Assembly: GCF_013694365.1 (NCBI RefSeq)
Contig: NZ_CP059275.1
Location: 2,005,001-2,069,000, forward strand
Source of the DNA: Limosilactobacillus reuteri
Lineage (GTDB): Bacteria; Bacillota; Bacilli; Lactobacillales; Lactobacillaceae
Reading direction: 5' to 3'
DNA: 64,000 nt
Under the pieces are notes generated by a model. That model was given only the letters and a program-made list of their open reading frames with translations, was not told the DNA's origin and made no database searches. Below are positions 1 to 64,000 of the stretch, one piece after another. Position 1 is the first letter of the stretch. The number at the start of each line of letters is the position of its first letter. The translations under genes and the position numbers were made by a program.

Positions 1-400
<400 letters not shown>

Positions 401-401
401 A

Positions 402-528
402 TCAAAGATTGTCTGATTAATTGAGTTAGCGATTATAATTCGTTAATTAAAACTCAAATAACGCGGTGTTCTCGGTTTATTGTTTTGTTAATAAAGAAAT
501 TAGATAGTATTTAGTTTTCAAAGTACAA
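402..528 (+). repeat. rRNA operon spacer downstream of 23S (127 bp, repeated at 59731)
   Basis: AT-rich spacer following the 23S rRNA. The same stretch recurs at 59731-59857, detached from any 23S gene. Its length of 127 bp is the module length found at many other junctions in the window. Confidence 0.8.
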
Positions 529-536
529 ATCATTTA

Positions 537-663
537 AGTGCGTCATTTGACGGACATCCTTTCATATAGGTTTGGTTCACTTAATATGATACCTGATGTC
601 ACGCCGAATGGCGTTTTTTATTTACCACCAACTGGGTGGCTAACTTCATTCTATAGTCCACCA
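537..663 (-). mobile_element. IS30-A left end, inverted
   Basis: 127-bp fragment which, read on the minus strand, is the left terminus and 5' leader of the IS30-type element called IS30-A here: terminal sequence GGTGGACTATAGAATGAAG, a GC hairpin (ACGCCATTCGGCGT) and the region just before the transposase start at 38324 and 60299. Other copies lie at 22921-23056, 36922-37048, 38209-38323 and 62407-62530. It abuts the next gene's ATG, so it is not that gene's natural upstream region. Confidence 0.75.
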
Positions 664-1986
664 ATGGATAGTACAGTAACTAACAACCCGCAGACAAACA
701 GCAAGCTTAATGTAAAACGTGATCCTGTCAAGACAGTAATTTTGGCTTCGATGATGGGAACGGCAATTGAGTTTTTCGATTTTTACGCTTACGGGACTGC
801 ATCTGCTGCCTATTTTCCCAAAATTTTCTTTCCGCAAATGACCCCTTTACTCGCAACACTTTTAAGTTTGTTGACTTTTGGAGTAGCCTTTGTAGCACGC
901 CCGGTAGGTTCCTTCCTCTTTGGACATTATGGTGATCGTTTAGGACGCAAGAAAACACTTGTGATCTCACTTTTAGTAATGGGAGTGGCGACAGTAGCCA
1001 TTGGTTTCATTCCTAGCTATCAAGTTATCGGCGTTTGGGGAGCATTGTTACTTTGCCTTTGTCGGTTTGTCCAAGGAATTGGGCTTGGAGGCGAATGGTC
1101 CGGAGCTGTGTTAGTAGCTACTGAAAATGCTCCGGCTAACAAGCGGGCATTATATGGTGCATTTCCGGAAGTGGGAGCACCAATCGGATTCTTCCTATGC
1201 AATGGCTTATTTTTTGCTTTAGAACGGGTACTAACACCAGCGCAAATGATGACGTTTGGTTGGCGAATTCCTTTTTGGGCCTCGGCTGTTTTAGTCGTTA
1301 TAGGGTTATATGTCCGACGTCGTTTACAAGAAACACCTTTGTTTAAGTTGGCTCAAGAACGTGATAACACAACTGCTTCGCCTCTTCGTGAAGTATTCAA
1401 ATCTAATTGGCGTGAAATCTTAAAAGGAACTTTCATCATGGGAGCAACCTATGCACTATTCTTTACATTAACAACCTGGTCATTATCATATGCTACAACA
1501 GCTTTAGGTTTTACCTCTTCGGAATTTTTATTATTATTAATGGGTGCAATTGCTGAATTCGCTGTTTTGATCATGTTAACTTCTGTATTAGCAGATCGTG
1601 TTGGTCGGAAAAAAGTTTTATTAACTGCGTCAGTAGCACTAGTTGGCTATTCCTTGGTATTCCCATATTTCCTTACAGGACAACATAACTTAGTTGGCGT
1701 TTTACTCTTCTTAGGACTAGGATTCTTAGTGATGGGCACTCTTTATGGTCCAGTCGGCGCTGTCTTGCCTGAACTGTTCCCAACCAGAGTTCGCTATTCT
1801 GGTGCAGGAATTACTTACAACTTAGCTGCAGTGGTTGGGGCAGCCGTTGCTCCAACTGTAACAACTTGGTTAATTGCTAATTATGGATTACATTCGGCCG
1901 GATATTATATGCTAGTTTTATCAGTACTAGCAGTTATTTCTTGGTTATTGACAAAAGAAACAAAGGATATGGATTATACTAAATAA
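664..1986 (+). CDS. MFS transporter, metabolite:H+ symporter (MHS) type
   Basis: 440-residue integral membrane protein with about 12 hydrophobic segments. The opening MGTAIEFFDFYAYG and the loop GDRLGRKKT after helix 2 are typical of the MHS branch of the major facilitator superfamily, which includes proline/betaine, shikimate and dicarboxylate:proton symporters. A second RVGRKK loop marks the start of the second half. The substrate cannot be read from sequence. The reading frame stays open upstream to 538, but that part is the IS30-A end, so the ATG at 664 is the sensible start. No ribosome binding site precedes it because the junction falls exactly at the start codon. Full-length for the family. 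Confidence 0.88.
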   Translation: MDSTVTNNPQTNSKLNVKRDPVKTVILASMMGTAIEFFDFYAYGTASAAYFPKIFFPQMTPLLATLLSLLTFGVAFVARPVGSFLFGHYGDRLGRKKTLVISLLVMGVATVAIGFIPSYQVIGVWGALLLCLCRFVQGIGLGGEWSGAVLVATENAPANKRALYGAFPEVGAPIGFFLCNGLFFALERVLTPAQMMTFGWRIPFWASAVLVVIGLYVRRRLQETPLFKLAQERDNTTASPLREVFKSNWREILKGTFIMGATYALFFTLTTWSLSYATTALGFTSSEFLLLLMGAIAEFAVLIMLTSVLADRVGRKKVLLTASVALVGYSLVFPYFLTGQHNLVGVLLFLGLGFLVMGTLYGPVGAVLPELFPTRVRYSGAGITYNLAAVVGAAVAPTVTTWLIANYGLHSAGYYMLVLSVLAVISWLLTKETKDMDYTK

Positions 1987-2661
1987 AAGGATCCAAGTCA
2001 CTTAACTGATGATGAAAAGAATCAAGTTAAGAACAAGGTCGATAATGCTAACAAGGATAAGTTCCCAGCTGGCACTACAGTTACAGTAGGCGATGACGGT
2101 ACAGCTACAGTAAATTACCCAGATGGTTCAAAGGATACTATTCCAGGAAGTGACCTAGTTCGTCAATCAACCGACGCAGATAAGACTACTCCAAGTGTTC
2201 CAGAAACCAAGGTACCAGTAACGAATCCAAGTCACTTAACTGATAGTGAAAAGGACCAAGTCAAGACTAATGTAACTAATGCCAACAAGGATACTCTTCC
2301 ATCAGGCAGTCAGATTACAGTAGGTGATGATGGAACAGCAACCATAACATACCCAGATGGCTCCAAGGACACTATCCCAGGCAGAGATTTAATTAAAGGT
2401 ATTTCTGGAAATAAGCATGATTCAAATTCTTCTAGTGGATCTAATGGGACTGTTTCTAATACTGATGATGAAACCAGTGGTGACACTGTCAATAATGCAG
2501 AAAGTATGAATGGAAATACAGCTAAGAGTGGTAGCAAGAATAATAGCTTAAAGACATTACCACAAACAGGAACTAAAGATGTTACGATTTTAGAAATATT
2601 AGGGCTGTTTTTAAGCTTATTCGGACTACTCGGATTAAAGAAGAAGCATCACGAAGAATAA
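1987..2661 (+). CDS. Rib-repeat surface adhesin, C-terminal part with LPXTG anchor (5' truncated)
   Basis: An open frame of 224 codons starts directly after the previous stop codon without a start codon, so it is the 3' part of a larger gene. It has two Rib-type repeats of about 80 residues, recognisable by HLTDDEKNQVK, TVTVGDDGTATV and YPDGSKDTIPG. A Ser/Asn/Gly-rich wall spacer follows, then LPQTG, a hydrophobic helix and the basic tail KKKHHEE. This is a sortase-anchored Rib/alpha-like surface protein. Related repeats occur at 50867-51451, possibly from the same gene. Repeat number and the N-terminal binding region cannot be recovered here. Confidence 0.88.
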   Translation, partial: KDPSHLTDDEKNQVKNKVDNANKDKFPAGTTVTVGDDGTATVNYPDGSKDTIPGSDLVRQSTDADKTTPSVPETKVPVTNPSHLTDSEKDQVKTNVTNANKDTLPSGSQITVGDDGTATITYPDGSKDTIPGRDLIKGISGNKHDSNSSSGSNGTVSNTDDETSGDTVNNAESMNGNTAKSGSKNNSLKTLPQTGTKDVTILEILGLFLSLFGLLGLKKKHHEE

Positions 2662-2820
2662 CCTGGAATAGTATCCTTTGAACCATCTGGGTAATTTACT
2701 GTAGCTGTACCGTCATCGCCTACTGTAACTGTAGTGCCAGCTGGGAACTTATCCTTGTTAGCATTATCGACCTTGTTCTTAACTTGATTCTTTTCATCAT
2801 CAGTTAAGTGACTTGGATCC
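2662..2820 (-). repeat. Inverted copy of Rib-repeat DNA
   Basis: Reverse complement of 1989-2147 over 159 bp, beginning right after the adhesin stop codon. It ends the adhesin segment as a snap-back. It encodes no complete product on either strand. Confidence 0.85.
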
Positions 2821-2823
2821 TTA

Positions 2824-3018
2824 CTCTGAAATGTCTCTTATCCATGATTAAGCACCATGAAAAATACCACTATCGGTATACGGACTCAATGGTCCCTGTG
2901 AAGGCATAATCACCTCACAATTTTAATATACCACTAATTCTCGATTTTTAAAGAAGAACCGGGTTGGTTTAGTATACTCTTCTTTTCTAAATATTTTTCT
3001 TGACTAATCGTAGGAAAA
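2824..3018. repeat. 195-bp repeat upstream of lacS (second copy 5566-5760)
   Basis: Nearly identical to 5566-5760, with a few substitutions. AT-rich, ending TTGACTAATCGTAGGAAAA. It contains no ORF of note. Because it occurs twice with different downstream DNA, it is probably the end of a mobile element or a repeated intergenic segment rather than a lacS-specific control region. TTGACT could act as a -35 box, but no good -10 box follows before the start codon. Confidence 0.6.
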
Positions 3019-3023
3019 AGGAG

Positions 3024-4976
3024 ATGAATACAAAAATCGATACTGCAAAAAGTAAACAGCATGTTGCCCGTTCCCGTTTTGCCTATTCAATGGGAGCCTT
3101 CGGGCATGATGTCTTTTATGCTTTACTTTCAACGTATTTCATTATGTATGTTACTGGACACTTATTCAATTCTAGTAACAAAGCATTCAACAATCACATG
3201 GTTTTATGGGTTACATCAATTATCGCTGTATTACGAATTGTGGAGTTGTTAGTTGACCCATTAATTGGAAACGCAATTGATCGTACTAACACACGTTGGG
3301 GTAAATTTAAGCCGTGGGTTGTCGGTGGTGGAATCATTTCAGCAATTATTTTAGCCATCTTATTCACCCCAATGGGCGGTTTAAGTCTTTCTAATCCTTA
3401 CCTATACCTATTGATCTTTGCTATTTTATATATCATTATGGATATCTTCTATTCATTTAATGATGTTGCCTTTTGGTCAATGATTCCTGCGCTATCATTT
3501 GATTCACATGAACGTGATAAAATAGCTACTTTTGCGCGGGTTGGTTCTACTGTTGGAGGAAATATTGTTGGTTTTGTTATTATGCCAATGGTTTTATTCT
3601 TCTCAGCAAATCAAAATGGCGGTACCGGTGATGATCGTGGTTGGTTTATTTTTGCTGCAATTGCCGCTGCTGTTGCTGCTATTACTGCTGTTGGTGTCGG
3701 GCTTGGTACTCATGAAGAAAAGTCATTGCTTCGTGAAAACAAAGAACAAACTAAACTAAAAGACGTTTATAAAATTCTTGTCAAAAATGACCAATTATTC
3801 GCTATAGCTCTCTCATATCTATTCTATACAACAGGAATCACATTAGTTAACAGTATGGAGCTTTACTACTTTACTTATATTTTAGGTGATTCAAAGGCTT
3901 TCTCTATTCTAGGTGGATTAAACACTGTTATTGGTGTTATTTCAGTTCTTACTTTCCCTCTCTTTACTGGTAAAATTAGTCGGCGTAAATTATTTTACGG
4001 GTCAGTTTCAGTACTTTTCCTTGGCTTATTAATCTTTGCATTTGCTGGTAAATCACTCATTTTAGTTTTAGTTGGTGCAGAATTATTCTTCATTCCACAA
4101 CCATTAGTATTTTTAGTTGTTTTAATGACTATTACTGATTCTGTTGAATATGGTCAATTAAAATTAGGACACCGTGACGAATCACTTACATTATCAGTTC
4201 GTCCACTGCTAGATAAGTTCGCTGGTGCTGTTTCTGGATGGATTATTGGACCAACTACTATTATTGCTGGAATGACTGCTGGTGCCACTGCAGCAACAGT
4301 TACTGCTGCAGGTGCTGCTAAGTTTAAGCTAGTAATGTTCCTAGCCCCTGCTATCTTGATCCTCATTAGTGTATTTATCTTTGCAAAAAAGGTTAAACTT
4401 GATGAAAAGATGCACGCCAAGATCGTTGCTGAACTTGAAAAGACTTGGGGAGATCACCTTGAAGATGCTGACAGCGACAACCCTCAAACAGTATCTGTTT
4501 CTACCCCACAACCTGGCGTTACTGATATTACATCACCAGTTGCCGGTACACTTGTTAACTTAAAAGACGTTAACGATGAAAACTTTGCTTCTGGGAACAT
4601 GGGTAAAGGATTCGCTATAAAACCATCTGATGGTAAAGTAATTGCTCCATTTAGCGGAACAGTACGAGCAACTTTCTCTACTCGTCACGCAATCGGGCTT
4701 GAATCTGACAATGGTATTATGTTACTGATCCACGTTGGTATTGATACTGTTAAGCTTCGTGGTACTGGATTCATTAGTTACTTTGATAAGGATCAACACT
4801 TTAACAAAGGTGACGAATTAATGGAATTCTGGGACCCGGCAATCAAGAAAGCTGGCCTTGATGATACTGTCATGGTAACAGTTACTAACAGTAAAGACTT
4901 CGATATTAAATTATTGAAAGATGCTGGTGAAAAGGTAACCACTATTGATATCGTCATGGAAGTTACTAAAAAGTAA
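3024..4976 (+). CDS. lacS: Lactose/galactoside permease with C-terminal PTS EIIA domain
   Basis: 650-residue LacS-type protein: an N-terminal glycoside-pentoside-hexuronide permease (residues ~10-460, about 12 membrane helices, opening RFAYSMGAFGHDVFY) fused to a cytosolic EIIA-Glc-like domain (~490-650). The EIIA domain carries the phosphorylatable histidine in LLIHVGIDTV (His570) and the partner histidine in STRHAIG (His555). LacS imports lactose or related galactosides by H+ symport or exchange, and HPr-dependent phosphorylation of EIIA modulates transport. A raffinose or other oligosaccharide substrate is possible. The start at 3024 follows AAAGGAG with almost no spacing, so the exact start is uncertain. 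No beta-galactosidase gene is present nearby. Confidence 0.9.
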   Translation: MNTKIDTAKSKQHVARSRFAYSMGAFGHDVFYALLSTYFIMYVTGHLFNSSNKAFNNHMVLWVTSIIAVLRIVELLVDPLIGNAIDRTNTRWGKFKPWVVGGGIISAIILAILFTPMGGLSLSNPYLYLLIFAILYIIMDIFYSFNDVAFWSMIPALSFDSHERDKIATFARVGSTVGGNIVGFVIMPMVLFFSANQNGGTGDDRGWFIFAAIAAAVAAITAVGVGLGTHEEKSLLRENKEQTKLKDVYKILVKNDQLFAIALSYLFYTTGITLVNSMELYYFTYILGDSKAFSILGGLNTVIGVISVLTFPLFTGKISRRKLFYGSVSVLFLGLLIFAFAGKSLILVLVGAELFFIPQPLVFLVVLMTITDSVEYGQLKLGHRDESLTLSVRPLLDKFAGAVSGWIIGPTTIIAGMTAGATAATVTAAGAAKFKLVMFLAPAILILISVFIFAKKVKLDEKMHAKIVAELEKTWGDHLEDADSDNPQTVSVSTPQPGVTDITSPVAGTLVNLKDVNDENFASGNMGKGFAIKPSDGKVIAPFSGTVRATFSTRHAIGLESDNGIMLLIHVGIDTVKLRGTGFISYFDKDQHFNKGDELMEFWDPAIKKAGLDDTVMVTVTNSKDFDIKLLKDAGEKVTTIDIVMEVTKK

Positions 4977-5243
4977 ATGAATAAAACATTTATGAGCGGC
5001 TATTACCAAGGTGTCATCGAAACAGCCCCTACTACTCTTTCTGCTGCTAAAACAGAACAGTTAGCAATTACGATGACAATCCTCCATTTACGTCATGCTG
5101 GAATAAACATTACATCAATCCATGATTTTCTTGTCAACGATCTTCATGCAAATGAACGCCTTGTAAATAAGTATATTAATTTAAATGCTGATGGGTTAGA
5201 AACTATTCAGGCCCAAGTTATAGCAATCGCTTTCAACCAATAA
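4977..5243 (+). CDS. Hypothetical protein, 88 aa
   Basis: Small soluble-looking protein (starts MNKTFMSGYYQG, ends AIAFNQ). I do not recognise the family. It is mostly helical in appearance, with no signal peptide, membrane segment or metal-binding motif. Its ATG directly abuts the lacS stop codon with no ribosome binding site, so its real neighbour is unknown. Confidence 0.55.
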   Translation: MNKTFMSGYYQGVIETAPTTLSAAKTEQLAITMTILHLRHAGINITSIHDFLVNDLHANERLVNKYINLNADGLETIQAQVIAIAFNQ

Positions 5244-5378
5244 AAATCATAACCACCCGTCAAACGGGTGGTTTGCACATCGGCTATAAGCCGATAATAA
5301 AAGCCGGCGTCTCAAGGCGCTGGCTTTCGCTTTGCTCAAGCCAAAATGCTCTGACTACTTTGCCACCGCTTCGGTGCA
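5244..5378 (-). mobile_element. IS200-type right end, inverted
   Basis: Reads on the minus strand as the region downstream of the IS200 transposase at 53183-53641: the CACCGC..GCGGTG hairpin, then GAGACGCCGGCTT. It continues further than the copies at 13583 and 53642, into two more hairpins: ATCGGCT..AGCCGAT around 5279-5296 and ACCACCCGT..ACGGGTGGT around 5252-5272. The second, followed by T-rich sequence on the minus strand, looks terminator-like. No protein is encoded. Confidence 0.6.
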
Positions 5379-5505
5379 GTACTTTGCCTTAGACTTCCTT
5401 CAGATTCCACCTCGCAGTGGACACCCTTGTCCTCAGCTCATGGTTCCGACTACTACGGCCCATAGCGGACTCTCACCGCCTAGCTAATACCCATGCCAGG
5501 CGCAC
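5379..5505 (-). mobile_element. Group II intron 5' end, inverted (127 bp)
   Basis: On the minus strand this begins GTGCGCCTGGCATGGG. GTGCG at the first nucleotides is the group II intron 5' boundary consensus. It then follows domain I as seen contiguously at 24592-25025. It stops after 127 bp. Other 5'-end copies are at 8087-8213, 20013-20210, 29298-29422 and 43291-43415. Confidence 0.8.
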
Positions 5506-5565
5506 AAGAAAAACGACCTCATCCAAAACTGAACAAGGTCGCCATGGTAGCTTGTATGAATAAAA

Positions 5566-5760
5566 CTCTGAAATGTCTCTTATCCATGATTAAGCACCAT
5601 AAAAAATACCACTATCGGTATACGGACTCAATAGTCCCTGTGAAGGCATAACCACCTCACAATTTTAATATACCACTAATTCTCGATTTTTGAAGAAGAA
5701 CCGGGTTGGTTTAGTATACTCTTCTTTTCTAAATATTTTTCTTGACTAATCGTAGGAAAA
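5566..5760. repeat. 195-bp repeat, second copy
   Basis: Second copy of the sequence upstream of lacS (2824-3018), followed here by different DNA. No ORF. The preceding 5506-5565 contains nothing I can assign. Confidence 0.6.
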
Positions 5761-5900
5761 CGGGAGCGAGACAGAAGTCACTCGTGACTTCGTTTTCGAG
5801 TCCCCGCAAGCAACAATAGGCCTTCAGCGTTCGACTTTGCCGGACGCTGAAGGCCATTGTTGTACTGCGCTGTTCGTATTTTGTGGAAGTGACCTAACTT
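5761..5900. other. Non-coding segment with strong hairpin
   Basis: Between the 195-bp repeat and the cls start codon. It has two inverted repeats: GAAGTCAC..GTGACTTC near 5773-5792, and a long stem CAACAATAGGCCTTCAGCGT / ACGCTGAAGGCCATTGTTG (5811-5830 with 5844-5862). The long hairpin lacks a T-run, so it is not a classic terminator. It may belong to an IS terminus; family not identified. Confidence 0.45.
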
Positions 5901-7376
5901 ATGTCACAGCTCATGGCATTAACATGGACAATTATTTGGTGGTGTTTGCTACTGGTTATTCTCGTCAATGAAATTGCGGCCATTTATACTGTTTTCCGTG
6001 AAAAGCGGGATATTGCTGCAACTTGGGCATGGTTATTGGTGCTAACGCTGATTCCTGGTTTTGGCTTTATATTATATGCATTCTTTGGACGAAAATTACC
6101 ACATAAACAATTAGCCCGAATAAAATCCCAAACGCAACTAAAATTAAAACAAGCACTAGAAAGGCAGAAGCAACAATTCATCAATATGCCGAAGCCTAAA
6201 GATCAAACCGTCCAGATTTATCGGCGGACCATCATGCTTTTTCAAAGTATTGATGACTCATTTTTAACGCGGCACAATGCCGTTAATATTTTTACAAATG
6301 GTAATGCGCTTTTTAAGAAAATGTTTGATGATATTGCAGCAGCAAAAAAGAGTATCCATATTGAGTTTTATACAATTTATAATGATCAAATTGGTAATGA
6401 ATTACGGACGTTACTTGAACAAAAGGCCGCTGAGGGAGTAGAAGTGCGAGTTCTCTACGATTCATGGGGGTCGATGGGAGTCTGGCCAAGTTTTTATGAT
6501 CATTTACGTGAAGTCGGTGGTTATGCGGCCCCGTTCCTGATGTCGCGAAGTAACTTCTTTGATTTTCGGATAAACTACCGTGACCACCGGAAAATCATTG
6601 TTATTGATGGTGAGATTGGGTATGTTGGTGGTTTTAATGTTGGCGATCAATACCTAGGACGCGTTCCTAAATTTGGCCCATGGCGTGATACCCACCTTCG
6701 AATTGTCGGTGGTGGCGTTTATGGTCTTCAGCGACGGTTTATCGGCGACTGGAATGCATCAATGAAAAAGGATGAAGATAAGATTGTGCATTACCATCCT
6801 TACTTTCAACCAATTAGAGTTCATGGGGACGTTGCATTGCAGACTGTCTCTAGTGGTCCTGAAGCGCCATTGGAAAAAATTAAAATGGGGTATTTACGTC
6901 TAATTAATGCAGCGCAGGACCATATTTGGATCCAAACTCCCTATCTGATCCCCGACGATAGTATATTGGATGCGTTAAAAGTGGCAGCTCATTCAGGAAT
7001 CGATGTACGGATAATGATTCCTTCAATGCCAGATCATGCTTTTGTATATCGGGCAACGCAGTATTATGCTCGTGAGCTCGCTAATCATGGTGTAACAATT
7101 TATTACTATCAAAAAGGTTTCCTTCATGCCAAAACAATGATGATTGATGGTCGGATGGCTTCTGTTGGATCTGCTAACCTTGACTTTCGGAGTTTTAAAT
7201 TAAACTTCGAAATTAATGCCTTTATTTACAATCAAAATACGGTAGACGATCTTGAGCGAATTTTTGTTAATGATATTCGTAACTGTCGGGTGATTACACC
7301 AGCAATGTTTGCAGAGCAACCACGCTGGTTGAAGTTTAAGCAAACAGTGTCACGTCTGCTGTCCCCAATTTTATAA
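5901..7376 (+). CDS. cls: Cardiolipin synthase
   Basis: 491 residues. Two N-terminal membrane helices (~10-60) precede two phospholipase D domains. Both HKD active-site motifs are intact: HRKIIVIDGEIGYVGG (His229) and HAKTMMIDGRMASVGSAN (His409). The enzyme condenses two phosphatidylglycerol molecules into cardiolipin and glycerol at the cytoplasmic membrane. Length and architecture match Firmicute Cls proteins. The ATG directly follows unrelated repeat DNA and the stop codon directly abuts the next ATG, so promoter and operon context are lost. Confidence 0.93.
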   Translation: MSQLMALTWTIIWWCLLLVILVNEIAAIYTVFREKRDIAATWAWLLVLTLIPGFGFILYAFFGRKLPHKQLARIKSQTQLKLKQALERQKQQFINMPKPKDQTVQIYRRTIMLFQSIDDSFLTRHNAVNIFTNGNALFKKMFDDIAAAKKSIHIEFYTIYNDQIGNELRTLLEQKAAEGVEVRVLYDSWGSMGVWPSFYDHLREVGGYAAPFLMSRSNFFDFRINYRDHRKIIVIDGEIGYVGGFNVGDQYLGRVPKFGPWRDTHLRIVGGGVYGLQRRFIGDWNASMKKDEDKIVHYHPYFQPIRVHGDVALQTVSSGPEAPLEKIKMGYLRLINAAQDHIWIQTPYLIPDDSILDALKVAAHSGIDVRIMIPSMPDHAFVYRATQYYARELANHGVTIYYYQKGFLHAKTMMIDGRMASVGSANLDFRSFKLNFEINAFIYNQNTVDDLERIFVNDIRNCRVITPAMFAEQPRWLKFKQTVSRLLSPIL

Positions 7377-7961
7377 ATGGCAGAAATATATTTACGACGC
7401 GCCCAGCTTCAAGATTTAACGGCGATTATGAAAATAATTGATGATGCAAAAGAGCTTCTAAAGAAAAATGGTAGTCCGCAATGGCAAAACGGTTATCCAG
7501 ATCAGGAAACCTTTACTCAAGATATTGTGATGCAAACAAACTGGATATTAATTAATGATAATAAAGTAGTGGCTACTGCGACTCTTCAACTTACACCCGA
7601 ACCAACCTACCGCAATATTACACAGGGACAGTGGCAACAACCAGATGAGCCTTATGCTACCATCCACCGGGTAGCTATCAGCAGTAATTATCAGGGCCAA
7701 GGACTTAGTAAATTGCTATTTTCTAACTTGCTAACAGTTGGCCAAATGCAAGGAATTAAGAATTTTCGGGTTGATACTCACCGCAGCAATAAAGCGATGC
7801 AGCACATTGCCGAAAATTTTAACTTTAAGAAACGAGGAATCATTAAAGTTAATGACCAAAATGATCCCGAGCGATTAGCCTATGAACTAAACTTAGGAAG
7901 CCATCATAAGCTTACCCGAATCAATAATAATTTTATGCAACCATTGATTGATAAGCTATAG
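7377..7961 (+). CDS. GNAT-family N-acetyltransferase
   Basis: 194-residue GNAT protein. It shows the strand-turn VVATATLQL, the central IHRVAISSNYQGQGLSKLL with the acetyl-CoA pyrophosphate-binding Q-G-Q-G-L loop (motif A), and the following NFRVDTHRSNKAMQ segment (motif B). It probably acetylates a small molecule or protein amine using acetyl-CoA; the substrate is not predictable. Complete at both ends. The start abuts the cls stop codon. Confidence 0.82.
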   Translation: MAEIYLRRAQLQDLTAIMKIIDDAKELLKKNGSPQWQNGYPDQETFTQDIVMQTNWILINDNKVVATATLQLTPEPTYRNITQGQWQQPDEPYATIHRVAISSNYQGQGLSKLLFSNLLTVGQMQGIKNFRVDTHRSNKAMQHIAENFNFKKRGIIKVNDQNDPERLAYELNLGSHHKLTRINNNFMQPLIDKL

Positions 7962-8088
7962 AAAGAGACTGGGAATTAACTATTAATTCTTGGTTCTCTA
8001 ACAGTAAAATCCGGACTATGATTTTTGATCGATTCAAAAATCGTAGTCCGGATTTTAAATTATTTATAAAATTAGTCGCCAATCGACT
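7962..8088 (-). mobile_element. IS1182-B right end, inverted, with terminator hairpin
   Basis: 127 bp that read on the minus strand as the end of the IS1182-like element B (as at 33736-33859), terminating TTAATTCCCAGTCTC. It contains a near-perfect hairpin at 8006-8056 (AAAATCCGGACTA paired with TAGTCCGGATTTT), T-rich on both flanks, suited to act as a bidirectional terminator. Confidence 0.78.
8006..8056. terminator. Probable bidirectional terminator of IS1182-B
   Basis: Stem AAAATCCGGACTA / TAGTCCGGATTTT with an additional inner inverted repeat. A-run on one side and T-run on the other. The same hairpin occurs at 33769-33820 and 34744-34795 inside the transposase reading frame. Confidence 0.65.
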
Positions 8089-8213
8089 ACTTTGCCTTAG
8101 ACTTCCTTCAGATTCCACCTCACGGTGGACACCCTTGTCCTCAGCTCATGGTTCCGACTACTACGGCCCATAGCGGACTTTCACCACCTAGCTAATACCC
8201 ATGCCGGGCGCAC
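8089..8213 (-). mobile_element. Group II intron 5' end, inverted
   Basis: Minus strand begins GTGCGCCCGGCATGGG at 8213 and runs about 127 bp into domain I. Its bases (CCACCT.. GTGAAAGTCC variant) match the copy at 20013 rather than those at 5379 or 29298, so at least two intron variants are present. Confidence 0.78.
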
Positions 8214-8290
8214 TAGAAAAGATGAGAACTTATTTAAAAACATGTGATAGGATAGATAATGTTAAAAATAAAAAAGGGGTAAATAAGTCA

Positions 8291-9814
8291 ATGAGTGTTC
8301 ATAAACATTATAAAATGTTTAAAAAGGGGAAAAACTGGTGCTACATGGCAATTGCCACGCTTTCAGTAGCTGTTGGTACGCTATCTGTTTCTCAAAGTGT
8401 TAATGCAGATACTACAGCCAATGATACTGAAAGTGTAAGTAATGCTTCAGCAGATGCACTAAGTCAAGTTACCAATACAGTATCATTAACAACACCTTCA
8501 ACACCAAATAATGTGGCTACTGATCAAGCAGGAGCACAAGCATCGACGAATAACAATAATAATACACAAGCTGACCAAACTATTAATCAACCAGCAAAAG
8601 ATAACAATGTTCAAGCAACTTTAAGTGAAAGTAAGGTTGCGGTAGCTCCACAGGCAGCGGCTTCTCAAAATGGTTGGCAAAAAGATAATGGTAATAATTA
8701 CTATTACAAGGATGGTCAAAAAGTAACTGGTCAACAAAGTATTGACGGTAAAGACTACTACTTTAATGATCAAGGCCAGCAACAAAAGAACTATTTTTTG
8801 AATCAAGCTAATCATACTTACTACTTTCAAGCTGATGGTACGCGTTTAAACGATGGCTTCTATAACAACTGGGGTCACACCTACTATTTCCAAAAGGATG
8901 GATCTCGTTTAGATGATGGCTTCTATAACAACTGGGGTCACACCTACTATTTCCAAAAGGATGGATCTCGTTTAGATGATGGTTTCTATAACAACTGGGG
9001 TCATACCTATTATTTTGGCAAAGACGGTGCCCGTTTAGATGATGGCTTCTATAATAACTGGGGTCATACTTATTACTTCGGTAAAGATGGCGCTCGCTTA
9101 GATAATGGCTTCTACAATAATTGGGGTCATACTTATTACTTCGGTAAAGATGGTGCTCGTCTAGATAATAGTTTTTATAATAATTGGGGTCATACCTATT
9201 ACTTTGGTAGTGATGGCGCTCGCTGGGACAATCGTTTTATGAACAATTGGGGTAATGTATATTACTTTGGCAAAGATGGGGCATTGCTTCAAGGTCAATC
9301 TATTAATTTAGGTTATGGTAATCTTGACTTTGATAGTCAAGGACGTTTAACCTCTAATAATGCTTTTATTGGCAGTATCGTCAATGGTGCTATTCAAGGA
9401 TGGACACAACATCAAATCTTGCCGTCATTAACACTTGCTCAAGCAATTCTTGAAAGCGCATGGGGTAAGTCTTCGCTTGCTTCACAATACCACAATTTGT
9501 TTGGTATTAAGGGGAGCTATAAAGGTATGTCAGTTAATATGCCAACCTATGAAGAGTACGGTGGACGGATGGTCTTAATTAATGATGCTTTCCGTCGCTA
9601 TCCAGATAATAATGCTAGTGTTCAGGACCATACTGACTTCTTAGTTAAGAATAGCCGTTACCATAATTTAATTGGGGTTCGTGATGCAAATACAGCTACT
9701 TATTTAATTCGGGCAGATGGTTATGCAACAGCATCTAGCTATACTAATTCATTACGTAGTGTAATTAATACCTATGATCTAACCCGCTATGACCGCGTAG
9801 CCTTTAATCTTTAA
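8291..9814 (+). CDS. KxYKxGKxW-signal surface GH73 glucosaminidase with YG cell-wall-binding repeats
   Basis: 507 residues. The N-terminus HYKMFKKGKNWCYM is the KxYKxGKxW signal of glucansucrases and large lactobacillus surface proteins, followed by a hydrophobic helix and cleavage near VNADT. A Ser/Thr/Asn/Gln-rich linker leads to about eight tandem ~20-residue aromatic repeats (GFYNNWGHTYYF plus K/S-DG-xRLD), which bind cell wall or glucan. The C-terminal ~150 residues form a GH73 endo-beta-N-acetylglucosaminidase domain with catalytic Glu388 in ILESAWG and the LFGIKG motif. It likely remodels peptidoglycan at the surface. The start at 8291 is chosen over the open frame from 8201 because it begins the signal peptide and follows AAAGGGG at 11-nt spacing. 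Confidence 0.9.
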   Translation: MSVHKHYKMFKKGKNWCYMAIATLSVAVGTLSVSQSVNADTTANDTESVSNASADALSQVTNTVSLTTPSTPNNVATDQAGAQASTNNNNNTQADQTINQPAKDNNVQATLSESKVAVAPQAAASQNGWQKDNGNNYYYKDGQKVTGQQSIDGKDYYFNDQGQQQKNYFLNQANHTYYFQADGTRLNDGFYNNWGHTYYFQKDGSRLDDGFYNNWGHTYYFQKDGSRLDDGFYNNWGHTYYFGKDGARLDDGFYNNWGHTYYFGKDGARLDNGFYNNWGHTYYFGKDGARLDNSFYNNWGHTYYFGSDGARWDNRFMNNWGNVYYFGKDGALLQGQSINLGYGNLDFDSQGRLTSNNAFIGSIVNGAIQGWTQHQILPSLTLAQAILESAWGKSSLASQYHNLFGIKGSYKGMSVNMPTYEEYGGRMVLINDAFRRYPDNNASVQDHTDFLVKNSRYHNLIGVRDANTATYLIRADGYATASSYTNSLRSVINTYDLTRYDRVAFNL

Positions 9815-10762
9815 CAAGGTGGTGTTCGGTTAGACGATGGCTTCTATAATAATTGGGGCCATACTTATTACTTCCAAAAAGATGGTTCTCGTTTAGATAA
9901 TGGCTTTTATAACAATTGGGGTCACACATACTACTTTGGTCAAGGTGGTGTTCGGTTAGACGATGGCTTCTATAATAATTGGGGCCATACTTATTACTTC
10001 CAAAAAGATGGTTCTCGTTTAGATAATGGCTTTTATAACAATTGGGGTCATACTTACTACTTTGGTAATGATGGAGCCCTAGTACAAGGCACAGGAATTT
10101 GGGTTAATGGAAGCTTCTATCGTGCCGATAACAGTGGGATTCTTTTACCAATCTCAGTTTACAATAATAAGATTAATAGTTACATTATGAATAATGGTAT
10201 TGGTCATGCTAATATTTCATATGTTAATGCAATTCCTGATGTAAGTAGCCATTCATACTCCGGAACGACAGACGGTAAGCCTAATATGGTAGTAGTACAT
10301 GAAACCGATAATCCCAATGATAGTATTTGGGGTGAAATTAATTACGAAAAGCAGCATTATAATAGTGCGTTTGTTCATGCATTTGTTGATGCTAATAACA
10401 TTATTCAAATTTCCGATACCGATCATGAAGCATGGGGAGCTGCATATCCTGCCAACGGTCGTGCTGTTCAATTTGAACAGGTTGAAGTTTATGGTGCCTG
10501 GAATTTTGCTCGTGAATTAGTTAATGCTGCTTACTACACGGCATACAACATGCGCAAGTACGGATTGACACCATCATTAGCTCAGTCCAATGGAACAGGA
10601 ACTCTTTGGTCACACCATAATGTTAGCCAATACTTAGGTAATACTAATCATACTGATCCAGATGGTTACTGGAGTAATCGAGCTAGCAGTTATTTTGGTA
10701 CTGGGTATAATATGAATGATTTTCTACAATTAGTAAATTATGAGTATTCTAAATTAAGCTAA
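9815..10762 (+). CDS. YG-repeat N-acetylmuramoyl-L-alanine amidase (5' truncated)
   Basis: An open frame of 315 codons begins directly after the previous stop codon. It encodes five aromatic YG repeats (GFYNNWGHTYYF), a short linker, then an amidase_2-type zinc amidase: MVVVHETDNPNDS (first His ligand), SAFVHAFVDANNIIQ (His), and LWSHHNVSQYLGNTNHTDPDGYW (His and Asp ligands). It cleaves the MurNAc-L-Ala bond of peptidoglycan. The repeats closely match those of the GH73 protein, so the two genes share a targeting module. The signal peptide and first repeats are missing. An ATG at 10187 exists but lies inside the gene. Confidence 0.86.
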   Translation, partial: QGGVRLDDGFYNNWGHTYYFQKDGSRLDNGFYNNWGHTYYFGQGGVRLDDGFYNNWGHTYYFQKDGSRLDNGFYNNWGHTYYFGNDGALVQGTGIWVNGSFYRADNSGILLPISVYNNKINSYIMNNGIGHANISYVNAIPDVSSHSYSGTTDGKPNMVVVHETDNPNDSIWGEINYEKQHYNSAFVHAFVDANNIIQISDTDHEAWGAAYPANGRAVQFEQVEVYGAWNFARELVNAAYYTAYNMRKYGLTPSLAQSNGTGTLWSHHNVSQYLGNTNHTDPDGYWSNRASSYFGTGYNMNDFLQLVNYEYSKLS

Positions 10763-11014
10763 ACCAAAGTAGTAAGTATGACCCCAATTGTTATAAAAGC
10801 CATTATCTAAACGAGAACCATCTTTTTGGAAGTAATAAGTATGGCCCCAATTATTATAGAAGCCATCGTCTAACCGAACACCACCTTGACCAAAGTAGTA
10901 TGTGTGACCCCAATTGTTATAAAAGCCATTATCTAAACGAGAACCATCTTTTTGGAAGTAATAAGTATGGCCCCAATTATTATAGAAGCCATCGTCTAAC
11001 CGAACACCACCTTG
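10763..11014 (-). repeat. Inverted copy of YG-repeat DNA
   Basis: Exact reverse complement of 9815-10066 (252 bp), placed immediately after the amidase stop codon. Snap-back structure; no independent gene. Confidence 0.88.
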
Positions 11015-11025
11015 AGGACAAAGAG

Positions 11026-11142
11026 TGTGGTGATGATGGCTTGAAGGATACACCTGTACCCATGCCGAACACAGAAGTTAAGCTTCAACACGCCGAAAGT
11101 AGTTGGGGGATCGCTCCCTGCGAGGATAGGACGTTGCCACGC
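11026..11142 (+). rRNA. rrf: 5S rRNA, copy 1
   Basis: 117-nt 5S rRNA with the conserved CCGAACACAGAAGTTAAGC core and closing helix TGTGGTG..GCCACGC. Confidence 0.95.
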
Positions 11143-11145
11143 TAG

Positions 11146-11262
11146 TGTGGTGATGATGGCTTGAAGGATACACCTGTACCCATGCCGAACACAGAAGTTA
11201 AGCTTCAACACGCCGAAAGTAGTTGGGGGATCGCTCCCTGCGAGGATAGGACGTTGCCACGC
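11146..11262 (+). rRNA. rrf: 5S rRNA, copy 2
   Basis: Identical to copy 1 and only 3 nt after it. Tandem 5S genes without a spacer are not a natural lactobacillus arrangement and fit an assembled duplication. Confidence 0.93.
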
Positions 11263-11264
11263 TT

Positions 11265-11337
11265 GGAGGATTAGCTCAGTTGGGAGAGCATCTGCCTTAC
11301 AAGCAGGAGGTCACAGGTTCGAGCCCTGTATCCTCCA
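11265..11337 (+). tRNA. tRNA-Val (TAC)
   Basis: Complete cloverleaf, acceptor GGAGGAT/ATCCTCC, anticodon TAC. First gene of an array with almost no spacers. Confidence 0.95.
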
Positions 11338-11410
11338 GAGCCGTTAGCTCAGTTGGTAGAGCATCTGACTTTTAATCAGAGGGTCGACGGTTCAAGCCCG
11401 TCACGGCTCA
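11338..11410 (+). tRNA. tRNA-Lys (TTT)
   Basis: Complete cloverleaf; acceptor GAGCCGT/ACGGCTC; anticodon TTT in CTTTTAA. Abuts tRNA-Val with zero spacing. Confidence 0.95.
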
Positions 11411-11483
11411 GCCGACTTAGCTCAGTTGGCAGAGCACCTGTCTTGTAAACAGGGGGTCGGAGGTTCGAATCCTCTAGTCGGCA
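11411..11483 (+). tRNA. tRNA-Thr (TGT)
   Basis: Complete cloverleaf; acceptor GCCGACT/AGTCGGC; anticodon TGT. Confidence 0.95.
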
Positions 11484-11484
11484 T

Positions 11485-11556
11485 GCGGAAGTAGTTCAGT
11501 GGTAGAACATCACCTTGCCATGGTGGGGGTCGCGGGTTCGAATCCCGTCTTCCGCT
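11485..11556 (+). tRNA. tRNA-Gly (GCC), copy 1
   Basis: Complete cloverleaf; acceptor GCGGAAG/CTTCCGC; anticodon GCC. Followed by a 16-nt spacer before tRNA-Leu, the only natural-looking spacer in the array. Confidence 0.95.
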
Positions 11557-11572
11557 TTGCCAGTTCTATAAT

Positions 11573-11658
11573 GCCGGGGTGGCGGAATTGGCAGACGCAC
11601 AGGACTTAAAATCCTGCGGTTAGTGATAACCGTACCGGTTCGATCCCGGTCCTCGGCA
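11573..11658 (+). tRNA. tRNA-Leu (TAA), copy 1
   Basis: Class II tRNA with a long variable arm; anticodon TAA; acceptor GCCGGGG paired with CCTCGGC (one G-T pair). Confidence 0.95.
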
Positions 11659-11660
11659 CT

Positions 11661-11732
11661 GCGGAAGTAGTTCAGTGGTAGAACATCACCTTGCCATGGT
11701 GGGGGTCGCGGGTTCGAATCCCGTCTTCCGCT
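11661..11732 (+). tRNA. tRNA-Gly (GCC), copy 2
   Basis: Exact repeat of the gene at 11485, now directly abutting the next tRNA. Confidence 0.93.
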
Positions 11733-11818
11733 GCCGGGGTGGCGGAATTGGCAGACGCACAGGACTTAAAATCCTGCGGTTAGTGATAACCGTACCGGTT
11801 CGATCCCGGTCCTCGGCA
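11733..11818 (+). tRNA. tRNA-Leu (TAA), copy 2
   Basis: Exact repeat of the gene at 11573 without the spacer that precedes copy 1. Confidence 0.93.
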
Positions 11819-11892
11819 GCACCCATAGCGCAATTGGATAGAGTGTCTGACTACGAATCAGAAGGTTGAAGGTTCGACTCCTTCTGGGTGCA
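11819..11892 (+). tRNA. tRNA-Arg (ACG)
   Basis: Complete cloverleaf; acceptor GCACCCA/TGGGTGC; anticodon ACG (A34 edited to inosine in bacteria). Confidence 0.95.
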
Positions 11893-11966
11893 CGGGAAAT
11901 AGCTCAGCTTGGTAGAGCACCTGGTTTGGGACCAGGGGGTCGCAGGTTCGAATCCTGTTTTCCCGA
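11893..11966 (+). tRNA. tRNA-Pro (TGG)
   Basis: Complete cloverleaf; acceptor CGGGAAA/TTTCCCG; anticodon TGG. Confidence 0.95.
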
Positions 11967-12040
11967 CGCGGTGTAGCTCAGCTGGCTAGAGCGTCCGGTT
12001 CATACCCGGGAGGTCGAGGGTTCGATCCCCCCCGCCGCGA
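11967..12040 (+). tRNA. tRNA-Met (CAT), elongator
   Basis: Anticodon CAT with a fully paired acceptor (CGCGGTG/CGCCGCG), so it is not the initiator. It resembles the Bacillus elongator tRNA-Met. Confidence 0.85.
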
Positions 12041-12114
12041 GGACCTTTAGCTCAGTTGGTTAGAGCAAGCGGCTCATAACCGCCCGGTCGTAGGTTCGAG
12101 TCCTACAAGGTCCA
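12041..12114 (+). tRNA. tRNA-Ile2 (CAT, probable lysidine-modified)
   Basis: Anticodon CAT with acceptor GGACCTT/AAGGTCC and an anticodon stem like Bacillus tRNA-Ile2. TilS probably converts C34 to lysidine so that it reads ATA. The identity is inferred from resemblance; general callers would label it Met. Confidence 0.75.
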
Positions 12115-12117
12115 TCA

Positions 12118-12205
12118 GGAGGATTACCCAAGTGGCTGAAGGGGGCGGTCTTGAAAACCGCTAGGCCGTGAGAGCGACGCGAGGGTTCGAATCCCTCATC
12201 CTCCT
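12118..12205 (+). tRNA. tRNA-Ser (TGA)
   Basis: Class II tRNA with a long variable arm; anticodon TGA; acceptor GGAGGAT/ATCCTCC. The base at the discriminator position is T in this window, whereas serine tRNAs normally carry G there. Confidence 0.9.
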
Positions 12206-12279
<74 letters not shown>

Positions 12280-12354
12280 GGTCCGTTGGTCTAGTTGGTT
12301 TAGGACGCATCCCTGTCACGGATGAGATCACGAGTTCGAGTCTCGTACGGACCG
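12280..12354 (+). tRNA. tRNA-Asp (GTC), copy 1
   Basis: Complete cloverleaf; acceptor GGTCCGT/ACGGACC, discriminator G; anticodon GTC. Confidence 0.95.
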
Positions 12355-12427
12355 GGCTCGGTAGCTCAGTTGGTAGAGCAACGGATTGAAGCTCCGTGTG
12401 TCGGCGGTTCGATTCCGTCCCGCGCCA
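12355..12427 (+). tRNA. tRNA-Phe (GAA)
   Basis: Anticodon GAA in TTGAAGC. The acceptor GGCTCGG faces CCGCGCC, giving one T-C mismatch in the middle of the stem, which is unusual and may be a sequence error. Confidence 0.88.
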
Positions 12428-12498
12428 GCGGGTATAGTTTAGTGGTAAAACCACAGCCTTCCAAGCTGTTGTCGCGAGTTCGATTCTCGTTACCCGCT
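12428..12498 (+). tRNA. tRNA-Gly (TCC)
   Basis: Acceptor GCGGGTA/TACCCGC; anticodon TCC. Differs from the copy at 18309 at a few positions. Confidence 0.93.
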
Positions 12499-12573
<75 letters not shown>

Positions 12574-12661
12574 GGAGAAGTACTCAAGTGGCTGAAGAGG
12601 CGCCCCTGCTAAGGGTGTAGATCGCGCAAGCGGTGCGAGGGTTCGAATCCCTCCTTCTCCG
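12574..12661 (+). tRNA. tRNA-Ser (GCT)
   Basis: Class II tRNA with a long variable arm; anticodon GCT; acceptor GGAGAAG/CTTCTCC; discriminator G. Confidence 0.93.
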
Positions 12662-12733
12662 GACCCGTTAGTCAAGTGGTTAAGACACCAGCCTTTCACG
12701 CTGGTATCGTGGGTTCAAATCCCGCACGGGTCA
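12662..12733 (+). tRNA. tRNA-Glu (TTC), copy 1
   Basis: Acceptor GACCCGT/ACGGGTC; anticodon TTC. The copies at 18387 and 18539 begin GGCCCGT instead. Confidence 0.93.
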
Positions 12734-12807
<74 letters not shown>

Positions 12808-12882
12808 GGTCCGTTGGTCTAGTTGGTTTAGGACGCATCCCTGTCACGGATGAGATCACGAGTTCGAGTCTCGTACGGACCG
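12808..12882 (+). tRNA. tRNA-Asp (GTC), copy 2
   Basis: Exact repeat of 12280-12354. The next base begins the ATG of an IS66 gene, an unnatural zero-gap junction. Confidence 0.92.
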
Positions 12883-13071
12883 ATGACAGAACAAAATGAA
12901 ATTATTACCCCAGTTTTCAAAAACAAGCCAAGTAATTTACAAAAGCATTCTTTTACGGCACGCCCTGCCGTAAAAATTAATGTGAATGAAGTCAAATTAA
13001 CGATTTTCAAGGGGACTAATTCTGTTTTAGCTTCGGATATCGTTAAAGTGGTTATTCGTTATGCTCGTTAA
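12883..13071 (+). CDS. Probable IS66 accessory protein (TnpA-like, 62 aa)
   Basis: 62-residue protein (MTEQNEIITPVFKNK.. ending IVKVVIRYAR) starting right after tRNA-Asp. Position before tnpB, small size and a basic C-terminus ending at the usual VV..hydrophobic stretch suggest the first accessory ORF of an IS66-type element. Its role in transposition is unclear even for characterised IS66 members. The assignment leans on the neighbouring tnpB. Confidence 0.6.
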   Translation: MTEQNEIITPVFKNKPSNLQKHSFTARPAVKINVNEVKLTIFKGTNSVLASDIVKVVIRYAR

Positions 13072-13371
13072 ATGCGAAAAGGTATTGATGGTCTCGCAAT
13101 GGTAATCGCTGAGAACTATAGATTAGAATTATATAATAATTCGCTTTTCTTATTTTGTAGCGGACGTAATGATCGCTTTAAAGGACTGTTTTGGGATGGC
13201 GAGGGCTTTATTATGCTCTATAAACGGTTTGAAAATGGCCACCTTAGTTGGCCGAGAAACAGTAATGAAGCCAAAGAATTATCTGCTCAACAGCTCGACT
13301 GGTTATTGCAAGGACTGAACCCATTACCAATTCGTAAAATTCAAGCTGTTCGACCAGGAAGTTTTTATTGA
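13072..13371 (+). CDS. tnpB: IS66 family accessory protein TnpB
   Basis: 99-residue TnpB of IS66. It opens MRKGIDGLAMVI and has the conserved centre FCSGRNDRFKGLFWDGEGFIMLYKRF (shown in two pieces: FCSGRNDRFKGLFWD and GEGFIMLYKRF), ending in the W-x-L-Q-G motif region. IS66 TnpB is needed for transposition together with TnpC but has no known catalytic centre. The gene abuts the preceding ORF's stop codon. In real IS66 elements these ORFs overlap or nearly overlap. Confidence 0.88.
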   Translation: MRKGIDGLAMVIAENYRLELYNNSLFLFCSGRNDRFKGLFWDGEGFIMLYKRFENGHLSWPRNSNEAKELSAQQLDWLLQGLNPLPIRKIQAVRPGSFY

Positions 13372-13456
13372 GGAAGTTTTTATTGAGTTACCTCTATTTA
13401 AAAGAAGAATTCTTTGATATAATTACCAAAGAATAATTCAAAGGAGGTGACGTACC
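13372..13456 (+). other. IS66 tnpB-tnpC intergenic leader
   Basis: The last 15 bp of tnpB (GGAAGTTTTTATTGA) are repeated here, then a natural leader follows with TTGATATAATT (a -10-like box) and a strong ribosome binding site AAAGGAGGTGAC 7 nt before the tnpC ATG at 13457. The reverse copy is at 53098-53162. Confidence 0.65.
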
Positions 13457-13582
13457 ATGAAGCAAACAGCGGAAGAACAAATCAAAGAACTTAAACAACA
13501 ATTAGCTATGGCCAATGAAATGAAGCAAACAGCGGAAGAACAAATCAAAGAACTTAAACAACAATTAGCTATGGCCAATGAA
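13457..13582 (+). pseudogene. tnpC: IS66 TnpC N-terminal fragment, written twice
   Basis: Two identical 63-bp stretches (13457-13519 and 13520-13582), each starting ATGAAGCAAACAG and encoding the first 21 residues of the IS66 transposase coiled coil (MKQTAEEQIKELKQQLAM). A longer copy is at 52717. Only the first has a ribosome binding site. Confidence 0.8.
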
Positions 13583-13709
13583 AGTGTGGAATATTCAGAC
13601 CCTTTTAAGGGTAAGTGAGGTAGTACAAACACCGCTTAAAGCGGTGGCAAAGTAGTCAGAGCATTTTGGCTTGAGCAAAGCGAAAGCCAGCGCCTTGAGA
13701 CGCCGGCTT
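13583..13709 (+). mobile_element. IS200 transposase tail and right end (127 bp)
   Basis: Exact copy of 53607-53733: the last codons of the IS200 TnpA (SVEYSDPFKGK and stop), then the CACCGC..GCGGTG hairpin and the downstream GAAAGCCAGCGCCTTGAGACGC. Confidence 0.8.
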
Positions 13710-13877
13710 ATGATTTATGATGCAGAAGCTGATGGTGGAATTCCCTTTAAGACACCGGAATTAAATATTGACTGGCCAATTGAATTTGATAAGGCCATTA
13801 CTTCCGAAAAGGATGCCGCACAACTAACCTTAACTGAATTTGAAAAAGACAACCCATTTGTTTATGGTGAAATTTAA
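13710..13877 (+). pseudogene. rmlC: RmlC C-terminal fragment (dTDP-4-dehydrorhamnose 3,5-epimerase)
   Basis: 55 residues (MIYDAEADGGIPF.. ending NPFVYGEI). The stretch PELNIDWPIE, then the Lys-Asp-rich SEKDAAQLTLTEFE, match the C-terminus of RmlC, whose full length is ~190 aa. The cupin core with the catalytic His and Tyr is missing. It lies next to rmlB as in rhamnose operons, but the junctions are artificial, so this could be the clipped edge of a contig rather than natural decay. Confidence 0.75.
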
Positions 13878-14918
<1,041 letters not shown>

Positions 14919-15425
14919 TTGCTAAATAAACATGAAATTGTATATAATTTTAAGCAGTCCAATATCACTGATCAAGCCGTTGTAAATGAGAAGATTAGCG
15001 CCCTTAAGCCGGAAGTAATCTATCATTGTGCAGTTGATAACGCAGAAGATGTTGCCAAAGACCTCAATTGGCAAGTAAACGCAGATGGTACGCGCAATGT
15101 TGCCGAGTCTGCTAAAAGAGTTGGCGCTAAGATGGTTTACATTAGTACCGATTATGTCTTTGATGGGACCAATGAAGGCGAGTATGAAGTTGATGCGCCC
15201 ACTAATCCGAAAAACGAATATGGCAAAGCTAAACTTGCCGGTGAAAAAGCAATCCAAGAAACCTTAGCTGATTACTACATCATTCGCACATCCTGGGTCT
15301 TTGGTAAATATGATAAGAATTTTGTCTACACAATGCTTCGTCTTGCCAAAGATCATGATCAGCTCATCGTCGTCAACGATCAATTTGGTCGCCCAACAGG
15401 ACTAGAAACCTGGCAGAATTTATGA
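14919..15425 (+). pseudogene. rmlD: RmlD fragment 1 (dTDP-4-dehydrorhamnose reductase, middle part)
   Basis: 168 residues from a TTG codon. It lacks the N-terminal nucleotide-binding GxxGxxG but retains YHCAVDNAEDVAKD, the STDYVFDGTNEGEY region and the catalytic YGKAKLAGEKAI. The end is out of frame: after QFGRPT the frame should read roughly W-T-R-x-L-A-E-F-M, but a base appears to be missing, giving LETWQNL and a stop codon. With fragment 2 it forms one broken rmlD. Confidence 0.85.
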
Positions 15426-15689
15426 ATGACTTACTTAGTCGATCATGATCAGCCATTCGGTACCTATCAGCTATCTAACGAGAATAGTTGTTCCTGGTAC
15501 GACTTCGCCACCGAGATCTTAAAGGATAAAGATGTTGAAGTCGCTCCTGTTGATTCTTCAGCATATCCGGCCAAAGCTTATCGCCCTCGCCATTCAGTTA
15601 TGAGTTTGAAGAAGGCCGAAGATACTTGCTTTGAGATTGTGGATTGGCAGACTGCGTTGAGTGAGTTTATGGAAGAAATAGGGGAGTAG
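15426..15689 (+). pseudogene. rmlD: RmlD fragment 2 (C-terminal part)
   Basis: 87 residues starting MTYLVDHDQPFGTYQLSN, the C-terminal third of RmlD. In an intact gene this follows AEF directly. The four bases ATGA at the end of fragment 1 and at the start of this one are the same native bases written twice, because the two frames overlap by ATGA. Confidence 0.85.
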
Positions 15690-15922
15690 ACCCGAAATGT
15701 CAATTTAAGTTAGAAAAAAAGTAGTTGCTCATCAGTGACATACTTCATGAATACCTCGTAAGGTGTTTGATAGCCCAATGACTTGCGAGGAATGTTATTC
15801 CGGTAACTCATTATTTGAGCAACCTCTTCATCAGCTAGGTGGCGGAGATCGCGGCCTTTGTGGAGCCCATCGCGCCGCAGAAGGCCGTTGTTGTTCTCGT
15901 TTAACCCCCGTTGGTTAGGTGC
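15690..15922 (-). pseudogene. IS30-B transposase C-terminal fragment, inverted, with right end
   Basis: Minus-strand reading gives the IS30 C-terminus (NQRGLNENNNGLLRRDGLHKG .. TDEQLLFF) and then the right terminal repeat ending near 15697 (AATTTAAGTTAGAAAAAAAG read outward). It mirrors 15925-16137 exactly around a CC centre at 15923-15924. The DE-motif glutamate of the DDE triad (LNENNNG) is retained. Confidence 0.8.
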
Positions 15923-15924
15923 CC

Positions 15925-16137
15925 GCACCTAACCAACGGGGGTTAAACGAGAACAACAACGGCCTTCTGCGGCGCGATGGGCTCCACAAAGGCCGCGATC
16001 TCCGCCACCTAGCTGATGAAGAGGTTGCTCAAATAATGAGTTACCGGAATAACATTCCTCGCAAGTCATTGGGCTATCAAACACCTTACGAGGTATTCAT
16101 GAAGTATGTCACTGATGAGCAACTACTTTTTTTCTAA
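15925..16137 (+). pseudogene. IS30-B transposase C-terminal fragment
   Basis: 71 codons encoding the IS30 DDE domain end: NQRGLNENNNGLLRR containing the catalytic Glu, then SLGYQTPYEVFMKYV. 5' truncated at the palindrome centre. A middle part of probably the same element is at 56250-56801. Confidence 0.8.
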
Positions 16138-16264
16138 CCTTGGTTAATAGTCGTAACCTCTGCTTGAAGGTTCGTTCAGAATCGGTAGGGTAAGTATGCG
16201 ATGTTTCCAGAATCTCCCACTTCAAGCATTAAACCGTAGGTTTAGCTAAGTGGGAGTAGTTCAA
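16138..16264 (+). mobile_element. IS605-type right end with subterminal hairpin (possible omega-RNA 3' part)
   Basis: 127-bp sequence, also at 27823-27949 with one base different. It ends in a 9-bp stem CTCCCACTT / AAGTGGGAG (16214-16222 with 16248-16256) enclosing a smaller TAAAC/GTTTA stem, and finishes TAGTTCAA. A subterminal hairpin and a TTCAA-type end at the cleavage site are usual for IS200/IS605 right ends. In TnpB elements this region is transcribed as the guide RNA scaffold. The family link to the TnpB pieces here is inferred. Confidence 0.55.
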
Positions 16265-16265
16265 A

Positions 16266-16553
16266 ATGATTGTGCTAAATATTGGCGATGGAATCCTGTT
16301 AAATTTAGGAATAAAATTATCGTCCGCAGTATCAATGTCGTTAATTAGTAATTTTGAAATCGTTGCTACGGCAGTGATTTGCGGTGAGAAAATTACAAAG
16401 AAATTATGGCTTGGGATTAGTGTGATTGTTATTGCCAGTATGGTATTATCCTTTAACTTTAGCAGTTTGAAAATTTCTTGGGGCATCATTCTGGGCTTAT
16501 TGGCAACCATTTTATGGGGATTTGAGAATAATGTTACTAAAAACTATCAATAA
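16266..16553 (+). pseudogene. EamA/DMT-family transporter fragment 1
   Basis: 95 residues of a drug/metabolite transporter: three hydrophobic segments with SLISNFEIVATAVICGEKITKK, the typical end of the first EamA repeat (helices 3-5), and LGLLATILWGFENNVTK opening the second repeat. The N-terminal two helices are missing. It ends at a stop codon in the middle of the protein. Confidence 0.75.
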
Positions 16554-16916
16554 GTGCAAGTAGTAATAATTAAAGGGTTTGGTGTTAGCATTGGTAGCTA
16601 CTTAATAGCGCTTGGTGTTAAAGAAACACCAGTAAAAAGCGTCTTGACCATCGTTTATTGTTTAATATTAGGATTTTTTGCGTTTGGTTTAAGCATTTTA
16701 TTATATATAATGGCGCAGCGTTATTTAGGAGCGGCCAAAACAAGTGCTTATTATGCGTTAAGTCCGTTTATTGCGGTTATTTTATTGTTACTAATATTAG
16801 GAGAAAGTCTTAGTCTTCAATTCATTATCGCGCTTATATTAATGATTGCGGGGATATTTATTGTGGTAAATGATGTACCCGTAAGTGAGAAAAGACCGAC
16901 TCAAAAATATTCGTAG
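16554..16916 (+). pseudogene. EamA/DMT-family transporter fragment 2
   Basis: 120 residues from a GTG, covering the remaining second EamA repeat: IIKGFGVSIGSYLIALGV, a helix ending LGAAKTSAYYALSPFIAVILL, and LGESLSLQFIIALILMIAGI. It continues fragment 1 with a few residues missing between, so the gene is split by a frameshift or stop codon. A small-solute exporter or importer; substrate unknown. Confidence 0.75.
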
Positions 16917-17294
16917 ATGAAAAAATTTAAGTTGATTAGCGGTTTATTAGTTATGTTCTTAGCATTCTTTATTTTAACGGGATATACAAATAATACTCAA
17001 AAGAATAGCAATACAATTAAGGTTACATACACTCTTAAACAAGGTAAAAAGGTGGTTGCTACTAAGAAAACGACTTTGAAAAAGAATGATAAGGTAATTA
17101 CCGGATTGAAGAAAAATTGGAAAGTTAAAGAAGTTAAAGGCTTTATTACATCAATTGATGGAATGAAGGAAAACCAAAAGAAAGGAATTTATTGGACATA
17201 TACAATTAATGGAGAAAAGGTTAATAAGTTAGCTAACCAGCAAACATTGAAGAATAAAGATAAGGTTCAGTTCACGTTGGATAAGGCGGAATGA
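16917..17294 (+). CDS. DUF4430-domain lipoprotein/secreted protein
   Basis: 125 residues. A basic start MKKFKLISG, a hydrophobic stretch and TGYTNN suggest a secreted protein; no clear lipobox Cys is seen, so the anchor is uncertain. The rest fits the DUF4430 (transcobalamin-like) fold: VTYTLKQGKKV, a central GFITSIDGM, GIYWTYTINGEKVNKL, and KDKVQFTLDK. In Firmicutes such proteins are often encoded next to ECF S components for cobalamin uptake. The ECF S gene follows here, although with zero spacing. Confidence 0.75.
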   Translation: MKKFKLISGLLVMFLAFFILTGYTNNTQKNSNTIKVTYTLKQGKKVVATKKTTLKKNDKVITGLKKNWKVKEVKGFITSIDGMKENQKKGIYWTYTINGEKVNKLANQQTLKNKDKVQFTLDKAE

Positions 17295-17834
17295 ATGAAA
17301 GTACGTGTTCATCCAGTAAGTAAGCATATGCAGGTCAAACGAATGACGCTAATTGCGATGCTGGCAGCACTAGGGACTGTTTTACGGGTCTTTAAGATAA
17401 TTCCAATCCCTAACGTTCAACCTGTTACAGATTTGATAATGATTGCAACATTAGTTCTTGGCGTTGGCTTTGGAATTTCATTAGCGATGATGATAATGAT
17501 CTTGTCAAATTTGCTATTAGGTTTTGGTATTTGGACCGTGCCACAGATTCTGGCTTATGCCGTATGTGTTCTTACAGTGGCTGGTCTTGCTAAAGTAACA
17601 CCCTTAAAAAAGCATTTTACATTACAGCTTATATTGGCAACTTTTCTGGGATTTGAATATGGATTTTTTGTTAGTTTAGGAATGTCAATTTATGGTGGCT
17701 GGGCTGCTTTCTTGGCTTATTGGCTTAGCGGACTGTTATTTGACCTATATCATGCATTAGGAAATTTAGGCTGTTACTTTATTTTATATAAGCCGTTAAC
17801 GGTAGCATTTAAGCACTATTTGCAAGAAGGATAA
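17295..17834 (+). CDS. ECF transporter S component, possibly for cobalamin
   Basis: 179 residues, six hydrophobic helices. MTLIAMLAALGTVLRVFK at the start of helix 1 matches the A-x-x-x-A surface that contacts the EcfT coupling protein in S components. IPIPNVQPVTDLIMIATLVLG and the following helices are typical of this fold. It captures a vitamin for the shared ECF energising module. The adjacent DUF4430 protein points to cobalamin (CbrT-like), but the substrate is inferred from context. No EcfA or EcfT gene is in the window. Confidence 0.75.
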   Translation: MKVRVHPVSKHMQVKRMTLIAMLAALGTVLRVFKIIPIPNVQPVTDLIMIATLVLGVGFGISLAMMIMILSNLLLGFGIWTVPQILAYAVCVLTVAGLAKVTPLKKHFTLQLILATFLGFEYGFFVSLGMSIYGGWAAFLAYWLSGLLFDLYHALGNLGCYFILYKPLTVAFKHYLQEG

Positions 17835-18020
17835 ATGAATTACGATCGAACAGCTAAGCAGCAACAAAATTATGTTAATCAATATCGCCGCCGTATGATT
17901 CAACAAGATTTAATTACACCGGCTGGTAATGGTCAAGTGCGATTTAAATTACCGTTATTTAAAGAATATCTTGATGATACTCAAGATATCAATTCTGTTC
18001 GCTATGACCCATTGCTTTAA
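17835..18020 (+). CDS. C-terminal fragment, possibly of an ATPase
   Basis: 61 residues (MNYDRTAKQQQNYVNQY.. ending SVRYDPLL). The section QQDLITPAGNGQVRFKLPLFKEYL resembles the winged-helix end of an AAA-type ATP-binding protein, where a helix-turn-helix is followed by a strand and PxxxxYL. It is too short to be sure, with no start-site support; treat as a partial gene of unknown function. Confidence 0.45.
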   Translation: MNYDRTAKQQQNYVNQYRRRMIQQDLITPAGNGQVRFKLPLFKEYLDDTQDINSVRYDPLL

Positions 18021-18147
18021 CTGAAACTTGAAAGCACCTTAAAGAACCAGAGCCCACGCCAGCTCTGGTTTTGTTGGCCTTAAATTAGTTTTAGACAGCC
18101 ACTCTAAGTACCCTTTGGATGTTTTGCGGTAAGTAGCCGATGAATTG
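18021..18147 (-). mobile_element. IS4-type element right end, inverted (127 bp)
   Basis: Reverse complement of the last codons of the IS4 transposase (39780-39833) continuing to a terminal repeat CTGAAACTTGAAAG. It contains a hairpin AACCAGAGC..GCTCTGGTT around 18045-18071, a likely terminator. Exact copy at 38366-38492. Confidence 0.82.
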
Positions 18148-18304
18148 GAATCACTATCCACGAGCTATGTTTAATGGACATTCGTCAATGGATATCTATC
18201 GTAAGGCCTTCTACCAAGAGATATCACAGCTCCATCAACCAATAATCAATTGGTCAGTATTATTTATTTGAGTCTAGTGGTTAACTTATTCTTGAAATTT
18301 AGGA
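18148..18304 (+). mobile_element. IS30-A transposase C-terminus and right end
   Basis: Encodes the last ~40 residues of IS30-A transposase (HYPRAMFNG.. IINWSVLFI, stop at 18269-18271) and the right terminus TTCTTGAAATTTAGGA. It carries small differences from 40228-40383 (GGACATTCG for GGATATTCG), so it represents another copy. Confidence 0.75.
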
Positions 18305-18308
18305 AATA

Positions 18309-18379
18309 GCGGGTATAGTTCAGTGGTAAAACCACAGCCTTCCAATCTGTTGTCGCGAGTTCGATTCTCGTTACCCGCT
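18309..18379 (+). tRNA. tRNA-Gly (TCC)
   Basis: Complete cloverleaf, anticodon TCC, acceptor GCGGGTA/TACCCGC. Followed by a 7-nt spacer. Confidence 0.93.
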
Positions 18380-18386
18380 TTAATAT

Positions 18387-18458
18387 GGCCCGTTAGTCAA
18401 GTGGTTAAGACACCAGCCTTTCACGCTGGTATCGTGGGTTCAAATCCCGCACGGGTCA
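18387..18458 (+). tRNA. tRNA-Glu (TTC)
   Basis: Anticodon TTC; acceptor GGCCCGT/ACGGGTC with one G-T pair. A 5-nt spacer follows. Confidence 0.93.
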
Positions 18459-18463
18459 TTTTT

Positions 18464-18536
18464 GGAGGATTAGCTCAGTTGGGAGAGCATCTGCCTTACA
18501 AGCAGGGGGTCACAGGTTCGAGCCCTGTATCCTCCA
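18464..18536 (+). tRNA. tRNA-Val (TAC)
   Basis: Same as 11265 except GGGGG in place of GGAGG after the anticodon arm. Confidence 0.93.
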
Positions 18537-18538
18537 TT

Positions 18539-18610
18539 GGCCCGTTAGTCAAGTGGTTAAGACACCAGCCTTTCACGCTGGTATCGTGGGTTCAAATCCC
18601 GCACGGGTCA
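18539..18610 (+). tRNA. tRNA-Glu (TTC), repeat
   Basis: Exact repeat of 18387-18458, now abutting the next tRNA directly. Confidence 0.92.
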
Positions 18611-18683
18611 GGAGGATTAGCTCAGTTGGGAGAGCATCTGCCTTACAAGCAGGGGGTCACAGGTTCGAGCCCTGTATCCTCCA
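18611..18683 (+). tRNA. tRNA-Val (TAC), repeat
   Basis: Exact repeat of 18464-18536 without spacer on either side. Confidence 0.92.
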
Positions 18684-18755
18684 TGGGCTATAGCCAAGCG
18701 GTAAGGCAACGGTTTTTGGTACCGTCATGCGCTGGTTCGAATCCAGCTAGCCCAA
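18684..18755 (+). tRNA. tRNA-Gln (TTG)
   Basis: Acceptor TGGGCTA/TAGCCCA; anticodon TTG. The next base is the ATG of the ISL3 transposase. Confidence 0.93.
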
Positions 18756-20003
18756 ATGTCCCATAATGATTCTATCCTAAATATTCTTGGAATTAAAGAT
18801 AAAAATATTAAAATTATTTCTGTTGAAGAAGCTGAACACAACAACGATTCTGTTAAAGAGTATATAACGCTAATAACAGCTACTCTTTCTTATCCGATTA
18901 ATCGTTGTCGTAACTGTGGCTTTCCCACAGTTAATAAGGATGGCTTTCGCAAAACTCATGTACGACTGGCAAGTTTAAATGGGAGAAGATATGAACTAGA
19001 GCTTCGTAAACAACGTTATAAATGTAAATCATGCCATACTACTTTTGGTGCTATTACTAATTTAACCAAAGAAAATCAAACCTTATCCAGTGATCTCAAA
19101 AATCAAATCATGCTTTTAGCTCGTAAAGGCCTATCTGGTCAGCTTATTGCTGAAATGTGTCACTGCTCTCCTAGCAGTGTTCGTCGAACAATCTTAGAGC
19201 GCATGGAACCACACTATCGTGTGGCTAAGTTGCCTAAGCATCTATGTTTTGACGAGTTTCGTTCAATTAAGTCTGTGATGTCCTTTATCTGTTGTGACGC
19301 TGAAACCCACCAAATTGTCACAAAGTTACAGGATCGTCTATCACCTACCATTGTTGATTATTTTGAAAGTCGTTATTCAAAAGCCGAACGCGAATGCGTT
19401 CAATCAGTTGTAATTGATTTAAATGCTCAATATCAAAGTTTTATCTATCGCCTTTTCCCTAATGCCAATATCATTATTGATCGCTTCCACCTTGTACAAT
19501 TAGCTGGTCGCGCTTTGGACAATTGTCGTATCTCTATCCTAAAGCAACTTGATAAACAGAGCCGAGAATATAAAATTATGAAGTCACATTGGAAGCTATT
19601 CCATAAAAAAGCTGAAGATCTTCACCCTGAAGAAGTAGTTTTTCTTCGCGGCGTTAAACAATATATGACTCGCCAAAATGCTGTTGATCTCATTACTAGT
19701 AAATTTTCCAAGTTCGCTGAAGTCTACCAAACTTACCAAGATATCACGAAAGCCCTAAACGAGCGCAATAGTGAATTACTAGAGTCAACCATCTTAGACT
19801 ACCAAAAAACCAATACAGAAATGGATACTGCTATTCAAACCCTTCGTCAAAACAGAAAATATGTCTTAAATAGCGCTAAATTTGAATACTCTAATGGTCC
19901 TTTAGAAGGCATCAATCGCAAAATCAAAACCCTAAAACGAACTTGTTATGGTTTTGCCAATCAAAAATTTTTCTTTTTAAGAATCGATTGTATTTTTTCG
20001 TAA
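18756..20003 (+). CDS. ISL3 family transposase
   Basis: 415 residues, full length. An N-terminal zinc ribbon (CRNCGFP and CKSCH, residues ~50-95), helix-turn-helix (GLSGQLIAEMCHCSPSSVRR), then a DDE nuclease core: CFDEFRS (first Asp), VVIDLNAQY and IIIDRFHLVQLAG (second Asp region), and the C-terminal YSNGPLEGINRKIKTLKR (Glu). Cut-and-paste transposase. Its ATG follows tRNA-Gln with zero spacing. After the stop codon a T-rich stretch leads into a group II intron 5' end. Confidence 0.93.
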   Translation: MSHNDSILNILGIKDKNIKIISVEEAEHNNDSVKEYITLITATLSYPINRCRNCGFPTVNKDGFRKTHVRLASLNGRRYELELRKQRYKCKSCHTTFGAITNLTKENQTLSSDLKNQIMLLARKGLSGQLIAEMCHCSPSSVRRTILERMEPHYRVAKLPKHLCFDEFRSIKSVMSFICCDAETHQIVTKLQDRLSPTIVDYFESRYSKAERECVQSVVIDLNAQYQSFIYRLFPNANIIIDRFHLVQLAGRALDNCRISILKQLDKQSREYKIMKSHWKLFHKKAEDLHPEEVVFLRGVKQYMTRQNAVDLITSKFSKFAEVYQTYQDITKALNERNSELLESTILDYQKTNTEMDTAIQTLRQNRKYVLNSAKFEYSNGPLEGINRKIKTLKRTCYGFANQKFFFLRIDCIFS

Positions 20004-20012
20004 GTTTTTTTA

Positions 20013-20210
20013 GTGCGCCCGGCATGGGTATTAGCTAGGTGGTGAAAGTCCGCTATGGGCCGTAGTAGTCGGAACCATGAGCTGAGGACAAGGGTGTCCA
20101 CCGTGAGGTGGAATCTGAAGGAAGTCTAAGGCAAAGTACTGCATCGATGAACAAGAAGTAGCTATAAGGCTGAAATTAACTGGATAAGGCTGCTAGACAA
20201 GTTGAAGTCC
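20013..20210 (+). mobile_element. Group II intron 5' end (198 bp)
   Basis: Begins GTGCGCCCGG, the GTGCG 5' splice boundary, and follows domain I. The upstream bases TTTTTTCGTAAGTTTTTTTA are the ISL3 3' flank, so this could be a real insertion site just beyond the ISL3 gene. It breaks off at GAAGTCCA and joins inverted tnpB DNA. Confidence 0.8.
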
Positions 20211-20578
20211 ACTTGTTTTAGGAAGAGTTTGGTTTTCGCTTTCCACTAAAACAGTAATGTAATATTGACCAGCAACGTTCAGACGAACAGTGACATTCTT
20301 AATTTTACCCATTGGCAATCGACCAGCTCTAAAATAGACGATACCGAGTTTTGGTAACTTTATATGATGGCAATCTAAAACTTTAATATTGCCATTAACG
20401 TACTTTGAATTGTAGCTCTGAGAATATTTTCTGGATTTAAATCGAGGGAACTTATTTTGACCTTTAAAAAAGCGTTGAAAAGCATCGGCTAAATTGCGAT
20501 TAGCACTTTGCAAAGCAGTTGATTCTGCTTGTTTCAACCAAGGATACTCAACCTTAAGTTGTTTCAACAGATTATTCA
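20211..20578 (-). pseudogene. tnpB: TnpB fragment, inverted
   Basis: Reverse complement of 20747-21112 (tnpB codons from MNNLLKQLKV to ENQTLPKT). Mirror partner of the + strand fragment that starts at the next base. Confidence 0.82.
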
Positions 20579-21112
20579 ATGGTTCTAAAAGCCGTTAAAA
20601 TGCGCATCTATCCAAATTCAGCACAACGAAATCAGCTCTGGCAAACCTTCGGTTGTGTTCGTTTTGTATGGAATCAAATGCTTAATATGCAAATTGAACG
20701 GCGCAAGAATAATCCGGAAGCTAAATTTGTGAATGCCTTTGGGATGAATAATCTGTTGAAACAACTTAAGGTTGAGTATCCTTGGTTGAAACAAGCAGAA
20801 TCAACTGCTTTGCAAAGTGCTAATCGCAATTTAGCCGATGCTTTTCAACGCTTTTTTAAAGGTCAAAATAAGTTCCCTCGATTTAAATCCAGAAAATATT
20901 CTCAGAGCTACAATTCAAAGTACGTTAATGGCAATATTAAAGTTTTAGATTGCCATCATATAAAGTTACCAAAACTCGGTATCGTCTATTTTAGAGCTGG
21001 TCGATTGCCAATGGGTAAAATTAAGAATGTCACTGTTCGTCTGAACGTTGCTGGTCAATATTACATTACTGTTTTAGTGGAAAGCGAAAACCAAACTCTT
21101 CCTAAAACACTT
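20579..21112 (+). pseudogene. tnpB: IS605-type TnpB, N-terminal part
   Basis: About 177 residues of the RNA-guided nuclease TnpB: the helical N-terminal OrfB domain with MRIYPNSAQRNQLWQTFGCVRFVWNQML, then NKFPRFKSRKYSQSYNSK (split: NKFPRFKSRKYSQS, YNSK) and beta strands up to LVESENQTLPKT. The RuvC nuclease part is at 55440-55998. Start ATG at 20579. The residues after TLPKT belong to joined inverted DNA. Confidence 0.85.
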
Positions 21113-21247
21113 CCGGATTATTCTTGCGCCGTTCAATTTGCATATTAAGCATTTGATTCCATACAAAACGAACACAACCGAAGGTTTGCCAGAGCTGATT
21201 TCGTTGTGCTGAATTTGGATAGATGCGCATTTTAACGGCTTTTAGAA
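21113..21247 (-). pseudogene. tnpB: TnpB 5' end, inverted, following tnpA
   Basis: Reading leftwards from 21247, ATGGTTCTAAAAGCCG starts tnpB with its first ~45 codons. The ATG overlaps the tnpA stop codon (TAATGG), which shows the natural order tnpA then tnpB on one strand, with translational coupling. It breaks off at CCGGAAG. Confidence 0.83.
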
Positions 21248-21250
21248 CCA

Positions 21251-21661
21251 TTATTTTCTCCCTTGACTTTCAATATATCGTTTTACAACTTCTAAAGGCG
21301 CTCCACCAGTGCTAATTAAGCAATAGCTTTGTGTCCAAAAAGCTGATTTCCAAAGATACTGCTTGATTTCTGGAAATTGTTTTTTGACCATTCTGGAGCT
21401 AGACGATTTGTAAGCATTTAAAAATTTAGCCATTTCCGTATGAGGCGTTGCTCTAAACAAAACATGTACGTGGTCCTGATCATGATTCCATTCTTGCAAA
21501 TTAATGCCGTATGCTTGTCCCACAACTACAAAACGATGTTTAAGATATTCAGATATTTCATCGTTAATTACTTTTCGACGATACTTAACCACCATTACCA
21601 AATGGTAATTAAGTAAGTATACTGAATGCTGATTCCTATCTAACTCTATTGTTATCAGCAC
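21251..21661 (-). CDS. tnpA: IS200/IS605 family TnpA, Y1 transposase
   Basis: 136 residues, complete. It shows the HUH motif in QDHVHVLFRATP (His-hydrophobic-His), the catalytic tyrosine in VVKRYIESQGRK, and the YHLVMVVKYRRKVI opening strand. This HUH single-strand transposase excises and inserts the element as a circular single strand without target duplication. It lies directly upstream of tnpB, overlapping by a TAATG. Confidence 0.92.
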   Translation of the reverse strand: MLITIELDRNQHSVYLLNYHLVMVVKYRRKVINDEISEYLKHRFVVVGQAYGINLQEWNHDQDHVHVLFRATPHTEMAKFLNAYKSSSSRMVKKQFPEIKQYLWKSAFWTQSYCLISTGGAPLEVVKRYIESQGRK

Positions 21662-21776
21662 ATTTTATAGATATATACTAAATATATCATAGAACAAAAG
21701 AAAAAGCACTAACGTGCTTTAAGAGAGCGATTCATCCCCTACTTATAGAAGTGGGGGTATTCTCGCAAATTTATGG
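21662..21776 (-). mobile_element. IS605-type left end
   Basis: Upstream of tnpA: a hairpin AAGCACTAACGTGCTT (about 21704-21719) and the subterminal stem CCCCTACTT..AAGTGGGGG typical of an IS200/IS605 left end recognised by TnpA. A near copy with AAGTAGGGG is at 62286-62403. Confidence 0.7.
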
Positions 21777-22129
21777 ATAAAAAGATGGTGGTTAAGTATC
21801 GTCGAAAAGTAATTAACGATGAAATATCTGAATATCTTAAACATCGTTTTGTAGTTGTGGGACAAGCATACGGCATTAATTTGCAAGAATGGAATCATGA
21901 TCAGGACCACGTACATGTTTTGTTTAGAGCAACGCCTCATACGGAAATGGCTAAATTTTTAAATGCTTACAAATCGTCTAGCTCCAGAATGGTCAAAAAA
22001 CAATTTCCAGAAATCAAGCAGTATCTTTGGAAATCAGCTTTTTGGACACAAAGCTATTGCTTAATTAGCACTGGTGGAGCGCCTTTAGAAGTTGTAAAAC
22101 GATATATTGAAAGTCAAGGGAGAAAATAA
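21777..22129 (+). pseudogene. tnpA: TnpA fragment (Y1 transposase), + strand
   Basis: Mirror copy of most of the minus-strand tnpA (from VVKYRRKVI to ESQGRK stop), missing the first ~22 codons. It retains the HUH and Tyr motifs, but the start is lost in inverted left-end DNA. Confidence 0.85.
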
Positions 22130-22309
22130 GTGTATGAAAACTCTCAGATATTCCATGGAAAAGTAGGCCTTCAGCTTGAAACTGTAGAAGAAGCACGACA
22201 AAAACAGCGAATTACAAAAACAAGTAAAAACAATCAGTTTAATAAACGTCATCAGGTGAAAAACAAAGAGATGATTTGTCATTCGAATAAAAAAGACCTC
22301 CCGTCATAA
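22130..22309 (+). CDS. Hypothetical protein fragment, 59 aa
   Basis: Frame from GTG (VYENSQIFHGKVG.. to KKDLPS). Lys/Gln-rich, helical (TVEEARQKQRITKTSK). Not recognised. It begins at the base after the tnpA stop codon and ends one base before the next frame, so it was probably a partial or split gene. Confidence 0.4.
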   Translation: MYENSQIFHGKVGLQLETVEEARQKQRITKTSKNNQFNKRHQVKNKEMICHSNKKDLPS

Positions 22310-22510
22310 TTGATATATCAATGTGTTGGTTTTAAATTGTGTGATGGTGGGGAACTCCATGTTCATTTACTGATTAATACAGTAAAAACAAATGGTAAAA
22401 CAGTATCAATAAGTCGCCTTTCTGTTAATAAAGCAAGCCCACGTAAAGATGCTAAGACGATAACTAAGAAAGCACAACTTAAACAATCGGTTTCCTATTC
22501 GGGTGTATGA
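22310..22510 (+). CDS. Hypothetical protein fragment, 66 aa
   Basis: Starts TTG immediately after the preceding stop codon. GGELHVHLLINTVKTNGKTVSISRLSVNKASPR has a His-x-His, Asn-Thr-Val pattern vaguely like a relaxase or HUH fold, but the fragment is too short to assign. Possibly part of the same gene as 22130-22309, split by a frameshift. Confidence 0.35.
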   Translation: MIYQCVGFKLCDGGELHVHLLINTVKTNGKTVSISRLSVNKASPRKDAKTITKKAQLKQSVSYSGV

Positions 22511-22583
22511 GCCAACTTAGCTCAGCTGGTAGAGCATCTCCCTCGTAAAGAGAAGGTCGGAGGTTCGACTCCTCTAGTTGGCA
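22511..22583 (+). tRNA. tRNA-Thr (CGT)
   Basis: Acceptor GCCAACT/AGTTGGC; anticodon CGT. Starts at the base after the preceding stop codon. Confidence 0.93.
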
Positions 22584-22656
22584 TCCGGCATAGCTCAGTT
22601 GGTAGAGCACCTGACTGTTAATCAGGTTGTCGTCAGTTCGAGTCTGACTGCCGGAG
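22584..22656 (+). tRNA. tRNA-Asn (GTT)
   Basis: Acceptor TCCGGCA/TGCCGGA, discriminator G; anticodon GTT. Abuts tRNA-Thr. Confidence 0.93.
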
Positions 22657-22660
22657 AGAG

Positions 22661-22777
22661 TGTGGTGATGATGGCTTGAAGGATACACCTGTTCCCATGC
22701 CGAACACAGAAGTTAAGCTTCAACACGCCGAAAGTAGTTGGGGGATCGCTCCCTGCGAGGATAGGACGTTGCCATGC
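22661..22777 (+). rRNA. rrf: 5S rRNA
   Basis: 117 nt, with CCTGTTCCCATGCC where the copies at 11026 have CCTGTACCC, and ending CCATGC rather than CCACGC; a second 5S variant. Confidence 0.94.
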
Positions 22778-22781
22778 GTTC

Positions 22782-22898
22782 GCATGGCAACGTCCTATCC
22801 TCGCAGGGAGCGATCCCCCAACTACTTTCGGCGTGTTGAAGCTTAACTTCTGTGTTCGGCATGGGAACAGGTGTATCCTTCAAGCCATCATCACCACA
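22782..22898 (-). rRNA. rrf: 5S rRNA, inverted copy
   Basis: Exact reverse complement of 22661-22777, separated by four bases (GTTC). Head-to-head 5S genes are unnatural and mark a snap-back join. Confidence 0.88.
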
Positions 22899-22913
22899 CT
22901 CTTTGTCCCTTCA

Positions 22914-23056
22914 GACATGGTATCATTTAAGTGCGTCATTTGACGGACATCCTTTCATATAGGTTTGGTTCACTTAATATGATACCTGATGTCACGCCGA
23001 ATGGCGTTTTTTATTTACCACCAACTGGGTGGCTAACTTTATTCTATAATCCACCG
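22914..23056 (-). mobile_element. IS30-A left end, inverted, with start of transposase
   Basis: Minus strand: left terminus GGTGGATTATAGAATAAAG at 23056, leader hairpin, and the first codons of the IS30-A transposase (MTHLNDTM) towards 22914. It ends next to the ATG of an unrelated gene. Confidence 0.75.
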
Positions 23057-23061
23057 TAAAA

Positions 23062-23499
23062 ATGAAGCCCAAAATTACACCGGAAATGAAATTAGGGATG
23101 AGAGAGTTTGAAAATACCATGTTTATGCTCAAAGCAATCCCTTGTGAAGAAAATATTAACCGTTTTGCGCTTCAAGGTAACCTCAACCCAGAACGATTAG
23201 ATAACATTGCCTGGTTCTTACCGGCATATCTTTCAGCCGATTTCAACCTCTTCTTTATTTTTGCTCCAAACGTCAATAATCGTTGGGCAATTAGTTGCTC
23301 ACAAATTCATATTGAGAATGATAACCAAATTACAGCAATGAGCGAAACTGTTCCAACTGGTCTTGGTTTGAATGCAGTAAACGAATTAAGTCCTAGTTCC
23401 GCAATTGAATTGGTAGCTTATCTAAAAACACTCGAAGTAAATGGATTAGGTTATTTTGACGAAGAAGTTGGTAAAGAAGAAAATGTACGTTTTCAATAA
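23062..23499 (+). CDS. Hypothetical protein, 145 aa
   Basis: Complete-looking frame (MKPKITPEMKLGMREFE.. to GKEENVRFQ). Acidic, mixed alpha/beta, no membrane segment. FNLFFIFAPNVNNRWAISC and SETVPTGLGLNAV are distinctive, but I do not recognise the family. Its stop codon abuts the next ATG; the pair may still be natural neighbours because both look alike in composition. Confidence 0.55.
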   Translation: MKPKITPEMKLGMREFENTMFMLKAIPCEENINRFALQGNLNPERLDNIAWFLPAYLSADFNLFFIFAPNVNNRWAISCSQIHIENDNQITAMSETVPTGLGLNAVNELSPSSAIELVAYLKTLEVNGLGYFDEEVGKEENVRFQ

Positions 23500-24459
23500 A
23501 TGAAGCGAAATCTTAAATCAGCAGTATATAAACACCTAAACTTTGCTAATGATTTTCAAAATTTCTTTGATTTTCCGGATTTTCGTGAAATGAGACCAAT
23601 CATCCGTGAAGCAGTTCAGCAGCTTGCTAAAGATAGCTTTTCGCAACCAGTCTTGCCTGTTAAAATTGAGCATCAGGCCCTTGCAATTGAGCAACAATTG
23701 GAACGGGAAACTAGAAAATATCAGCAACAAAACGGTTTCTACCCTAATCAGCAGTCTGAACTCCATAATTTAATCCGGCTCTACACAAACCTCTTACAAA
23801 CGATTAGTAAACGTGAAATAATTGATCAAGAGATTGAAGATGTTATTTATGCCGCCAACCAAACTCGTGAAAGTCTCCGTAAACTAAAAAAGCTTGAAGG
23901 TTCCGGAGATTTATATGAGGATAGTCAAGATAAGGAACTTGTGCCAGGAACCTTTTATGATATTGTAACGCGACAGCTAATCCGACCTTACTTGTTAAAT
24001 CCACAGGGAAAGATGATTCCGAAAAATGTTAATTACGAGGGACGCCAATTAGTAATCCAAATGATTACTTATTGCTATCGTGACTGGGATTCTTATCTTA
24101 CCCACCAATACGATGAGCAATACAACATTAAAAATGAACGTGGCCTGACAAGCAGGGAGTATTACGATAAATTAGAGGAAAACGAACTGAAATATGCTGA
24201 CCATGCCTATGCTGAGGTGATTGCAGATACGTTTAACGAATTTAAAAAAATTCTTGTCCCCAAATATCTTGCCGCTCTTGATATTATGTCAACTAACATT
24301 GAGAAAATTCTCATCCAATATCCTCGTCTCCGCCTGCAGTTCAATCAGGTAATCGCAAACAATTTCAAGCTTGATGCCCATGGGAAAATGCACGTGATGG
24401 ACGCCCCGCTCCAAGATATAAGAAATAAGTATAACTACTATCGCGAAAACTTTAGTTAG
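23500..24459 (+). CDS. Hypothetical protein, 319 aa
   Basis: Soluble, strongly helical and charged protein (MKRNLKSAVYKHLNFAND.. to NKYNYYRENFS). A central coiled-coil-like stretch (EIEDVIYAANQTRESLRKLKKLE split as EIEDVIYAANQTRE, SLRKLKKLE) and aromatic YRDWDSYLTHQYDEQYN follow. No catalytic motif is visible. Could belong to a prophage or plasmid accessory region. Function unknown. Confidence 0.55.
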   Translation: MKRNLKSAVYKHLNFANDFQNFFDFPDFREMRPIIREAVQQLAKDSFSQPVLPVKIEHQALAIEQQLERETRKYQQQNGFYPNQQSELHNLIRLYTNLLQTISKREIIDQEIEDVIYAANQTRESLRKLKKLEGSGDLYEDSQDKELVPGTFYDIVTRQLIRPYLLNPQGKMIPKNVNYEGRQLVIQMITYCYRDWDSYLTHQYDEQYNIKNERGLTSREYYDKLEENELKYADHAYAEVIADTFNEFKKILVPKYLAALDIMSTNIEKILIQYPRLRLQFNQVIANNFKLDAHGKMHVMDAPLQDIRNKYNYYRENFS

Positions 24460-24464
24460 TTGTA

Positions 24465-24591
24465 TCCTAAATTTCAAGAATAAGTTAGCCACTGGACTCA
24501 AATAAATAATACTGACCAATTGATTATTGGTTGATGGAGCTGTGATATCTCTTGGTAGAAGGCCTTACGATAGATATCCATTGACGAATGG
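24465..24591 (-). mobile_element. IS30-A right end, inverted (127 bp)
   Basis: Reverse complement of the IS30-A transposase C-terminus and right terminus (40257-40383). Exactly 127 bp, between an unrelated stop codon and the group II intron. Confidence 0.85.
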
Positions 24592-25025
24592 GCATGGGTA
24601 TTAGCTAGGCGGTGAGAGTCCGCTATGGGCCGTAGTAGTCGGAACCATGAGCTGAGGACAAGGGTGTCCACTGCGAGGTGGAATCTGAAGGAAGTCTAAG
24701 GCAAAGTACTGCACCGATGAACAAGAAGTAGCTATAAGGCTGGAACTAACTGGATAAGACTGCATGACAAGTTAAAGTCCAACACTACTCGAAGTTACTT
24801 TCAGTAAAGCTACCGGTGACATGGTACGAAAGTTAATATCCTTACCCGGGGAGATCTGGCCTACACGTTTCCGACAAGAGGAATAAGTTTAATTTCCACA
24901 GAAACAAGCGGTGCAGTGATGTAGCGTTGAGTAAGCCAGAAGTCAGCCGAGGTCATAGTAGTCTGAGTAATCAGATGAAGGACTGAACGACAATAACTTG
25001 TAACTTATATCGGAGGTGTAATCAG
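24592..25025 (+). mobile_element. Group II intron RNA, domains I to IV 5' part
   Basis: 434 nt running contiguously from eight bases inside the intron (the GTGCGCCT start is cut off) to the start codon of its reverse transcriptase. It ends TATCGGAGGTGTAATCAG, with GGAGGTG as ribosome binding site about 8 nt before GTG. The homologous stretches at 58997-59297 and 62661-63001 differ at several positions. Confidence 0.82.
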
Positions 25026-26408
25026 GTGCGACAATCGCAGAAAACAGAACAACAAGCTGACCGCTTGTCGAGGATAGGTTTGGAAAACCGAAAGTACACA
25101 AGGGCGCGTAGTACCGATTATGGTGAAGGTAAAGGTATGAGTGTCACTATCCAAGACTTAGTCTTGGACCGCAATAACCTTAATCAGGCTTATTTGCGAG
25201 TTAAGAGAAATAAAGGGGCAGCAGGCATTGACGATATGACAGTCAATGACCTTCTGCCATATCTCAGAGAAAATAAGACGGAATTGATCGCTAGTTTGCG
25301 TGAGGGCAAGTATAAACCAGCACCAGTCAAACGGGTAGAAATTCCGAAGCCTAATGGTGGAGTAAGAAAACTCGGAATACCAACAGTGGTGGACCGAATG
25401 GTTCAACAAGCTGTGGCCCAAATTCTTACACCTATCTTTGAGCGTGTTTTCTCTGATAATAGTTTTGGCTTCCGCCCTCACCGTGGGGCTCACGACGCTA
25501 TTGCAAAAGTAGTAGATCTTTATAATCAAGGTTATCGAAGAGTTGTCGACTTAGACCTAAAAGCCTATTTTGATAATGTTAATCATGACTTGATGATTAA
25601 GTATCTTCAACAATATATTGATGACCCATGGACACTAAGGCTCATTCGTAAGTTTCTAACTAGCGGAGTCTTAGACCATGGGCTTTTCGCTAAGAGTGAA
25701 AAAGGAACCCCACAAGGAGGGCCATTGTCACCAATACTGGCGAATATCTATCTAAATGAGTTGGATAAAGAGTTGACTAGACGTGGTCACCACTTTGTGC
25801 GCTATGCGGATGATTGTAACATTTATGTTAAAAGTCAACGAGCCGGAGAACGAGTAATGCGAAGCATTACCCAGTTTCTTGAAAAGCGATTGAAAGTTAA
25901 AGTGAACCCAGATAAAACCAAAGTCGGTAGCCCGCTACGGTTAAAGTTTCTTGGCTTTTCGTTGGGTGTAGACCACAATGGAGCCTACGCCCGTCCAGCA
26001 AAACAATCGCAACAACGAGTAAAGAAAGCATTGAGGTTATTAACTAAACGTAATCGTGGAATATCCCTGACAAGAATGTTTGAAGAAATTCATCGAAAAA
26101 TGCGTGGATGGCTTCAGTACTACTCAATTGGGAAACTAACTGACTTTATTCAACGCCTTGACAAGTGGTTGAGGGCCCGAATAAGACAGTATATCTGGAA
26201 GCAATGGAAGAAGCTTAAAACTAAGGTAACTAACTTACAGAAGCTGGGGCTGTCCCAGCGTGATGCATATGTCTTCGCTAGTACCCGCAAGGGCTACTGG
26301 CGAACTGCACACAGTAAGACCTTGAGCTATTCTCTAACTAATAGAAAACTGGAACAACTCGGACTTATGAATATGTCCAAGACGCTCCAGTCAATTCAAT
26401 GTGATTAA
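25026..26408 (+). CDS. ltrA: Group II intron reverse transcriptase/maturase, copy 1
   Basis: 460 residues. RT domain blocks are in order: IPKPNGGVRKLGIPTVVDRMVQ (two pieces: IPKPNGGVRKLG, IPTVVDRMVQ), NSFGFRPHRGAHDA, DLKAYFDNVNHDLM, GTPQGGPLSPILANIYL and the catalytic FVRYADDCNIY (Y260-A-D-D263), then LKFLGF. The maturase domain includes GWLQYYSIG. The C-terminus (GYWRTAHSKTLSYSLTN) is short, with no HNH endonuclease. The protein aids splicing and copies the intron RNA into DNA at new sites. GTG start supported by GGAGGTG. Confidence 0.94.
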   Translation: MRQSQKTEQQADRLSRIGLENRKYTRARSTDYGEGKGMSVTIQDLVLDRNNLNQAYLRVKRNKGAAGIDDMTVNDLLPYLRENKTELIASLREGKYKPAPVKRVEIPKPNGGVRKLGIPTVVDRMVQQAVAQILTPIFERVFSDNSFGFRPHRGAHDAIAKVVDLYNQGYRRVVDLDLKAYFDNVNHDLMIKYLQQYIDDPWTLRLIRKFLTSGVLDHGLFAKSEKGTPQGGPLSPILANIYLNELDKELTRRGHHFVRYADDCNIYVKSQRAGERVMRSITQFLEKRLKVKVNPDKTKVGSPLRLKFLGFSLGVDHNGAYARPAKQSQQRVKKALRLLTKRNRGISLTRMFEEIHRKMRGWLQYYSIGKLTDFIQRLDKWLRARIRQYIWKQWKKLKTKVTNLQKLGLSQRDAYVFASTRKGYWRTAHSKTLSYSLTNRKLEQLGLMNMSKTLQSIQCD

Positions 26409-26439
26409 GTTGTCGAACCGCCGTATACGGAACCGTACG
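26409..26439 (+). mobile_element. Group II intron 3' region, cut short
   Basis: After the RT stop codon: GTTGTCGAACCGCCGTATACGG.., the start of domain V, broken off in the middle of its stem at the join to the second RT copy. The full 3' end is at 63868-63984. Confidence 0.75.
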
Positions 26440-27822
26440 GTGCGACAATCGCAGAAAACAGAACAACAAGCTGACCGCTTGTCGAGGATAGGTTTGGAAA
26501 ACCGAAAGTACACAAGGGCGCGTAGTACCGATTATGGTGAAGGTAAAGGTATGAGTGTCACTATCCAAGACTTAGTCTTGGACCGCAATAACCTTAATCA
26601 GGCTTATTTGCGAGTTAAGAGAAATAAAGGGGCAGCAGGCATTGACGATATGACAGTCAATGACCTTCTGCCATATCTCAGAGAAAATAAGACGGAATTG
26701 ATCGCTAGTTTGCGTGAGGGCAAGTATAAACCAGCACCAGTCAAACGGGTAGAAATTCCGAAGCCTAATGGTGGAGTAAGAAAACTCGGAATACCAACAG
26801 TGGTGGACCGAATGGTTCAACAAGCTGTGGCCCAAATTCTTACACCTATCTTTGAGCGTGTTTTCTCTGATAATAGTTTTGGCTTCCGCCCTCACCGTGG
26901 GGCTCACGACGCTATTGCAAAAGTAGTAGATCTTTATAATCAAGGTTATCGAAGAGTTGTCGACTTAGACCTAAAAGCCTATTTTGATAATGTTAATCAT
27001 GACTTGATGATTAAGTATCTTCAACAATATATTGATGACCCATGGACACTAAGGCTCATTCGTAAGTTTCTAACTAGCGGAGTCTTAGACCATGGGCTTT
27101 TCGCTAAGAGTGAAAAAGGAACCCCACAAGGAGGGCCATTGTCACCAATACTGGCGAATATCTATCTAAATGAGTTGGATAAAGAGTTGACTAGACGTGG
27201 TCACCACTTTGTGCGCTATGCGGATGATTGTAACATTTATGTTAAAAGTCAACGAGCCGGAGAACGAGTAATGCGAAGCATTACCCAGTTTCTTGAAAAG
27301 CGATTGAAAGTTAAAGTGAACCCAGATAAAACCAAAGTCGGTAGCCCGCTACGGTTAAAGTTTCTTGGCTTTTCGTTGGGTGTAGACCACAATGGAGCCT
27401 ACGCCCGTCCAGCAAAACAATCGCAACAACGAGTAAAGAAAGCATTGAGGTTATTAACTAAACGTAATCGTGGAATATCCCTGACAAGAATGTTTGAAGA
27501 AATTCATCGAAAAATGCGTGGATGGCTTCAGTACTACTCAATTGGGAAACTAACTGACTTTATTCAACGCCTTGACAAGTGGTTGAGGGCCCGAATAAGA
27601 CAGTATATCTGGAAGCAATGGAAGAAGCTTAAAACTAAGGTAACTAACTTACAGAAGCTGGGGCTGTCCCAGCGTGATGCATATGTCTTCGCTAGTACCC
27701 GCAAGGGCTACTGGCGAACTGCACACAGTAAGACCTTGAGCTATTCTCTAACTAATAGAAAACTGGAACAACTCGGACTTATGAATATGTCCAAGACGCT
27801 CCAGTCAATTCAATGTGATTAA
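26440..27822 (+). CDS. ltrA: Group II intron reverse transcriptase/maturase, copy 2
   Basis: Base-for-base repeat of 25026-26408 beginning at the GTG, with no ribosome binding site or intron RNA before it. The frame is open a little further upstream (to 26401) only because of the join. Best read as the same gene written a second time. Confidence 0.88.
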   Translation: MRQSQKTEQQADRLSRIGLENRKYTRARSTDYGEGKGMSVTIQDLVLDRNNLNQAYLRVKRNKGAAGIDDMTVNDLLPYLRENKTELIASLREGKYKPAPVKRVEIPKPNGGVRKLGIPTVVDRMVQQAVAQILTPIFERVFSDNSFGFRPHRGAHDAIAKVVDLYNQGYRRVVDLDLKAYFDNVNHDLMIKYLQQYIDDPWTLRLIRKFLTSGVLDHGLFAKSEKGTPQGGPLSPILANIYLNELDKELTRRGHHFVRYADDCNIYVKSQRAGERVMRSITQFLEKRLKVKVNPDKTKVGSPLRLKFLGFSLGVDHNGAYARPAKQSQQRVKKALRLLTKRNRGISLTRMFEEIHRKMRGWLQYYSIGKLTDFIQRLDKWLRARIRQYIWKQWKKLKTKVTNLQKLGLSQRDAYVFASTRKGYWRTAHSKTLSYSLTNRKLEQLGLMNMSKTLQSIQCD

Positions 27823-27949
27823 CCTTGGCTAATAGTCGTAACCTCTGCTTGAAGGTTCGTTCAGAATCGGTAGGGTAAGTATGCGATGTTTCCAGAATCT
27901 CCCACTTCAAGCATTAAACCGTAGGTTTAGCTAAGTGGGAGTAGTTCAA
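27823..27949 (+). mobile_element. IS605-type right end, second copy
   Basis: 127 bp, identical to 16138-16264 except one base (GGCTAATAG for GGTTAATAG). Same 9-bp subterminal hairpin and TTCAA end. The DNA to its right (moaA) would be the guide-matching flank if the junction were natural. Confidence 0.55.
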
Positions 27950-27955
27950 GAAAAT

Positions 27956-28954
27956 GTGGAACAACTCTATGACCAGTTTCAACGAAAAATTGATTATTTA
28001 CGATTATCAATAACAGACCGGTGTAATTTACGGTGTGTTTACTGTATGCCAGAAGAAGGATTGAAGTTCTTCCCTAAAGATAAAATTATGTCCCAAGATG
28101 AAATTATTCAGTTAGTGCAAAATTTCGCCAAAATGGGGATTACGAAAGTCCGCCTAACTGGTGGCGAACCATTATTACGGCGGGACTTACCCGAGATTAT
28201 CCAGCGTATTCGGCAAATTTCTGAAATTAACGACATTTCAATTACGACGAACGGGACGGCCCTGAAGTATCAAGCAAAGAAATTGAAGGAAGCGGGTCTT
28301 GATCGCCTTAATATTTCTCTTGATACTTTTAATCCAGCAGTATATAAAAAGATGACCCGTGGCGGAAATATCAAGCATGTCCTGCAAGGGATCGCGGCAG
28401 CTGAACGAGAGGGTTTTAAGATTATTAAGGTCAACACCGTAGTCGTGCGGGGCGAAAATGACCAGGAAGTCATGGATTTTATTAATTATACGAAAGACCA
28501 CCCGATCAATGTGCGCTTTATTGAATACATGCCAATCGGGCAAGAGATTAGCGATTGGAAAAAAGAATATGTTCCGCTAACCAGCATTTTTGATAAGTGT
28601 CGCGAGGCGGGGTTAACATATAAACCGTTATCATTGCCCGGTAATGGTCCTGCCGATAACTATCAGATTAAGGGTTACCGAGGTAGCTTCGGTTTGATTC
28701 ACCCAATTTCAGAGCGGTTTTGTGAATCTTGTGACCGTTTGCGAATTACCTCCGATGGTTACGTCAAAGCCTGCTTATATTGGAATGAAGAACTGGATAT
28801 CCGACCGGTCATCAATGACTTTGCGGCATTTAAGAAAGTAGTGCAGAAGGCGCTAAATAATAAGCCGTTAAATCATGAAATGGCAATGAAAAATGTTCAT
28901 CAGATTATTAATCCAGCGCCAACGTGGCGGCATATGAGTCAGATAGGTGGGTAA
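27956..28954 (+). CDS. moaA: GTP 3',8-cyclase MoaA (molybdenum cofactor synthesis)
   Basis: 332 residues. The radical SAM cluster motif CNLRCVYC (Cys23, Cys27, Cys30), the RLTGGEPLLR SAM-binding motif, and the C-terminal second cluster CESCDRLRITSDGYVKAC with three cysteines are all present. MoaA with MoaC turns GTP into cyclic pyranopterin monophosphate. The open frame from 27935 includes IS605 end DNA, so GTG at 27956 is the better start. It implies that the strain has or had a molybdoenzyme such as nitrate reductase; no other moa gene is in the window. Confidence 0.93.
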   Translation: MEQLYDQFQRKIDYLRLSITDRCNLRCVYCMPEEGLKFFPKDKIMSQDEIIQLVQNFAKMGITKVRLTGGEPLLRRDLPEIIQRIRQISEINDISITTNGTALKYQAKKLKEAGLDRLNISLDTFNPAVYKKMTRGGNIKHVLQGIAAAEREGFKIIKVNTVVVRGENDQEVMDFINYTKDHPINVRFIEYMPIGQEISDWKKEYVPLTSIFDKCREAGLTYKPLSLPGNGPADNYQIKGYRGSFGLIHPISERFCESCDRLRITSDGYVKACLYWNEELDIRPVINDFAAFKKVVQKALNNKPLNHEMAMKNVHQIINPAPTWRHMSQIGG

Positions 28955-29293
28955 ATGGCAGCTGATCAAAATACCGGCGCTCCTTTTTCGCCGACGGAAA
29001 ACCGAGTAATGGATGCTCTGCAGTCGGTAATTGACCCAGAATTAGGGGTAGATATTGTTAACTTAGGGTTGATTTATGATGTTCAAGTTGATGACCAACA
29101 ATTATGCGTGATTACCATGACGCTAACGACAATGGGGTGTCCGGTTAGTAACGTCTTGAGTCAACAAATAATTGAACAAGCTTTGGCAACTGACGGGGTA
29201 GCAAAATGTAAGATTAACTTGGTCTGGGAACCAGTGTGGAGTCCAAGCATGATGACTCGCTATGCTAAGATTGCCCTGGGAATTCATGAATAA
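28955..29293 (+). CDS. DUF59/MIP18-family metal-sulfur cluster assembly factor
   Basis: 112 residues. VIDPELGVDIVNLGLIYDV and the TMTLTTMGCPVSNVL segment with its single conserved Cys match the DUF59 (SufT/PaaD-like) family, which assists Fe-S cluster maturation. A link to MoaA, an Fe-S enzyme, would make sense and the genes may be true neighbours, but the stop/start junction has zero spacing like the artificial ones. Confidence 0.87.
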   Translation: MAADQNTGAPFSPTENRVMDALQSVIDPELGVDIVNLGLIYDVQVDDQQLCVITMTLTTMGCPVSNVLSQQIIEQALATDGVAKCKINLVWEPVWSPSMMTRYAKIALGIHE

Positions 29294-29297
29294 TTAT

Positions 29298-29422
29298 GTG
29301 CGCCTGGCATGGGTATTAGCTAGGCGGTGAGAGTCCGCTATGGGCCGTAGTAGTCGGAACCATGAGCTGAGGACAAGGGTGTCCACTGCGAGGTGGAATC
29401 TGAAGGAAGTCTAAGGCAAAGT
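29298..29422 (+). mobile_element. Group II intron 5' end
   Basis: Starts GTGCGCCTGGCATGGG and runs ~125 bp into domain I before switching to the IS1182-A left end. Variant identical to the copy at 5379. Confidence 0.8.
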
Positions 29423-29423
29423 A

Positions 29424-29550
29424 GAGGCTGGGAAAAAACTCTCAGTCCAAAATGAAAGCCGGACGATGAATCAAATCTTGGTTCATCGTCCGGCTTCTTA
29501 TGTACACAGGAAATCGTTCCTGATATGATGTAATTACCCCTAAAAACAAA
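29424..29550 (+). mobile_element. IS1182-A left end (127 bp)
   Basis: Begins with terminal repeat GAGGCTGGGAAAAAACT, carries a hairpin AAGCCGGACGATGAA..TTCATCGTCCGGCTT, and stops at exactly 127 bp, just before the transposase ATG. The ribosome binding site seen in the sister element (AAAGGGAGCG at 31469) is missing because the fragment was cut. Confidence 0.85.
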
Positions 29551-31212
29551 ATGTATCAAAATTATATCACGGGACAAACAGAATTCGTACTAAATTATGA
29601 CTACAATGTGCCAAAAAATCATCTGGTTCGGTTAATTGATACTTTTGTCGATTCCATTCCACAAGAGGTTTTGTTAGAAGAGAACGTGGCCGTCACCGGC
29701 CGCCCACTTTCTCACCCTGCACTGATGTTAAAAATTCTGTTGTTTGCGTACTCTCGTCAAACTTATTCTGGCCGGAAAATAGAAACCTTGTTAGAAGAAA
29801 ACTTACCAATGCGATGGTTAGCCCGTGATCATTCATACAGTTACCATACCATCAATAACTTTCGACGGAGTGAGCACGCCAGGAACTTAATAAAACGTAC
29901 CTTTGTTTACTTTACTATGGCTCTTACGGACCATGGGCTAATTCAAAATGATGCAGTCTTTATTGATGGCACTAAGGTTGAAGCGGATGCTAATAAGTAC
30001 TCGTTTACTTGGCGTCGGGCAATAGAAAAGTATCACGCTAAGTTGAGAGAAAAGACGGCTAGTATTTATGATGAGTTAGTAGAAAAGCAAGTCATCAAAG
30101 AGATGAAACCAGAAATGATTGAATCTATCGACGGTATGGAATTAATGGCTGAAGAAGTGGAAAAAGAAATCACTAATCTAGACGAAGCCATTAAACAGGA
30201 GCCGAAAATAATTAAAGGTGGTTCAGTTAGAAAACGTCGGCGACGTTTTCTAAAGAAGCTTCGTCGTCAACTGAGAGAAGACTTAATTCCACGGGCTAAA
30301 AAATATGAACGTGTCGAAGATATTTTTCAAGGACGAAATAGCTTTTCGAAAACAGACCACGACGCAACTTTTATGTGCATGAAAGAAGATCCGATGATGA
30401 ACCGAGAACTCAAACCCGGATATAATCTTCAGATTGCCACGCATAATCAGTTTGTCCTTGATTATGCTTTATTTTCCAATCCTACTGATACTAGGACTTT
30501 AGTGCCATTTCTTAAGCAATTCCATGGCTTGGATTTCTTTACACACGTGGTAGCTGATGCTGGTTACGGTAGTGAATATAATTACACAACACTGCTTGAC
30601 CAATTCGATAAGCAACCACTCATTCCATACACCACCTATCAAAAAGAGCAGAAGCGTAAGTTCAAAAATGATCCAACAAAACCTCAGAATTGGCAGTACA
30701 ATGCCGAAGATGACTACTATATTGATCATTTAGGCGTTCGCTTCAGTTTTTATCGCTACAGTAAACGAACTGATAAGTATGGATTTAAGCGCGATCTTAA
30801 ACTCTATCGTGCCGACACACATCAATCATCAGAAGAGTTAGATCAGTTAGCTAAAACGCCAGGTAAGCGTCAGCGCTACATCCAGGTTAATCCAACTTGG
30901 AATTATTACAAAGCAAAAGTCAAAGAGACCCTCTCAAGCGATGAAGGTAAGATGATCTATCGTCGACGCAAGTTCGACGTTGAACCAGTCTTTGGTCGCA
31001 TGAAGAGGGATTTTGGCGTACGCCGAACTCATTTGCGCGGCCAACGGGCTGTGGAAAATGATGTCGGATTAACCTTAATGGCATTGAACTTAACGAAATT
31101 GGGTAAAATGATCAACCAATTAAGACCCTTTTTAGTAAATAACCAAAAATGCGAACTACAATTTTTGATTAAATCAAAAATCATAGTTCGCATTTTCTTA
31201 GTTAGAAGCTAG
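29551..31212 (+). CDS. IS1182-type family transposase, element A
   Basis: 553 residues. An N-terminal DUF772-like domain (LLFAYSRQTYSGRKIETLL and MRWLARDHSYSYHTINNFRR), then DDE core: DAVFIDGTKVEADANKYSF with the first Asp, VVADAGYGSEYNY with the second, and the C-terminal RRRKFDVEPVFGRMKRDFG with the Glu. The last ~40 codons run through the element's terminator hairpin, and the stop codon lies about 24 bp before the right terminus. About 80% similar to element B. Confidence 0.92.
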   Translation: MYQNYITGQTEFVLNYDYNVPKNHLVRLIDTFVDSIPQEVLLEENVAVTGRPLSHPALMLKILLFAYSRQTYSGRKIETLLEENLPMRWLARDHSYSYHTINNFRRSEHARNLIKRTFVYFTMALTDHGLIQNDAVFIDGTKVEADANKYSFTWRRAIEKYHAKLREKTASIYDELVEKQVIKEMKPEMIESIDGMELMAEEVEKEITNLDEAIKQEPKIIKGGSVRKRRRRFLKKLRRQLREDLIPRAKKYERVEDIFQGRNSFSKTDHDATFMCMKEDPMMNRELKPGYNLQIATHNQFVLDYALFSNPTDTRTLVPFLKQFHGLDFFTHVVADAGYGSEYNYTTLLDQFDKQPLIPYTTYQKEQKRKFKNDPTKPQNWQYNAEDDYYIDHLGVRFSFYRYSKRTDKYGFKRDLKLYRADTHQSSEELDQLAKTPGKRQRYIQVNPTWNYYKAKVKETLSSDEGKMIYRRRKFDVEPVFGRMKRDFGVRRTHLRGQRAVENDVGLTLMALNLTKLGKMINQLRPFLVNNQKCELQFLIKSKIIVRIFLVRS

Positions 31213-31338
31213 CAACCAATTAAGACCCTTTTTAGTAAATAACCAAAAATGCGAACTACAATTTTTGATTAAATCAAAAATCATAGTTCGCATTTTCTTA
31301 GTTAGAAGCTAGAAAATAATAGTTAATTCCCAGCCTCT
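31213..31338 (+). mobile_element. IS1182-A right end (partly repeated)
   Basis: Repeats the last ~100 bp of the transposase frame (31113-31212), then adds the natural terminus AAAATAATAGTTAATTCCCAG and CCTC, the inverted partner of GAGGCTGGGAA at 29424. Contains the AAAAATGCGAACTA..TAGTTCGCATTTT hairpin. Confidence 0.82.
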
Positions 31339-31482
31339 TGAGGCTGGGAAAAAACTCCTAGTCCAAATAAAAACCGGATGATGAATTTTTTGAACAATTC
31401 ATCATCCGGTTTTTATGTACACAGGAAATCGTTCCTGATATGATGTAATTACCCCTAAAAACAACCAAAGGGAGCGATTTTC
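31339..31482 (+). mobile_element. IS1182-B left end with ribosome binding site
   Basis: Terminal repeat GAGGCTGGGAAAAAACT, hairpin ACCGGATGATGAA..TTCATCATCCGGT, and a full leader with AAAGGGAGCG 11 nt before ATG at 31483. The region GTTCCTGATATGATGTAAT could supply a -10 box (TATGAT). Confidence 0.8.
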
Positions 31483-32173
31483 ATGTATCAAAATTATACC
31501 ATAGGGCAAACCGAATTCGTACTAAACTATAACTATGATTTACCACAGAATCATGTTGCACGATTAATTAGTGATTTTGTCGACTCGATTCCACAAGATG
31601 TGCTATTAGAAGATTCGGGAGCGGCTACTGGCCGCCCTTCATCACATCCAGCAATTATGCTTAAGATTCTCTTGTTTGCCTACTCACGTCAAACTTATTC
31701 TGGAAGAAAGATTGAAATGATGTTGGATGAGAACCTGCCAATGCGTTGGTTAGCCCATGATTATACTTATAGCTACCATACCATCAATAACTTTCGACGC
31801 AGTCAGCACGCTAGTAAGCTAATTAAACATGCCTTTGTTTACTTTACCATGGCTTTGAAAGATCACGGACTAATTCAAAATGATGCAGTTTTTATCGATG
31901 GGACCAAGGTGGAAGCCGATGCTAATAAATATTCATTTACTTGGCGGCGGGCGGTTGAAAAGTATCACGCTAAGTTAAGAGAAAAGACGAGTAAGCTTTA
32001 TGAGGAACTAGTAGAAAAACAAGTGGTGCAAGAAATGGCACCCGAGCTGGTTACTTCTGCCGAAGGCATGGAAGTAATGGAACAAGAACTTGCGGAGAAA
32101 ATCACTAAGTTGGATGAAGAGATTAAGCAAGAACCAAAAATCATCAAAGGTGGTTCAGTTAGAAAACGGCGCC
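31483..32173 (+). pseudogene. IS1182-B transposase, N-terminal copy (truncated)
   Basis: First ~230 codons of the element B transposase with proper leader, broken at GTTAGAAAACGGCGC where a second copy starts at its ATG (32174). Exact duplicate of 32174-32864. Confidence 0.85.
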
Positions 32174-33859
32174 ATGTATCAAAATTATACCATAGGGCAA
32201 ACCGAATTCGTACTAAACTATAACTATGATTTACCACAGAATCATGTTGCACGATTAATTAGTGATTTTGTCGACTCGATTCCACAAGATGTGCTATTAG
32301 AAGATTCGGGAGCGGCTACTGGCCGCCCTTCATCACATCCAGCAATTATGCTTAAGATTCTCTTGTTTGCCTACTCACGTCAAACTTATTCTGGAAGAAA
32401 GATTGAAATGATGTTGGATGAGAACCTGCCAATGCGTTGGTTAGCCCATGATTATACTTATAGCTACCATACCATCAATAACTTTCGACGCAGTCAGCAC
32501 GCTAGTAAGCTAATTAAACATGCCTTTGTTTACTTTACCATGGCTTTGAAAGATCACGGACTAATTCAAAATGATGCAGTTTTTATCGATGGGACCAAGG
32601 TGGAAGCCGATGCTAATAAATATTCATTTACTTGGCGGCGGGCGGTTGAAAAGTATCACGCTAAGTTAAGAGAAAAGACGAGTAAGCTTTATGAGGAACT
32701 AGTAGAAAAACAAGTGGTGCAAGAAATGGCACCCGAGCTGGTTACTTCTGCCGAAGGCATGGAAGTAATGGAACAAGAACTTGCGGAGAAAATCACTAAG
32801 TTGGATGAAGAGATTAAGCAAGAACCAAAAATCATCAAAGGTGGTTCAGTTAGAAAACGGCGCCGTCGTTTTCTAAAAAAACTTCGCCATCAATTAAGCA
32901 ACGACCTAATTCCGCGTGCCAAAAAGTATGAACGTGCCGAAGATATCTTCCAAGGTCGTAATAGCTATTCCAAGACTGATCATGATGCGACTTTTATGTG
33001 TATGAAGGAAGATCCGATGATGAATCGGGAGTTAAAGCCCGGCTATAACCTGCAAATCGCTACACATAAGCAATTTGTCCTTGATTACGGGCTCTTTTCA
33101 AATCCAACTGACACCAGGACCTTAGTGCCATTCCTTACCCAGTTTCATGCTTTAGATTTCTTTAAGCATATCGTTGCCGATGCCGGTTATGGTAGTGAGT
33201 ACAATTACACAATGATTCTTGATCAGTTTGAAAAGCAGCCTGTTATTCCATACACAACTTATCAAAAGGAACAGAAACATAAATTTAAAAACGATCCAAC
33301 TAAATCACAAAATTGGCAGTATAATGCCGAAGATGATTACTACATCGATCATTTAGGAGTTCGCTTTAGCTTTTATCGGTATAGTAGGCGAACCGATAAA
33401 TATGGTTTCGAACGTGATTTCAAACTCTATCGAGCGGATAAGCACCAACTGTCAGAACAATTGGATGAGTTGGCAAAAACACCAAGTGGTCGGCAACGCT
33501 ATATGCAGGTTAACCCAACGTGGAATTATTACAAGGCTAAAGTAAAAGCAACCCTCTCAAGTGACGAAGGCAAGGCAATTTATCGTCGACGAAAGTTCGA
33601 CGTTGAGCCAGTCTTTGGTCACATGAAGAGGGATTTTGGCATACGCCGAACTCATCTACGCGGACAACGGGCTGTGGAAAATGACATTGGGCTAGTCTTG
33701 ATGGCATTAAATCTAACGAAATTTGGTCAATCAATTAGTCGATTGGCGACTAATTTTATAAATAATTTAAAATCCGGACTACGATTTTTGAATCGATCAA
33801 AAATCATAGTCCGGATTTTACTGTTAGAGAACCAAGAATTAATAGTTAATTCCCAGTCT
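32174..33859 (+). CDS. IS1182-type family transposase, element B
   Basis: About 560 codons. Same architecture as element A with DGTKVEADANKYSF, VADAGYGSEYNY and RRRKFDVEPVFGHMKRDFG. No stop codon occurs before the right terminus (TTAATTCCCAGTCTC): the frame runs through the terminator hairpin and the terminal repeat and would end in flanking DNA. In the window it continues by chance into the repeated C-terminus that follows. The longer open frame from 32090 to 34843 is a product of these joins. Confidence 0.88.
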
Positions 33860-34836
33860 CGCCATCAATTAAGCAACGACCTAATTCCGCGTGCCAAAAA
33901 GTATGAACGTGCCGAAGATATCTTCCAAGGTCGTAATAGCTATTCCAAGACTGATCATGATGCGACTTTTATGTGTATGAAGGAAGATCCGATGATGAAT
34001 CGGGAGTTAAAGCCCGGCTATAACCTGCAAATCGCTACACATAAGCAATTTGTCCTTGATTACGGGCTCTTTTCAAATCCAACTGACACCAGGACCTTAG
34101 TGCCATTCCTTACCCAGTTTCATGCTTTAGATTTCTTTAAGCATATCGTTGCCGATGCCGGTTATGGTAGTGAGTACAATTACACAATGATTCTTGATCA
34201 GTTTGAAAAGCAGCCTGTTATTCCATACACAACTTATCAAAAGGAACAGAAACATAAATTTAAAAACGATCCAACTAAATCACAAAATTGGCAGTATAAT
34301 GCCGAAGATGATTACTACATCGATCATTTAGGAGTTCGCTTTAGCTTTTATCGGTATAGTAGGCGAACCGATAAATATGGTTTCGAACGTGATTTCAAAC
34401 TCTATCGAGCGGATAAGCACCAACTGTCAGAACAATTGGATGAGTTGGCAAAAACACCAAGTGGTCGGCAACGCTATATGCAGGTTAACCCAACGTGGAA
34501 TTATTACAAGGCTAAAGTAAAAGCAACCCTCTCAAGTGACGAAGGCAAGGCAATTTATCGTCGACGAAAGTTCGACGTTGAGCCAGTCTTTGGTCACATG
34601 AAGAGGGATTTTGGCATACGCCGAACTCATCTACGCGGACAACGGGCTGTGGAAAATGACATTGGGCTAGTCTTGATGGCATTAAATCTAACGAAATTTG
34701 GTCAATCAATTAGTCGATTGGCGACTAATTTTATAAATAATTTAAAATCCGGACTACGATTTTTGAATCGATCAAAAATCATAGTCCGGATTTTACTGTT
34801 AGAGAACCAAGAATTAATAGTTAATTCCCAGTCTCT
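33860..34836 (+). pseudogene. IS1182-B transposase, C-terminal copy
   Basis: Exact repeat of the C-terminal ~320 codons (from RHQLSNDLIPRAKKYE) including hairpin and right terminus. Joined in frame to the preceding copy. No start of its own. Confidence 0.86.
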
Positions 34837-34962
34837 GCTGTAAACTACCCAGTTGTTATTCGCAGCACCATTAATTACTACCTTGGAAACTGTATCTGGG
34901 ATAGTAATCACATTGTTGGCGATTCTATTGTAGTCACCCCTCATAATAAGAATTCCTGTTGT
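34837..34962 (-). repeat. Inverted fragment of the phage fibre gene
   Basis: Reverse complement of 36434-36559, the 3' part of the fibre gene that follows on the + strand. About 127 bp long. Confidence 0.85.
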
Positions 34963-36559
34963 ATGACGAAAACTGTTTATCAGTTAAACGAACAGAATAT
35001 TTACATTTCATCATTTCAGGCTGATGACAGCTATCTATTAAGGGCAAACGAAATTCTGATTGCTCCTGACGATACTACTTATCCTCCATATAAGTTTGAT
35101 GGAAAAAGGGGAATAGGCATAACTTATGCTGAGTGGAAAAAGAAACATCCAAATGAATCGAACCCCAATAGTAGTGTAGGAAGCGTAGATTTTGATTCCT
35201 CATATAAAATTTTAAAAGGGCAACCTGGAAAATCAGCGTATGAAATAGCTGTCAAACAAGGCTTTATTGGAACGGAAGCCGAATGGGTGAAATCACTTAA
35301 AGGCGAAAAGGGACCAATTCCAGTATTCGCCACAGGGCTAACCACAACACTACCCCCAAACGAAAGTGCGAAAGTAGATATTGTAAAAATTAATGATGAA
35401 TATAATGCGTATAGAGTCGATTTTAGTATTCCTAGAGGTGAAAAAGGGGATCCCGGTCAAGTTCCAGATATTTCAGGTATAAAAAAAGACATTAGTACTT
35501 TAACCAAAAAAATGAGTACTATGTTTGTTAATATTTTAGATTTTGGTGCGCAACCAGAAAATGTTAATTTTGATAACGCTCCTGCTTTTAATAAAGCCAT
35601 TCAATCTCTACCTTCGGTAGGTGGAACTGTATTTATTCCTAATGGAAATTACTTCCTTAAATCTACTGTCAATGTAGACCGTTCTTATGTTCATATTATG
35701 GGATTTAATAACGGACTACGAAGTGGGATAGATCCAGCTGATGGTTCAACACAGACGGGTGGTGGAGGAGCAAAAGTAACGGTTCAAAATCCTATTACCG
35801 CTTTTAAATTAGAAAATACCCATAATGATAAGCGATTGTCTGGAATTACATTTAGTGGTTTTGACCTACGAGGAGATACTAATGGTGGAGTTGGTATTGA
35901 CGGAGTATCTAATTCAGATAGAATCGTTATTGATAATATGACTATTAATAACGTAGGAATTGGAGTTAGATTATACGCGGCAGACGCTCCTAGAATTACT
36001 AATTCATGGATTGCGGAAACTCAATCAAGTATACTTTTGACTGGCGCAAGTCAGCAAGCGGAAATAAAGAATAATTCTCTAGGTGCACAGCCAAAAGGAA
36101 CTACAATTTATATGGAAAATCCAGACAGATTTAATATTTCTGGTAATAATATTTATCCAGATGGAGCAGCGGCCATTCGTATTCTTAATCCTGTTCATGG
36201 GGTAATTACAGGTAATACAATCTCTGCATATTATAACGGCATGATTGAATTTTTACCCAATTCAGATGGAGCATTTGGAAATGGGAATGTTATTTCTGGA
36301 AACGTGATCGCATTAGAAGCATGGCATGATAACCCTGACGGAAAAGATAACAAGTGGGGTGTTATTCATATCGAAGCGTTCAATAATGTGATTTCCAATA
36401 ACAACCTTCTTGCCAATGGAACTCCTCATGACACAACAGGAATTCTTATTATGAGGGGTGACTACAATAGAATCGCCAACAATGTGATTACTATCCCAGA
36501 TACAGTTTCCAAGGTAGTAATTAATGGTGCTGCGAATAACAACTGGGTAGTTTACAGCA
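34963..36559 (+). CDS. Phage tail fibre/receptor-binding protein with beta-helix (3' end cut)
   Basis: 532 codons from ATG, no stop codon before the join at 36559. The N-terminal ~170 residues hold a tail-attachment region and collagen-like and linker motifs (GQPGKSAYEIAVKQGFIGTEAEWVKSL split: GQPGKSAYEIAVKQGF, IGTEAEWVKSLKGEKG; later PRGEKGDPGQ). From ~190 on it is a right-handed parallel beta-helix of the pectate-lyase/GH28-like type: LDFGAQP, FIPNGNYFL, then many N-rich turns (ISGNNIYPDG, ITGNTISAY). This fits a prophage adsorption or side-fibre protein that binds or trims host polysaccharide. The native C-terminus is at 36742-36921. Confidence 0.85.
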
Positions 36560-36741
36560 CTAAATACCTATATTCTTATTTGACTGGTTTCCGCCGTCCT
36601 GGAAGGCCGAACCTTCTGTGCTGTAAACTACCCAGTTGTTATTCGCAGCACCATTAATTACTACCTTGGAAACTGTATCTGGGATAGTAATCACATTGTT
36701 GGCGATTCTATTGTAGTCACCCCTCATAATAAGAATTCCTG
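36560..36741 (-). repeat. Inverted copy of the phage fibre 3' end
   Basis: Reverse complement of 36742-36921, meeting it head-to-head at GAATTCCTGGGAATTC. Snap-back join. Confidence 0.87.
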
Positions 36742-36921
36742 GGAATTCTTATTATGAGGGGTGACTACAATAGAATCGCCAACAATGTGATTACTATCCC
36801 AGATACAGTTTCCAAGGTAGTAATTAATGGTGCTGCGAATAACAACTGGGTAGTTTACAGCACAGAAGGTTCGGCCTTCCAGGACGGCGGAAACCAGTCA
36901 AATAAGAATATAGGTATTTAG
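36742..36921 (+). pseudogene. Phage fibre protein, C-terminal fragment
   Basis: 60 codons in frame: GILIMRGDYNRIANNVITIP, then VINGAANNNWVVYSTEGSAF and GNQSNKNIGI stop. The first two thirds repeat 36437-36559; the last 20 residues supply the missing end of the gene at 34963. Confidence 0.85.
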
Positions 36922-37106
36922 AGTGCGTCATTTGACGGACATCCTTTCATATAGGTTTGATTCACTTAATATGATACCTGATGTCACGCCGAATGGCGTT
37001 TTTGCATTTACCACCAATTAGGTGGCTAACTTCATTCTATAATCCACCGATGGCGTTTTTGCATTTACCACCAATTAGGTGGCTAACTTCATTCTATAAT
37101 CCACCG
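36922..37106 (-). mobile_element. IS30-A' left end, inverted, with a repeated tip
   Basis: Exactly 127 bp (36922-37048) of the IS30 left end, minus strand, then the outermost ~57 bp again at 37050-37106. Sequence GTTTTTGCATTT matches the variant at 62407 rather than that at 537. Confidence 0.8.
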
Positions 37107-37406
37107 GCCAGTCTTTCGAATCAAACGCAGCCAGCCCCAGAAATCATGCTGATTACACCTAAAGCGACGGCCGAGTTTGATGCAGTAACTTTTAAGTTGG
37201 TTCAACCAGCAACGGTACCATTTAAAACAGTGGTTAAATTGGCAAACCAGTGGGCAACGGGTGATTATATCACCTTTCTTTCGGCCAACAATTTTTACTT
37301 GAAGGAGGACGCTTTGGCGACTTGCTTGACGGAACTGACTGCTAAGCAAGCGGATATGGGGGTGGCAAACTTAGTAACGTTAGTAGATGGAACCTTCCAA
37401 ATTTAA
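37107..37406 (+). pseudogene. Glycosyltransferase family 2 fragment
   Basis: 99 codons without a start codon. KTVVKLANQWATGDYITFLSANNFY is the GT-A fold stretch where a GT2 enzyme has the D-x-D-like site (here LSANN, degenerate), followed by KEDALATCLTELTAKQADMGV. It is 5' truncated and probably part of a glycosyltransferase for surface glycans. Confidence 0.6.
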
Positions 37407-37532
37407 GTGAAAGTGGCAGGAGTTCCACCCAAAAATGGACCAACCGGTGGCTTAAAGCTATCAATGCTTGCTTGGCCGGTGCCGCCAATGGGCCATGAAC
37501 CAGGTAAATTACGCCCCCCTGGGGATTATTGA
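37407..37532 (+). pseudogene. Short frame, probable out-of-frame piece of a GT8 gene
   Basis: 41 residues from GTG (VKVAGVPPKNGPTGG..). Not recognisable in this frame. It ends at the base before a GT8 fragment and probably stems from the same decayed gene, read in a shifted frame. Confidence 0.4.
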
Positions 37533-37673
37533 TTGCTGCCTAACCTCTTGCCAGAAGTTGACCGGGTCTTGTACCTTGATTATGATACCCTGGTGCTGGG
37601 CGATTTAACGACCCTGTGGCACAGTGATTTGGCCCGGACGCGAACAATTACTTTAATTCAGGGGTCTTGTTGA
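37533..37673 (+). pseudogene. Glycosyltransferase family 8 fragment, donor-binding part
   Basis: 46 residues from TTG. LPNLLPEVDRVLYLDYDTLVLGDLTTLW is the signature of GT8, shown here as LPNLLPEVDRVLYLDYD and TLVLGDLTTLW, with the metal-binding D-x-D equivalent in LDYDTL. It continues into the next fragment after a missing linker. Confidence 0.72.
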
Positions 37674-38207
37674 ATGGATTTAGCCCTCCTACGCAAGTAT
37701 GGGGTAACGGGCTACTTCTACCAATTTATCCTTGAGTCCACCAAGTTTTTTATCTTGGGGGATCAAGATGCATACAACCTCTACTTTAAGGATGCCGTAC
37801 AGTACTTACCAATTGAAAATAATTATGTGACCCAACTATTGGAAAGCAGAGATCCGGCAGAGCACCGGGAACTGGCCAAAGTGACGATTTTACACTTTTT
37901 AAGTGAAAAAAAGCCCTGGAAGGAAACGACAAGCTACCCAGCGGCGATATTACCAGCGATGCGATTATATCGGCAGTATCGCCAAGCGATGCGAACTGAA
38001 TACCAACTGGCAAAGCAAGTACCGCAACTGACCGTTTTGGTGTTGGTGGATGATGAGCATGACTTGGCGCGTTGCTTAGAAAGTATCTATTACCAAGATT
38101 ACCCGAATTTAGCGGTGGCGGTGTTGGATGCCAGCTCCCAGCCGGCGCAGGTTTATGCATCCGTTGCGGCCTTAAGGCAGCGGGTGCTTGAATTGTCCGC
38201 TCAATAA
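37674..38207 (+). pseudogene. Bifunctional GT8/GT2-type glycosyltransferase, middle fragment
   Basis: 177 residues. MDLALLRKYGVTGYF continues the GT8 N-A-G-V-L-L-M-D motif; the body resembles the GT8 C-terminus, and from ~residue 125 LTVLVLVDDEHDLARCLESIYYQDYPNLAVAVLDAS is the start of a GT2 domain, given here in pieces LTVLVLVDDEHDLARCL and ESIYYQDYPNLAV. Such GT8-GT2 fusions occur in the accessory SecA2/Y2 clusters that glycosylate serine-rich adhesins in L. reuteri. The gene is broken in at least three frames. Confidence 0.68.
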
Positions 38208-38208
38208 G

Positions 38209-38365
38209 GTGGATTATAGAATGAAGTTAGCTACCTAATTGGTGGTAAATAAAAAACGCCATTCGGCGTGACATCAGGTATCATATTAAGTGAACCAAAC
38301 CTATATGAAAGGATGTCCGTCAAATGACGCACTTAAATGATACCATGTCTACTAGTTTATTGACT
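38209..38365 (+). mobile_element. IS30-A left end and transposase start
   Basis: Left terminus GGTGGATTATAGAATGAAG, leader with hairpin, ribosome binding site AAAGGA (38308-38313), ATG at 38324 and 14 codons (MTHLNDTMSTSLLT). Cut at 38365, where an IS4 end begins. Confidence 0.82.
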
Positions 38366-38492
38366 CTGAAACTTGAAAGCACCTTAAAGAACCAGAGCCC
38401 ACGCCAGCTCTGGTTTTGTTGGCCTTAAATTAGTTTTAGACAGCCACTCTAAGTACCCTTTGGATGTTTTGCGGTAAGTAGCCGATGAATTG
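38366..38492 (-). mobile_element. IS4-type right end, inverted (127 bp)
   Basis: Exactly 127 bp, identical to 18021-18147. It lies immediately before the ATG of the complete IS4 transposase, i.e. the element's right end sits inverted where its left end should be. Confidence 0.85.
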
Positions 38493-39833
38493 ATGAAAAG
38501 TATAACCCAAATTCAAGCAGAAAACGATACTAAAAGCCTAATTTCTTCCTTTCTCCACCTGATTGGTCTAGGTCAGCTCAGTAAGCAGGTCAACTTTAAA
38601 CGCCACTCTGCGATTTCTTTTACCATGATCATCTCTTGGTTATTCGAGGCCCGCTTTAGTCGACGTTCGCTTTACCGGGCGCAAGCCAGTCCCAATTTTA
38701 GTCCCCGCACCGCCCGCAATGTCCTCAATGATGGGCGAATCAACTGGCAAAAACTACTATGCTTAGTGGCGGTGAAGTTGATCGGCATCTTGCGACCGTT
38801 AATTGACCAACGGAGACGGTTAGCGCTGATCGTCGATGATACCTTAATTGCCCGCCCGTATTCGCTCAAAACGGAGTTACTAGCGCGGACATATGATCAT
38901 GACCACCACCAGTATTTGACCGGCTATCGGAACCTGACGATTGGCTGGAGTGATGGGAATACCTTTTTGCCCGTTAACTTCGCCCTAATGTCAACGCGAA
39001 ATAAGCAGAATCTGGTTGGGACTTCAGCTCGGGTAGTTGATCAACGGACAATTGCCGGTCAACGGCGGGCGCAAGCCCAACGGAAAATGAACGAGGTGGT
39101 CATCGAATTAATTCGCCAAGCCCGCAACCTTGGGGTGGTGGCGAAATACGTGCTCTTTGATAGCTGGTACAGTTCGCCGCAAATGTTTTGGCGCTTAAAA
39201 CAGCTAGGCCTCGATAGTGTCGCCATGCTTAAGCGGAGCTCTAAGGTTTATTACCGCTATCGTGGTCGGGCCTATAGCGTCAAGGCGCTTTATCTGCGCC
39301 TTCTCAATTCGCGGCGTCCTCAAATGAAGGCCTATCAATACAGCTGTATTGTGGAAGCCGACTACCAAGGGCATCGTTTCCCGGTAAAACTGGTCTTCGT
39401 GGCCAAAAAGGGCTTTAAGAACCAGTACCTAGTCCTGGCTTCTACTAGCACCCAACTAACTCCTCAAGAGATCATTCAACTGTATAGCCGCCGGTGGTCC
39501 ATCGAAACCTACTTTAAGGCCACCAAACAGTACCTCCGCTTAAATGCGTCCCAAATCCAAAGCTATGACGGTCAAGTAGCTCAGATTACCGTCACTGCCT
39601 TAACCTACCTGTTTCTAGCCTGGCAGGAACGCCAAGCCAAAGACGACCGCACCTTAGGAGACCTTTTCTACCTAATGAATGCGGCCCTCCCTGAAATCAA
39701 ATTTATCGAGGCATTGGTCTACCTGTTAAAGTCCCTCCAAACCCAAGCAACTGATTTTCTCGACCACACCATCGACCAATTCATCGGCTACTTACCGCAA
39801 AACATCCAAAGGGTACTTAGAGTGGCTGTCTAA
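38493..39833 (+). CDS. IS4 family transposase
   Basis: 446 residues. DDE centre: LALIVDDTLIARPYS (first Asp), VLFDSWYSSPQMFW (second Asp), and the IS4 signature YSRRWSIETYFKATKQYL with Y-x-x-R-x-x-x-E-x-x-x-x-x-K. Complete from MKSITQIQAEND to LRVAV. GC content is higher than in the neighbours, consistent with recent acquisition from another lactobacillus. The start is ATG at 38493 because the preceding bases are IS end DNA. Confidence 0.92.
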   Translation: MKSITQIQAENDTKSLISSFLHLIGLGQLSKQVNFKRHSAISFTMIISWLFEARFSRRSLYRAQASPNFSPRTARNVLNDGRINWQKLLCLVAVKLIGILRPLIDQRRRLALIVDDTLIARPYSLKTELLARTYDHDHHQYLTGYRNLTIGWSDGNTFLPVNFALMSTRNKQNLVGTSARVVDQRTIAGQRRAQAQRKMNEVVIELIRQARNLGVVAKYVLFDSWYSSPQMFWRLKQLGLDSVAMLKRSSKVYYRYRGRAYSVKALYLRLLNSRRPQMKAYQYSCIVEADYQGHRFPVKLVFVAKKGFKNQYLVLASTSTQLTPQEIIQLYSRRWSIETYFKATKQYLRLNASQIQSYDGQVAQITVTALTYLFLAWQERQAKDDRTLGDLFYLMNAALPEIKFIEALVYLLKSLQTQATDFLDHTIDQFIGYLPQNIQRVLRVAV

Positions 39834-39960
39834 AGACTCTCTTCTACTTATTTTTTGGGTTACTTAAGTATAACGTGAGAGTTCTTGCGTTTTCTATTTT
39901 TTACGCGAGAAAGCCTAGAGTCGCGGTGGTTAGCCGTGATTCTAGGCTTTCAAGTTTCAG
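39834..39960 (-). mobile_element. IS4-type left end, inverted (127 bp)
   Basis: Exactly 127 bp. On the minus strand it starts CTGAAACTTGAAAG (the same terminal repeat as the right end), has a hairpin GAAAGCCTAGA..TCTAGGCTTTC, and ends AAGTAGAAGAGAGTCT, which would put a ribosome binding site next to the transposase ATG. Confidence 0.8.
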
Positions 39961-39961
39961 T

Positions 39962-40351
39962 GCAGTAAATCAGTTCTTTATAAATTTACGCCAGAAAATG
40001 GGCACAGATGCTTACTATCGCATCTTTAAGACAATAACCTCTGACAACGGTTCAGAATTTAGTGAGTTAACACAAGTTCACGATCATATTTTCTATGCTG
40101 ATCCGTATTCCCCTTGGGAACGTGGATCCAATGAGATCAATAACCGGTTTCTCCGCAAAGAGATTACCAAAGGTGAAGCTATAAATAACTATAGTAGTGC
40201 TCAGATCATAGCGACTAATGATTGGATGAATCACTATCCACGAGCTATGTTTAATGGATATTCGTCAATGGATATCTATCGTAAGGCCTTCTACCAAGAG
40301 ATATCACAGCTCCATCAACCAATAATCAATTGGTCAGTATTATTTATTTGA
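39962..40351 (+). pseudogene. IS30-A transposase, C-terminal part, copy 1
   Basis: 129 codons in frame: AVNQFFINLRQKMG, SDNGSEFSELTQ (second Asp of the DDE core), YADPYSPWERGSNEINNRFLRK (Glu in the SNE motif; written YADPYSPWERGSNEI and NNRFLRK) to WSVLFI stop. 5' truncated. Confidence 0.86.
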
Positions 40352-40394
40352 GTCCAGTGGCTAACTTATTCTTGAAATTTAGGAAGAAGAAAAT
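40352..40394 (+). mobile_element. IS30-A right terminus
   Basis: CCAGTGGCTAACTTATTCTTGAAATTTAGGA; the part AGTGGCTAACTTATTCT is the inverted partner of AGAATGAAGTTAGCCAC at the left end. Confidence 0.72.
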
Positions 40395-40784
40395 GCAGTA
40401 AATCAGTTCTTTATAAATTTACGCCAGAAAATGGGCACAGATGCTTACTATCGCATCTTTAAGACAATAACCTCTGACAACGGTTCAGAATTTAGTGAGT
40501 TAACACAAGTTCACGATCATATTTTCTATGCTGATCCGTATTCCCCTTGGGAACGTGGATCCAATGAGATCAATAACCGGTTTCTCCGCAAAGAGATTAC
40601 CAAAGGTGAAGCTATAAATAACTATAGTAGTGCTCAGATCATAGCGACTAATGATTGGATGAATCACTATCCACGAGCTATGTTTAATGGATATTCGTCA
40701 ATGGATATCTATCGTAAGGCCTTCTACCAAGAGATATCACAGCTCCATCAACCAATAATCAATTGGTCAGTATTATTTATTTGA
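40395..40784 (+). pseudogene. IS30-A transposase, C-terminal part, copy 2
   Basis: Base-for-base repeat of 39962-40351, ending at the base before the ATG of an unrelated gene. Confidence 0.85.
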
Positions 40785-41336
40785 ATGATATACTATATTC
40801 CAGAAAAAGAAGTCTTAATCGATAGCAACTTTAATCCATTTGCAAACATCAGCAACTATCAACAAGAATTAGAAGAGCTGCTTGCAAACCAATATGGATT
40901 ATCTGGAGACGATCTTAAAGGCGCGGCTTTCCTATCACTTTATCAATTGAAAATGAGTGATTATGGGCTTAAATTATCAAGTGTAAATGATGCAATCAAT
41001 AAGGTTGTTGCATTCTTAAACGAGGAGCATGGCCTGAGTGTTAAACAGGACAAAGCTAATGAACCATTGATTAAAATCTTAGCATTAATTGCTACAAATA
41101 TCCGGCGTCCATGGAACCGGGGATGGTCTAATTATGAATTGTTAAGGACCAAGGATATTGCCAAATTAGTGTCTGAAATGGAAATTAATTTAGAAGAACC
41201 TAAACTGTCAAGTGAGATTGTTAGTGGAATTCAAGTGGAAAGCATTAACCGTGATGAGTTGCTTAACTTCCTTGAAAATAGTAATTTACCGCCAAAAGTA
41301 ATCTCGAAGCTGTATAAACAAGCCGAAGAATTATAA
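40785..41336 (+). CDS. Hypothetical protein, 183 aa
   Basis: Soluble, largely helical (MIYYIPEKEVLIDSNFNPF.. to VISKLYKQAEEL). SLYQLKMSDYGLKLSSVNDAI and IRRPWNRGWSNYELLRTKDIAKLV are its most distinctive parts, written here within short pieces. No signal peptide or catalytic motif. I do not recognise it. Confidence 0.55.
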   Translation: MIYYIPEKEVLIDSNFNPFANISNYQQELEELLANQYGLSGDDLKGAAFLSLYQLKMSDYGLKLSSVNDAINKVVAFLNEEHGLSVKQDKANEPLIKILALIATNIRRPWNRGWSNYELLRTKDIAKLVSEMEINLEEPKLSSEIVSGIQVESINRDELLNFLENSNLPPKVISKLYKQAEEL

Positions 41337-41463
41337 GTATCTGTCAAGTTTTCATAGGTAGCCTTTAAATATACAGTTTTAGTGGGTTAGTGCCTTAAAA
41401 AGTTGTCCCATTGGTCTACTTGTGGCCGTGTTAATCGGAATTATTCCTTGTACTGCTCCAATT
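41337..41463 (-). mobile_element. ISLre2 right end, inverted (127 bp)
   Basis: Reverse complement of the last codons of the ISLre2-type transposase (46370-46449) and its terminus (AAAGGCTACCTATG..). Exactly 127 bp. Confidence 0.82.
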
Positions 41464-43163
<1,700 letters not shown>

Positions 43164-43290
43164 GGCCGATCAGTCTCTCAACTCGGCTATGCATCATCGC
43201 CTTGGTAAGCCGTTACCTTACCAACTAGCTAATGCACCGCAGGTCCATCCCAGAGTGATAGCCAAAGCCATCTTTCAAACAAAAGCCATG
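43164..43290 (-). rRNA. 16S rRNA internal fragment, inverted (127 bp)
   Basis: Exact reverse complement of 41806-41932 apart from any edge ambiguity; exactly 127 bp, directly after the 16S gene. Confidence 0.88.
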
Positions 43291-43415
43291 ACTTTGCCTT
43301 AGACTTCCTTCAGATTCCACCTCGCAGTGGACACCCTTGTCCTCAGCTCATGGTTCCGACTACTACGGCCCATAGCGGACTCTCACCGCCTAGCTAATAC
43401 CCATGCCGGGCGCAC
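43291..43415 (-). mobile_element. Group II intron 5' end, inverted
   Basis: Minus strand begins GTGCGCCCGGCATGGG at 43415 and follows domain I for ~125 bp. Confidence 0.8.
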
Positions 43416-43422
43416 ATAAAAA

Positions 43423-43878
43423 TTGGGAGGTCTAAAAGAAGCTCTCGTAATTGATCGGGAGGAGCTAAAAGATGTCAAGCATTTACCAAGTGCAGACGAA
43501 ATTAAGGAATTAGCAGAAGTGGCATTTAATCATACGTTGGCTTTTTGTAATGAAAATAAGCATGCGTTGTCAAATTTGCTTTCCTCAAATGGAGATATGC
43601 AGTTTTATCAAATGATTATTGAAGTAGCAAATAATGAATTTGATGCGCGAGTTCCATATTTGTTTGGGGATATAAATATTAAAGAAGCTAATGTAAAATC
43701 GTCATTGCCATTCTCATTTATTAAAACCCTCTATATCAATACAATTGTTAATTTGTTAATGCTTTGGGGTGCCGCACCAGACTCTTTAAGCATTAATGAA
43801 ATTAAGTCAATTGCAGGCTTGATTCAAACAAAATCACCAGTTGAATTGATTCAAATTTATAAATCATATTTAAACTAG
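43423..43878 (+). pseudogene. TetR-type regulator, C-terminal part (placed before its N-terminus)
   Basis: 151 codons from TTG (LGGLKEALVIDREELK.. to YKSYLN). It is the ligand-binding/dimerisation part of a TetR-like repressor. Its first 13 bases (TTGGGAGGTCTAA) also end the N-terminal fragment at 44082-44094, so the two were one gene, N-terminal piece first, in the source genome. Here the order is reversed. Confidence 0.75.
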
Positions 43879-43917
43879 ATGGCTTTTTATTTTTCTAACT
43901 TAATTTTACAAACCGCG
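43879..43917 (-). mobile_element. IS30-B left terminus, inverted
   Basis: 39 bp reading on the minus strand CGCGGTTTGTAAAATTAAG..; same terminus as 44095 and 47285. It flanks the TetR N-terminal fragment on both sides in opposite directions. Confidence 0.65.
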
Positions 43918-44094
43918 ATGTTAAATGGAATTAAGGAAGGATTTATTACTGTTTTAGATACTAAAAAATTATCAGAATGTACTACTAATGATATTGTAAA
44001 TAGCGCTGAAATTAGTAAAAAACTTTCTACAACTATTACCAAAATAAACAAGATCTTCTCCATGAAATTGAAAATGATCTATTGGGAGGTCTAA
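43918..44094 (+). pseudogene. TetR-type regulator, N-terminal DNA-binding part (frameshifted)
   Basis: 58 codons. MLNGIKEGFITVLDTKKLSE and TTNDIVNSAEISKK are the start of a TetR helix-turn-helix. After SKK an A is missing from a run of As; restoring it gives T-F-Y-N-Y-Y-Q-N-K-Q-D-L-L-H-E-I-E, the canonical TetR recognition helix ending, and leads into the C-terminal piece. As written it ends at GTCTAA. Confidence 0.8.
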
Positions 44095-44221
44095 ATCGCG
44101 GTTTGTAAAATTAAGTTAGAAAAATAAAAAGCCATTTGTGGTAGACTTTTGAATACCCATACATCAAAAGAAAGGACACCACAAATGACCTACCATCATC
44201 TTACCATAGACGAACTAACGA
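44095..44221 (+). mobile_element. IS30-B left end and transposase start (127 bp)
   Basis: Terminus GCGGTTTGTAAAATTAAG, an inverted repeat TTTGTGGT..ACCACAAA, ribosome binding site AAAGGA (44171-44176) and ATG at 44185 encoding MTYHHLTIDELT. Its terminal repeat (AATTAAGTTAGAAAAA) pairs with the right end at 15697, supporting one element. Confidence 0.72.
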
Positions 44222-44781
44222 ATGATCGTGAACTTGTGTTAACTCACTAAATTCTGAACCGTTGTCAGAGGTTATTGTCTTAAAGATGCGATAGTAAGCA
44301 TCTGTGCCCATTTTCTGGCGTAAATTTATAAAGAACTGATTTACTGCATGCGCAGTTTTACCAGCAATTTTACTCGTGATATTAACTCGTGAAAGGCGAT
44401 CAGTCATTACTAGTACAACACTGTCATTACCGTTTTTCTGTCCCTGAACTGTATCTAGTTCCCAATGGCCAATTTCGGACCGTTGGTCCGCAGTTTGAGG
44501 TCGTTGAGCAATATTAGGCCCTAAGCACCTTTTAGCTTGCGGATGAGTTCGATGATGCTTACGTTTAGGTTTTTCAAAGAGGTCTAAATTGGACGTACGA
44601 AGCACACCCTCATTAATCCATTGATATAAAGTTACAACCGACTTTGGGATCAGGGTGCCATCATTCATTAAATCTCGAGCCTTATAAATAACCGCTTGTG
44701 GGGAGTAATGGTGGTCGTCAAACTCACCAAGCATTAGCTGATCAGCTAATCGTAAAAATTGCTTTGAAGAATAATATAAGC
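44222..44781 (-). pseudogene. IS30-A transposase middle part, inverted
   Basis: Reverse complement of ~45044-45598, covering the codons LYYSSKQFLRL to ELTQVHDH. Mirror partner of the + strand copy that follows. Confidence 0.84.
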
Positions 44782-45598
44782 AAGAATGCTCATCTTACTA
44801 AAGAAGAACGTGTGATGATTGCGACTTTAAAGTCGCAAGGACTTTCCAATCGCGCAATTGGTCGCCAATTAGGAGTTAATCATCAAACAATTAATAACGA
44901 GCTCAACCGTGGTACGGTCCGCCAACTTCGTCGTCAAAAATCTAATGGTAAGATTTACGAATATTCTTACTACATCTATAGTTATGAAGCTGGTCAGGCC
45001 ACATATCTTGAACATCACCGCCATTCTGGTCGTCGTCGCTTATATTATTCTTCAAAGCAATTTTTACGATTAGCTGATCAGCTAATGCTTGGTGAGTTTG
45101 ACGACCACCATTACTCCCCACAAGCGGTTATTTATAAGGCTCGAGATTTAATGAATGATGGCACCCTGATCCCAAAGTCGGTTGTAACTTTATATCAATG
45201 GATTAATGAGGGTGTGCTTCGTACGTCCAATTTAGACCTCTTTGAAAAACCTAAACGTAAGCATCATCGAACTCATCCGCAAGCTAAAAGGTGCTTAGGG
45301 CCTAATATTGCTCAACGACCTCAAACTGCGGACCAACGGTCCGAAATTGGCCATTGGGAACTAGATACAGTTCAGGGACAGAAAAACGGTAATGACAGTG
45401 TTGTACTAGTAATGACTGATCGCCTTTCACGAGTTAATATCACGAGTAAAATTGCTGGTAAAACTGCGCATGCAGTAAATCAGTTCTTTATAAATTTACG
45501 CCAGAAAATGGGCACAGATGCTTACTATCGCATCTTTAAGACAATAACCTCTGACAACGGTTCAGAATTTAGTGAGTTAACACAAGTTCACGATCATG
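44782..45598 (+). pseudogene. IS30-A transposase, N-terminal and middle part
   Basis: 272 codons: helix-turn-helix KEERVMIATLKSQGLSNRAI and RQLGVNHQTINNELNRGTV, linker, then the first DDE Asp in HWELDTVQGQ, VVLVMTDRLSR, and SDNGSEFSEL (second Asp). Lacks the first ~17 codons (seen at 60299) and the C-terminal end (seen at 39962). Together these rebuild a complete ~390-residue IS30 transposase. Confidence 0.88.
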
Positions 45599-45600
45599 GT

Positions 45601-45726
45601 TGAGCTCGTTATTAATTGTTTGATGATTAACTCCTAATTGGCGACCAATTGCGCGATTGGAAAGTCCTTGCGACTTTAAAGTCGCAATCATCACACGTTC
45701 TTCTTTAGTAAGATGAGCATTCTTAA
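45601..45726 (-). repeat. IS30-A transposase 5' part, inverted
   Basis: Reverse complement of 44780-44905 (helix-turn-helix codons), about 126 bp. Confidence 0.82.
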
Positions 45727-46449
45727 GCACGACTAAGTGATTATTTAGACCGCCATTATAAGCTTGCCGGTCAAACGATCTTTTTGGCCAGTGACGCTGG
45801 CCCAGGTTACGAACCAGCTAAGCTATTAAGTCTAGTTCCTCAAGGTGCACATGGTGAATACTTTCTCGACCGCTATCATTGTTTACAGAAAATTGAACAT
45901 ACTTTAGGCCGGCACAACGAATTAGCCATGCGAGCAATTAAAGCCGTTCGTCATCATGATCAAGCAGAGCTAACAATAATTTTAGATACTTATGAATCAC
46001 AAAACCTAACGGAAAAACAAGCAGACGACCTAATGCGTTTAAGAAAGTATCTACAGCGAAATTGGCGGTATATCCTCTCACCACAAATGCGTGGATTTAA
46101 GGATATTCATTTAATTGGTTCAGTCGAAAGTTCTCACCGGGCTTTTACTTACCGGATGAAGAAACAGGGCAAGTCATGGACTAAGCAGGGGGCTAAAGTC
46201 ATGATTGGTTTAATTGAAGCCCGAATGAATGGTGAACTGCAAGCTAGTTTAAATACAATCCTAGAACAATTAACAGTTCTTCCTCGAGTGGCTCAAACCA
46301 GCCTATTACAGGAAATGCATATTCGAACTGGAGAGTTTCTAAGAAAGGCACCGACAAAGCCGTCAATTGGAGCAGTACAAGGAATAATTCCGATTAACAC
46401 GGCCACAAGTAGACCAATGGGACAACTTTTTAAGGCACTAACCCACTAA
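45727..46449 (+). pseudogene. ISLre2 family transposase, C-terminal part, copy 1
   Basis: 240 codons without start codon: RLSDYLDRHYKLAGQTIFLASDAGPGYE in short pieces (RLSDYLDRHYKL, FLASDAGPGYEPAKLL), GEYFLDRYHCLQKIEHTLG, and GSVESSHRAFTYRMKKQGKSW. This matches the ISLre2/UPF0236 transposase C-terminal half. N-terminal half at 50200. Confidence 0.83.
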
Positions 46450-46474
46450 AACTGTATATTTAAAGGCTACCTAT
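46450..46474 (+). mobile_element. ISLre2 right terminus, first bases
   Basis: AACTGTATATTTAAAGGCTACCTAT follows the stop codon as in 41337-41363 (inverted), then stops at the join to copy 2. Confidence 0.6.
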
Positions 46475-47197
46475 GCACGACTAAGTGATTATTTAGACCG
46501 CCATTATAAGCTTGCCGGTCAAACGATCTTTTTGGCCAGTGACGCTGGCCCAGGTTACGAACCAGCTAAGCTATTAAGTCTAGTTCCTCAAGGTGCACAT
46601 GGTGAATACTTTCTCGACCGCTATCATTGTTTACAGAAAATTGAACATACTTTAGGCCGGCACAACGAATTAGCCATGCGAGCAATTAAAGCCGTTCGTC
46701 ATCATGATCAAGCAGAGCTAACAATAATTTTAGATACTTATGAATCACAAAACCTAACGGAAAAACAAGCAGACGACCTAATGCGTTTAAGAAAGTATCT
46801 ACAGCGAAATTGGCGGTATATCCTCTCACCACAAATGCGTGGATTTAAGGATATTCATTTAATTGGTTCAGTCGAAAGTTCTCACCGGGCTTTTACTTAC
46901 CGGATGAAGAAACAGGGCAAGTCATGGACTAAGCAGGGGGCTAAAGTCATGATTGGTTTAATTGAAGCCCGAATGAATGGTGAACTGCAAGCTAGTTTAA
47001 ATACAATCCTAGAACAATTAACAGTTCTTCCTCGAGTGGCTCAAACCAGCCTATTACAGGAAATGCATATTCGAACTGGAGAGTTTCTAAGAAAGGCACC
47101 GACAAAGCCGTCAATTGGAGCAGTACAAGGAATAATTCCGATTAACACGGCCACAAGTAGACCAATGGGACAACTTTTTAAGGCACTAACCCACTAA
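46475..47197 (+). pseudogene. ISLre2 family transposase, C-terminal part, copy 2
   Basis: Exact repeat of 45727-46449. Confidence 0.83.
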
Positions 47198-47322
47198 ATC
47201 GTTAGTTCGTCTATGGTAAGATGATGGTAGGTCATTTGTGGTGTCCTTTCTTTTGATGTATGGGTATTCAAAAGTCTACCACAAATGGCTTTTTATTTTT
47301 CTAACTTAATTTTACAAACCGC
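47198..47322 (-). mobile_element. IS30-B left end, inverted
   Basis: Reverse complement of 44095-44221 (about 125 bp): transposase start, leader and terminus. Confidence 0.78.
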
Positions 47323-47894
47323 GTATAATTATAGTAGAGAAGCACGGTTAAAACCAGCTGAATTATATTGTGTGAATTTGATTCAAGAAACTTATAAATG
47401 TAATGAGTGTATTAATTCTAATGGTAGCGATGTACTTGTCAGTAGTAAGATGCCACAGAGTCTTTTACCCCATAGTTACTTTTCGAGTACTATTTTAGCA
47501 AAAGTAGCAGAATTGAAGTTTAATCTTGCATTACCGTTTCATCGTCAAATTAAGCTTTGGCAAGCCATCGGCTTACAAGTTGATGCCCGATTATTGGCGG
47601 CGAACATCATTAAGGTTAGTCAAACTTACCTTGAACCACTGTACGATTATTTACAAAGATTAGTCAAAAAAGAACCGGTAATTCATATGGATGAAACACC
47701 ATTTAAAGTAATTGCTGAATCTAATGGAAATGGCTATTTTTGGGTAACGCGATCAACGAAAGAATTCAGTAAACATCAAATTACCATGTTTCATTACTAT
47801 AATACCCGAGCTGGCAAAACTGTTGGACAGATTCTTGGTCAGCAATATAGTGGAGTTATTATGTGTGATGGCTATGGCGGATATAGTGATCGAT
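47323..47894 (+). pseudogene. tnpC: IS66 transposase TnpC, central catalytic part
   Basis: About 190 codons: CVNLIQETYKCNECINSNGS with a zinc-finger-like C-x-x-C, SFFS-type HSYFSSTILAKVAELKF, LPFHRQIKLWQAIG, and the DDE region VIHMDETPFKVI (first Asp) and VIMCDGYGGYSDRLYA (second Asp). Truncated at both ends, where IS30-B termini lie; one side may be a real IS30-B insertion into this IS66. Confidence 0.82.
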
Positions 47895-47929
47895 TATACG
47901 CGGTTTGTAAAATTAAGTTAGAAAAATAA
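47895..47929 (+). mobile_element. IS30-B left terminus next to IS66
   Basis: CGCGGTTTGTAAAATTAAG begins right after the IS66 codons SDRLYA and runs to TAA. Confidence 0.6.
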
Positions 47930-48056
47930 GGCATCTTACTACTGACAAGTACATCGCTACCATTAGAATTAATACACTCATTACATTTATAAGTTTCTTG
48001 AATCAAATTCACACAATATAATTCAGCTGGTTTTAACCGTGCTTCTCTACTATATA
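47930..48056 (-). repeat. IS66 TnpC fragment, inverted (127 bp)
   Basis: Reverse complement of 47325-47456 region (codons SREARLKPAELY to SSKMP). Second inverted copy at 52591-52716. Confidence 0.82.
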
Positions 48057-48593
48057 GAGAGTTAAATTAAAGAATATTCTAATGGCATCTACAGATAAAC
48101 GAATATCTAAGATGAAAGCTTATAAGTATGCCGATCGATTAATCGATCTCGCCCAAAAATCATATCCGGCTGTTTCTGGTGATGCCATTCAGGTTGATGA
48201 AGTTCGCTACTATGCTCGCCAATTAATTGCCTTAACCCGTAAAAAGGAAGAGGTTATCAAGCGGATGGAATCTATTGCCCAGCGCTTGCCAGAGTATATC
48301 CTATACTGCTCTTTTCCGGGAATTGGGAAACAGACTGCGGCTCAGTTAATGGGAGAATTGGGCGACATTAGTCGCTTTGACAATGCTAATCAGCTTAATG
48401 CCTTTGTTGGAATTGATATTCGTCGTTACCAATCTGGAACCTATTTAGGTCAAGATCATATTAATAAGCGTGGAAACCCGATTGCCCGTAAGCTCTTATA
48501 TTTTACTGTAGGTAATATGATCCGCCAACAACACGCTAATTCTAATCATATTGTTGACTATTACTATCGTTTAAATCGAGTAGGAGATAATTG
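48057..48593 (+). pseudogene. IS110 family transposase, C-terminal part (interrupted)
   Basis: Codons RVKLKNILMASTDKRISK onwards, the transposase_20 helix-hairpin-helix SFPGIGKQTAAQLMGELGDI and the conserved AFVGIDIRRYQSG, KRGNPIARKLLY. The frame ends YYRLNRVGDN because a group II intron end follows at 48594. The N-terminal DEDD part is at 51753. Confidence 0.87.
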
Positions 48594-48699
48594 ATTAGTT
48601 CAATTATCGACCTCTCACACCACCGTACGTACGGTTCCGTATACGGCGGTTCGACAACTTAATCACATTGAATTGACTGGAGCGTCTTGGACATATTCA
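48594..48699 (-). mobile_element. Group II intron 3' end inserted antisense in IS110
   Basis: Minus strand: from the end of the RT gene (ATGTCCAAGACGCTCCAG), through domain V (GCCGTATACGGAACCGTACG) and domain VI to the terminal AAT at 48594. The adjoining exon is IS110 transposase sequence, seen again at 63985-64000, so this junction is supported twice. Confidence 0.82.
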
Positions 48700-49236
48700 A
48701 GAGTTAAATTAAAGAATATTCTAATGGCATCTACAGATAAACGAATATCTAAGATGAAAGCTTATAAGTATGCCGATCGATTAATCGATCTCGCCCAAAA
48801 ATCATATCCGGCTGTTTCTGGTGATGCCATTCAGGTTGATGAAGTTCGCTACTATGCTCGCCAATTAATTGCCTTAACCCGTAAAAAGGAAGAGGTTATC
48901 AAGCGGATGGAATCTATTGCCCAGCGCTTGCCAGAGTATATCCTATACTGCTCTTTTCCGGGAATTGGGAAACAGACTGCGGCTCAGTTAATGGGAGAAT
49001 TGGGCGACATTAGTCGCTTTGACAATGCTAATCAGCTTAATGCCTTTGTTGGAATTGATATTCGTCGTTACCAATCTGGAACCTATTTAGGTCAAGATCA
49101 TATTAATAAGCGTGGAAACCCGATTGCCCGTAAGCTCTTATATTTTACTGTAGGTAATATGATCCGCCAACAACACGCTAATTCTAATCATATTGTTGAC
49201 TATTACTATCGTTTAAATCGAGTAGGAGATAATTGA
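48700..49236 (+). pseudogene. IS110 family transposase, C-terminal part, copy 2
   Basis: Exact repeat of 48057-48593 plus the stop codon TGA created at the edge. Confidence 0.85.
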
Positions 49237-49363
49237 CTATCTCGTCCCTGAAGCCGTTTAACGATGATAAGACGACTCTTACGCTCGACAAACGTAGCTA
49301 TTGCTTGACCTTTACGCTTTCCAGATAAAACTGTATCTGCTTCAAAGTGACCTGAGGTATGAC
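49237..49363 (-). repeat. IS30-D transposase fragment, inverted (127 bp)
   Basis: Reverse complement of about 49828-49952 (codons HTSGHFEADTVLSGKRKGQ to LQGRD). Confidence 0.8.
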
Positions 49364-49951
49364 ATGGGCACCACTATTTTATCATTTGAAGACCGTGTTG
49401 TCATCGAAACTCTTCGTTATGAAAACCGCTCCCTTAAATACATCGCTGATCACCTTGGCTTCAGTAAAACCACGATCTTTAATGAGGTTCATCGTTTGAC
49501 TGGTGAATATCACGCAGTTAAAGCTCAAGTTGATTATGAAGCTAAACTTAGTCATCGTGGGCGTAAAACCATCTTAACGACTAACCTCAAGCGATTAATT
49601 GAAGAAAAGATTAAGATCCAAAAATGGTCGATTGAACAAGTGGCTCATGTAGTTAGAATCGCCTACAAGACCATCTACAACTGGATTGATCAAGGAGTAT
49701 TGGATATTGGCGTGGCTGATTTACCTGACCATGGAATTCGCCGCCGACGAGCCAAAGAAACCCGTGGGACTTTTAGCCATGGACGTTCCATTGAAGATCG
49801 TCCCACTGAAGTTATTGACCGTCATACCTCAGGTCACTTTGAAGCAGATACAGTTTTATCTGGAAAGCGTAAAGGTCAAGCAATAGCTACGTTTGTCGAG
49901 CGTAAGAGTCGTCTTATCATCGTTAAACGGCTTCAGGGACGAGATAAGGGA
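49364..49951 (+). pseudogene. IS30-D transposase, N-terminal half
   Basis: 195 codons from ATG: MGTTILSFEDRVVIETLRYE, HTH region ADHLGFSKTTIFNEVHRL, second HTH WSIEQVAHVVRIAYKTIYNW, then GHFEADTVLSG with the first DDE Asp. A different IS30 member from A and B. Missing the C-terminal DDE part. Confidence 0.85.
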
Positions 49952-50074
49952 GCGGTTTTCATAACGAAGAGTTTCGATGACAACACGGTCTTCAAATGAT
50001 AAAATAGTGGTGCCCATAAAGGTCCTTCTTTCTAATGGAATGTTGTGGTGACACCATTAAAGACCTTTATGGAA
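49952..50074 (-). mobile_element. IS30-D left end with transposase start, inverted
   Basis: Minus strand: leader with GAAGGACCTTT just before ATG at 50018 and the first ~22 codons (MGTTILSFEDRV). An inverted repeat AAAGGTC..GACCTTT spans 50019-50070. Confidence 0.75.
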
Positions 50075-50199
50075 AAAAGAAAAGACCAGTAGCCTTTAGT
50101 GTGTCGAATACTAAGCAAAGGCAGGTCTTTCCTCATGGATATTTTAACAGAAATCGAGCAGAATTTGGTGAAATCAGGCAGTTTATTTGAAGCTGAACA
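50075..50199 (+). mobile_element. ISLre2 left end and transposase start
   Basis: Leader AAAGACCAGTAGCCTTTAG.. with AAAGGCAGGTCTTT before ATG at 50135, then 21 codons that are repeated from 50200. Confidence 0.78.
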
Positions 50200-50740
50200 A
50201 TGGATATTTTAACAGAAATCGAGCAGAATTTGGTGAAATCAGGCAGTTTATTTGAAGCTGAACAGATTATTTTAAAAGGGGTATTGGAGTTAGGACAAGT
50301 AATCATGCAAAACTTTTTGGAAAGCTTAGATCGAAGCTTAAAGTCCCAAGCTCCAGCGAACTATCAAGTAATCAATAAACAGCCACGGACGCTTAACTTT
50401 ATCTTTGGCCCGGTGACTTTTCAACGACGGTATTATCAGGCTGGGACAAAGAAACATGAATTTTACTTAGACCAACAATTAAAAATTAAACCACGTCGTC
50501 GTTTATCGCCACACTACTTAATGATGATGGCTAAGATTGCCCAAACAACTACAATGCGCAATACTGCCGACATTTTAAACCTTGTATTTGACAGCGGAAT
50601 TACTGCCGATTCGGTAATGCACGCCGTGCATGAGTTAGGAAATCAGGTAGCTAAACAAACTCAAGCAAAAGAACACCAAGCTACTCCTCGCCATATGCCT
50701 AAAAATTTAACTATTGAGGGTGATGCCTTTATGATTAAAT
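50200..50740 (+). pseudogene. ISLre2 family transposase, N-terminal part
   Basis: 180 codons: MDILTEIEQNLVKSGSLFEA, FGPVTFQRRYYQAGTKKHE, LDQQLKIKPRRRLSPHYL and the DxxD-like LTIEGDAFMIK at the end, where the catalytic region begins. Joins to its own repeated 3' end. The central part of the transposase is absent from the window. Confidence 0.84.
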
Positions 50741-50864
50741 AATGCACGCCGTGCATGAGTTAGGAAATCAGGTAGCTAAACAAACTCAAGCAAAAGAACA
50801 CCAAGCTACTCCTCGCCATATGCCTAAAAATTTAACTATTGAGGGTGATGCCTTTATGATTAAA
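50741..50864 (+). repeat. Repeat of the ISLre2 fragment's 3' part
   Basis: Repeats 50618-50740 (codons MHAVHELGNQVAKQTQ to EGDAFMIK), about 124 bp. Confidence 0.82.
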
Positions 50865-50866
50865 GG

Positions 50867-51451
50867 CCAGCAACCAAGGTACCAGTAGCAGATACCACCA
50901 ACTTAACTGAAACTGAAAAAGATCAAGTTAAGAAGAATGTGGAAGACGCTAATAAGGGTAACTTCCCAGATGGCACTACAGTTACAGTAGGTGATGATGG
51001 TACAGCAACGATTAACTACAAAGATGGTTCCAAGGACACCATCCCAGGTGACCAATTAGTTCAAGGCCAAAAGGGCGATACAACTGATGCTGGTAAGATC
51101 ACACCAACTGTTCCAGGCGACAAGGTAACTGTTAAGGATCCAAGTCACTTAACTGATGATGAAAAGAATCAAGTTAAGAACAACGTCGATAATGCTAACA
51201 AGGATAAGTTCCCAGCTGGCACTACAGTTACAGTAGGCGATGACGGTACAGCTACAGTAACTTACCCAGATGGTTCAAAGGATACTATTCCAGGTGACCA
51301 ATTAGTTCAAGGCCAAAAGGGCGACACAACTGATGCTGGTAAGATCACACCAACTGTTCCAGGCGACAAGGTAACTGTTAAGGATCCAAGTCACTTAACT
51401 GATGATGAAAAGAATCAAGTTAAGAACAACGTCGATAATGCTAACAAGGAT
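50867..51451 (+). CDS. Rib-repeat surface adhesin, internal fragment
   Basis: 195 codons without start or stop codon of its own: three Rib-type units (TNLTETEKDQVKKNVEDANK; HLTDDEKNQVKNNVDNANK twice), each followed by TVTVGDDGTAT, YPDG or YKDG-SKDTIPG, and the linker DQLVQGQKGDTTDAGKITP. Same family as 1987-2661 and probably the repeat region of that LPXTG protein. The identical second and third units explain why assembly broke here. Confidence 0.84.
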
Positions 51452-51752
51452 CCTGGAATAGTATCCTTTGAACCATCTGGGTAAGTTACTGTAGCTGTAC
51501 CGTCATCGCCTACTGTAACTGTAGTGCCAGCTGGGAACTTATCCTTGTTAGCATTATCGACGTTGTTCTTAACTTGATTCTTTTCATCATCAGTTAAGTG
51601 ACTTGGATCCTTGCTGTACCATCATCACCTACTGTAACTGTAGTGCCATCTGGGAAGTTACCCTTATTAGCGTCTTCCACATTCTTCTTAACTTGATCTT
51701 TTTCAGTTTCAGTTAAGTTGGTGGTATCTGCTACTGGTACCTTGGTTGCTGG
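51452..51752 (-). repeat. Inverted Rib-repeat fragments
   Basis: Two reverse-complement pieces back to back: 51452-51610 mirrors the YPDG repeat unit, and 51611-51752 mirrors 50867-51010. Confidence 0.84.
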
Positions 51753-52335
51753 AGCGGGGTTTAATGCTCTACGAGATATGATTAAGAAAGCTCAGAAGCC
51801 AATTATCTACTTTGAAGCGACTGGAATTTATTCGCGAGTAATTGAACATTTCTGTGAGACCAATGGTCTCCGCTTTTGCCGTCTTAATCCACTAGAACTT
51901 CATTTAAAGTCCGAGAGTCTACGACGAGTTAAGACCGATCAGAAAGACGCTCATCGGATTGCGCTCACTGTCCAGGAAAATGCTTTTCGATTAACAGTTC
52001 CTTGGAAAAAAGACTATCTTCAGTTACATGAGCTTAGTCGGTTCTATAATCAGCTCAATGCTGATTGGAACTATCGTCTAAATCATCTTCATACTGCACT
52101 TGAACAAGTTTTTCCAGAACTTAAGCAATTATTTGTAAATAGAACATCTAAATTAGCGTTGAATATCGTGGAGCTTTTTCCTCATCCAGCACTAGTTAGG
52201 CCTTATTCGAGAGTTAAATTAAAGAATATTCTAATGGCATCTACAGATAAACGAATATCTAAGATGAAAGCTTATAAGTATGCCGATCGATTAATCGATC
52301 TCGCCCAAAAATCATATCCGGCTGTTTCTGGTGAT
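51753..52335 (+). pseudogene. IS110 family transposase, N-terminal and middle part
   Basis: About 190 codons: IYFEATGIYSRVIEHFC (the Glu of the DEDD centre) and SLRRVKTDQKDAHRIALTVQ (two Asp), then a helical linker to RVKLKNILMASTDKRI. The first Asp near the N-terminus is cut off. Overlaps 48057 by 127 bp, so the two parts rebuild one gene. IS110 elements use a bridge RNA from their non-coding ends, but those ends are not present here. Confidence 0.86.
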
Positions 52336-52590
52336 ATCACCAGAAACAGCCGGATATGATTTTTGGGCGAGATCGATTAATCGATCGGCATACTTATAAG
52401 CTTTCATCTTAGATATTCGTTTATCTGTAGATGCCATTAGAATATTCTTTAATTTAACTCTCGCAAAAGCGGAGACCATTGGTCTCACAGAAATGTTCAA
52501 TTACTCGCGAATAAATTCCAGTCGCTTCAAAGTAGATAATTGGCTTCTGAGCTTTCTTAATCATATCTCGTAGAGCATTAAACCCCGCTG
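52336..52590 (-). repeat. Inverted IS110 fragments
   Basis: 52336-52462 mirrors 52209-52335 head-to-head at GTGATATCAC, and 52463-52590 mirrors 51760-51888. Each piece is about 127 bp. Confidence 0.84.
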
Positions 52591-52716
52591 GCATCTTACT
52601 ACTGACAAGTACATCGCTACCATTAGAATTAATACACTCATTACATTTATAAGTTTCTTGAATCAAATTCACACAATATAATTCAGCTGGTTTTAACCGT
52701 GCTTCTCTACTATATA
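52591..52716 (-). repeat. IS66 TnpC fragment, inverted, second copy
   Basis: Same as 47930-48056: reverse complement of the zinc-finger region of TnpC. Confidence 0.82.
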
Positions 52717-53034
52717 ATGAAGCAAACAGCGGAAGAACAAATCAAAGAACTTAAACAACAATTAGCTATGGCCAATGAAAAGATTGCTCAATTAACAGCT
52801 ATTATCAAACTTCAAAAGAACCAAATATTTGGGAAAAAAACTGAAGTAATGGAGCCCGTCGTTGATGGACAACAATCCTTATTTAGTGAGCAAGAAATGG
52901 ATCAACTTCAAGATCCTGATATTTCAGTCACGGAAGTGACTGAAAAGAAAATAAAGCAAGTGGTGCGTCACCGGAAAGCAAAACAATCTGGTCAGCGGAC
53001 CACTTTTTTAGATGGTTTACCACAGGTTGAATAA
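52717..53034 (+). pseudogene. tnpC: IS66 transposase TnpC, N-terminal coiled coil
   Basis: 105 codons from ATG: MKQTAEEQIKELKQQLAMAN and KIAQLTAIIKLQKNQIFGKK (leucine-zipper-like coiled coil plus the QIFGKKTE motif), then an acidic linker and RHRKAKQSGQRTTFLDGLP. Ends at a TAA formed by the junction. Continues in 47323 in the real gene. Confidence 0.83.
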
Positions 53035-53162
53035 TTCATTGGCCATAGCTAATTGTTGTTTAAGTTCTTTGATTTGTTCTTCCGCTGTTTGCTTCATGGT
53101 ACGTCACCTCCTTTGAATTATTCTTTGGTAATTATATCAAAGAATTCTTCTTTTAAATAGAG
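53035..53162 (-). mobile_element. IS66 tnpC leader and start, inverted
   Basis: Reverse complement of about 13392-13519: ribosome binding site AAAGGAGGTGAC and the first 21 codons. Confidence 0.82.
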
Positions 53163-53182
53163 GGAAAAGAGGTTATATAAAT

Positions 53183-53641
53183 ATGGCTAATAAATTAAAT
53201 AGCTTAGCCCATACGAAGTGGTTATGTAAGTATCACATCGTATTCATACCAAAGTATAGACGTAAAGCGATCTTCAATCAATACCGAAGAGACCTGAGAG
53301 ATTATATTCGTTTGTTGTGCAAATATAAGGGAGTAGAAATAATTGAAGGTCATATGATGCCAGATCATGTGCACTTATTAGTAAGTATTCCGCCGAAGCT
53401 AAGTGTATCGCAGTTTATGGGATACTTAAAAGGGAAAAGTGCATTAATGATGTTTGATCGACATGCAAACTTAAAATACAAATATGGGAACCGACATTTT
53501 TGGGCTGAAGGCTACTATGTAAGTACAGTTGGATTGAATGAATCCACGATAAAGAAGTATATCCGAGATCAAGAGAAACATGATATAGCAATGGATAAGC
53601 TAACAAGTGTGGAATATTCAGACCCTTTTAAGGGTAAGTGA
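53183..53641 (+). CDS. tnpA: IS200 family TnpA, Y1 transposase
   Basis: 152 residues, complete. HTKWLCKYHIVFIPKYRRK opening, HUH motif MMPDHVHLLVSIPP, YKYGNRHFWAEGYYVSTVG, and catalytic Tyr in KKYIRDQEKHD. This single-strand transposase has no accessory TnpB. GAGG lies ~10 nt before the ATG. A different element from the tnpA at 21251. Confidence 0.93.
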   Translation: MANKLNSLAHTKWLCKYHIVFIPKYRRKAIFNQYRRDLRDYIRLLCKYKGVEIIEGHMMPDHVHLLVSIPPKLSVSQFMGYLKGKSALMMFDRHANLKYKYGNRHFWAEGYYVSTVGLNESTIKKYIRDQEKHDIAMDKLTSVEYSDPFKGK

Positions 53642-53732
53642 GGTAGTACAAACACCGCTTAAAGCGGTGGCAAAGTAGTCAGAGCATTTTGGCTTGAGCA
53701 AAGCGAAAGCCAGCGCCTTGAGACGCCGGCTT
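53642..53732 (+). mobile_element. IS200 right end
   Basis: Hairpin CACCGCTTAAAGCGGTG and the downstream GCAAAGTAGTCAGAGC; also at 13617-13709 and inverted at 5244-5378. Confidence 0.75.
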
Positions 53733-54191
53733 ATGGCTAATAAATTAAATAGCTTAGCCCATACGAAGTGGTTATGTAAGTATCACATCGTATTCATACC
53801 AAAGTATAGACGTAAAGCGATCTTCAATCAATACCGAAGAGACCTGAGAGATTATATTCGTTTGTTGTGCAAATATAAGGGAGTAGAAATAATTGAAGGT
53901 CATATGATGCCAGATCATGTGCACTTATTAGTAAGTATTCCGCCGAAGCTAAGTGTATCGCAGTTTATGGGATACTTAAAAGGGAAAAGTGCATTAATGA
54001 TGTTTGATCGACATGCAAACTTAAAATACAAATATGGGAACCGACATTTTTGGGCTGAAGGCTACTATGTAAGTACAGTTGGATTGAATGAATCCACGAT
54101 AAAGAAGTATATCCGAGATCAAGAGAAACATGATATAGCAATGGATAAGCTAACAAGTGTGGAATATTCAGACCCTTTTAAGGGTAAGTGA
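53733..54191 (+). CDS. tnpA: IS200 family TnpA, copy 2
   Basis: Base-for-base repeat of 53183-53641 from the ATG, without ribosome binding site. The open frame further upstream (from 53694) is right-end DNA. Confidence 0.88.
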   Translation: MANKLNSLAHTKWLCKYHIVFIPKYRRKAIFNQYRRDLRDYIRLLCKYKGVEIIEGHMMPDHVHLLVSIPPKLSVSQFMGYLKGKSALMMFDRHANLKYKYGNRHFWAEGYYVSTVGLNESTIKKYIRDQEKHDIAMDKLTSVEYSDPFKGK

Positions 54192-54195
54192 AACA

Positions 54196-54753
54196 TGATC
54201 GTGAACTTGTGTTAACTCACTAAATTCTGAACCGTTGTCAGAGGTTATTGTCTTAAAGATGCGATAGTAAGCATCTGTGCCCATTTTCTGGCGTAAATTT
54301 ATAAAGAACTGATTTACTACATGCGCAGTTTTACCAGCAATTTTACTCGTGATATTAACTCGTGAAAGGCGATCAGTCATTACTAGTACAACACTGTCAT
54401 TACCTTTTTTCTGTCCCTGAACTGTATCTAGTTCCCAATGGCCAATTTCGGACCGTTGGTCCGCAGTTTGAGGTCGTTCAGCAATATTAGGCCCTAAGCA
54501 CCTTTTAGTTTGCGGATGAGTTCGATGATGCTTACGTTTAGGTTTTTCAAAGAGGTCTAAATTGGACGTACGAAGCACACCCTCATTAATCCATTGATAT
54601 AAAGTTACAACCGACTTTGGGATCAGAGTGCCATCATTCATTAAATCTCGAGCCTTATAAATAACCGCTTGTGGGGAGTAATGGTGGTCGTCAAACTCAC
54701 CAAGCATTAGCTGATCAGCTAATCGTAAAAATTGCTTTGAAGAATAATATAAG
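54196..54753 (-). pseudogene. IS30-A transposase middle part, second variant, inverted
   Basis: Mirror of 54754-55311 around AAGCTT at 54751-54756. Confidence 0.83.
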
Positions 54754-55311
54754 CTTATATTATTCTTCAAAGCAATTTTTACGATTAGCTGATCAGCTAA
54801 TGCTTGGTGAGTTTGACGACCACCATTACTCCCCACAAGCGGTTATTTATAAGGCTCGAGATTTAATGAATGATGGCACTCTGATCCCAAAGTCGGTTGT
54901 AACTTTATATCAATGGATTAATGAGGGTGTGCTTCGTACGTCCAATTTAGACCTCTTTGAAAAACCTAAACGTAAGCATCATCGAACTCATCCGCAAACT
55001 AAAAGGTGCTTAGGGCCTAATATTGCTGAACGACCTCAAACTGCGGACCAACGGTCCGAAATTGGCCATTGGGAACTAGATACAGTTCAGGGACAGAAAA
55101 AAGGTAATGACAGTGTTGTACTAGTAATGACTGATCGCCTTTCACGAGTTAATATCACGAGTAAAATTGCTGGTAAAACTGCGCATGTAGTAAATCAGTT
55201 CTTTATAAATTTACGCCAGAAAATGGGCACAGATGCTTACTATCGCATCTTTAAGACAATAACCTCTGACAACGGTTCAGAATTTAGTGAGTTAACACAA
55301 GTTCACGATCA
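54754..55311 (+). pseudogene. IS30-A transposase middle part, second variant
   Basis: About 185 codons from LYYSSKQFLRL to ELTQVHDH. Differs from 45044-45598 at a few residues (HPQTKR, IAERPQ, QKKGND, AHVVN), so at least two IS30-A copies exist in the source genome. Confidence 0.84.
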
Positions 55312-55314
55312 TGT

Positions 55315-55439
55315 TTCTATTTTAGAGCTGGTCGATTGCCAATGGGTAAAATTAAGAATGTCACTGTTCGTCTGAACGTTGCTGGTCAATATTACATTAC
55401 TGTTTTAGTGGAAAGCGAAAACCAAACTCTTCCTAAAAC
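55315..55439 (+). repeat. tnpB fragment (repeated at 55442)
   Basis: Codons FRAGRLPMGKIKNV to ENQTLPKT, about 125 bp, repeated directly afterwards. Confidence 0.82.
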
Positions 55440-55998
55440 AAGTATTTTAGAGCTGGTCGATTGCCAATGGGTAAAATTAAGAATGTCACTGTTCGTCTGA
55501 ACGTTGCTGGTCAATATTACATTACTGTTTTAGTGGAAAGCGAAAACCAAACTCTTCCTAAAACAAGTAAATATATTGGTGGCGATTTAGGACTTAAGTC
55601 ATTACTTAATCTTTCAGATGGATGCAAGGAACCGATCAATCATTTTGAAGACAAATACCATAAAAAGTTGTATCGTTGGGAGAAATTACGTAGTCGTCGG
55701 TTCTTAAAGGCTCAGCAGGAAATCGCCTGGGATCATCATAATAAAGTGTTAGTTCCACGGCAATTAGATGATTTTAAGAATTATCAGAAAGCTCGTATTA
55801 TGGTGGCGAAGTATCGGCAAAAGATTGCCAACCAACGGTTGGATCAGCTACAAAAATTCACTACTAAATTGGTCAAAAAGTACGACATCATTGTGTTGGA
55901 AAAACTTAATACTAAGGGAATGATGAAGAATCACCATTTAGCTAGAGCAATCGCTAACGCTAGCTGGTCAAAATTAGTAGATATGTTGCAATATAAGT
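55440..55998 (+). pseudogene. tnpB: IS605-type TnpB, RuvC part
   Basis: About 185 codons continuing 20579-21112: KYIGGDLGLKSLLNLSDG contains the first RuvC Asp (GGDLG), IVLEKLNTKGMMKNHHLARAI the catalytic Glu (VLEKLN), then NASWSKLVDMLQYKC with the first Cys of the zinc ribbon. The third RuvC Asp and the rest of the zinc ribbon are missing. Joined with the N-terminal part this would be an otherwise normal TnpB nuclease. Confidence 0.84.
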
Positions 55999-56123
55999 GT
56001 AAAAGTACGACATCATTGTGTTGGAAAAACTTAATACTAAGGGAATGATGAAGAATCACCATTTAGCTAGAGCAATCGCTAACGCTAGCTGGTCAAAATT
56101 AGTAGATATGTTGCAATATAAGT
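55999..56123 (+). repeat. Repeat of the tnpB 3' part
   Basis: Repeats 55875-55998 (KKYDIIVLEKLN to LQYKC), about 125 bp. Confidence 0.82.
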
Positions 56124-56249
56124 GTGACTCGCCAGTCAGCGAACTCCTTCCCATTGTCGAAGGTAATCGACTTGAAGAAGTGGGGTGGAAACTTTGCCAA
56201 CCATTCCTGTAAGTGCTGGATCACACTGGTGGCCGTCTTACTATGGACG
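56124..56249 (-). repeat. IS30-B fragment, inverted
   Basis: Reverse complement of about 56674-56801 (codons NVHSKTATSVIQHLQEW to FDNGKEFADWR). Confidence 0.82.
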
Positions 56250-56801
56250 TTAAGCTCCAAGAATATTACCAACACTATCGTGAAAACAAGGCTCATTGCG
56301 GTCGGAAGGCTATTCAATTGCCCACTGATGAGGTAACTTATATCAAAGCCAAAGTGGCTCAAGGCTGGACGCCAGACACAATTATGGGACGCGCTGAACG
56401 GCCACTCAGCTGTAGTATGCGGACGCTTTACCGCCTTTTCGAGCGGGGCAATTTTGATGTGCGGACCTTGCCGATGAAAGGCAAGCGTCGCCCCAATGGT
56501 TACGTAGAACGGCGGGGGAAGGCCGGTCAACTTGGCCAAAGCATTCACCAACGGGCTATCGACTTTCCCAACTTTAACCGTGAATTCGGCCACCTTGAAG
56601 CCGACACCGTCCAGGGCAAAGGACATCAGGGCGCCGTTATGACTTTGGTAGAACGGACTTCCAAAGTCGAAGTGATTCTTAACGTCCATAGTAAGACGGC
56701 CACCAGTGTGATCCAGCACTTACAGGAATGGTTGGCAAAGTTTCCACCCCACTTCTTCAAGTCGATTACCTTCGACAATGGGAAGGAGTTCGCTGACTGG
56801 C
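56250..56801 (+). pseudogene. IS30-B transposase, middle part
   Basis: 184 codons: LQEYYQHYRENKAHCGRKAI, WTPDTIMGRAERPLSCSMRT, GKRRPNGYVERRGKAGQLG, then DDE: FGHLEADTVQGKGHQGA (first Asp) and SITFDNGKEFADWR (second Asp). The start (44185) and C-terminus (15925) of the same type lie elsewhere in the window; their assignment to one element is inferred from terminal repeats and motif order. Confidence 0.82.
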
Positions 56802-56933
56802 GATTGTGTCTGGCGTCCAGCCTTGAGCCACTTTGGCTTTGATATAAGTTACCTCATCAGTGGGCAATTGAATAGCCTTCCGACCGCAATGAGCCTTGTT
56901 TTCACGATAGTGTTGGTAATATTCTTGGAGCGG
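56802..56933 (-). repeat. IS30-B fragment, inverted
   Basis: Reverse complement of about 56250-56378. Confidence 0.8.
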
Positions 56934-57462
56934 TTATGGTGAAGGTAAAGGTATGAGTGTCACTATCCAAGACTTAGTCTTGGATCGCAATAACCTTAAT
57001 CAGGCTTATTTGCGAGTTAAGAGAAATAAAGGAGCAGCAGGCATTGACGATATGACAGTCAATGACCTTCTGCCATATCTCAGAGAAAATAAGATGGAAC
57101 TGATCGCTAGTTTGCGTGAGGGCAAGTATAAACCAGTACCAGTCAAACGGGTAGAAATTCCGAAGCCTAATGGTGGAGTAAGAAGACTTGGAATACCAAC
57201 TGTGGTGGACCGAATGGTTCAACAAGCTGTAGCCCAAATTCTTACGCCTATCTTTGAACGTGTTTTCTCTGGTAATAGTTTTGGCTTCCGTCCCCACCGT
57301 GGGGCCCATGACGCTATTGCAAAAGTAGTAGATTTTTATAATCAAGGCTATCGAAGAGTTGTCGACTTAGACCTAAAAGCCTATTTTGATAACGTTAATC
57401 ATGACTTAATGATTAAGTATCTCCAACAATATATTGATGACCCATGGACACTAAGACTCATG
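56934..57462 (+). pseudogene. ltrA: Group II intron RT, N-terminal part, variant 2
   Basis: Covers RT codons GYGEGKGMSVTIQDLVLDRN to DPWTLRLM. Differs from copy 1 by NKMELIA, KYKPVPV, GGVRRLG, FSGNSFG and VVDFYNQ, so it is a second intron copy. Ends before the YADD motif. Confidence 0.85.
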
Positions 57463-57990
57463 GTTATGGTGAAGGTAAAGGTATGAGTGTCACTATCCAA
57501 GACTTAGTCTTGGATCGCAATAACCTTAATCAGGCTTATTTGCGAGTTAAGAGAAATAAAGGAGCAGCAGGCATTGACGATATGACAGTCAATGACCTTC
57601 TGCCATATCTCAGAGAAAATAAGATGGAACTGATCGCTAGTTTGCGTGAGGGCAAGTATAAACCAGTACCAGTCAAACGGGTAGAAATTCCGAAGCCTAA
57701 TGGTGGAGTAAGAAGACTTGGAATACCAACTGTGGTGGACCGAATGGTTCAACAAGCTGTAGCCCAAATTCTTACGCCTATCTTTGAACGTGTTTTCTCT
57801 GGTAATAGTTTTGGCTTCCGTCCCCACCGTGGGGCCCATGACGCTATTGCAAAAGTAGTAGATTTTTATAATCAAGGCTATCGAAGAGTTGTCGACTTAG
57901 ACCTAAAAGCCTATTTTGATAACGTTAATCATGACTTAATGATTAAGTATCTCCAACAATATATTGATGACCCATGGACACTAAGACTCC
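57463..57990 (+). pseudogene. ltrA: Group II intron RT variant 2, repeated
   Basis: Exact repeat of 56934-57462. Confidence 0.84.
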
Positions 57991-58512
57991 TACTTTTGCA
58001 ATAGCGTCATGGGCCCCACGGTGGGGACGGAAGCCAAAACTATTATCAGAGAAAACACGCTCAAAGATAGGCGTAAGAATTTGGGCTACAGCTTGTTGAA
58101 CCATTCGGTCCACCACCGTTGGTATTCCAAGTCTTCTTACTCCACCATTAGGCTTCGGAATTTCTACCCGTTTGACTGGAGCTGGTTTATACTTGCCCTC
58201 ACGCAAACTAGCGATCAGTTCCGTCTTATTTTCTCTGAGATATGGCAGAAGGTCATTGACTGTCATATCGTCAACGCCTGCTGCTCCTTTATTTCTCTTA
58301 ACTCGCAAATAAGCCTGATTAAGGTTATTTCGATCCAAGACCAGGTCTTGGATAGTGACACTCATACCTTTACCTTCACCATAACCGGTACTACGCGCCC
58401 TTGTGTACTTTCGGTTTTCCAAACCTATCCTCGACAAGCGGTCAGCTTGTTGTTCTGTTTTCTGCGATTGTCGCACCTGATTACACCTCCGATATAAGTT
58501 ACAAGTTATTGT
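57991..58512 (-). pseudogene. ltrA: Group II intron RT N-terminal part, variant 3, inverted
   Basis: Mirror of 58513-58996 with 36 bp of leader including the ribosome binding site (CACCTCCGATATAAG on the + strand). Confidence 0.83.
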
Positions 58513-58996
58513 GTGCGACAATCGCAGAAAACAGAACAACAAGCTGACCGCTTGTCGAGGATAGGTTTGGAAAACCGAAAGTACACAAGGGCGCGTAGTA
58601 CCGGTTATGGTGAAGGTAAAGGTATGAGTGTCACTATCCAAGACCTGGTCTTGGATCGAAATAACCTTAATCAGGCTTATTTGCGAGTTAAGAGAAATAA
58701 AGGAGCAGCAGGCGTTGACGATATGACAGTCAATGACCTTCTGCCATATCTCAGAGAAAATAAGACGGAACTGATCGCTAGTTTGCGTGAGGGCAAGTAT
58801 AAACCAGCTCCAGTCAAACGGGTAGAAATTCCGAAGCCTAATGGTGGAGTAAGAAGACTTGGAATACCAACGGTGGTGGACCGAATGGTTCAACAAGCTG
58901 TAGCCCAAATTCTTACGCCTATCTTTGAGCGTGTTTTCTCTGATAATAGTTTTGGCTTCCGTCCCCACCGTGGGGCCCATGACGCTATTGCAAAAG
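58513..58996 (+). pseudogene. ltrA: Group II intron RT N-terminal part, variant 3
   Basis: 161 codons from GTG; GAAGVDDMTV, NKTELIA and GGVRRLG identify a third variant. Ends at HRGAHDAIAKV. Confidence 0.85.
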
Positions 58997-59297
58997 TAAG
59001 TAGCTATAAGGCTGAAATTAACTGGATAAGGCTGCTAGACAAGTTGAAGTCCAATACTACTCGAAGTTGGTCTCAGTAAAGCTAACGATGACATGGTACG
59101 AAAGCTAATATTCTTACCCGGGGAGGCCTGACTTACAAGCTTCCGACAAGAGGAATAAGATAAATTTCCACAGAAGCAAGCGGTACAGTGATGTAGCGTT
59201 GAGTAAGTCAGGAGTCAGCCGAGGTCATAGTAGTTTGAGTAATCAGATGAAGGACTGAACGACAATAACTTGTAACTTATATCGGAGGTGTAATCAG
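58997..59297 (+). mobile_element. Group II intron RNA, internal part, variant
   Basis: Homologous to about 24725-25025 with several changes (GAAATTAACTGG, GGCCTGACTTACAAGC, GTCAGGAGTC). The changed bases GCCTGACTTAC / GTAAGTCAGG remain complementary where the other copy has ATCTGGCCTAC / GTAAGCCAGA, so a stem is mostly preserved by compensating changes. Confidence 0.75.
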
Positions 59298-59730
59298 GTG
59301 CGACGATCGCAGAAAACAGAACAACAAGCTGACCGCTTGTCGAGGATAAGTTTGGAAAACCGAAAGTACACAAGGGCGCGTAGTACCGGTTATGGTGAAG
59401 GTAAAGGTATGAGTGTCACTATCCAAGACTTAGTCTTGGATCGCAATAACCTTAATCAGGCTTATTTGCGAGTTAAGAGAAATAAAGGAGCAGCAGGCAT
59501 TGACGATATGACAGTGCGACGATCGCAGAAAACAGAACAACAAGCTGACCGCTTGTCGAGGATAAGTTTGGAAAACCGAAAGTACACAAGGGCGCGTAGT
59601 ACCGGTTATGGTGAAGGTAAAGGTATGAGTGTCACTATCCAAGACTTAGTCTTGGATCGCAATAACCTTAATCAGGCTTATTTGCGAGTTAAGAGAAATA
59701 AAGGAGCAGCAGGCATTGACGATATGACAT
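59298..59730 (+). pseudogene. ltrA: Group II intron RT 5' fragment, variant 4, written twice
   Basis: 59298-59513 and 59514-59730 both encode RRSQKTEQQADRLSRISLEN to GAAGIDDMT. RRSQ and RISLEN differ from the other copies. Confidence 0.83.
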
Positions 59731-59857
59731 CAAAGATTGTCTGATTAATTGAGTTAGCGATTATAATTCGTTAATTAAAACTCAAATAACGCGGTGTTCT
59801 CGGTTTATTGTTTTGTTAATAAAGAAATTAGATAGTATTTAGTTTTCAAAGTACAAA
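59731..59857 (+). repeat. rRNA operon spacer, second copy (127 bp)
   Basis: Identical to 402-528. Confidence 0.82.
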
Positions 59858-59861
59858 CTCT

Positions 59862-59934
59862 GGGGAATTAGCTCAGCTGGGAGAGCACCTGCTTTGCAAG
59901 CAGGAGGTCATCGGTTCGATTCCGTTATTCTCCA
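59862..59934 (+). tRNA. tRNA-Ala (TGC)
   Basis: Acceptor GGGGAAT/ATTCTCC (one G-T pair); anticodon TGC. With tRNA-Ile it forms the usual pair of a 16S-23S spacer, though in the reverse of the common Ile-Ala order. Confidence 0.94.
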
Positions 59935-60168
<234 letters not shown>

Positions 60169-60298
60169 ATCCACTGATACAAAGTCACAACAGACTTAGG
60201 GATCAGTGAATCATCACTCATCAAATCACGTGCCTTATAAATAGCTGCTTGAGGAGAGTAACGATGCTCATCAAATTCACCAAGCATTAATTGGTCAA
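60169..60298 (-). repeat. IS30-A' transposase fragment, inverted
   Basis: Mirror of about 60645-60774 (codons QLMLGEFDEHRYSPQAA to VVTLYQW). Confidence 0.82.
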
Positions 60299-60774
60299 AT
60301 GACGCACTTAAATGATACCATGTCTACTAGTTTATTGACTACTCATAAAAAGAATGCTCATCTTACTAAAGAAGAACGTGTGATGATTGCGACTTTAAAG
60401 TCGCAAGGACTTTCCAATCGTGCAATTGGTCGCCAATTAGGAGTTAATCATCAAACAATTAATAACGAGCTTAAACGTGGTACAGTTCGCCAAATTCGTC
60501 GTCAAAAATTCAATGGTAAGACTTACGATTACCCTCATCACATCTACAGTTATGAAGCTGGTCAGAATATTTATCTTAAATGCCACCAACGGTCCGGTCG
60601 TCCTCGTTTATATTACCGCTCAAAGCGTTTTTTACAATTGGCCTACCAATTAATGCTTGGTGAATTTGATGAGCATCGTTACTCTCCTCAAGCAGCTATT
60701 TATAAGGCACGTGATTTGATGAGTGATGATTCACTGATCCCTAAGTCTGTTGTGACTTTGTATCAGTGGAGCTC
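60299..60774 (+). pseudogene. IS30-A' transposase, N-terminal part
   Basis: 158 codons from ATG: MTHLNDTMSTSLLTTHKKNA, helix-turn-helix as in IS30-A, then diverged residues (KRGTVRQIRRQKFNGKTYDY, SYEAGQNIYLKCHQRSGRPR). A related but distinct element: roughly 80-85% similar to the A copy at 44782. An internal ATG at 60320 is an alternative start. Confidence 0.85.
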
Positions 60775-60948
60775 GTTATTAATTGTTTGATGATTAACTC
60801 CTAATTGGCGACCAATTGCACGATTGGAAAGTCCTTGCGACTTTAAAGTCGCAATCATCACACGTTCTTCTTTAGTAAGATGAGCATTCTTTTTATGAGT
60901 AGTCAATAAACTAGTAGACATGGTATCATTTAAGTGCGTCATTTGACT
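60775..60948 (-). repeat. IS30-A 5' part, inverted
   Basis: Reverse complement of about 60299-60470, ending with the GTCAAATGACGCAC start region. Confidence 0.82.
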
Positions 60949-61095
60949 TCATTGGCCATAGCTAATTGTTGTTTAAGTTCTTTGATTTGTTCTTCCGCTG
61001 TTTGCTTCATGGTACGTCACCTCCTTTGAATTATTCTTTGGTAATTATATCAAAGAATTCTTCTTTTAAATAGAAGTAACTCAATAAAAACTTCC
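60949..61095 (-). mobile_element. IS66 tnpC leader and start, inverted
   Basis: Mirror of 13372-13519, including AAAGGAGGTGAC and the tail of tnpB (GGAAGTTTTTATTGAGTTAC). Confidence 0.82.
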
Positions 61096-61158
61096 ATGAA
61101 GCAAACAGCGGAAGAACAAATCAAAGAACTTAAACAACAATTAGCTATGGCCAATGAA
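61096..61158 (+). pseudogene. tnpC: IS66 TnpC first 21 codons
   Basis: Third copy of the 63-bp stretch seen at 13457 and 13520. Confidence 0.8.
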
Positions 61159-61160
61159 AG

Positions 61161-61277
61161 TGTGGTGATGATGGCTTGAAGGATACACCTGTACCCATGC
61201 CGAACACAGAAGTTAAGCTTCAACACGCCGAAAGTAGTTGGGGGATCGCTCCCTGCGAGGATAGGACGTTGCCACGC
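61161..61277 (+). rRNA. rrf: 5S rRNA
   Basis: 117 nt, identical to the copies at 11026 and 11146. Confidence 0.94.
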
Positions 61278-61280
61278 TAA

Positions 61281-61397
61281 GCGTGGCAACGTCCTATCCT
61301 CGCAGGGAGCGATCCCCCAACTACTTTCGGCGTGTTGAAGCTTAACTTCTGTGTTCGGCATGGGTACAGGTGTATCCTTCAAGCCATCATCACCACA
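61281..61397 (-). rRNA. rrf: 5S rRNA, inverted copy
   Basis: Exact reverse complement of 61161-61277, three bases after it. Confidence 0.88.
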
Positions 61398-61403
61398 CTC
61401 TTT

Positions 61404-61850
61404 GTCTATCCATTGACGAATGTCCATTAAACATAGCTCGTGGATAGTGATTCATCCAATCATTAGTCGCTATGATCTGAGCACTACTATAGTTATTTAT
61501 AGCTTCACCTTTGGTAATCTCCTTGCGGAGAAAACGATTATTGATTTCATTGGATCCGCGTTCCCAAGGAGAATATGGGTCAGTGTAAAAAACATGGTCA
61601 TGAACTCGCGCTAACTCACTAAATTCAGAACCATTATCAGAAGTAATTGTTTTAAAATGCGATAGTAAGCACTCTTGCCAAGCTTCTGACGCAACTCAAC
61701 AAAAAAATGATTCACTGCATATGTAGTTTTACTGGTAATTTTTCTCGTAATATTAACCCGTGAAAAACGATCAGTCATTACTAGAACAACGCTATCCTTG
61801 CCATCTTTATGACCTTGAATAGTGTCTAGTTCCCAATGACCAATTTCGGA
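61404..61850 (-). pseudogene. IS30-A' transposase, C-terminal part (frameshifted), inverted
   Basis: Minus strand encodes EIGHWELDTIQGHKDGKD, TDRFSRVNITRK, YAVNHFFVELRQKLGKSAYYRI, then a missing T in CGCATTTTAAAACAA shifts the frame before the S-D-N-G-S-E-F motif; after it the frame resumes (ELARVHDHVFYTDPYSPWE) to MFNGHSSMDR. The frameshift suggests a dead copy or a base-calling error. Confidence 0.78.
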
Positions 61851-61852
61851 CT

Positions 61853-62091
61853 CCGAAATTGGTCATTGGGAACTAGACACTATTCAAGGTCATAAAGATG
61901 GCAAGGATAGCGTTGTTCTAGTAATGACTGATCGTTTTTCACGGGTTAATATTACGAGAAAAATTACCAGTAAAACTACATATGCAGTGAATCATTTTTT
62001 TGTTGAGTTGCGTCAGAAGCTTGGCAAGAGTGCTTACTATCGCATTTTAAAACAATTACTTCTGATAATGGTTCTGAATTTAGTGAGTTAG
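61853..62091 (+). pseudogene. IS30-A' transposase fragment, mirror
   Basis: Mirror of 61612-61850 around CT at 61851-61852; carries the same frameshift. Confidence 0.78.
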
Positions 62092-62403
62092 TGTACGTGG
62101 TCCTGATCATGATTCCATTCTTGCAAATTAATGCCGTATGCTTGTCCCACAACTACAAAACGATGTTTAAGATATTCAGATATTTCATCGTTAATTACTT
62201 TTCGACGATACTTAACCATCATTACCAAATGGTAATTAAGTAAGTATACTGAATGCTGATTTCTATCTAATTCTATTGTTATCACAACATTTTATAGATA
62301 TATACTAAATATATCATAGAACAAAAGAAAAAGCACTAACGTGCTTTAAGAGAGCGATTCATCCCCTACTTATAGAAGTAGGGGTATTCTCGCAAATTTA
62401 TGG
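62092..62403 (-). mobile_element. tnpA: IS605 tnpA 5' part and left end, inverted
   Basis: tnpA codons 1-65 (MITIELDRNQHSVYLLNYHL .. HDQDHVH) and the left end with the CCCCTACTT/AAGTAGGGG stem. Two residues and several bases differ from 21480-21776, so it is a second copy. Confidence 0.82.
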
Positions 62404-62406
62404 ATA

Positions 62407-62532
62407 AAGGTGGATTATAGAATGAAGTTAGCCACCTAATTGGTGGTAAATGCAAAAACGCCATTCGGCGTGACATCAGGTATCATATTAAGTGAATCAA
62501 ACCTATATGAAAGGATGTCCGTCAAATGACGC
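62407..62532 (+). mobile_element. IS30-A' left end
   Basis: GGTGGATTATAGAATGAAG terminus, hairpin, AAAGGA ribosome binding site and the first bases of the transposase (ATGACGCA). Confidence 0.8.
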
Positions 62533-62660
62533 ATGATGGTTAAGTATCGTCGAAAAGTAATTAACGATGAAATATCTGAATATCTTAAACATCGTTTTGT
62601 AGTTGTGGGACAAGCATACGGCATTAATTTGCAAGAATGGAATCATGATCAGGACCACGT
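62533..62660 (+). pseudogene. tnpA: IS605 tnpA fragment
   Basis: Codons MVKYRRKVINDEIS to HDQDHV, about 127 bp; mirror of part of 62092-62220. Confidence 0.8.
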
Positions 62661-63001
62661 ATGAAGGAAGTCTAAGGCAAAGTACTGCATCGATGAACAA
62701 GAAGTAGCTATAAGGCTGAAATTAACTGGATAAGGCTGCTAGACAAGTTGAAGTCCAATACTACTCGAAGTTGGTCTCAGTAAAGCTAACGATGACATGG
62801 TACGAAAGCTAATATTCTTACCCGGGGAGATCTGGCCTACACGTTTCCGACAAGAGGAATAAGTTTAATTTCCACAGAAACAAGCGGTGCAGTGATGCAG
62901 TGTTGAGTAAGCCAGAAGTCAGCCGAGGTCATAGTAGTTTGAATAATCAGATGAAGGACTGAACGACAATAACTTGTAACTTATATCGGAGGTGTAATCA
63001 G
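62661..63001 (+). mobile_element. Group II intron RNA, internal part
   Basis: From ATGAAGGAAGTCTAAGGC to the RT ribosome binding site; about 341 nt overlapping 24680-25025, a hybrid of the bases seen at 24680 and 58997. Confidence 0.78.
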
Positions 63002-63070
63002 GTGCGACAATCGCAGAAAACAGAACAACAAGCTGACCGCTTGTCGAGGATAGGTTTGGAAAACCGAAAG
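63002..63070 (+). pseudogene. ltrA: Group II intron RT first codons
   Basis: GTG start and ~22 codons (RQSQKTEQQADRLSRIGLEN), then a join to inverted DNA. Confidence 0.78.
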
Positions 63071-63470
63071 CTACTTTTGCAATAGCGTCATGGGCCCCAC
63101 GGTGGGGACGGAAGCCAAAACTATTATCAGAGAAAACACGCTCAAAGATAGGCGTAAGAATTTGGGCTACAGCTTGTTGAACCATTCGGTCCACCACAGT
63201 TGGTATTCCAAGTCTTCTTACTCCACCATTAGGCTTCGGAATTTCTACCCGTTTGACTGGTGCTGGTTTATACTTGCCCTCACGCAAACTAGCGATCAGT
63301 TCCATCTTATTTTCTCTGAGATATGGCAGAAGGTCATTGACTGTGTCATATCGTCAATGCCTGCTGCTCCTTTATTTCTCTTAACTCGCAAATAAGCCTG
63401 ATTAAGGTTATTGCGATCCAAGACTAAGTCTTGGATAGTGACACTCATACCTTTACCTTCACCATAACCG
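63071..63470 (-). pseudogene. ltrA: Group II intron RT fragments, inverted
   Basis: 63071-63343 mirrors the section MELIASLREGKYKPAPV to HRGAHDAIAKV; 63344-63470 mirrors GYGEGKGMSVTIQ to GIDDMT. Two pieces of one gene in the wrong relative order. Confidence 0.8.
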
Positions 63471-63867
63471 ATGGAACTGATCGCTAGTTTGCGTGAGGGC
63501 AAGTATAAACCAGCACCAGTCAAACGGGTAGAAATTCCGAAGCCTAATGGTGGAGTAAGAAGACTTGGAATACCAACTGTGGTGGACCGAATGGTTCAAC
63601 AAGCTGTAGCCCAAATTCTTACGCCTATCTTTGAGCGTGTTTTCTCTGATAATAGTTTTGGCTTCCGTCCCCACCGTGGGGCCCATGACGCTATTGCAAA
63701 AGTAGGTTATGGTGAAGGTAAAGGTATGAGTGTCACTATCCAAGACTTAGTCTTGGATCGCAATAACCTTAATCAGGCTTATTTGCGAGTTAAGAGAAAT
63801 AAAGGAGCAGCAGGCATTGACGATATGACACAGTCAATGACCTTCTGCCATATCTCAGAGAAAATAA
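63471..63867 (+). pseudogene. ltrA: Group II intron RT fragments
   Basis: Mirror of the preceding block: 63471-63704 (MELIASLREGKYK to HDAIAKV), then 63705-63830 (GYGEGKGM to IDDMT), then ~37 bp of the next codons (QSMTFCH out of frame). Confidence 0.8.
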
Positions 63868-63984
63868 GATGGAACTGATGAATATGTCCAAGACGCTCCA
63901 GTCAATTCAATGTGATTAAGTTGTCGAACCGCCGTATACGGAACCGTACGTACGGTGGTGTGAGAGGTCGATAATTGAACTAAT
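63868..63984 (+). mobile_element. Group II intron 3' end with domains V and VI
   Basis: Last RT codons (MSKTLQSIQCD stop), then domain V: ACCGCCGTATACGGAACC pairing with GTACGTACGGTGGT, a compact hairpin, then GAGAGG and a small domain VI with an AT-rich arm (GATAATTGAACTAAT). Ends A-A-T at 63984, fitting the AY 3' consensus. Confidence 0.82.
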
Positions 63985-64000
63985 CAATTATCTCCTACTC
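63985..64000 (-). pseudogene. IS110 transposase exon flanking the intron
   Basis: CAATTATCTCCTACTC is the reverse complement of IS110 codons RVGDN at 48578-48593: the intron lies antisense in an IS110 transposase gene. Confidence 0.75.

What the first reader, a model, noticed from the sequence alone, without database searches (positions are those of the whole stretch)
4974..40787. Unrelated genes abut stop-to-start with zero spacing: the window is a concatenation of clipped genes
At 4976|4977, 7376|7377, 13071|13072, 13877|13878, 14918|14919, 15425|15426, 16553|16554, 16916|16917, 17294|17295, 17834|17835, 22129|22130, 22309|22310, 23499|23500, 28954|28955, 37406|37407, 37532|37533, 37673|37674 and 40784|40785 a stop codon is followed directly by ATG, GTG or TTG of a different gene, with no ribosome binding site or intergenic DNA. 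Genes also begin at the base after a tRNA or IS end (664, 12883, 18756). Nature does not do this repeatedly, so gene order here is not evidence of operons.
Basis: seen in the sequence. Interest (0 to 1): 0.9.

Follow-up and report, generated by a model that had tools for sequence, protein, structure and literature searches.

The report
Genome record glued from clipped genes
The bacterial 'chromosome' behind this window is a computer-made string of separately cut-out genes, RNAs and repeats rather than real continuous DNA, so spacing, strand and operon structure read from it are meaningless.

Summary
All 18 listed junctions read stop|start as stated. The window is bases 2005001-2069000 of a single 2,085,667-base contig. 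In 14 sampled stretches of the rest, 218 of 260 genes end directly on a start codon and 250 of 260 lie on the + strand, against 4 of 153 and 60 of 153 in ten stretches of related genomes.

Segments compared with Limosilactobacillus relatives are mostly whole genes or tRNAs with the spacer cut away. Genes on the other strand have been turned individually. In one 20-kb stretch all 21 adjacent same-strand pairs keep their forward reading but stand in reversed order, and all four gene overlaps are written twice. No inversion or deletion can do that.

Exact repeats peak at 127 bases and crowd towards the end, as in a k=127 draft with contigs sorted by size. Repeats are also written out unturned beside the features they cover. 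Best explanation: the annotated features of a fragmented draft were exported and joined into one false chromosome. It is an artefact, not biology.

The parts
3024..4976 (+). GPH-type sugar transporter with EIIA domain, clipped at its stop
   Evidence: Pfam MFS_2 and PTS_EIIA_1; 100% to G015:C66:378-2330 minus strand
4977..5243 (+). 88-aa gene that lies UPSTREAM of the transporter in three relatives, here placed directly downstream
   Evidence: G015:C66:2456-2722 (-), and the same arrangement in G020:C37 and G016:C22: order reversed while both read forward
5913..7376 (+). cardiolipin synthase-like gene (PLD domains)
   Evidence: Pfam; G020:C37:66181-67644 minus strand
7377..7961 (+). GNAT acetyltransferase gene; divergent from the previous gene, 139 bp apart in G020 and 138 in G016, here abutting and in the same direction
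   Evidence: Pfam; G020:C37:67784-68368 plus strand, G016:C70:56552-57136 plus strand
11024..11263 (+). the same 120-base 5S rRNA piece printed twice, end to end
   Evidence: 100% direct repeat 11024-11143 / 11144-11263; 5S by Rfam
11264..12882 (+). tRNA block: the 19-tRNA operon of L. caviae in the same order with its spacers removed, plus one extra Gly-Leu pair
   Evidence: spacers 227 bases in all in L. caviae, here 0-3 bases or slight overlaps except the 16-base Gly-Leu spacer
11485..11660 (+). Gly-Leu tRNA pair printed as one piece with its natural 16-base spacer, followed by the same two tRNAs clipped (11661-11818)
   Evidence: 176 of 176 bases identical to L. caviae G012:C17:367-542
13716..15689 (+). 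end of an rfbA-like gene (label recalled), an rfbB-like gene and an rfbD-like gene in two pieces, joined without spacers; a 4-base overlap is written twice at 15425|15426
   Evidence: G016:C68 910-1071, 1083-2123, 2379-2855, 2852-3115; Pfam for 13878-15689
15696..16151 (.). touching inverted repeat, arms 228 bases, no loop
16917..18020 (+). three genes joined; in L. caviae the first two are 5 bp apart and the third 1,087 bp further on
   Evidence: G012:C1 474029-474406, 474412-474951, 476039-476224
18386..18755 (+). tRNA Glu and Val with a short spacer, then Glu and Val again abutting, then Gln running straight into an ISL3 transposase ATG at 18756
22650..22909 (.). 5S rRNA and its reverse complement, touching (loop 2)
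23062..24459 (+). two genes that are neighbours in L. caviae in the opposite order, 12 bp apart, both on +
   Evidence: G012:C2:410628-411049 and 409656-410615
25025..27822 (+). group II intron reverse transcriptase, 1,384 identical bases printed twice (25025-26408, 26439-27822)
   Evidence: Pfam RVT_1, GIIM
27956..29293 (+). MoaA-like and Fe-S assembly-like genes, a true neighbour pair that lost only its 2-bp spacer
   Evidence: G015:C58:236-1234 and 1237-1575, 99%; Pfam
31482..32864 (+). 692 identical bases printed twice, end to end
32884..34835 (+). 977 identical bases printed twice, end to end
41588..43290 (.). 16S rRNA followed by a reverse-complement partial copy of itself
   Evidence: for 41588-43163; 41806-41940 against 43158-43290, minus; G000 2046588-2048163 + then 2048165-2048368 -
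54164..55343 (.). touching inverted repeat, arms 590 bases, no loop
61153..61405 (.). another 5S rRNA and its reverse complement, touching (loop 1)
61604..62098 (.). touching inverted repeat, arms 247 bases, loop 1

Best explanation
The 2,085,667-base contig is an export artefact. A Limosilactobacillus isolate was assembled into many contigs by a de Bruijn assembler with k = 127, with contigs sorted from long to short. The draft was annotated with CDS, RNA genes and repeat regions. The nucleotide sequence of each feature was then written out in coordinate order, CDS and RNAs on their coding strand and repeats on the contig strand, and joined into one false chromosome. Shown: missing spacers, per-gene turning with coordinate order kept, doubled overlaps, doubled features, the 127-base peak and its rise towards the end. 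Inferred: the assembler, the contig sorting, the annotation pipeline (RAST-like, recalled, because it lists repeat regions as features) and that it was an accident.
For: Zero-gap and strand: 218 of 260 genes and 250 of 260 on + in 14 main-body stretches, against 4 of 153 and 60 of 153 in ten relative stretches (Fisher p = 5e-67 and 3e-39). Mapping: 28 of 28 segments of L012 match at least one relative, most over their whole length, with spacers missing and opposite-strand genes turned. In L085, 26 of 28 segments align end to end to L. caviae; all 21 adjacent pairs that are both + there stand in reversed order in G000 and none in the same order; the 27 junctions have gaps of 2-702 bp (23) or overlaps (4) in L. 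caviae; the 4 of 4 overlaps (4, 8, 11, 19 bp) are present twice. tRNA operon without spacers. The Gly-Leu tRNA piece is printed in tRNA sense in the window and in antisense between sense copies in L087 14718-15202, as expected if RNAs are turned and repeats are not. Touching inverted repeats (arms of 40 or more, loops up to 12 searched): 7 in the window, 17 in the last 16.7 kb, 3 in 11 earlier stretches, 0 in 15 relative stretches; loops of 0-2 in 22 of the 24 in the window and end. Exact repeats: 119 of 1,050 pairs are exactly 127 long, 8 are 130, 1 is 131. Such segments: 0-0.5 per 10 kb in the six stretches before 1.3 Mb, 18.9 in the window, 60 at the end.
Against: 42 of 260 main-body genes and 46 of 59 window genes do not show a zero gap in my crude calls; wrong ORF ends, partial genes and repeat or RNA pieces in between can explain this, but I did not resolve each. 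The window has stretches assigned to no feature. The excess of suffix-prefix identity of 4 or more at main-body junctions is weak (9 observed, shuffled mean 5.0, maximum 10), though 7 or more is not (3 against a mean of 0.06, maximum 2). Repeat pairs in the 127-base peak are not independent, and the held sample is richer near the end, which favours the rise. Only two main-body stretches (L012, L085) were mapped gene by gene to relatives. The source record, its annotation and its reads were not seen.
Confidence: 0.96

Rival explanations
1. Reads or contigs were mapped to the gene set of a reference genome and the per-gene consensus sequences were joined (reference-guided gene concatenation).
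For: Would also give clipped genes on their coding strand in coordinate order.
Against: Does not predict a 127-base peak of exact repeats, touching inverted copies with 0-2-base loops, or repeats crowding towards the end; a gene in two pieces (15425) and the many mobile-element fragments fit de novo contigs better (inference).
Confidence: 0.03
2. A real, extremely compacted chromosome with nearly all genes on one strand and no spacers.
For: The sequence as held, and estimated completeness of 100 with contamination 0.96.
Against: 21 of 21 same-strand pairs in reversed order while each gene still reads forward; overlaps present twice; long touching palindromes and doubled rRNA and tRNA; few ribosome-binding-like motifs at zero-gap sites, 24 of 269 main body and 2 of 21 window; near-identical segments (97-100%) in G015 have ordinary spacers.
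Confidence: 0.002
3. Only the window (the end of the contig) is artificial: unplaced genes appended to a sound chromosome.
For: The window and the last 16.7 kb are richest in duplicated pieces.
Against: Each of the 14 main-body stretches, from base 1 to 2.0 Mb, has many zero-gap junctions, 9 to 24 per 20 kb, and the two compared with relatives also show the turning.
Confidence: 0.005

Closest known systems
Ordinary translationally coupled gene pairs (TAATG, ATGA overlaps)
   Same: Stop and start codons lie next to each other or overlap.
   Different: In relatives the shared bases occur once and exact zero-gap pairs are rare (4 of 153); here the shared bases are written twice and most main-body genes are joined this way.
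Multi-FASTA export of annotated features (CDS and RNA on coding strand, repeats as listed; recalled, no such file was examined)
   Same: Clipped features, individually turned, coordinate order kept, overlapping features repeated in full.
   Different: Here the records were joined into one sequence and held as a one-contig genome.
Contigs of a de Bruijn assembly that share k-mer ends (recalled behaviour of such assemblers)
   Same: Many exact repeats of 127 bases, denser where pieces get short.
   Different: The contig borders are hidden because the contigs' features were run together.

Membership tests
Concatenated annotation-feature export | Segments coincide with whole genes or RNAs of relatives, spacers absent | tested here: met
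   L085 26 of 28 end to end against L. caviae; L012 28 of 28 matched
Concatenated annotation-feature export | Each feature turned to its coding strand with coordinate order kept | tested here: met
   21 of 21 adjacent ++ pairs in reversed order; window pairs at 4976 and 23499 likewise
Concatenated annotation-feature export | Bases shared by two features appear twice | tested here: met
   4 of 4 overlaps in L085; Gly-Leu tRNA pair and 5S pieces
Concatenated annotation-feature export | Feature table of the source record matches the segments | not testable with these tools
Draft de Bruijn assembly, k = 127 | Exact shared stretches of 127 bases | tested here: met
   Peak at 127 among 1,050 repeat pairs in 361 kb, fall to 1 at 131; no peak among 37 pairs in 280 kb of controls
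Draft de Bruijn assembly, k = 127 | Contigs ordered long to short | tested here: inconclusive
   Density of 127-base segments rises towards the end, but the held sample is richer there
Natural operon with coupled genes | Relatives show the same adjacency at zero gap | tested here: not met
   0 of 10 comparable window junctions and 0 of 27 in L085 after merging four in-gene cuts
Natural operon with coupled genes | Ribosome-binding-like motif before starts | tested here: not met
   First starts of called genes: 21 of 255 main body, 4 of 59 window, 64 of 152 controls; zero-gap sites 24 of 269 and 2 of 21

The most novel reading that the evidence does not exclude
This record is not alone: public genome sets hold further one-contig genomes that are joined feature exports and pass completeness checks, so some published operon, promoter or gene-strand statistics draw on sequence that never existed. 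Strand share, zero-gap share and doubled overlaps together would flag them quickly.
Probability: 0.4. Interest if true: 0.4.

Novelty: not a real feature. Interest (0 to 1): 0.25.

Why it matters
What one reads from this contig about promoters, ribosome binding sites, terminators, operons, small RNAs in spacers, strand bias, tandem repeats or palindromes is void; single-gene sequences remain usable. The genome has estimated completeness 100 and contamination 0.96, so marker-gene checks do not catch this kind of fault, while a strand and spacing check does. Other findings from the same window (doubled rRNA, spacerless tRNA arrays, giant palindromes, tandem copies) should be read first as products of the same artefact.

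Tried and rejected
Real genome compaction: rejected because genes read forward in reversed order. Appended tail only: rejected because 14 main-body stretches behave the same. Suffix-prefix identity at junctions as the main proof: weak for 4 bases or more, because only neighbours on the contig's own strand can show it; I replaced it by overlaps located through L. caviae. Automatic cutting of L085 at stop|start sites made four false cuts inside genes (32 pieces): the pieces are contiguous in L. caviae, their lengths are not multiples of three, and each joined frame is open. I merged these by hand to 28 before the final count. The sites counted and the 269 and 21 zero-gap sites were not cleaned in this way and may hold some in-gene chance sites; the 218 of 260 count goes by gene ends. 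Naming the record: one scan of named genomes returned 34 loci and not this record, so species and accession are open; three relatives were named by equal contig length (G012 L. caviae CCM 8609, G020 L. balticus BG-AF3-A, G016 L. agrestis WF-MT5-A). Plasmid and phage collections gave only partial matches to window 3000-24500, at most 10% of the query in the records listed. Three paper searches (I saw only the listings of 10 of 16, 10 of 88 and 15 of 100 papers) showed nothing on such artefacts or on this record; the one paper asked for by DOI is not held. Eight of the 18 listed junctions could not be compared on both sides with the relatives fetched (16553, 16916, 22129, 22309, 37406, 37532, 37673, 40784). 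Window 41501-64000 was not compared with the relatives at all. A 5,105-base repeat in the controls proved to be a duplication inside one stretch of G008, and most other long control pairs are the same genes in two species.
Full report
Observation. All 18 listed junctions read stop codon then ATG, GTG or TTG. A scan asking for at least 40 open codons on both sides finds 21 such sites in the window, including those 18. Genes also start on the base after a tRNA at 12883 and 18756. The claim about 664 is less exact: it follows a repeated piece (529-662), which I did not show to be an IS end.

Scale. The window is bases 2005001-2069000 of the only contig of its genome, 2,085,667 bases. I sampled the rest: ten 20-kb stretches first, four more later, about 13% of the contig. 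With crude gene calls (ORFs of at least 100 aa, both strands) 218 of 260 genes in these 14 stretches run straight into a start codon with an open frame, and 250 of 260 lie on the + strand. Ten 20-kb stretches of seven related genomes gave 4 of 153 and 60 of 153; the window gave 13 of 59 and 51 of 59 (Fisher p = 5e-67 for the main-body gaps, 3e-39 for the strands, 2e-5 for the window gaps). An earlier control set gave 7 of 118, all seven from six stretches of one shared neighbourhood. So the main body is more strictly clipped than the window that raised the question.

Comparison with relatives, main body. L012 (500001-520000) was cut at its junctions and two tRNAs into 28 segments. All 28 match a relative, most over their whole length, in the same broad order. 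At most junctions the relatives have spacers, from 15 to several hundred bases, where G000 has none, and genes on the opposite strand in the relatives have been turned. At three junctions the relatives' genes share the A of TAATG (for example G015:C1 bases 536 and 823), and G000 writes it twice. The clearest stretch is L085 (760001-780000) against L. caviae. After merging four false in-gene cuts there are 28 segments, 26 aligned end to end. L. caviae has 25 on + and 3 on -. All 21 adjacent pairs that are both + in L. caviae stand in reversed order in G000 while each gene still reads forward; none stands in the natural order. The gaps at the 27 junctions in L. caviae are 2 to 702 bp (23 junctions) or overlaps (4), none zero. 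The four overlaps (4, 8, 11 and 19 bp) are each present twice in G000. An inversion turns order and strand together; only turning each gene separately gives this.

Comparison with relatives, window. Ten of the 18 junctions could be compared on both sides. At 4976 and 23499 the genes are neighbours in relatives in the opposite order on one strand. At 7376 they are divergent, 139 bp apart. At 13071, 13877, 17294 and 28954 spacers of 46, 11, 5 and 2 bp are gone. At 14918 the aligned parts lie 255 bp apart, 43 of which are the unaligned start of the second piece. At 15425 a 4-bp overlap is written twice. At 17834 the genes are 1,087 bp apart. None of the ten has zero spacing in the relative. The other eight lacked a match on at least one side, and window 41501-64000 was not compared.

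RNA genes. The 21 tRNAs at 11264-12882 are the 19 tRNAs of one L. caviae operon in the same order; that operon has 227 bases of spacers, while here the tRNAs abut. The two extra tRNAs are informative: 11485-11660 is Gly, the natural 16-base spacer and Leu as one piece, identical to L. caviae over 176 of 176 bases, followed by Gly and Leu clipped. The same pair occurs near 1,715,000 of the contig, where the order is Pro, Leu (+), then the whole pair in reverse complement, then Gly and Glu (+). So RNAs were turned to their own strand and the two-tRNA piece was not: it behaves like an unstranded repeat feature covering two tRNAs. The same reading explains 5S rRNA printed twice in line (11024-11263) and twice head to head (22650-22909, 61153-61405), and 16S followed by an inverted part of itself.

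The tail. Touching inverted repeats with arms of at least 40 bases and loops up to 12 number 7 in the window, 17 in the last 16.7 kb, 3 in 11 earlier stretches and 0 in 15 stretches of relatives. In the window and tail 22 of 24 have loops of 0, 1 or 2 bases, which is what frame trimming of a gene running off a contig end would leave (inference). Genes on the contig's own strand would instead appear as direct doubles beside their repeat, and such doubles of 216 to 1,384 bases are present. Maximal exact repeats of 60 or more in 361 kb of G000 peak sharply at 127 bases (119 of 1,050 pairs; 63, 69, 54 and 20 at 125, 126, 128 and 129; 8 at 130, 1 at 131). In 280 kb of controls there were 37 pairs without a peak; those of 110 bases or more are mostly the same genes in two species. 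Pairs are not independent. Segments of 124-130 bases occur at 0 to 0.5 per 10 kb in the six stretches before 1.3 Mb, 0 to 4 in the eight between 1.5 and 2.0 Mb, 18.9 in the window and 60 at the end. This is the pattern of contigs from a k = 127 de Bruijn assembly sorted by size; the sample held is richer near the end, so the ordering is likely rather than proven.

Starts. A ribosome-binding-like motif precedes 21 of 255 first starts of called genes in the main body and 4 of 59 in the window, against 64 of 152 in the controls; allowing any in-frame start in the first 40 codons it is 30, 8 and 99. At zero-gap sites it is 24 of 269 and 2 of 21.

Explanation. A draft assembly was annotated with CDS, RNAs and repeats, and the sequence of each feature was written in coordinate order and joined. 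Clipping, turning, doubled overlaps, doubled features and the 127-base signature are shown; the pipeline (RAST-like, from memory, because it lists repeat regions as features) and the cause are inferred. The organism is a Limosilactobacillus near L. balticus, L. caviae and L. agrestis. The partial genome G015 is the nearest in places (97-100% in the L012 segments it matches) but about 83% in another, so it may be mixed.

Verdict. The finding is an artefact of data handling, so it scores low as biology, but it invalidates structural readings of this contig, and the genome still carries completeness 100 and contamination 0.96. Three paper searches (listings only) showed no report of it.

Noticed in passing
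window 20097-20262, 24667-24840, 62645-62817 and others: Many group II intron pieces, with a reverse transcriptase printed twice (25025-26408, 26439-27822); the strain seems rich in group II introns.
   Followed up: partly
window 1987-2822 and 50867-51612: Rib/alpha-like cell-wall repeat pieces (label recalled) in direct and inverted copies; perhaps one long surface protein broken over short contigs.
   Followed up: no
window 8201-11015: A gene with 63-base repeats (glucan-binding-like, label recalled) in two pieces plus an inverted repeat piece; a long repetitive gene probably broken by the assembly.
   Followed up: no
window 14919-15689 and 16266-16916: An rfbD-like gene and an EamA transporter each present as two joined pieces, as if broken by a frame change or contig end in the draft.
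   Followed up: partly
G015 (loci L065, L066, L090): A partial genome (75% complete, 1.3 Mb) with 97-100% identity to G000 in several segments and ordinary spacers there, but about 83% in another.
   Followed up: partly
L011 1-144: The contig begins with a 72-base piece and its reverse complement, touching; the first three bases are ATG.
   Followed up: no
L074 (G008:C1:400001-420000) 177-5281 and 14282-19386: A 5,105-base exact duplication in a related genome used as a control.
   Followed up: no
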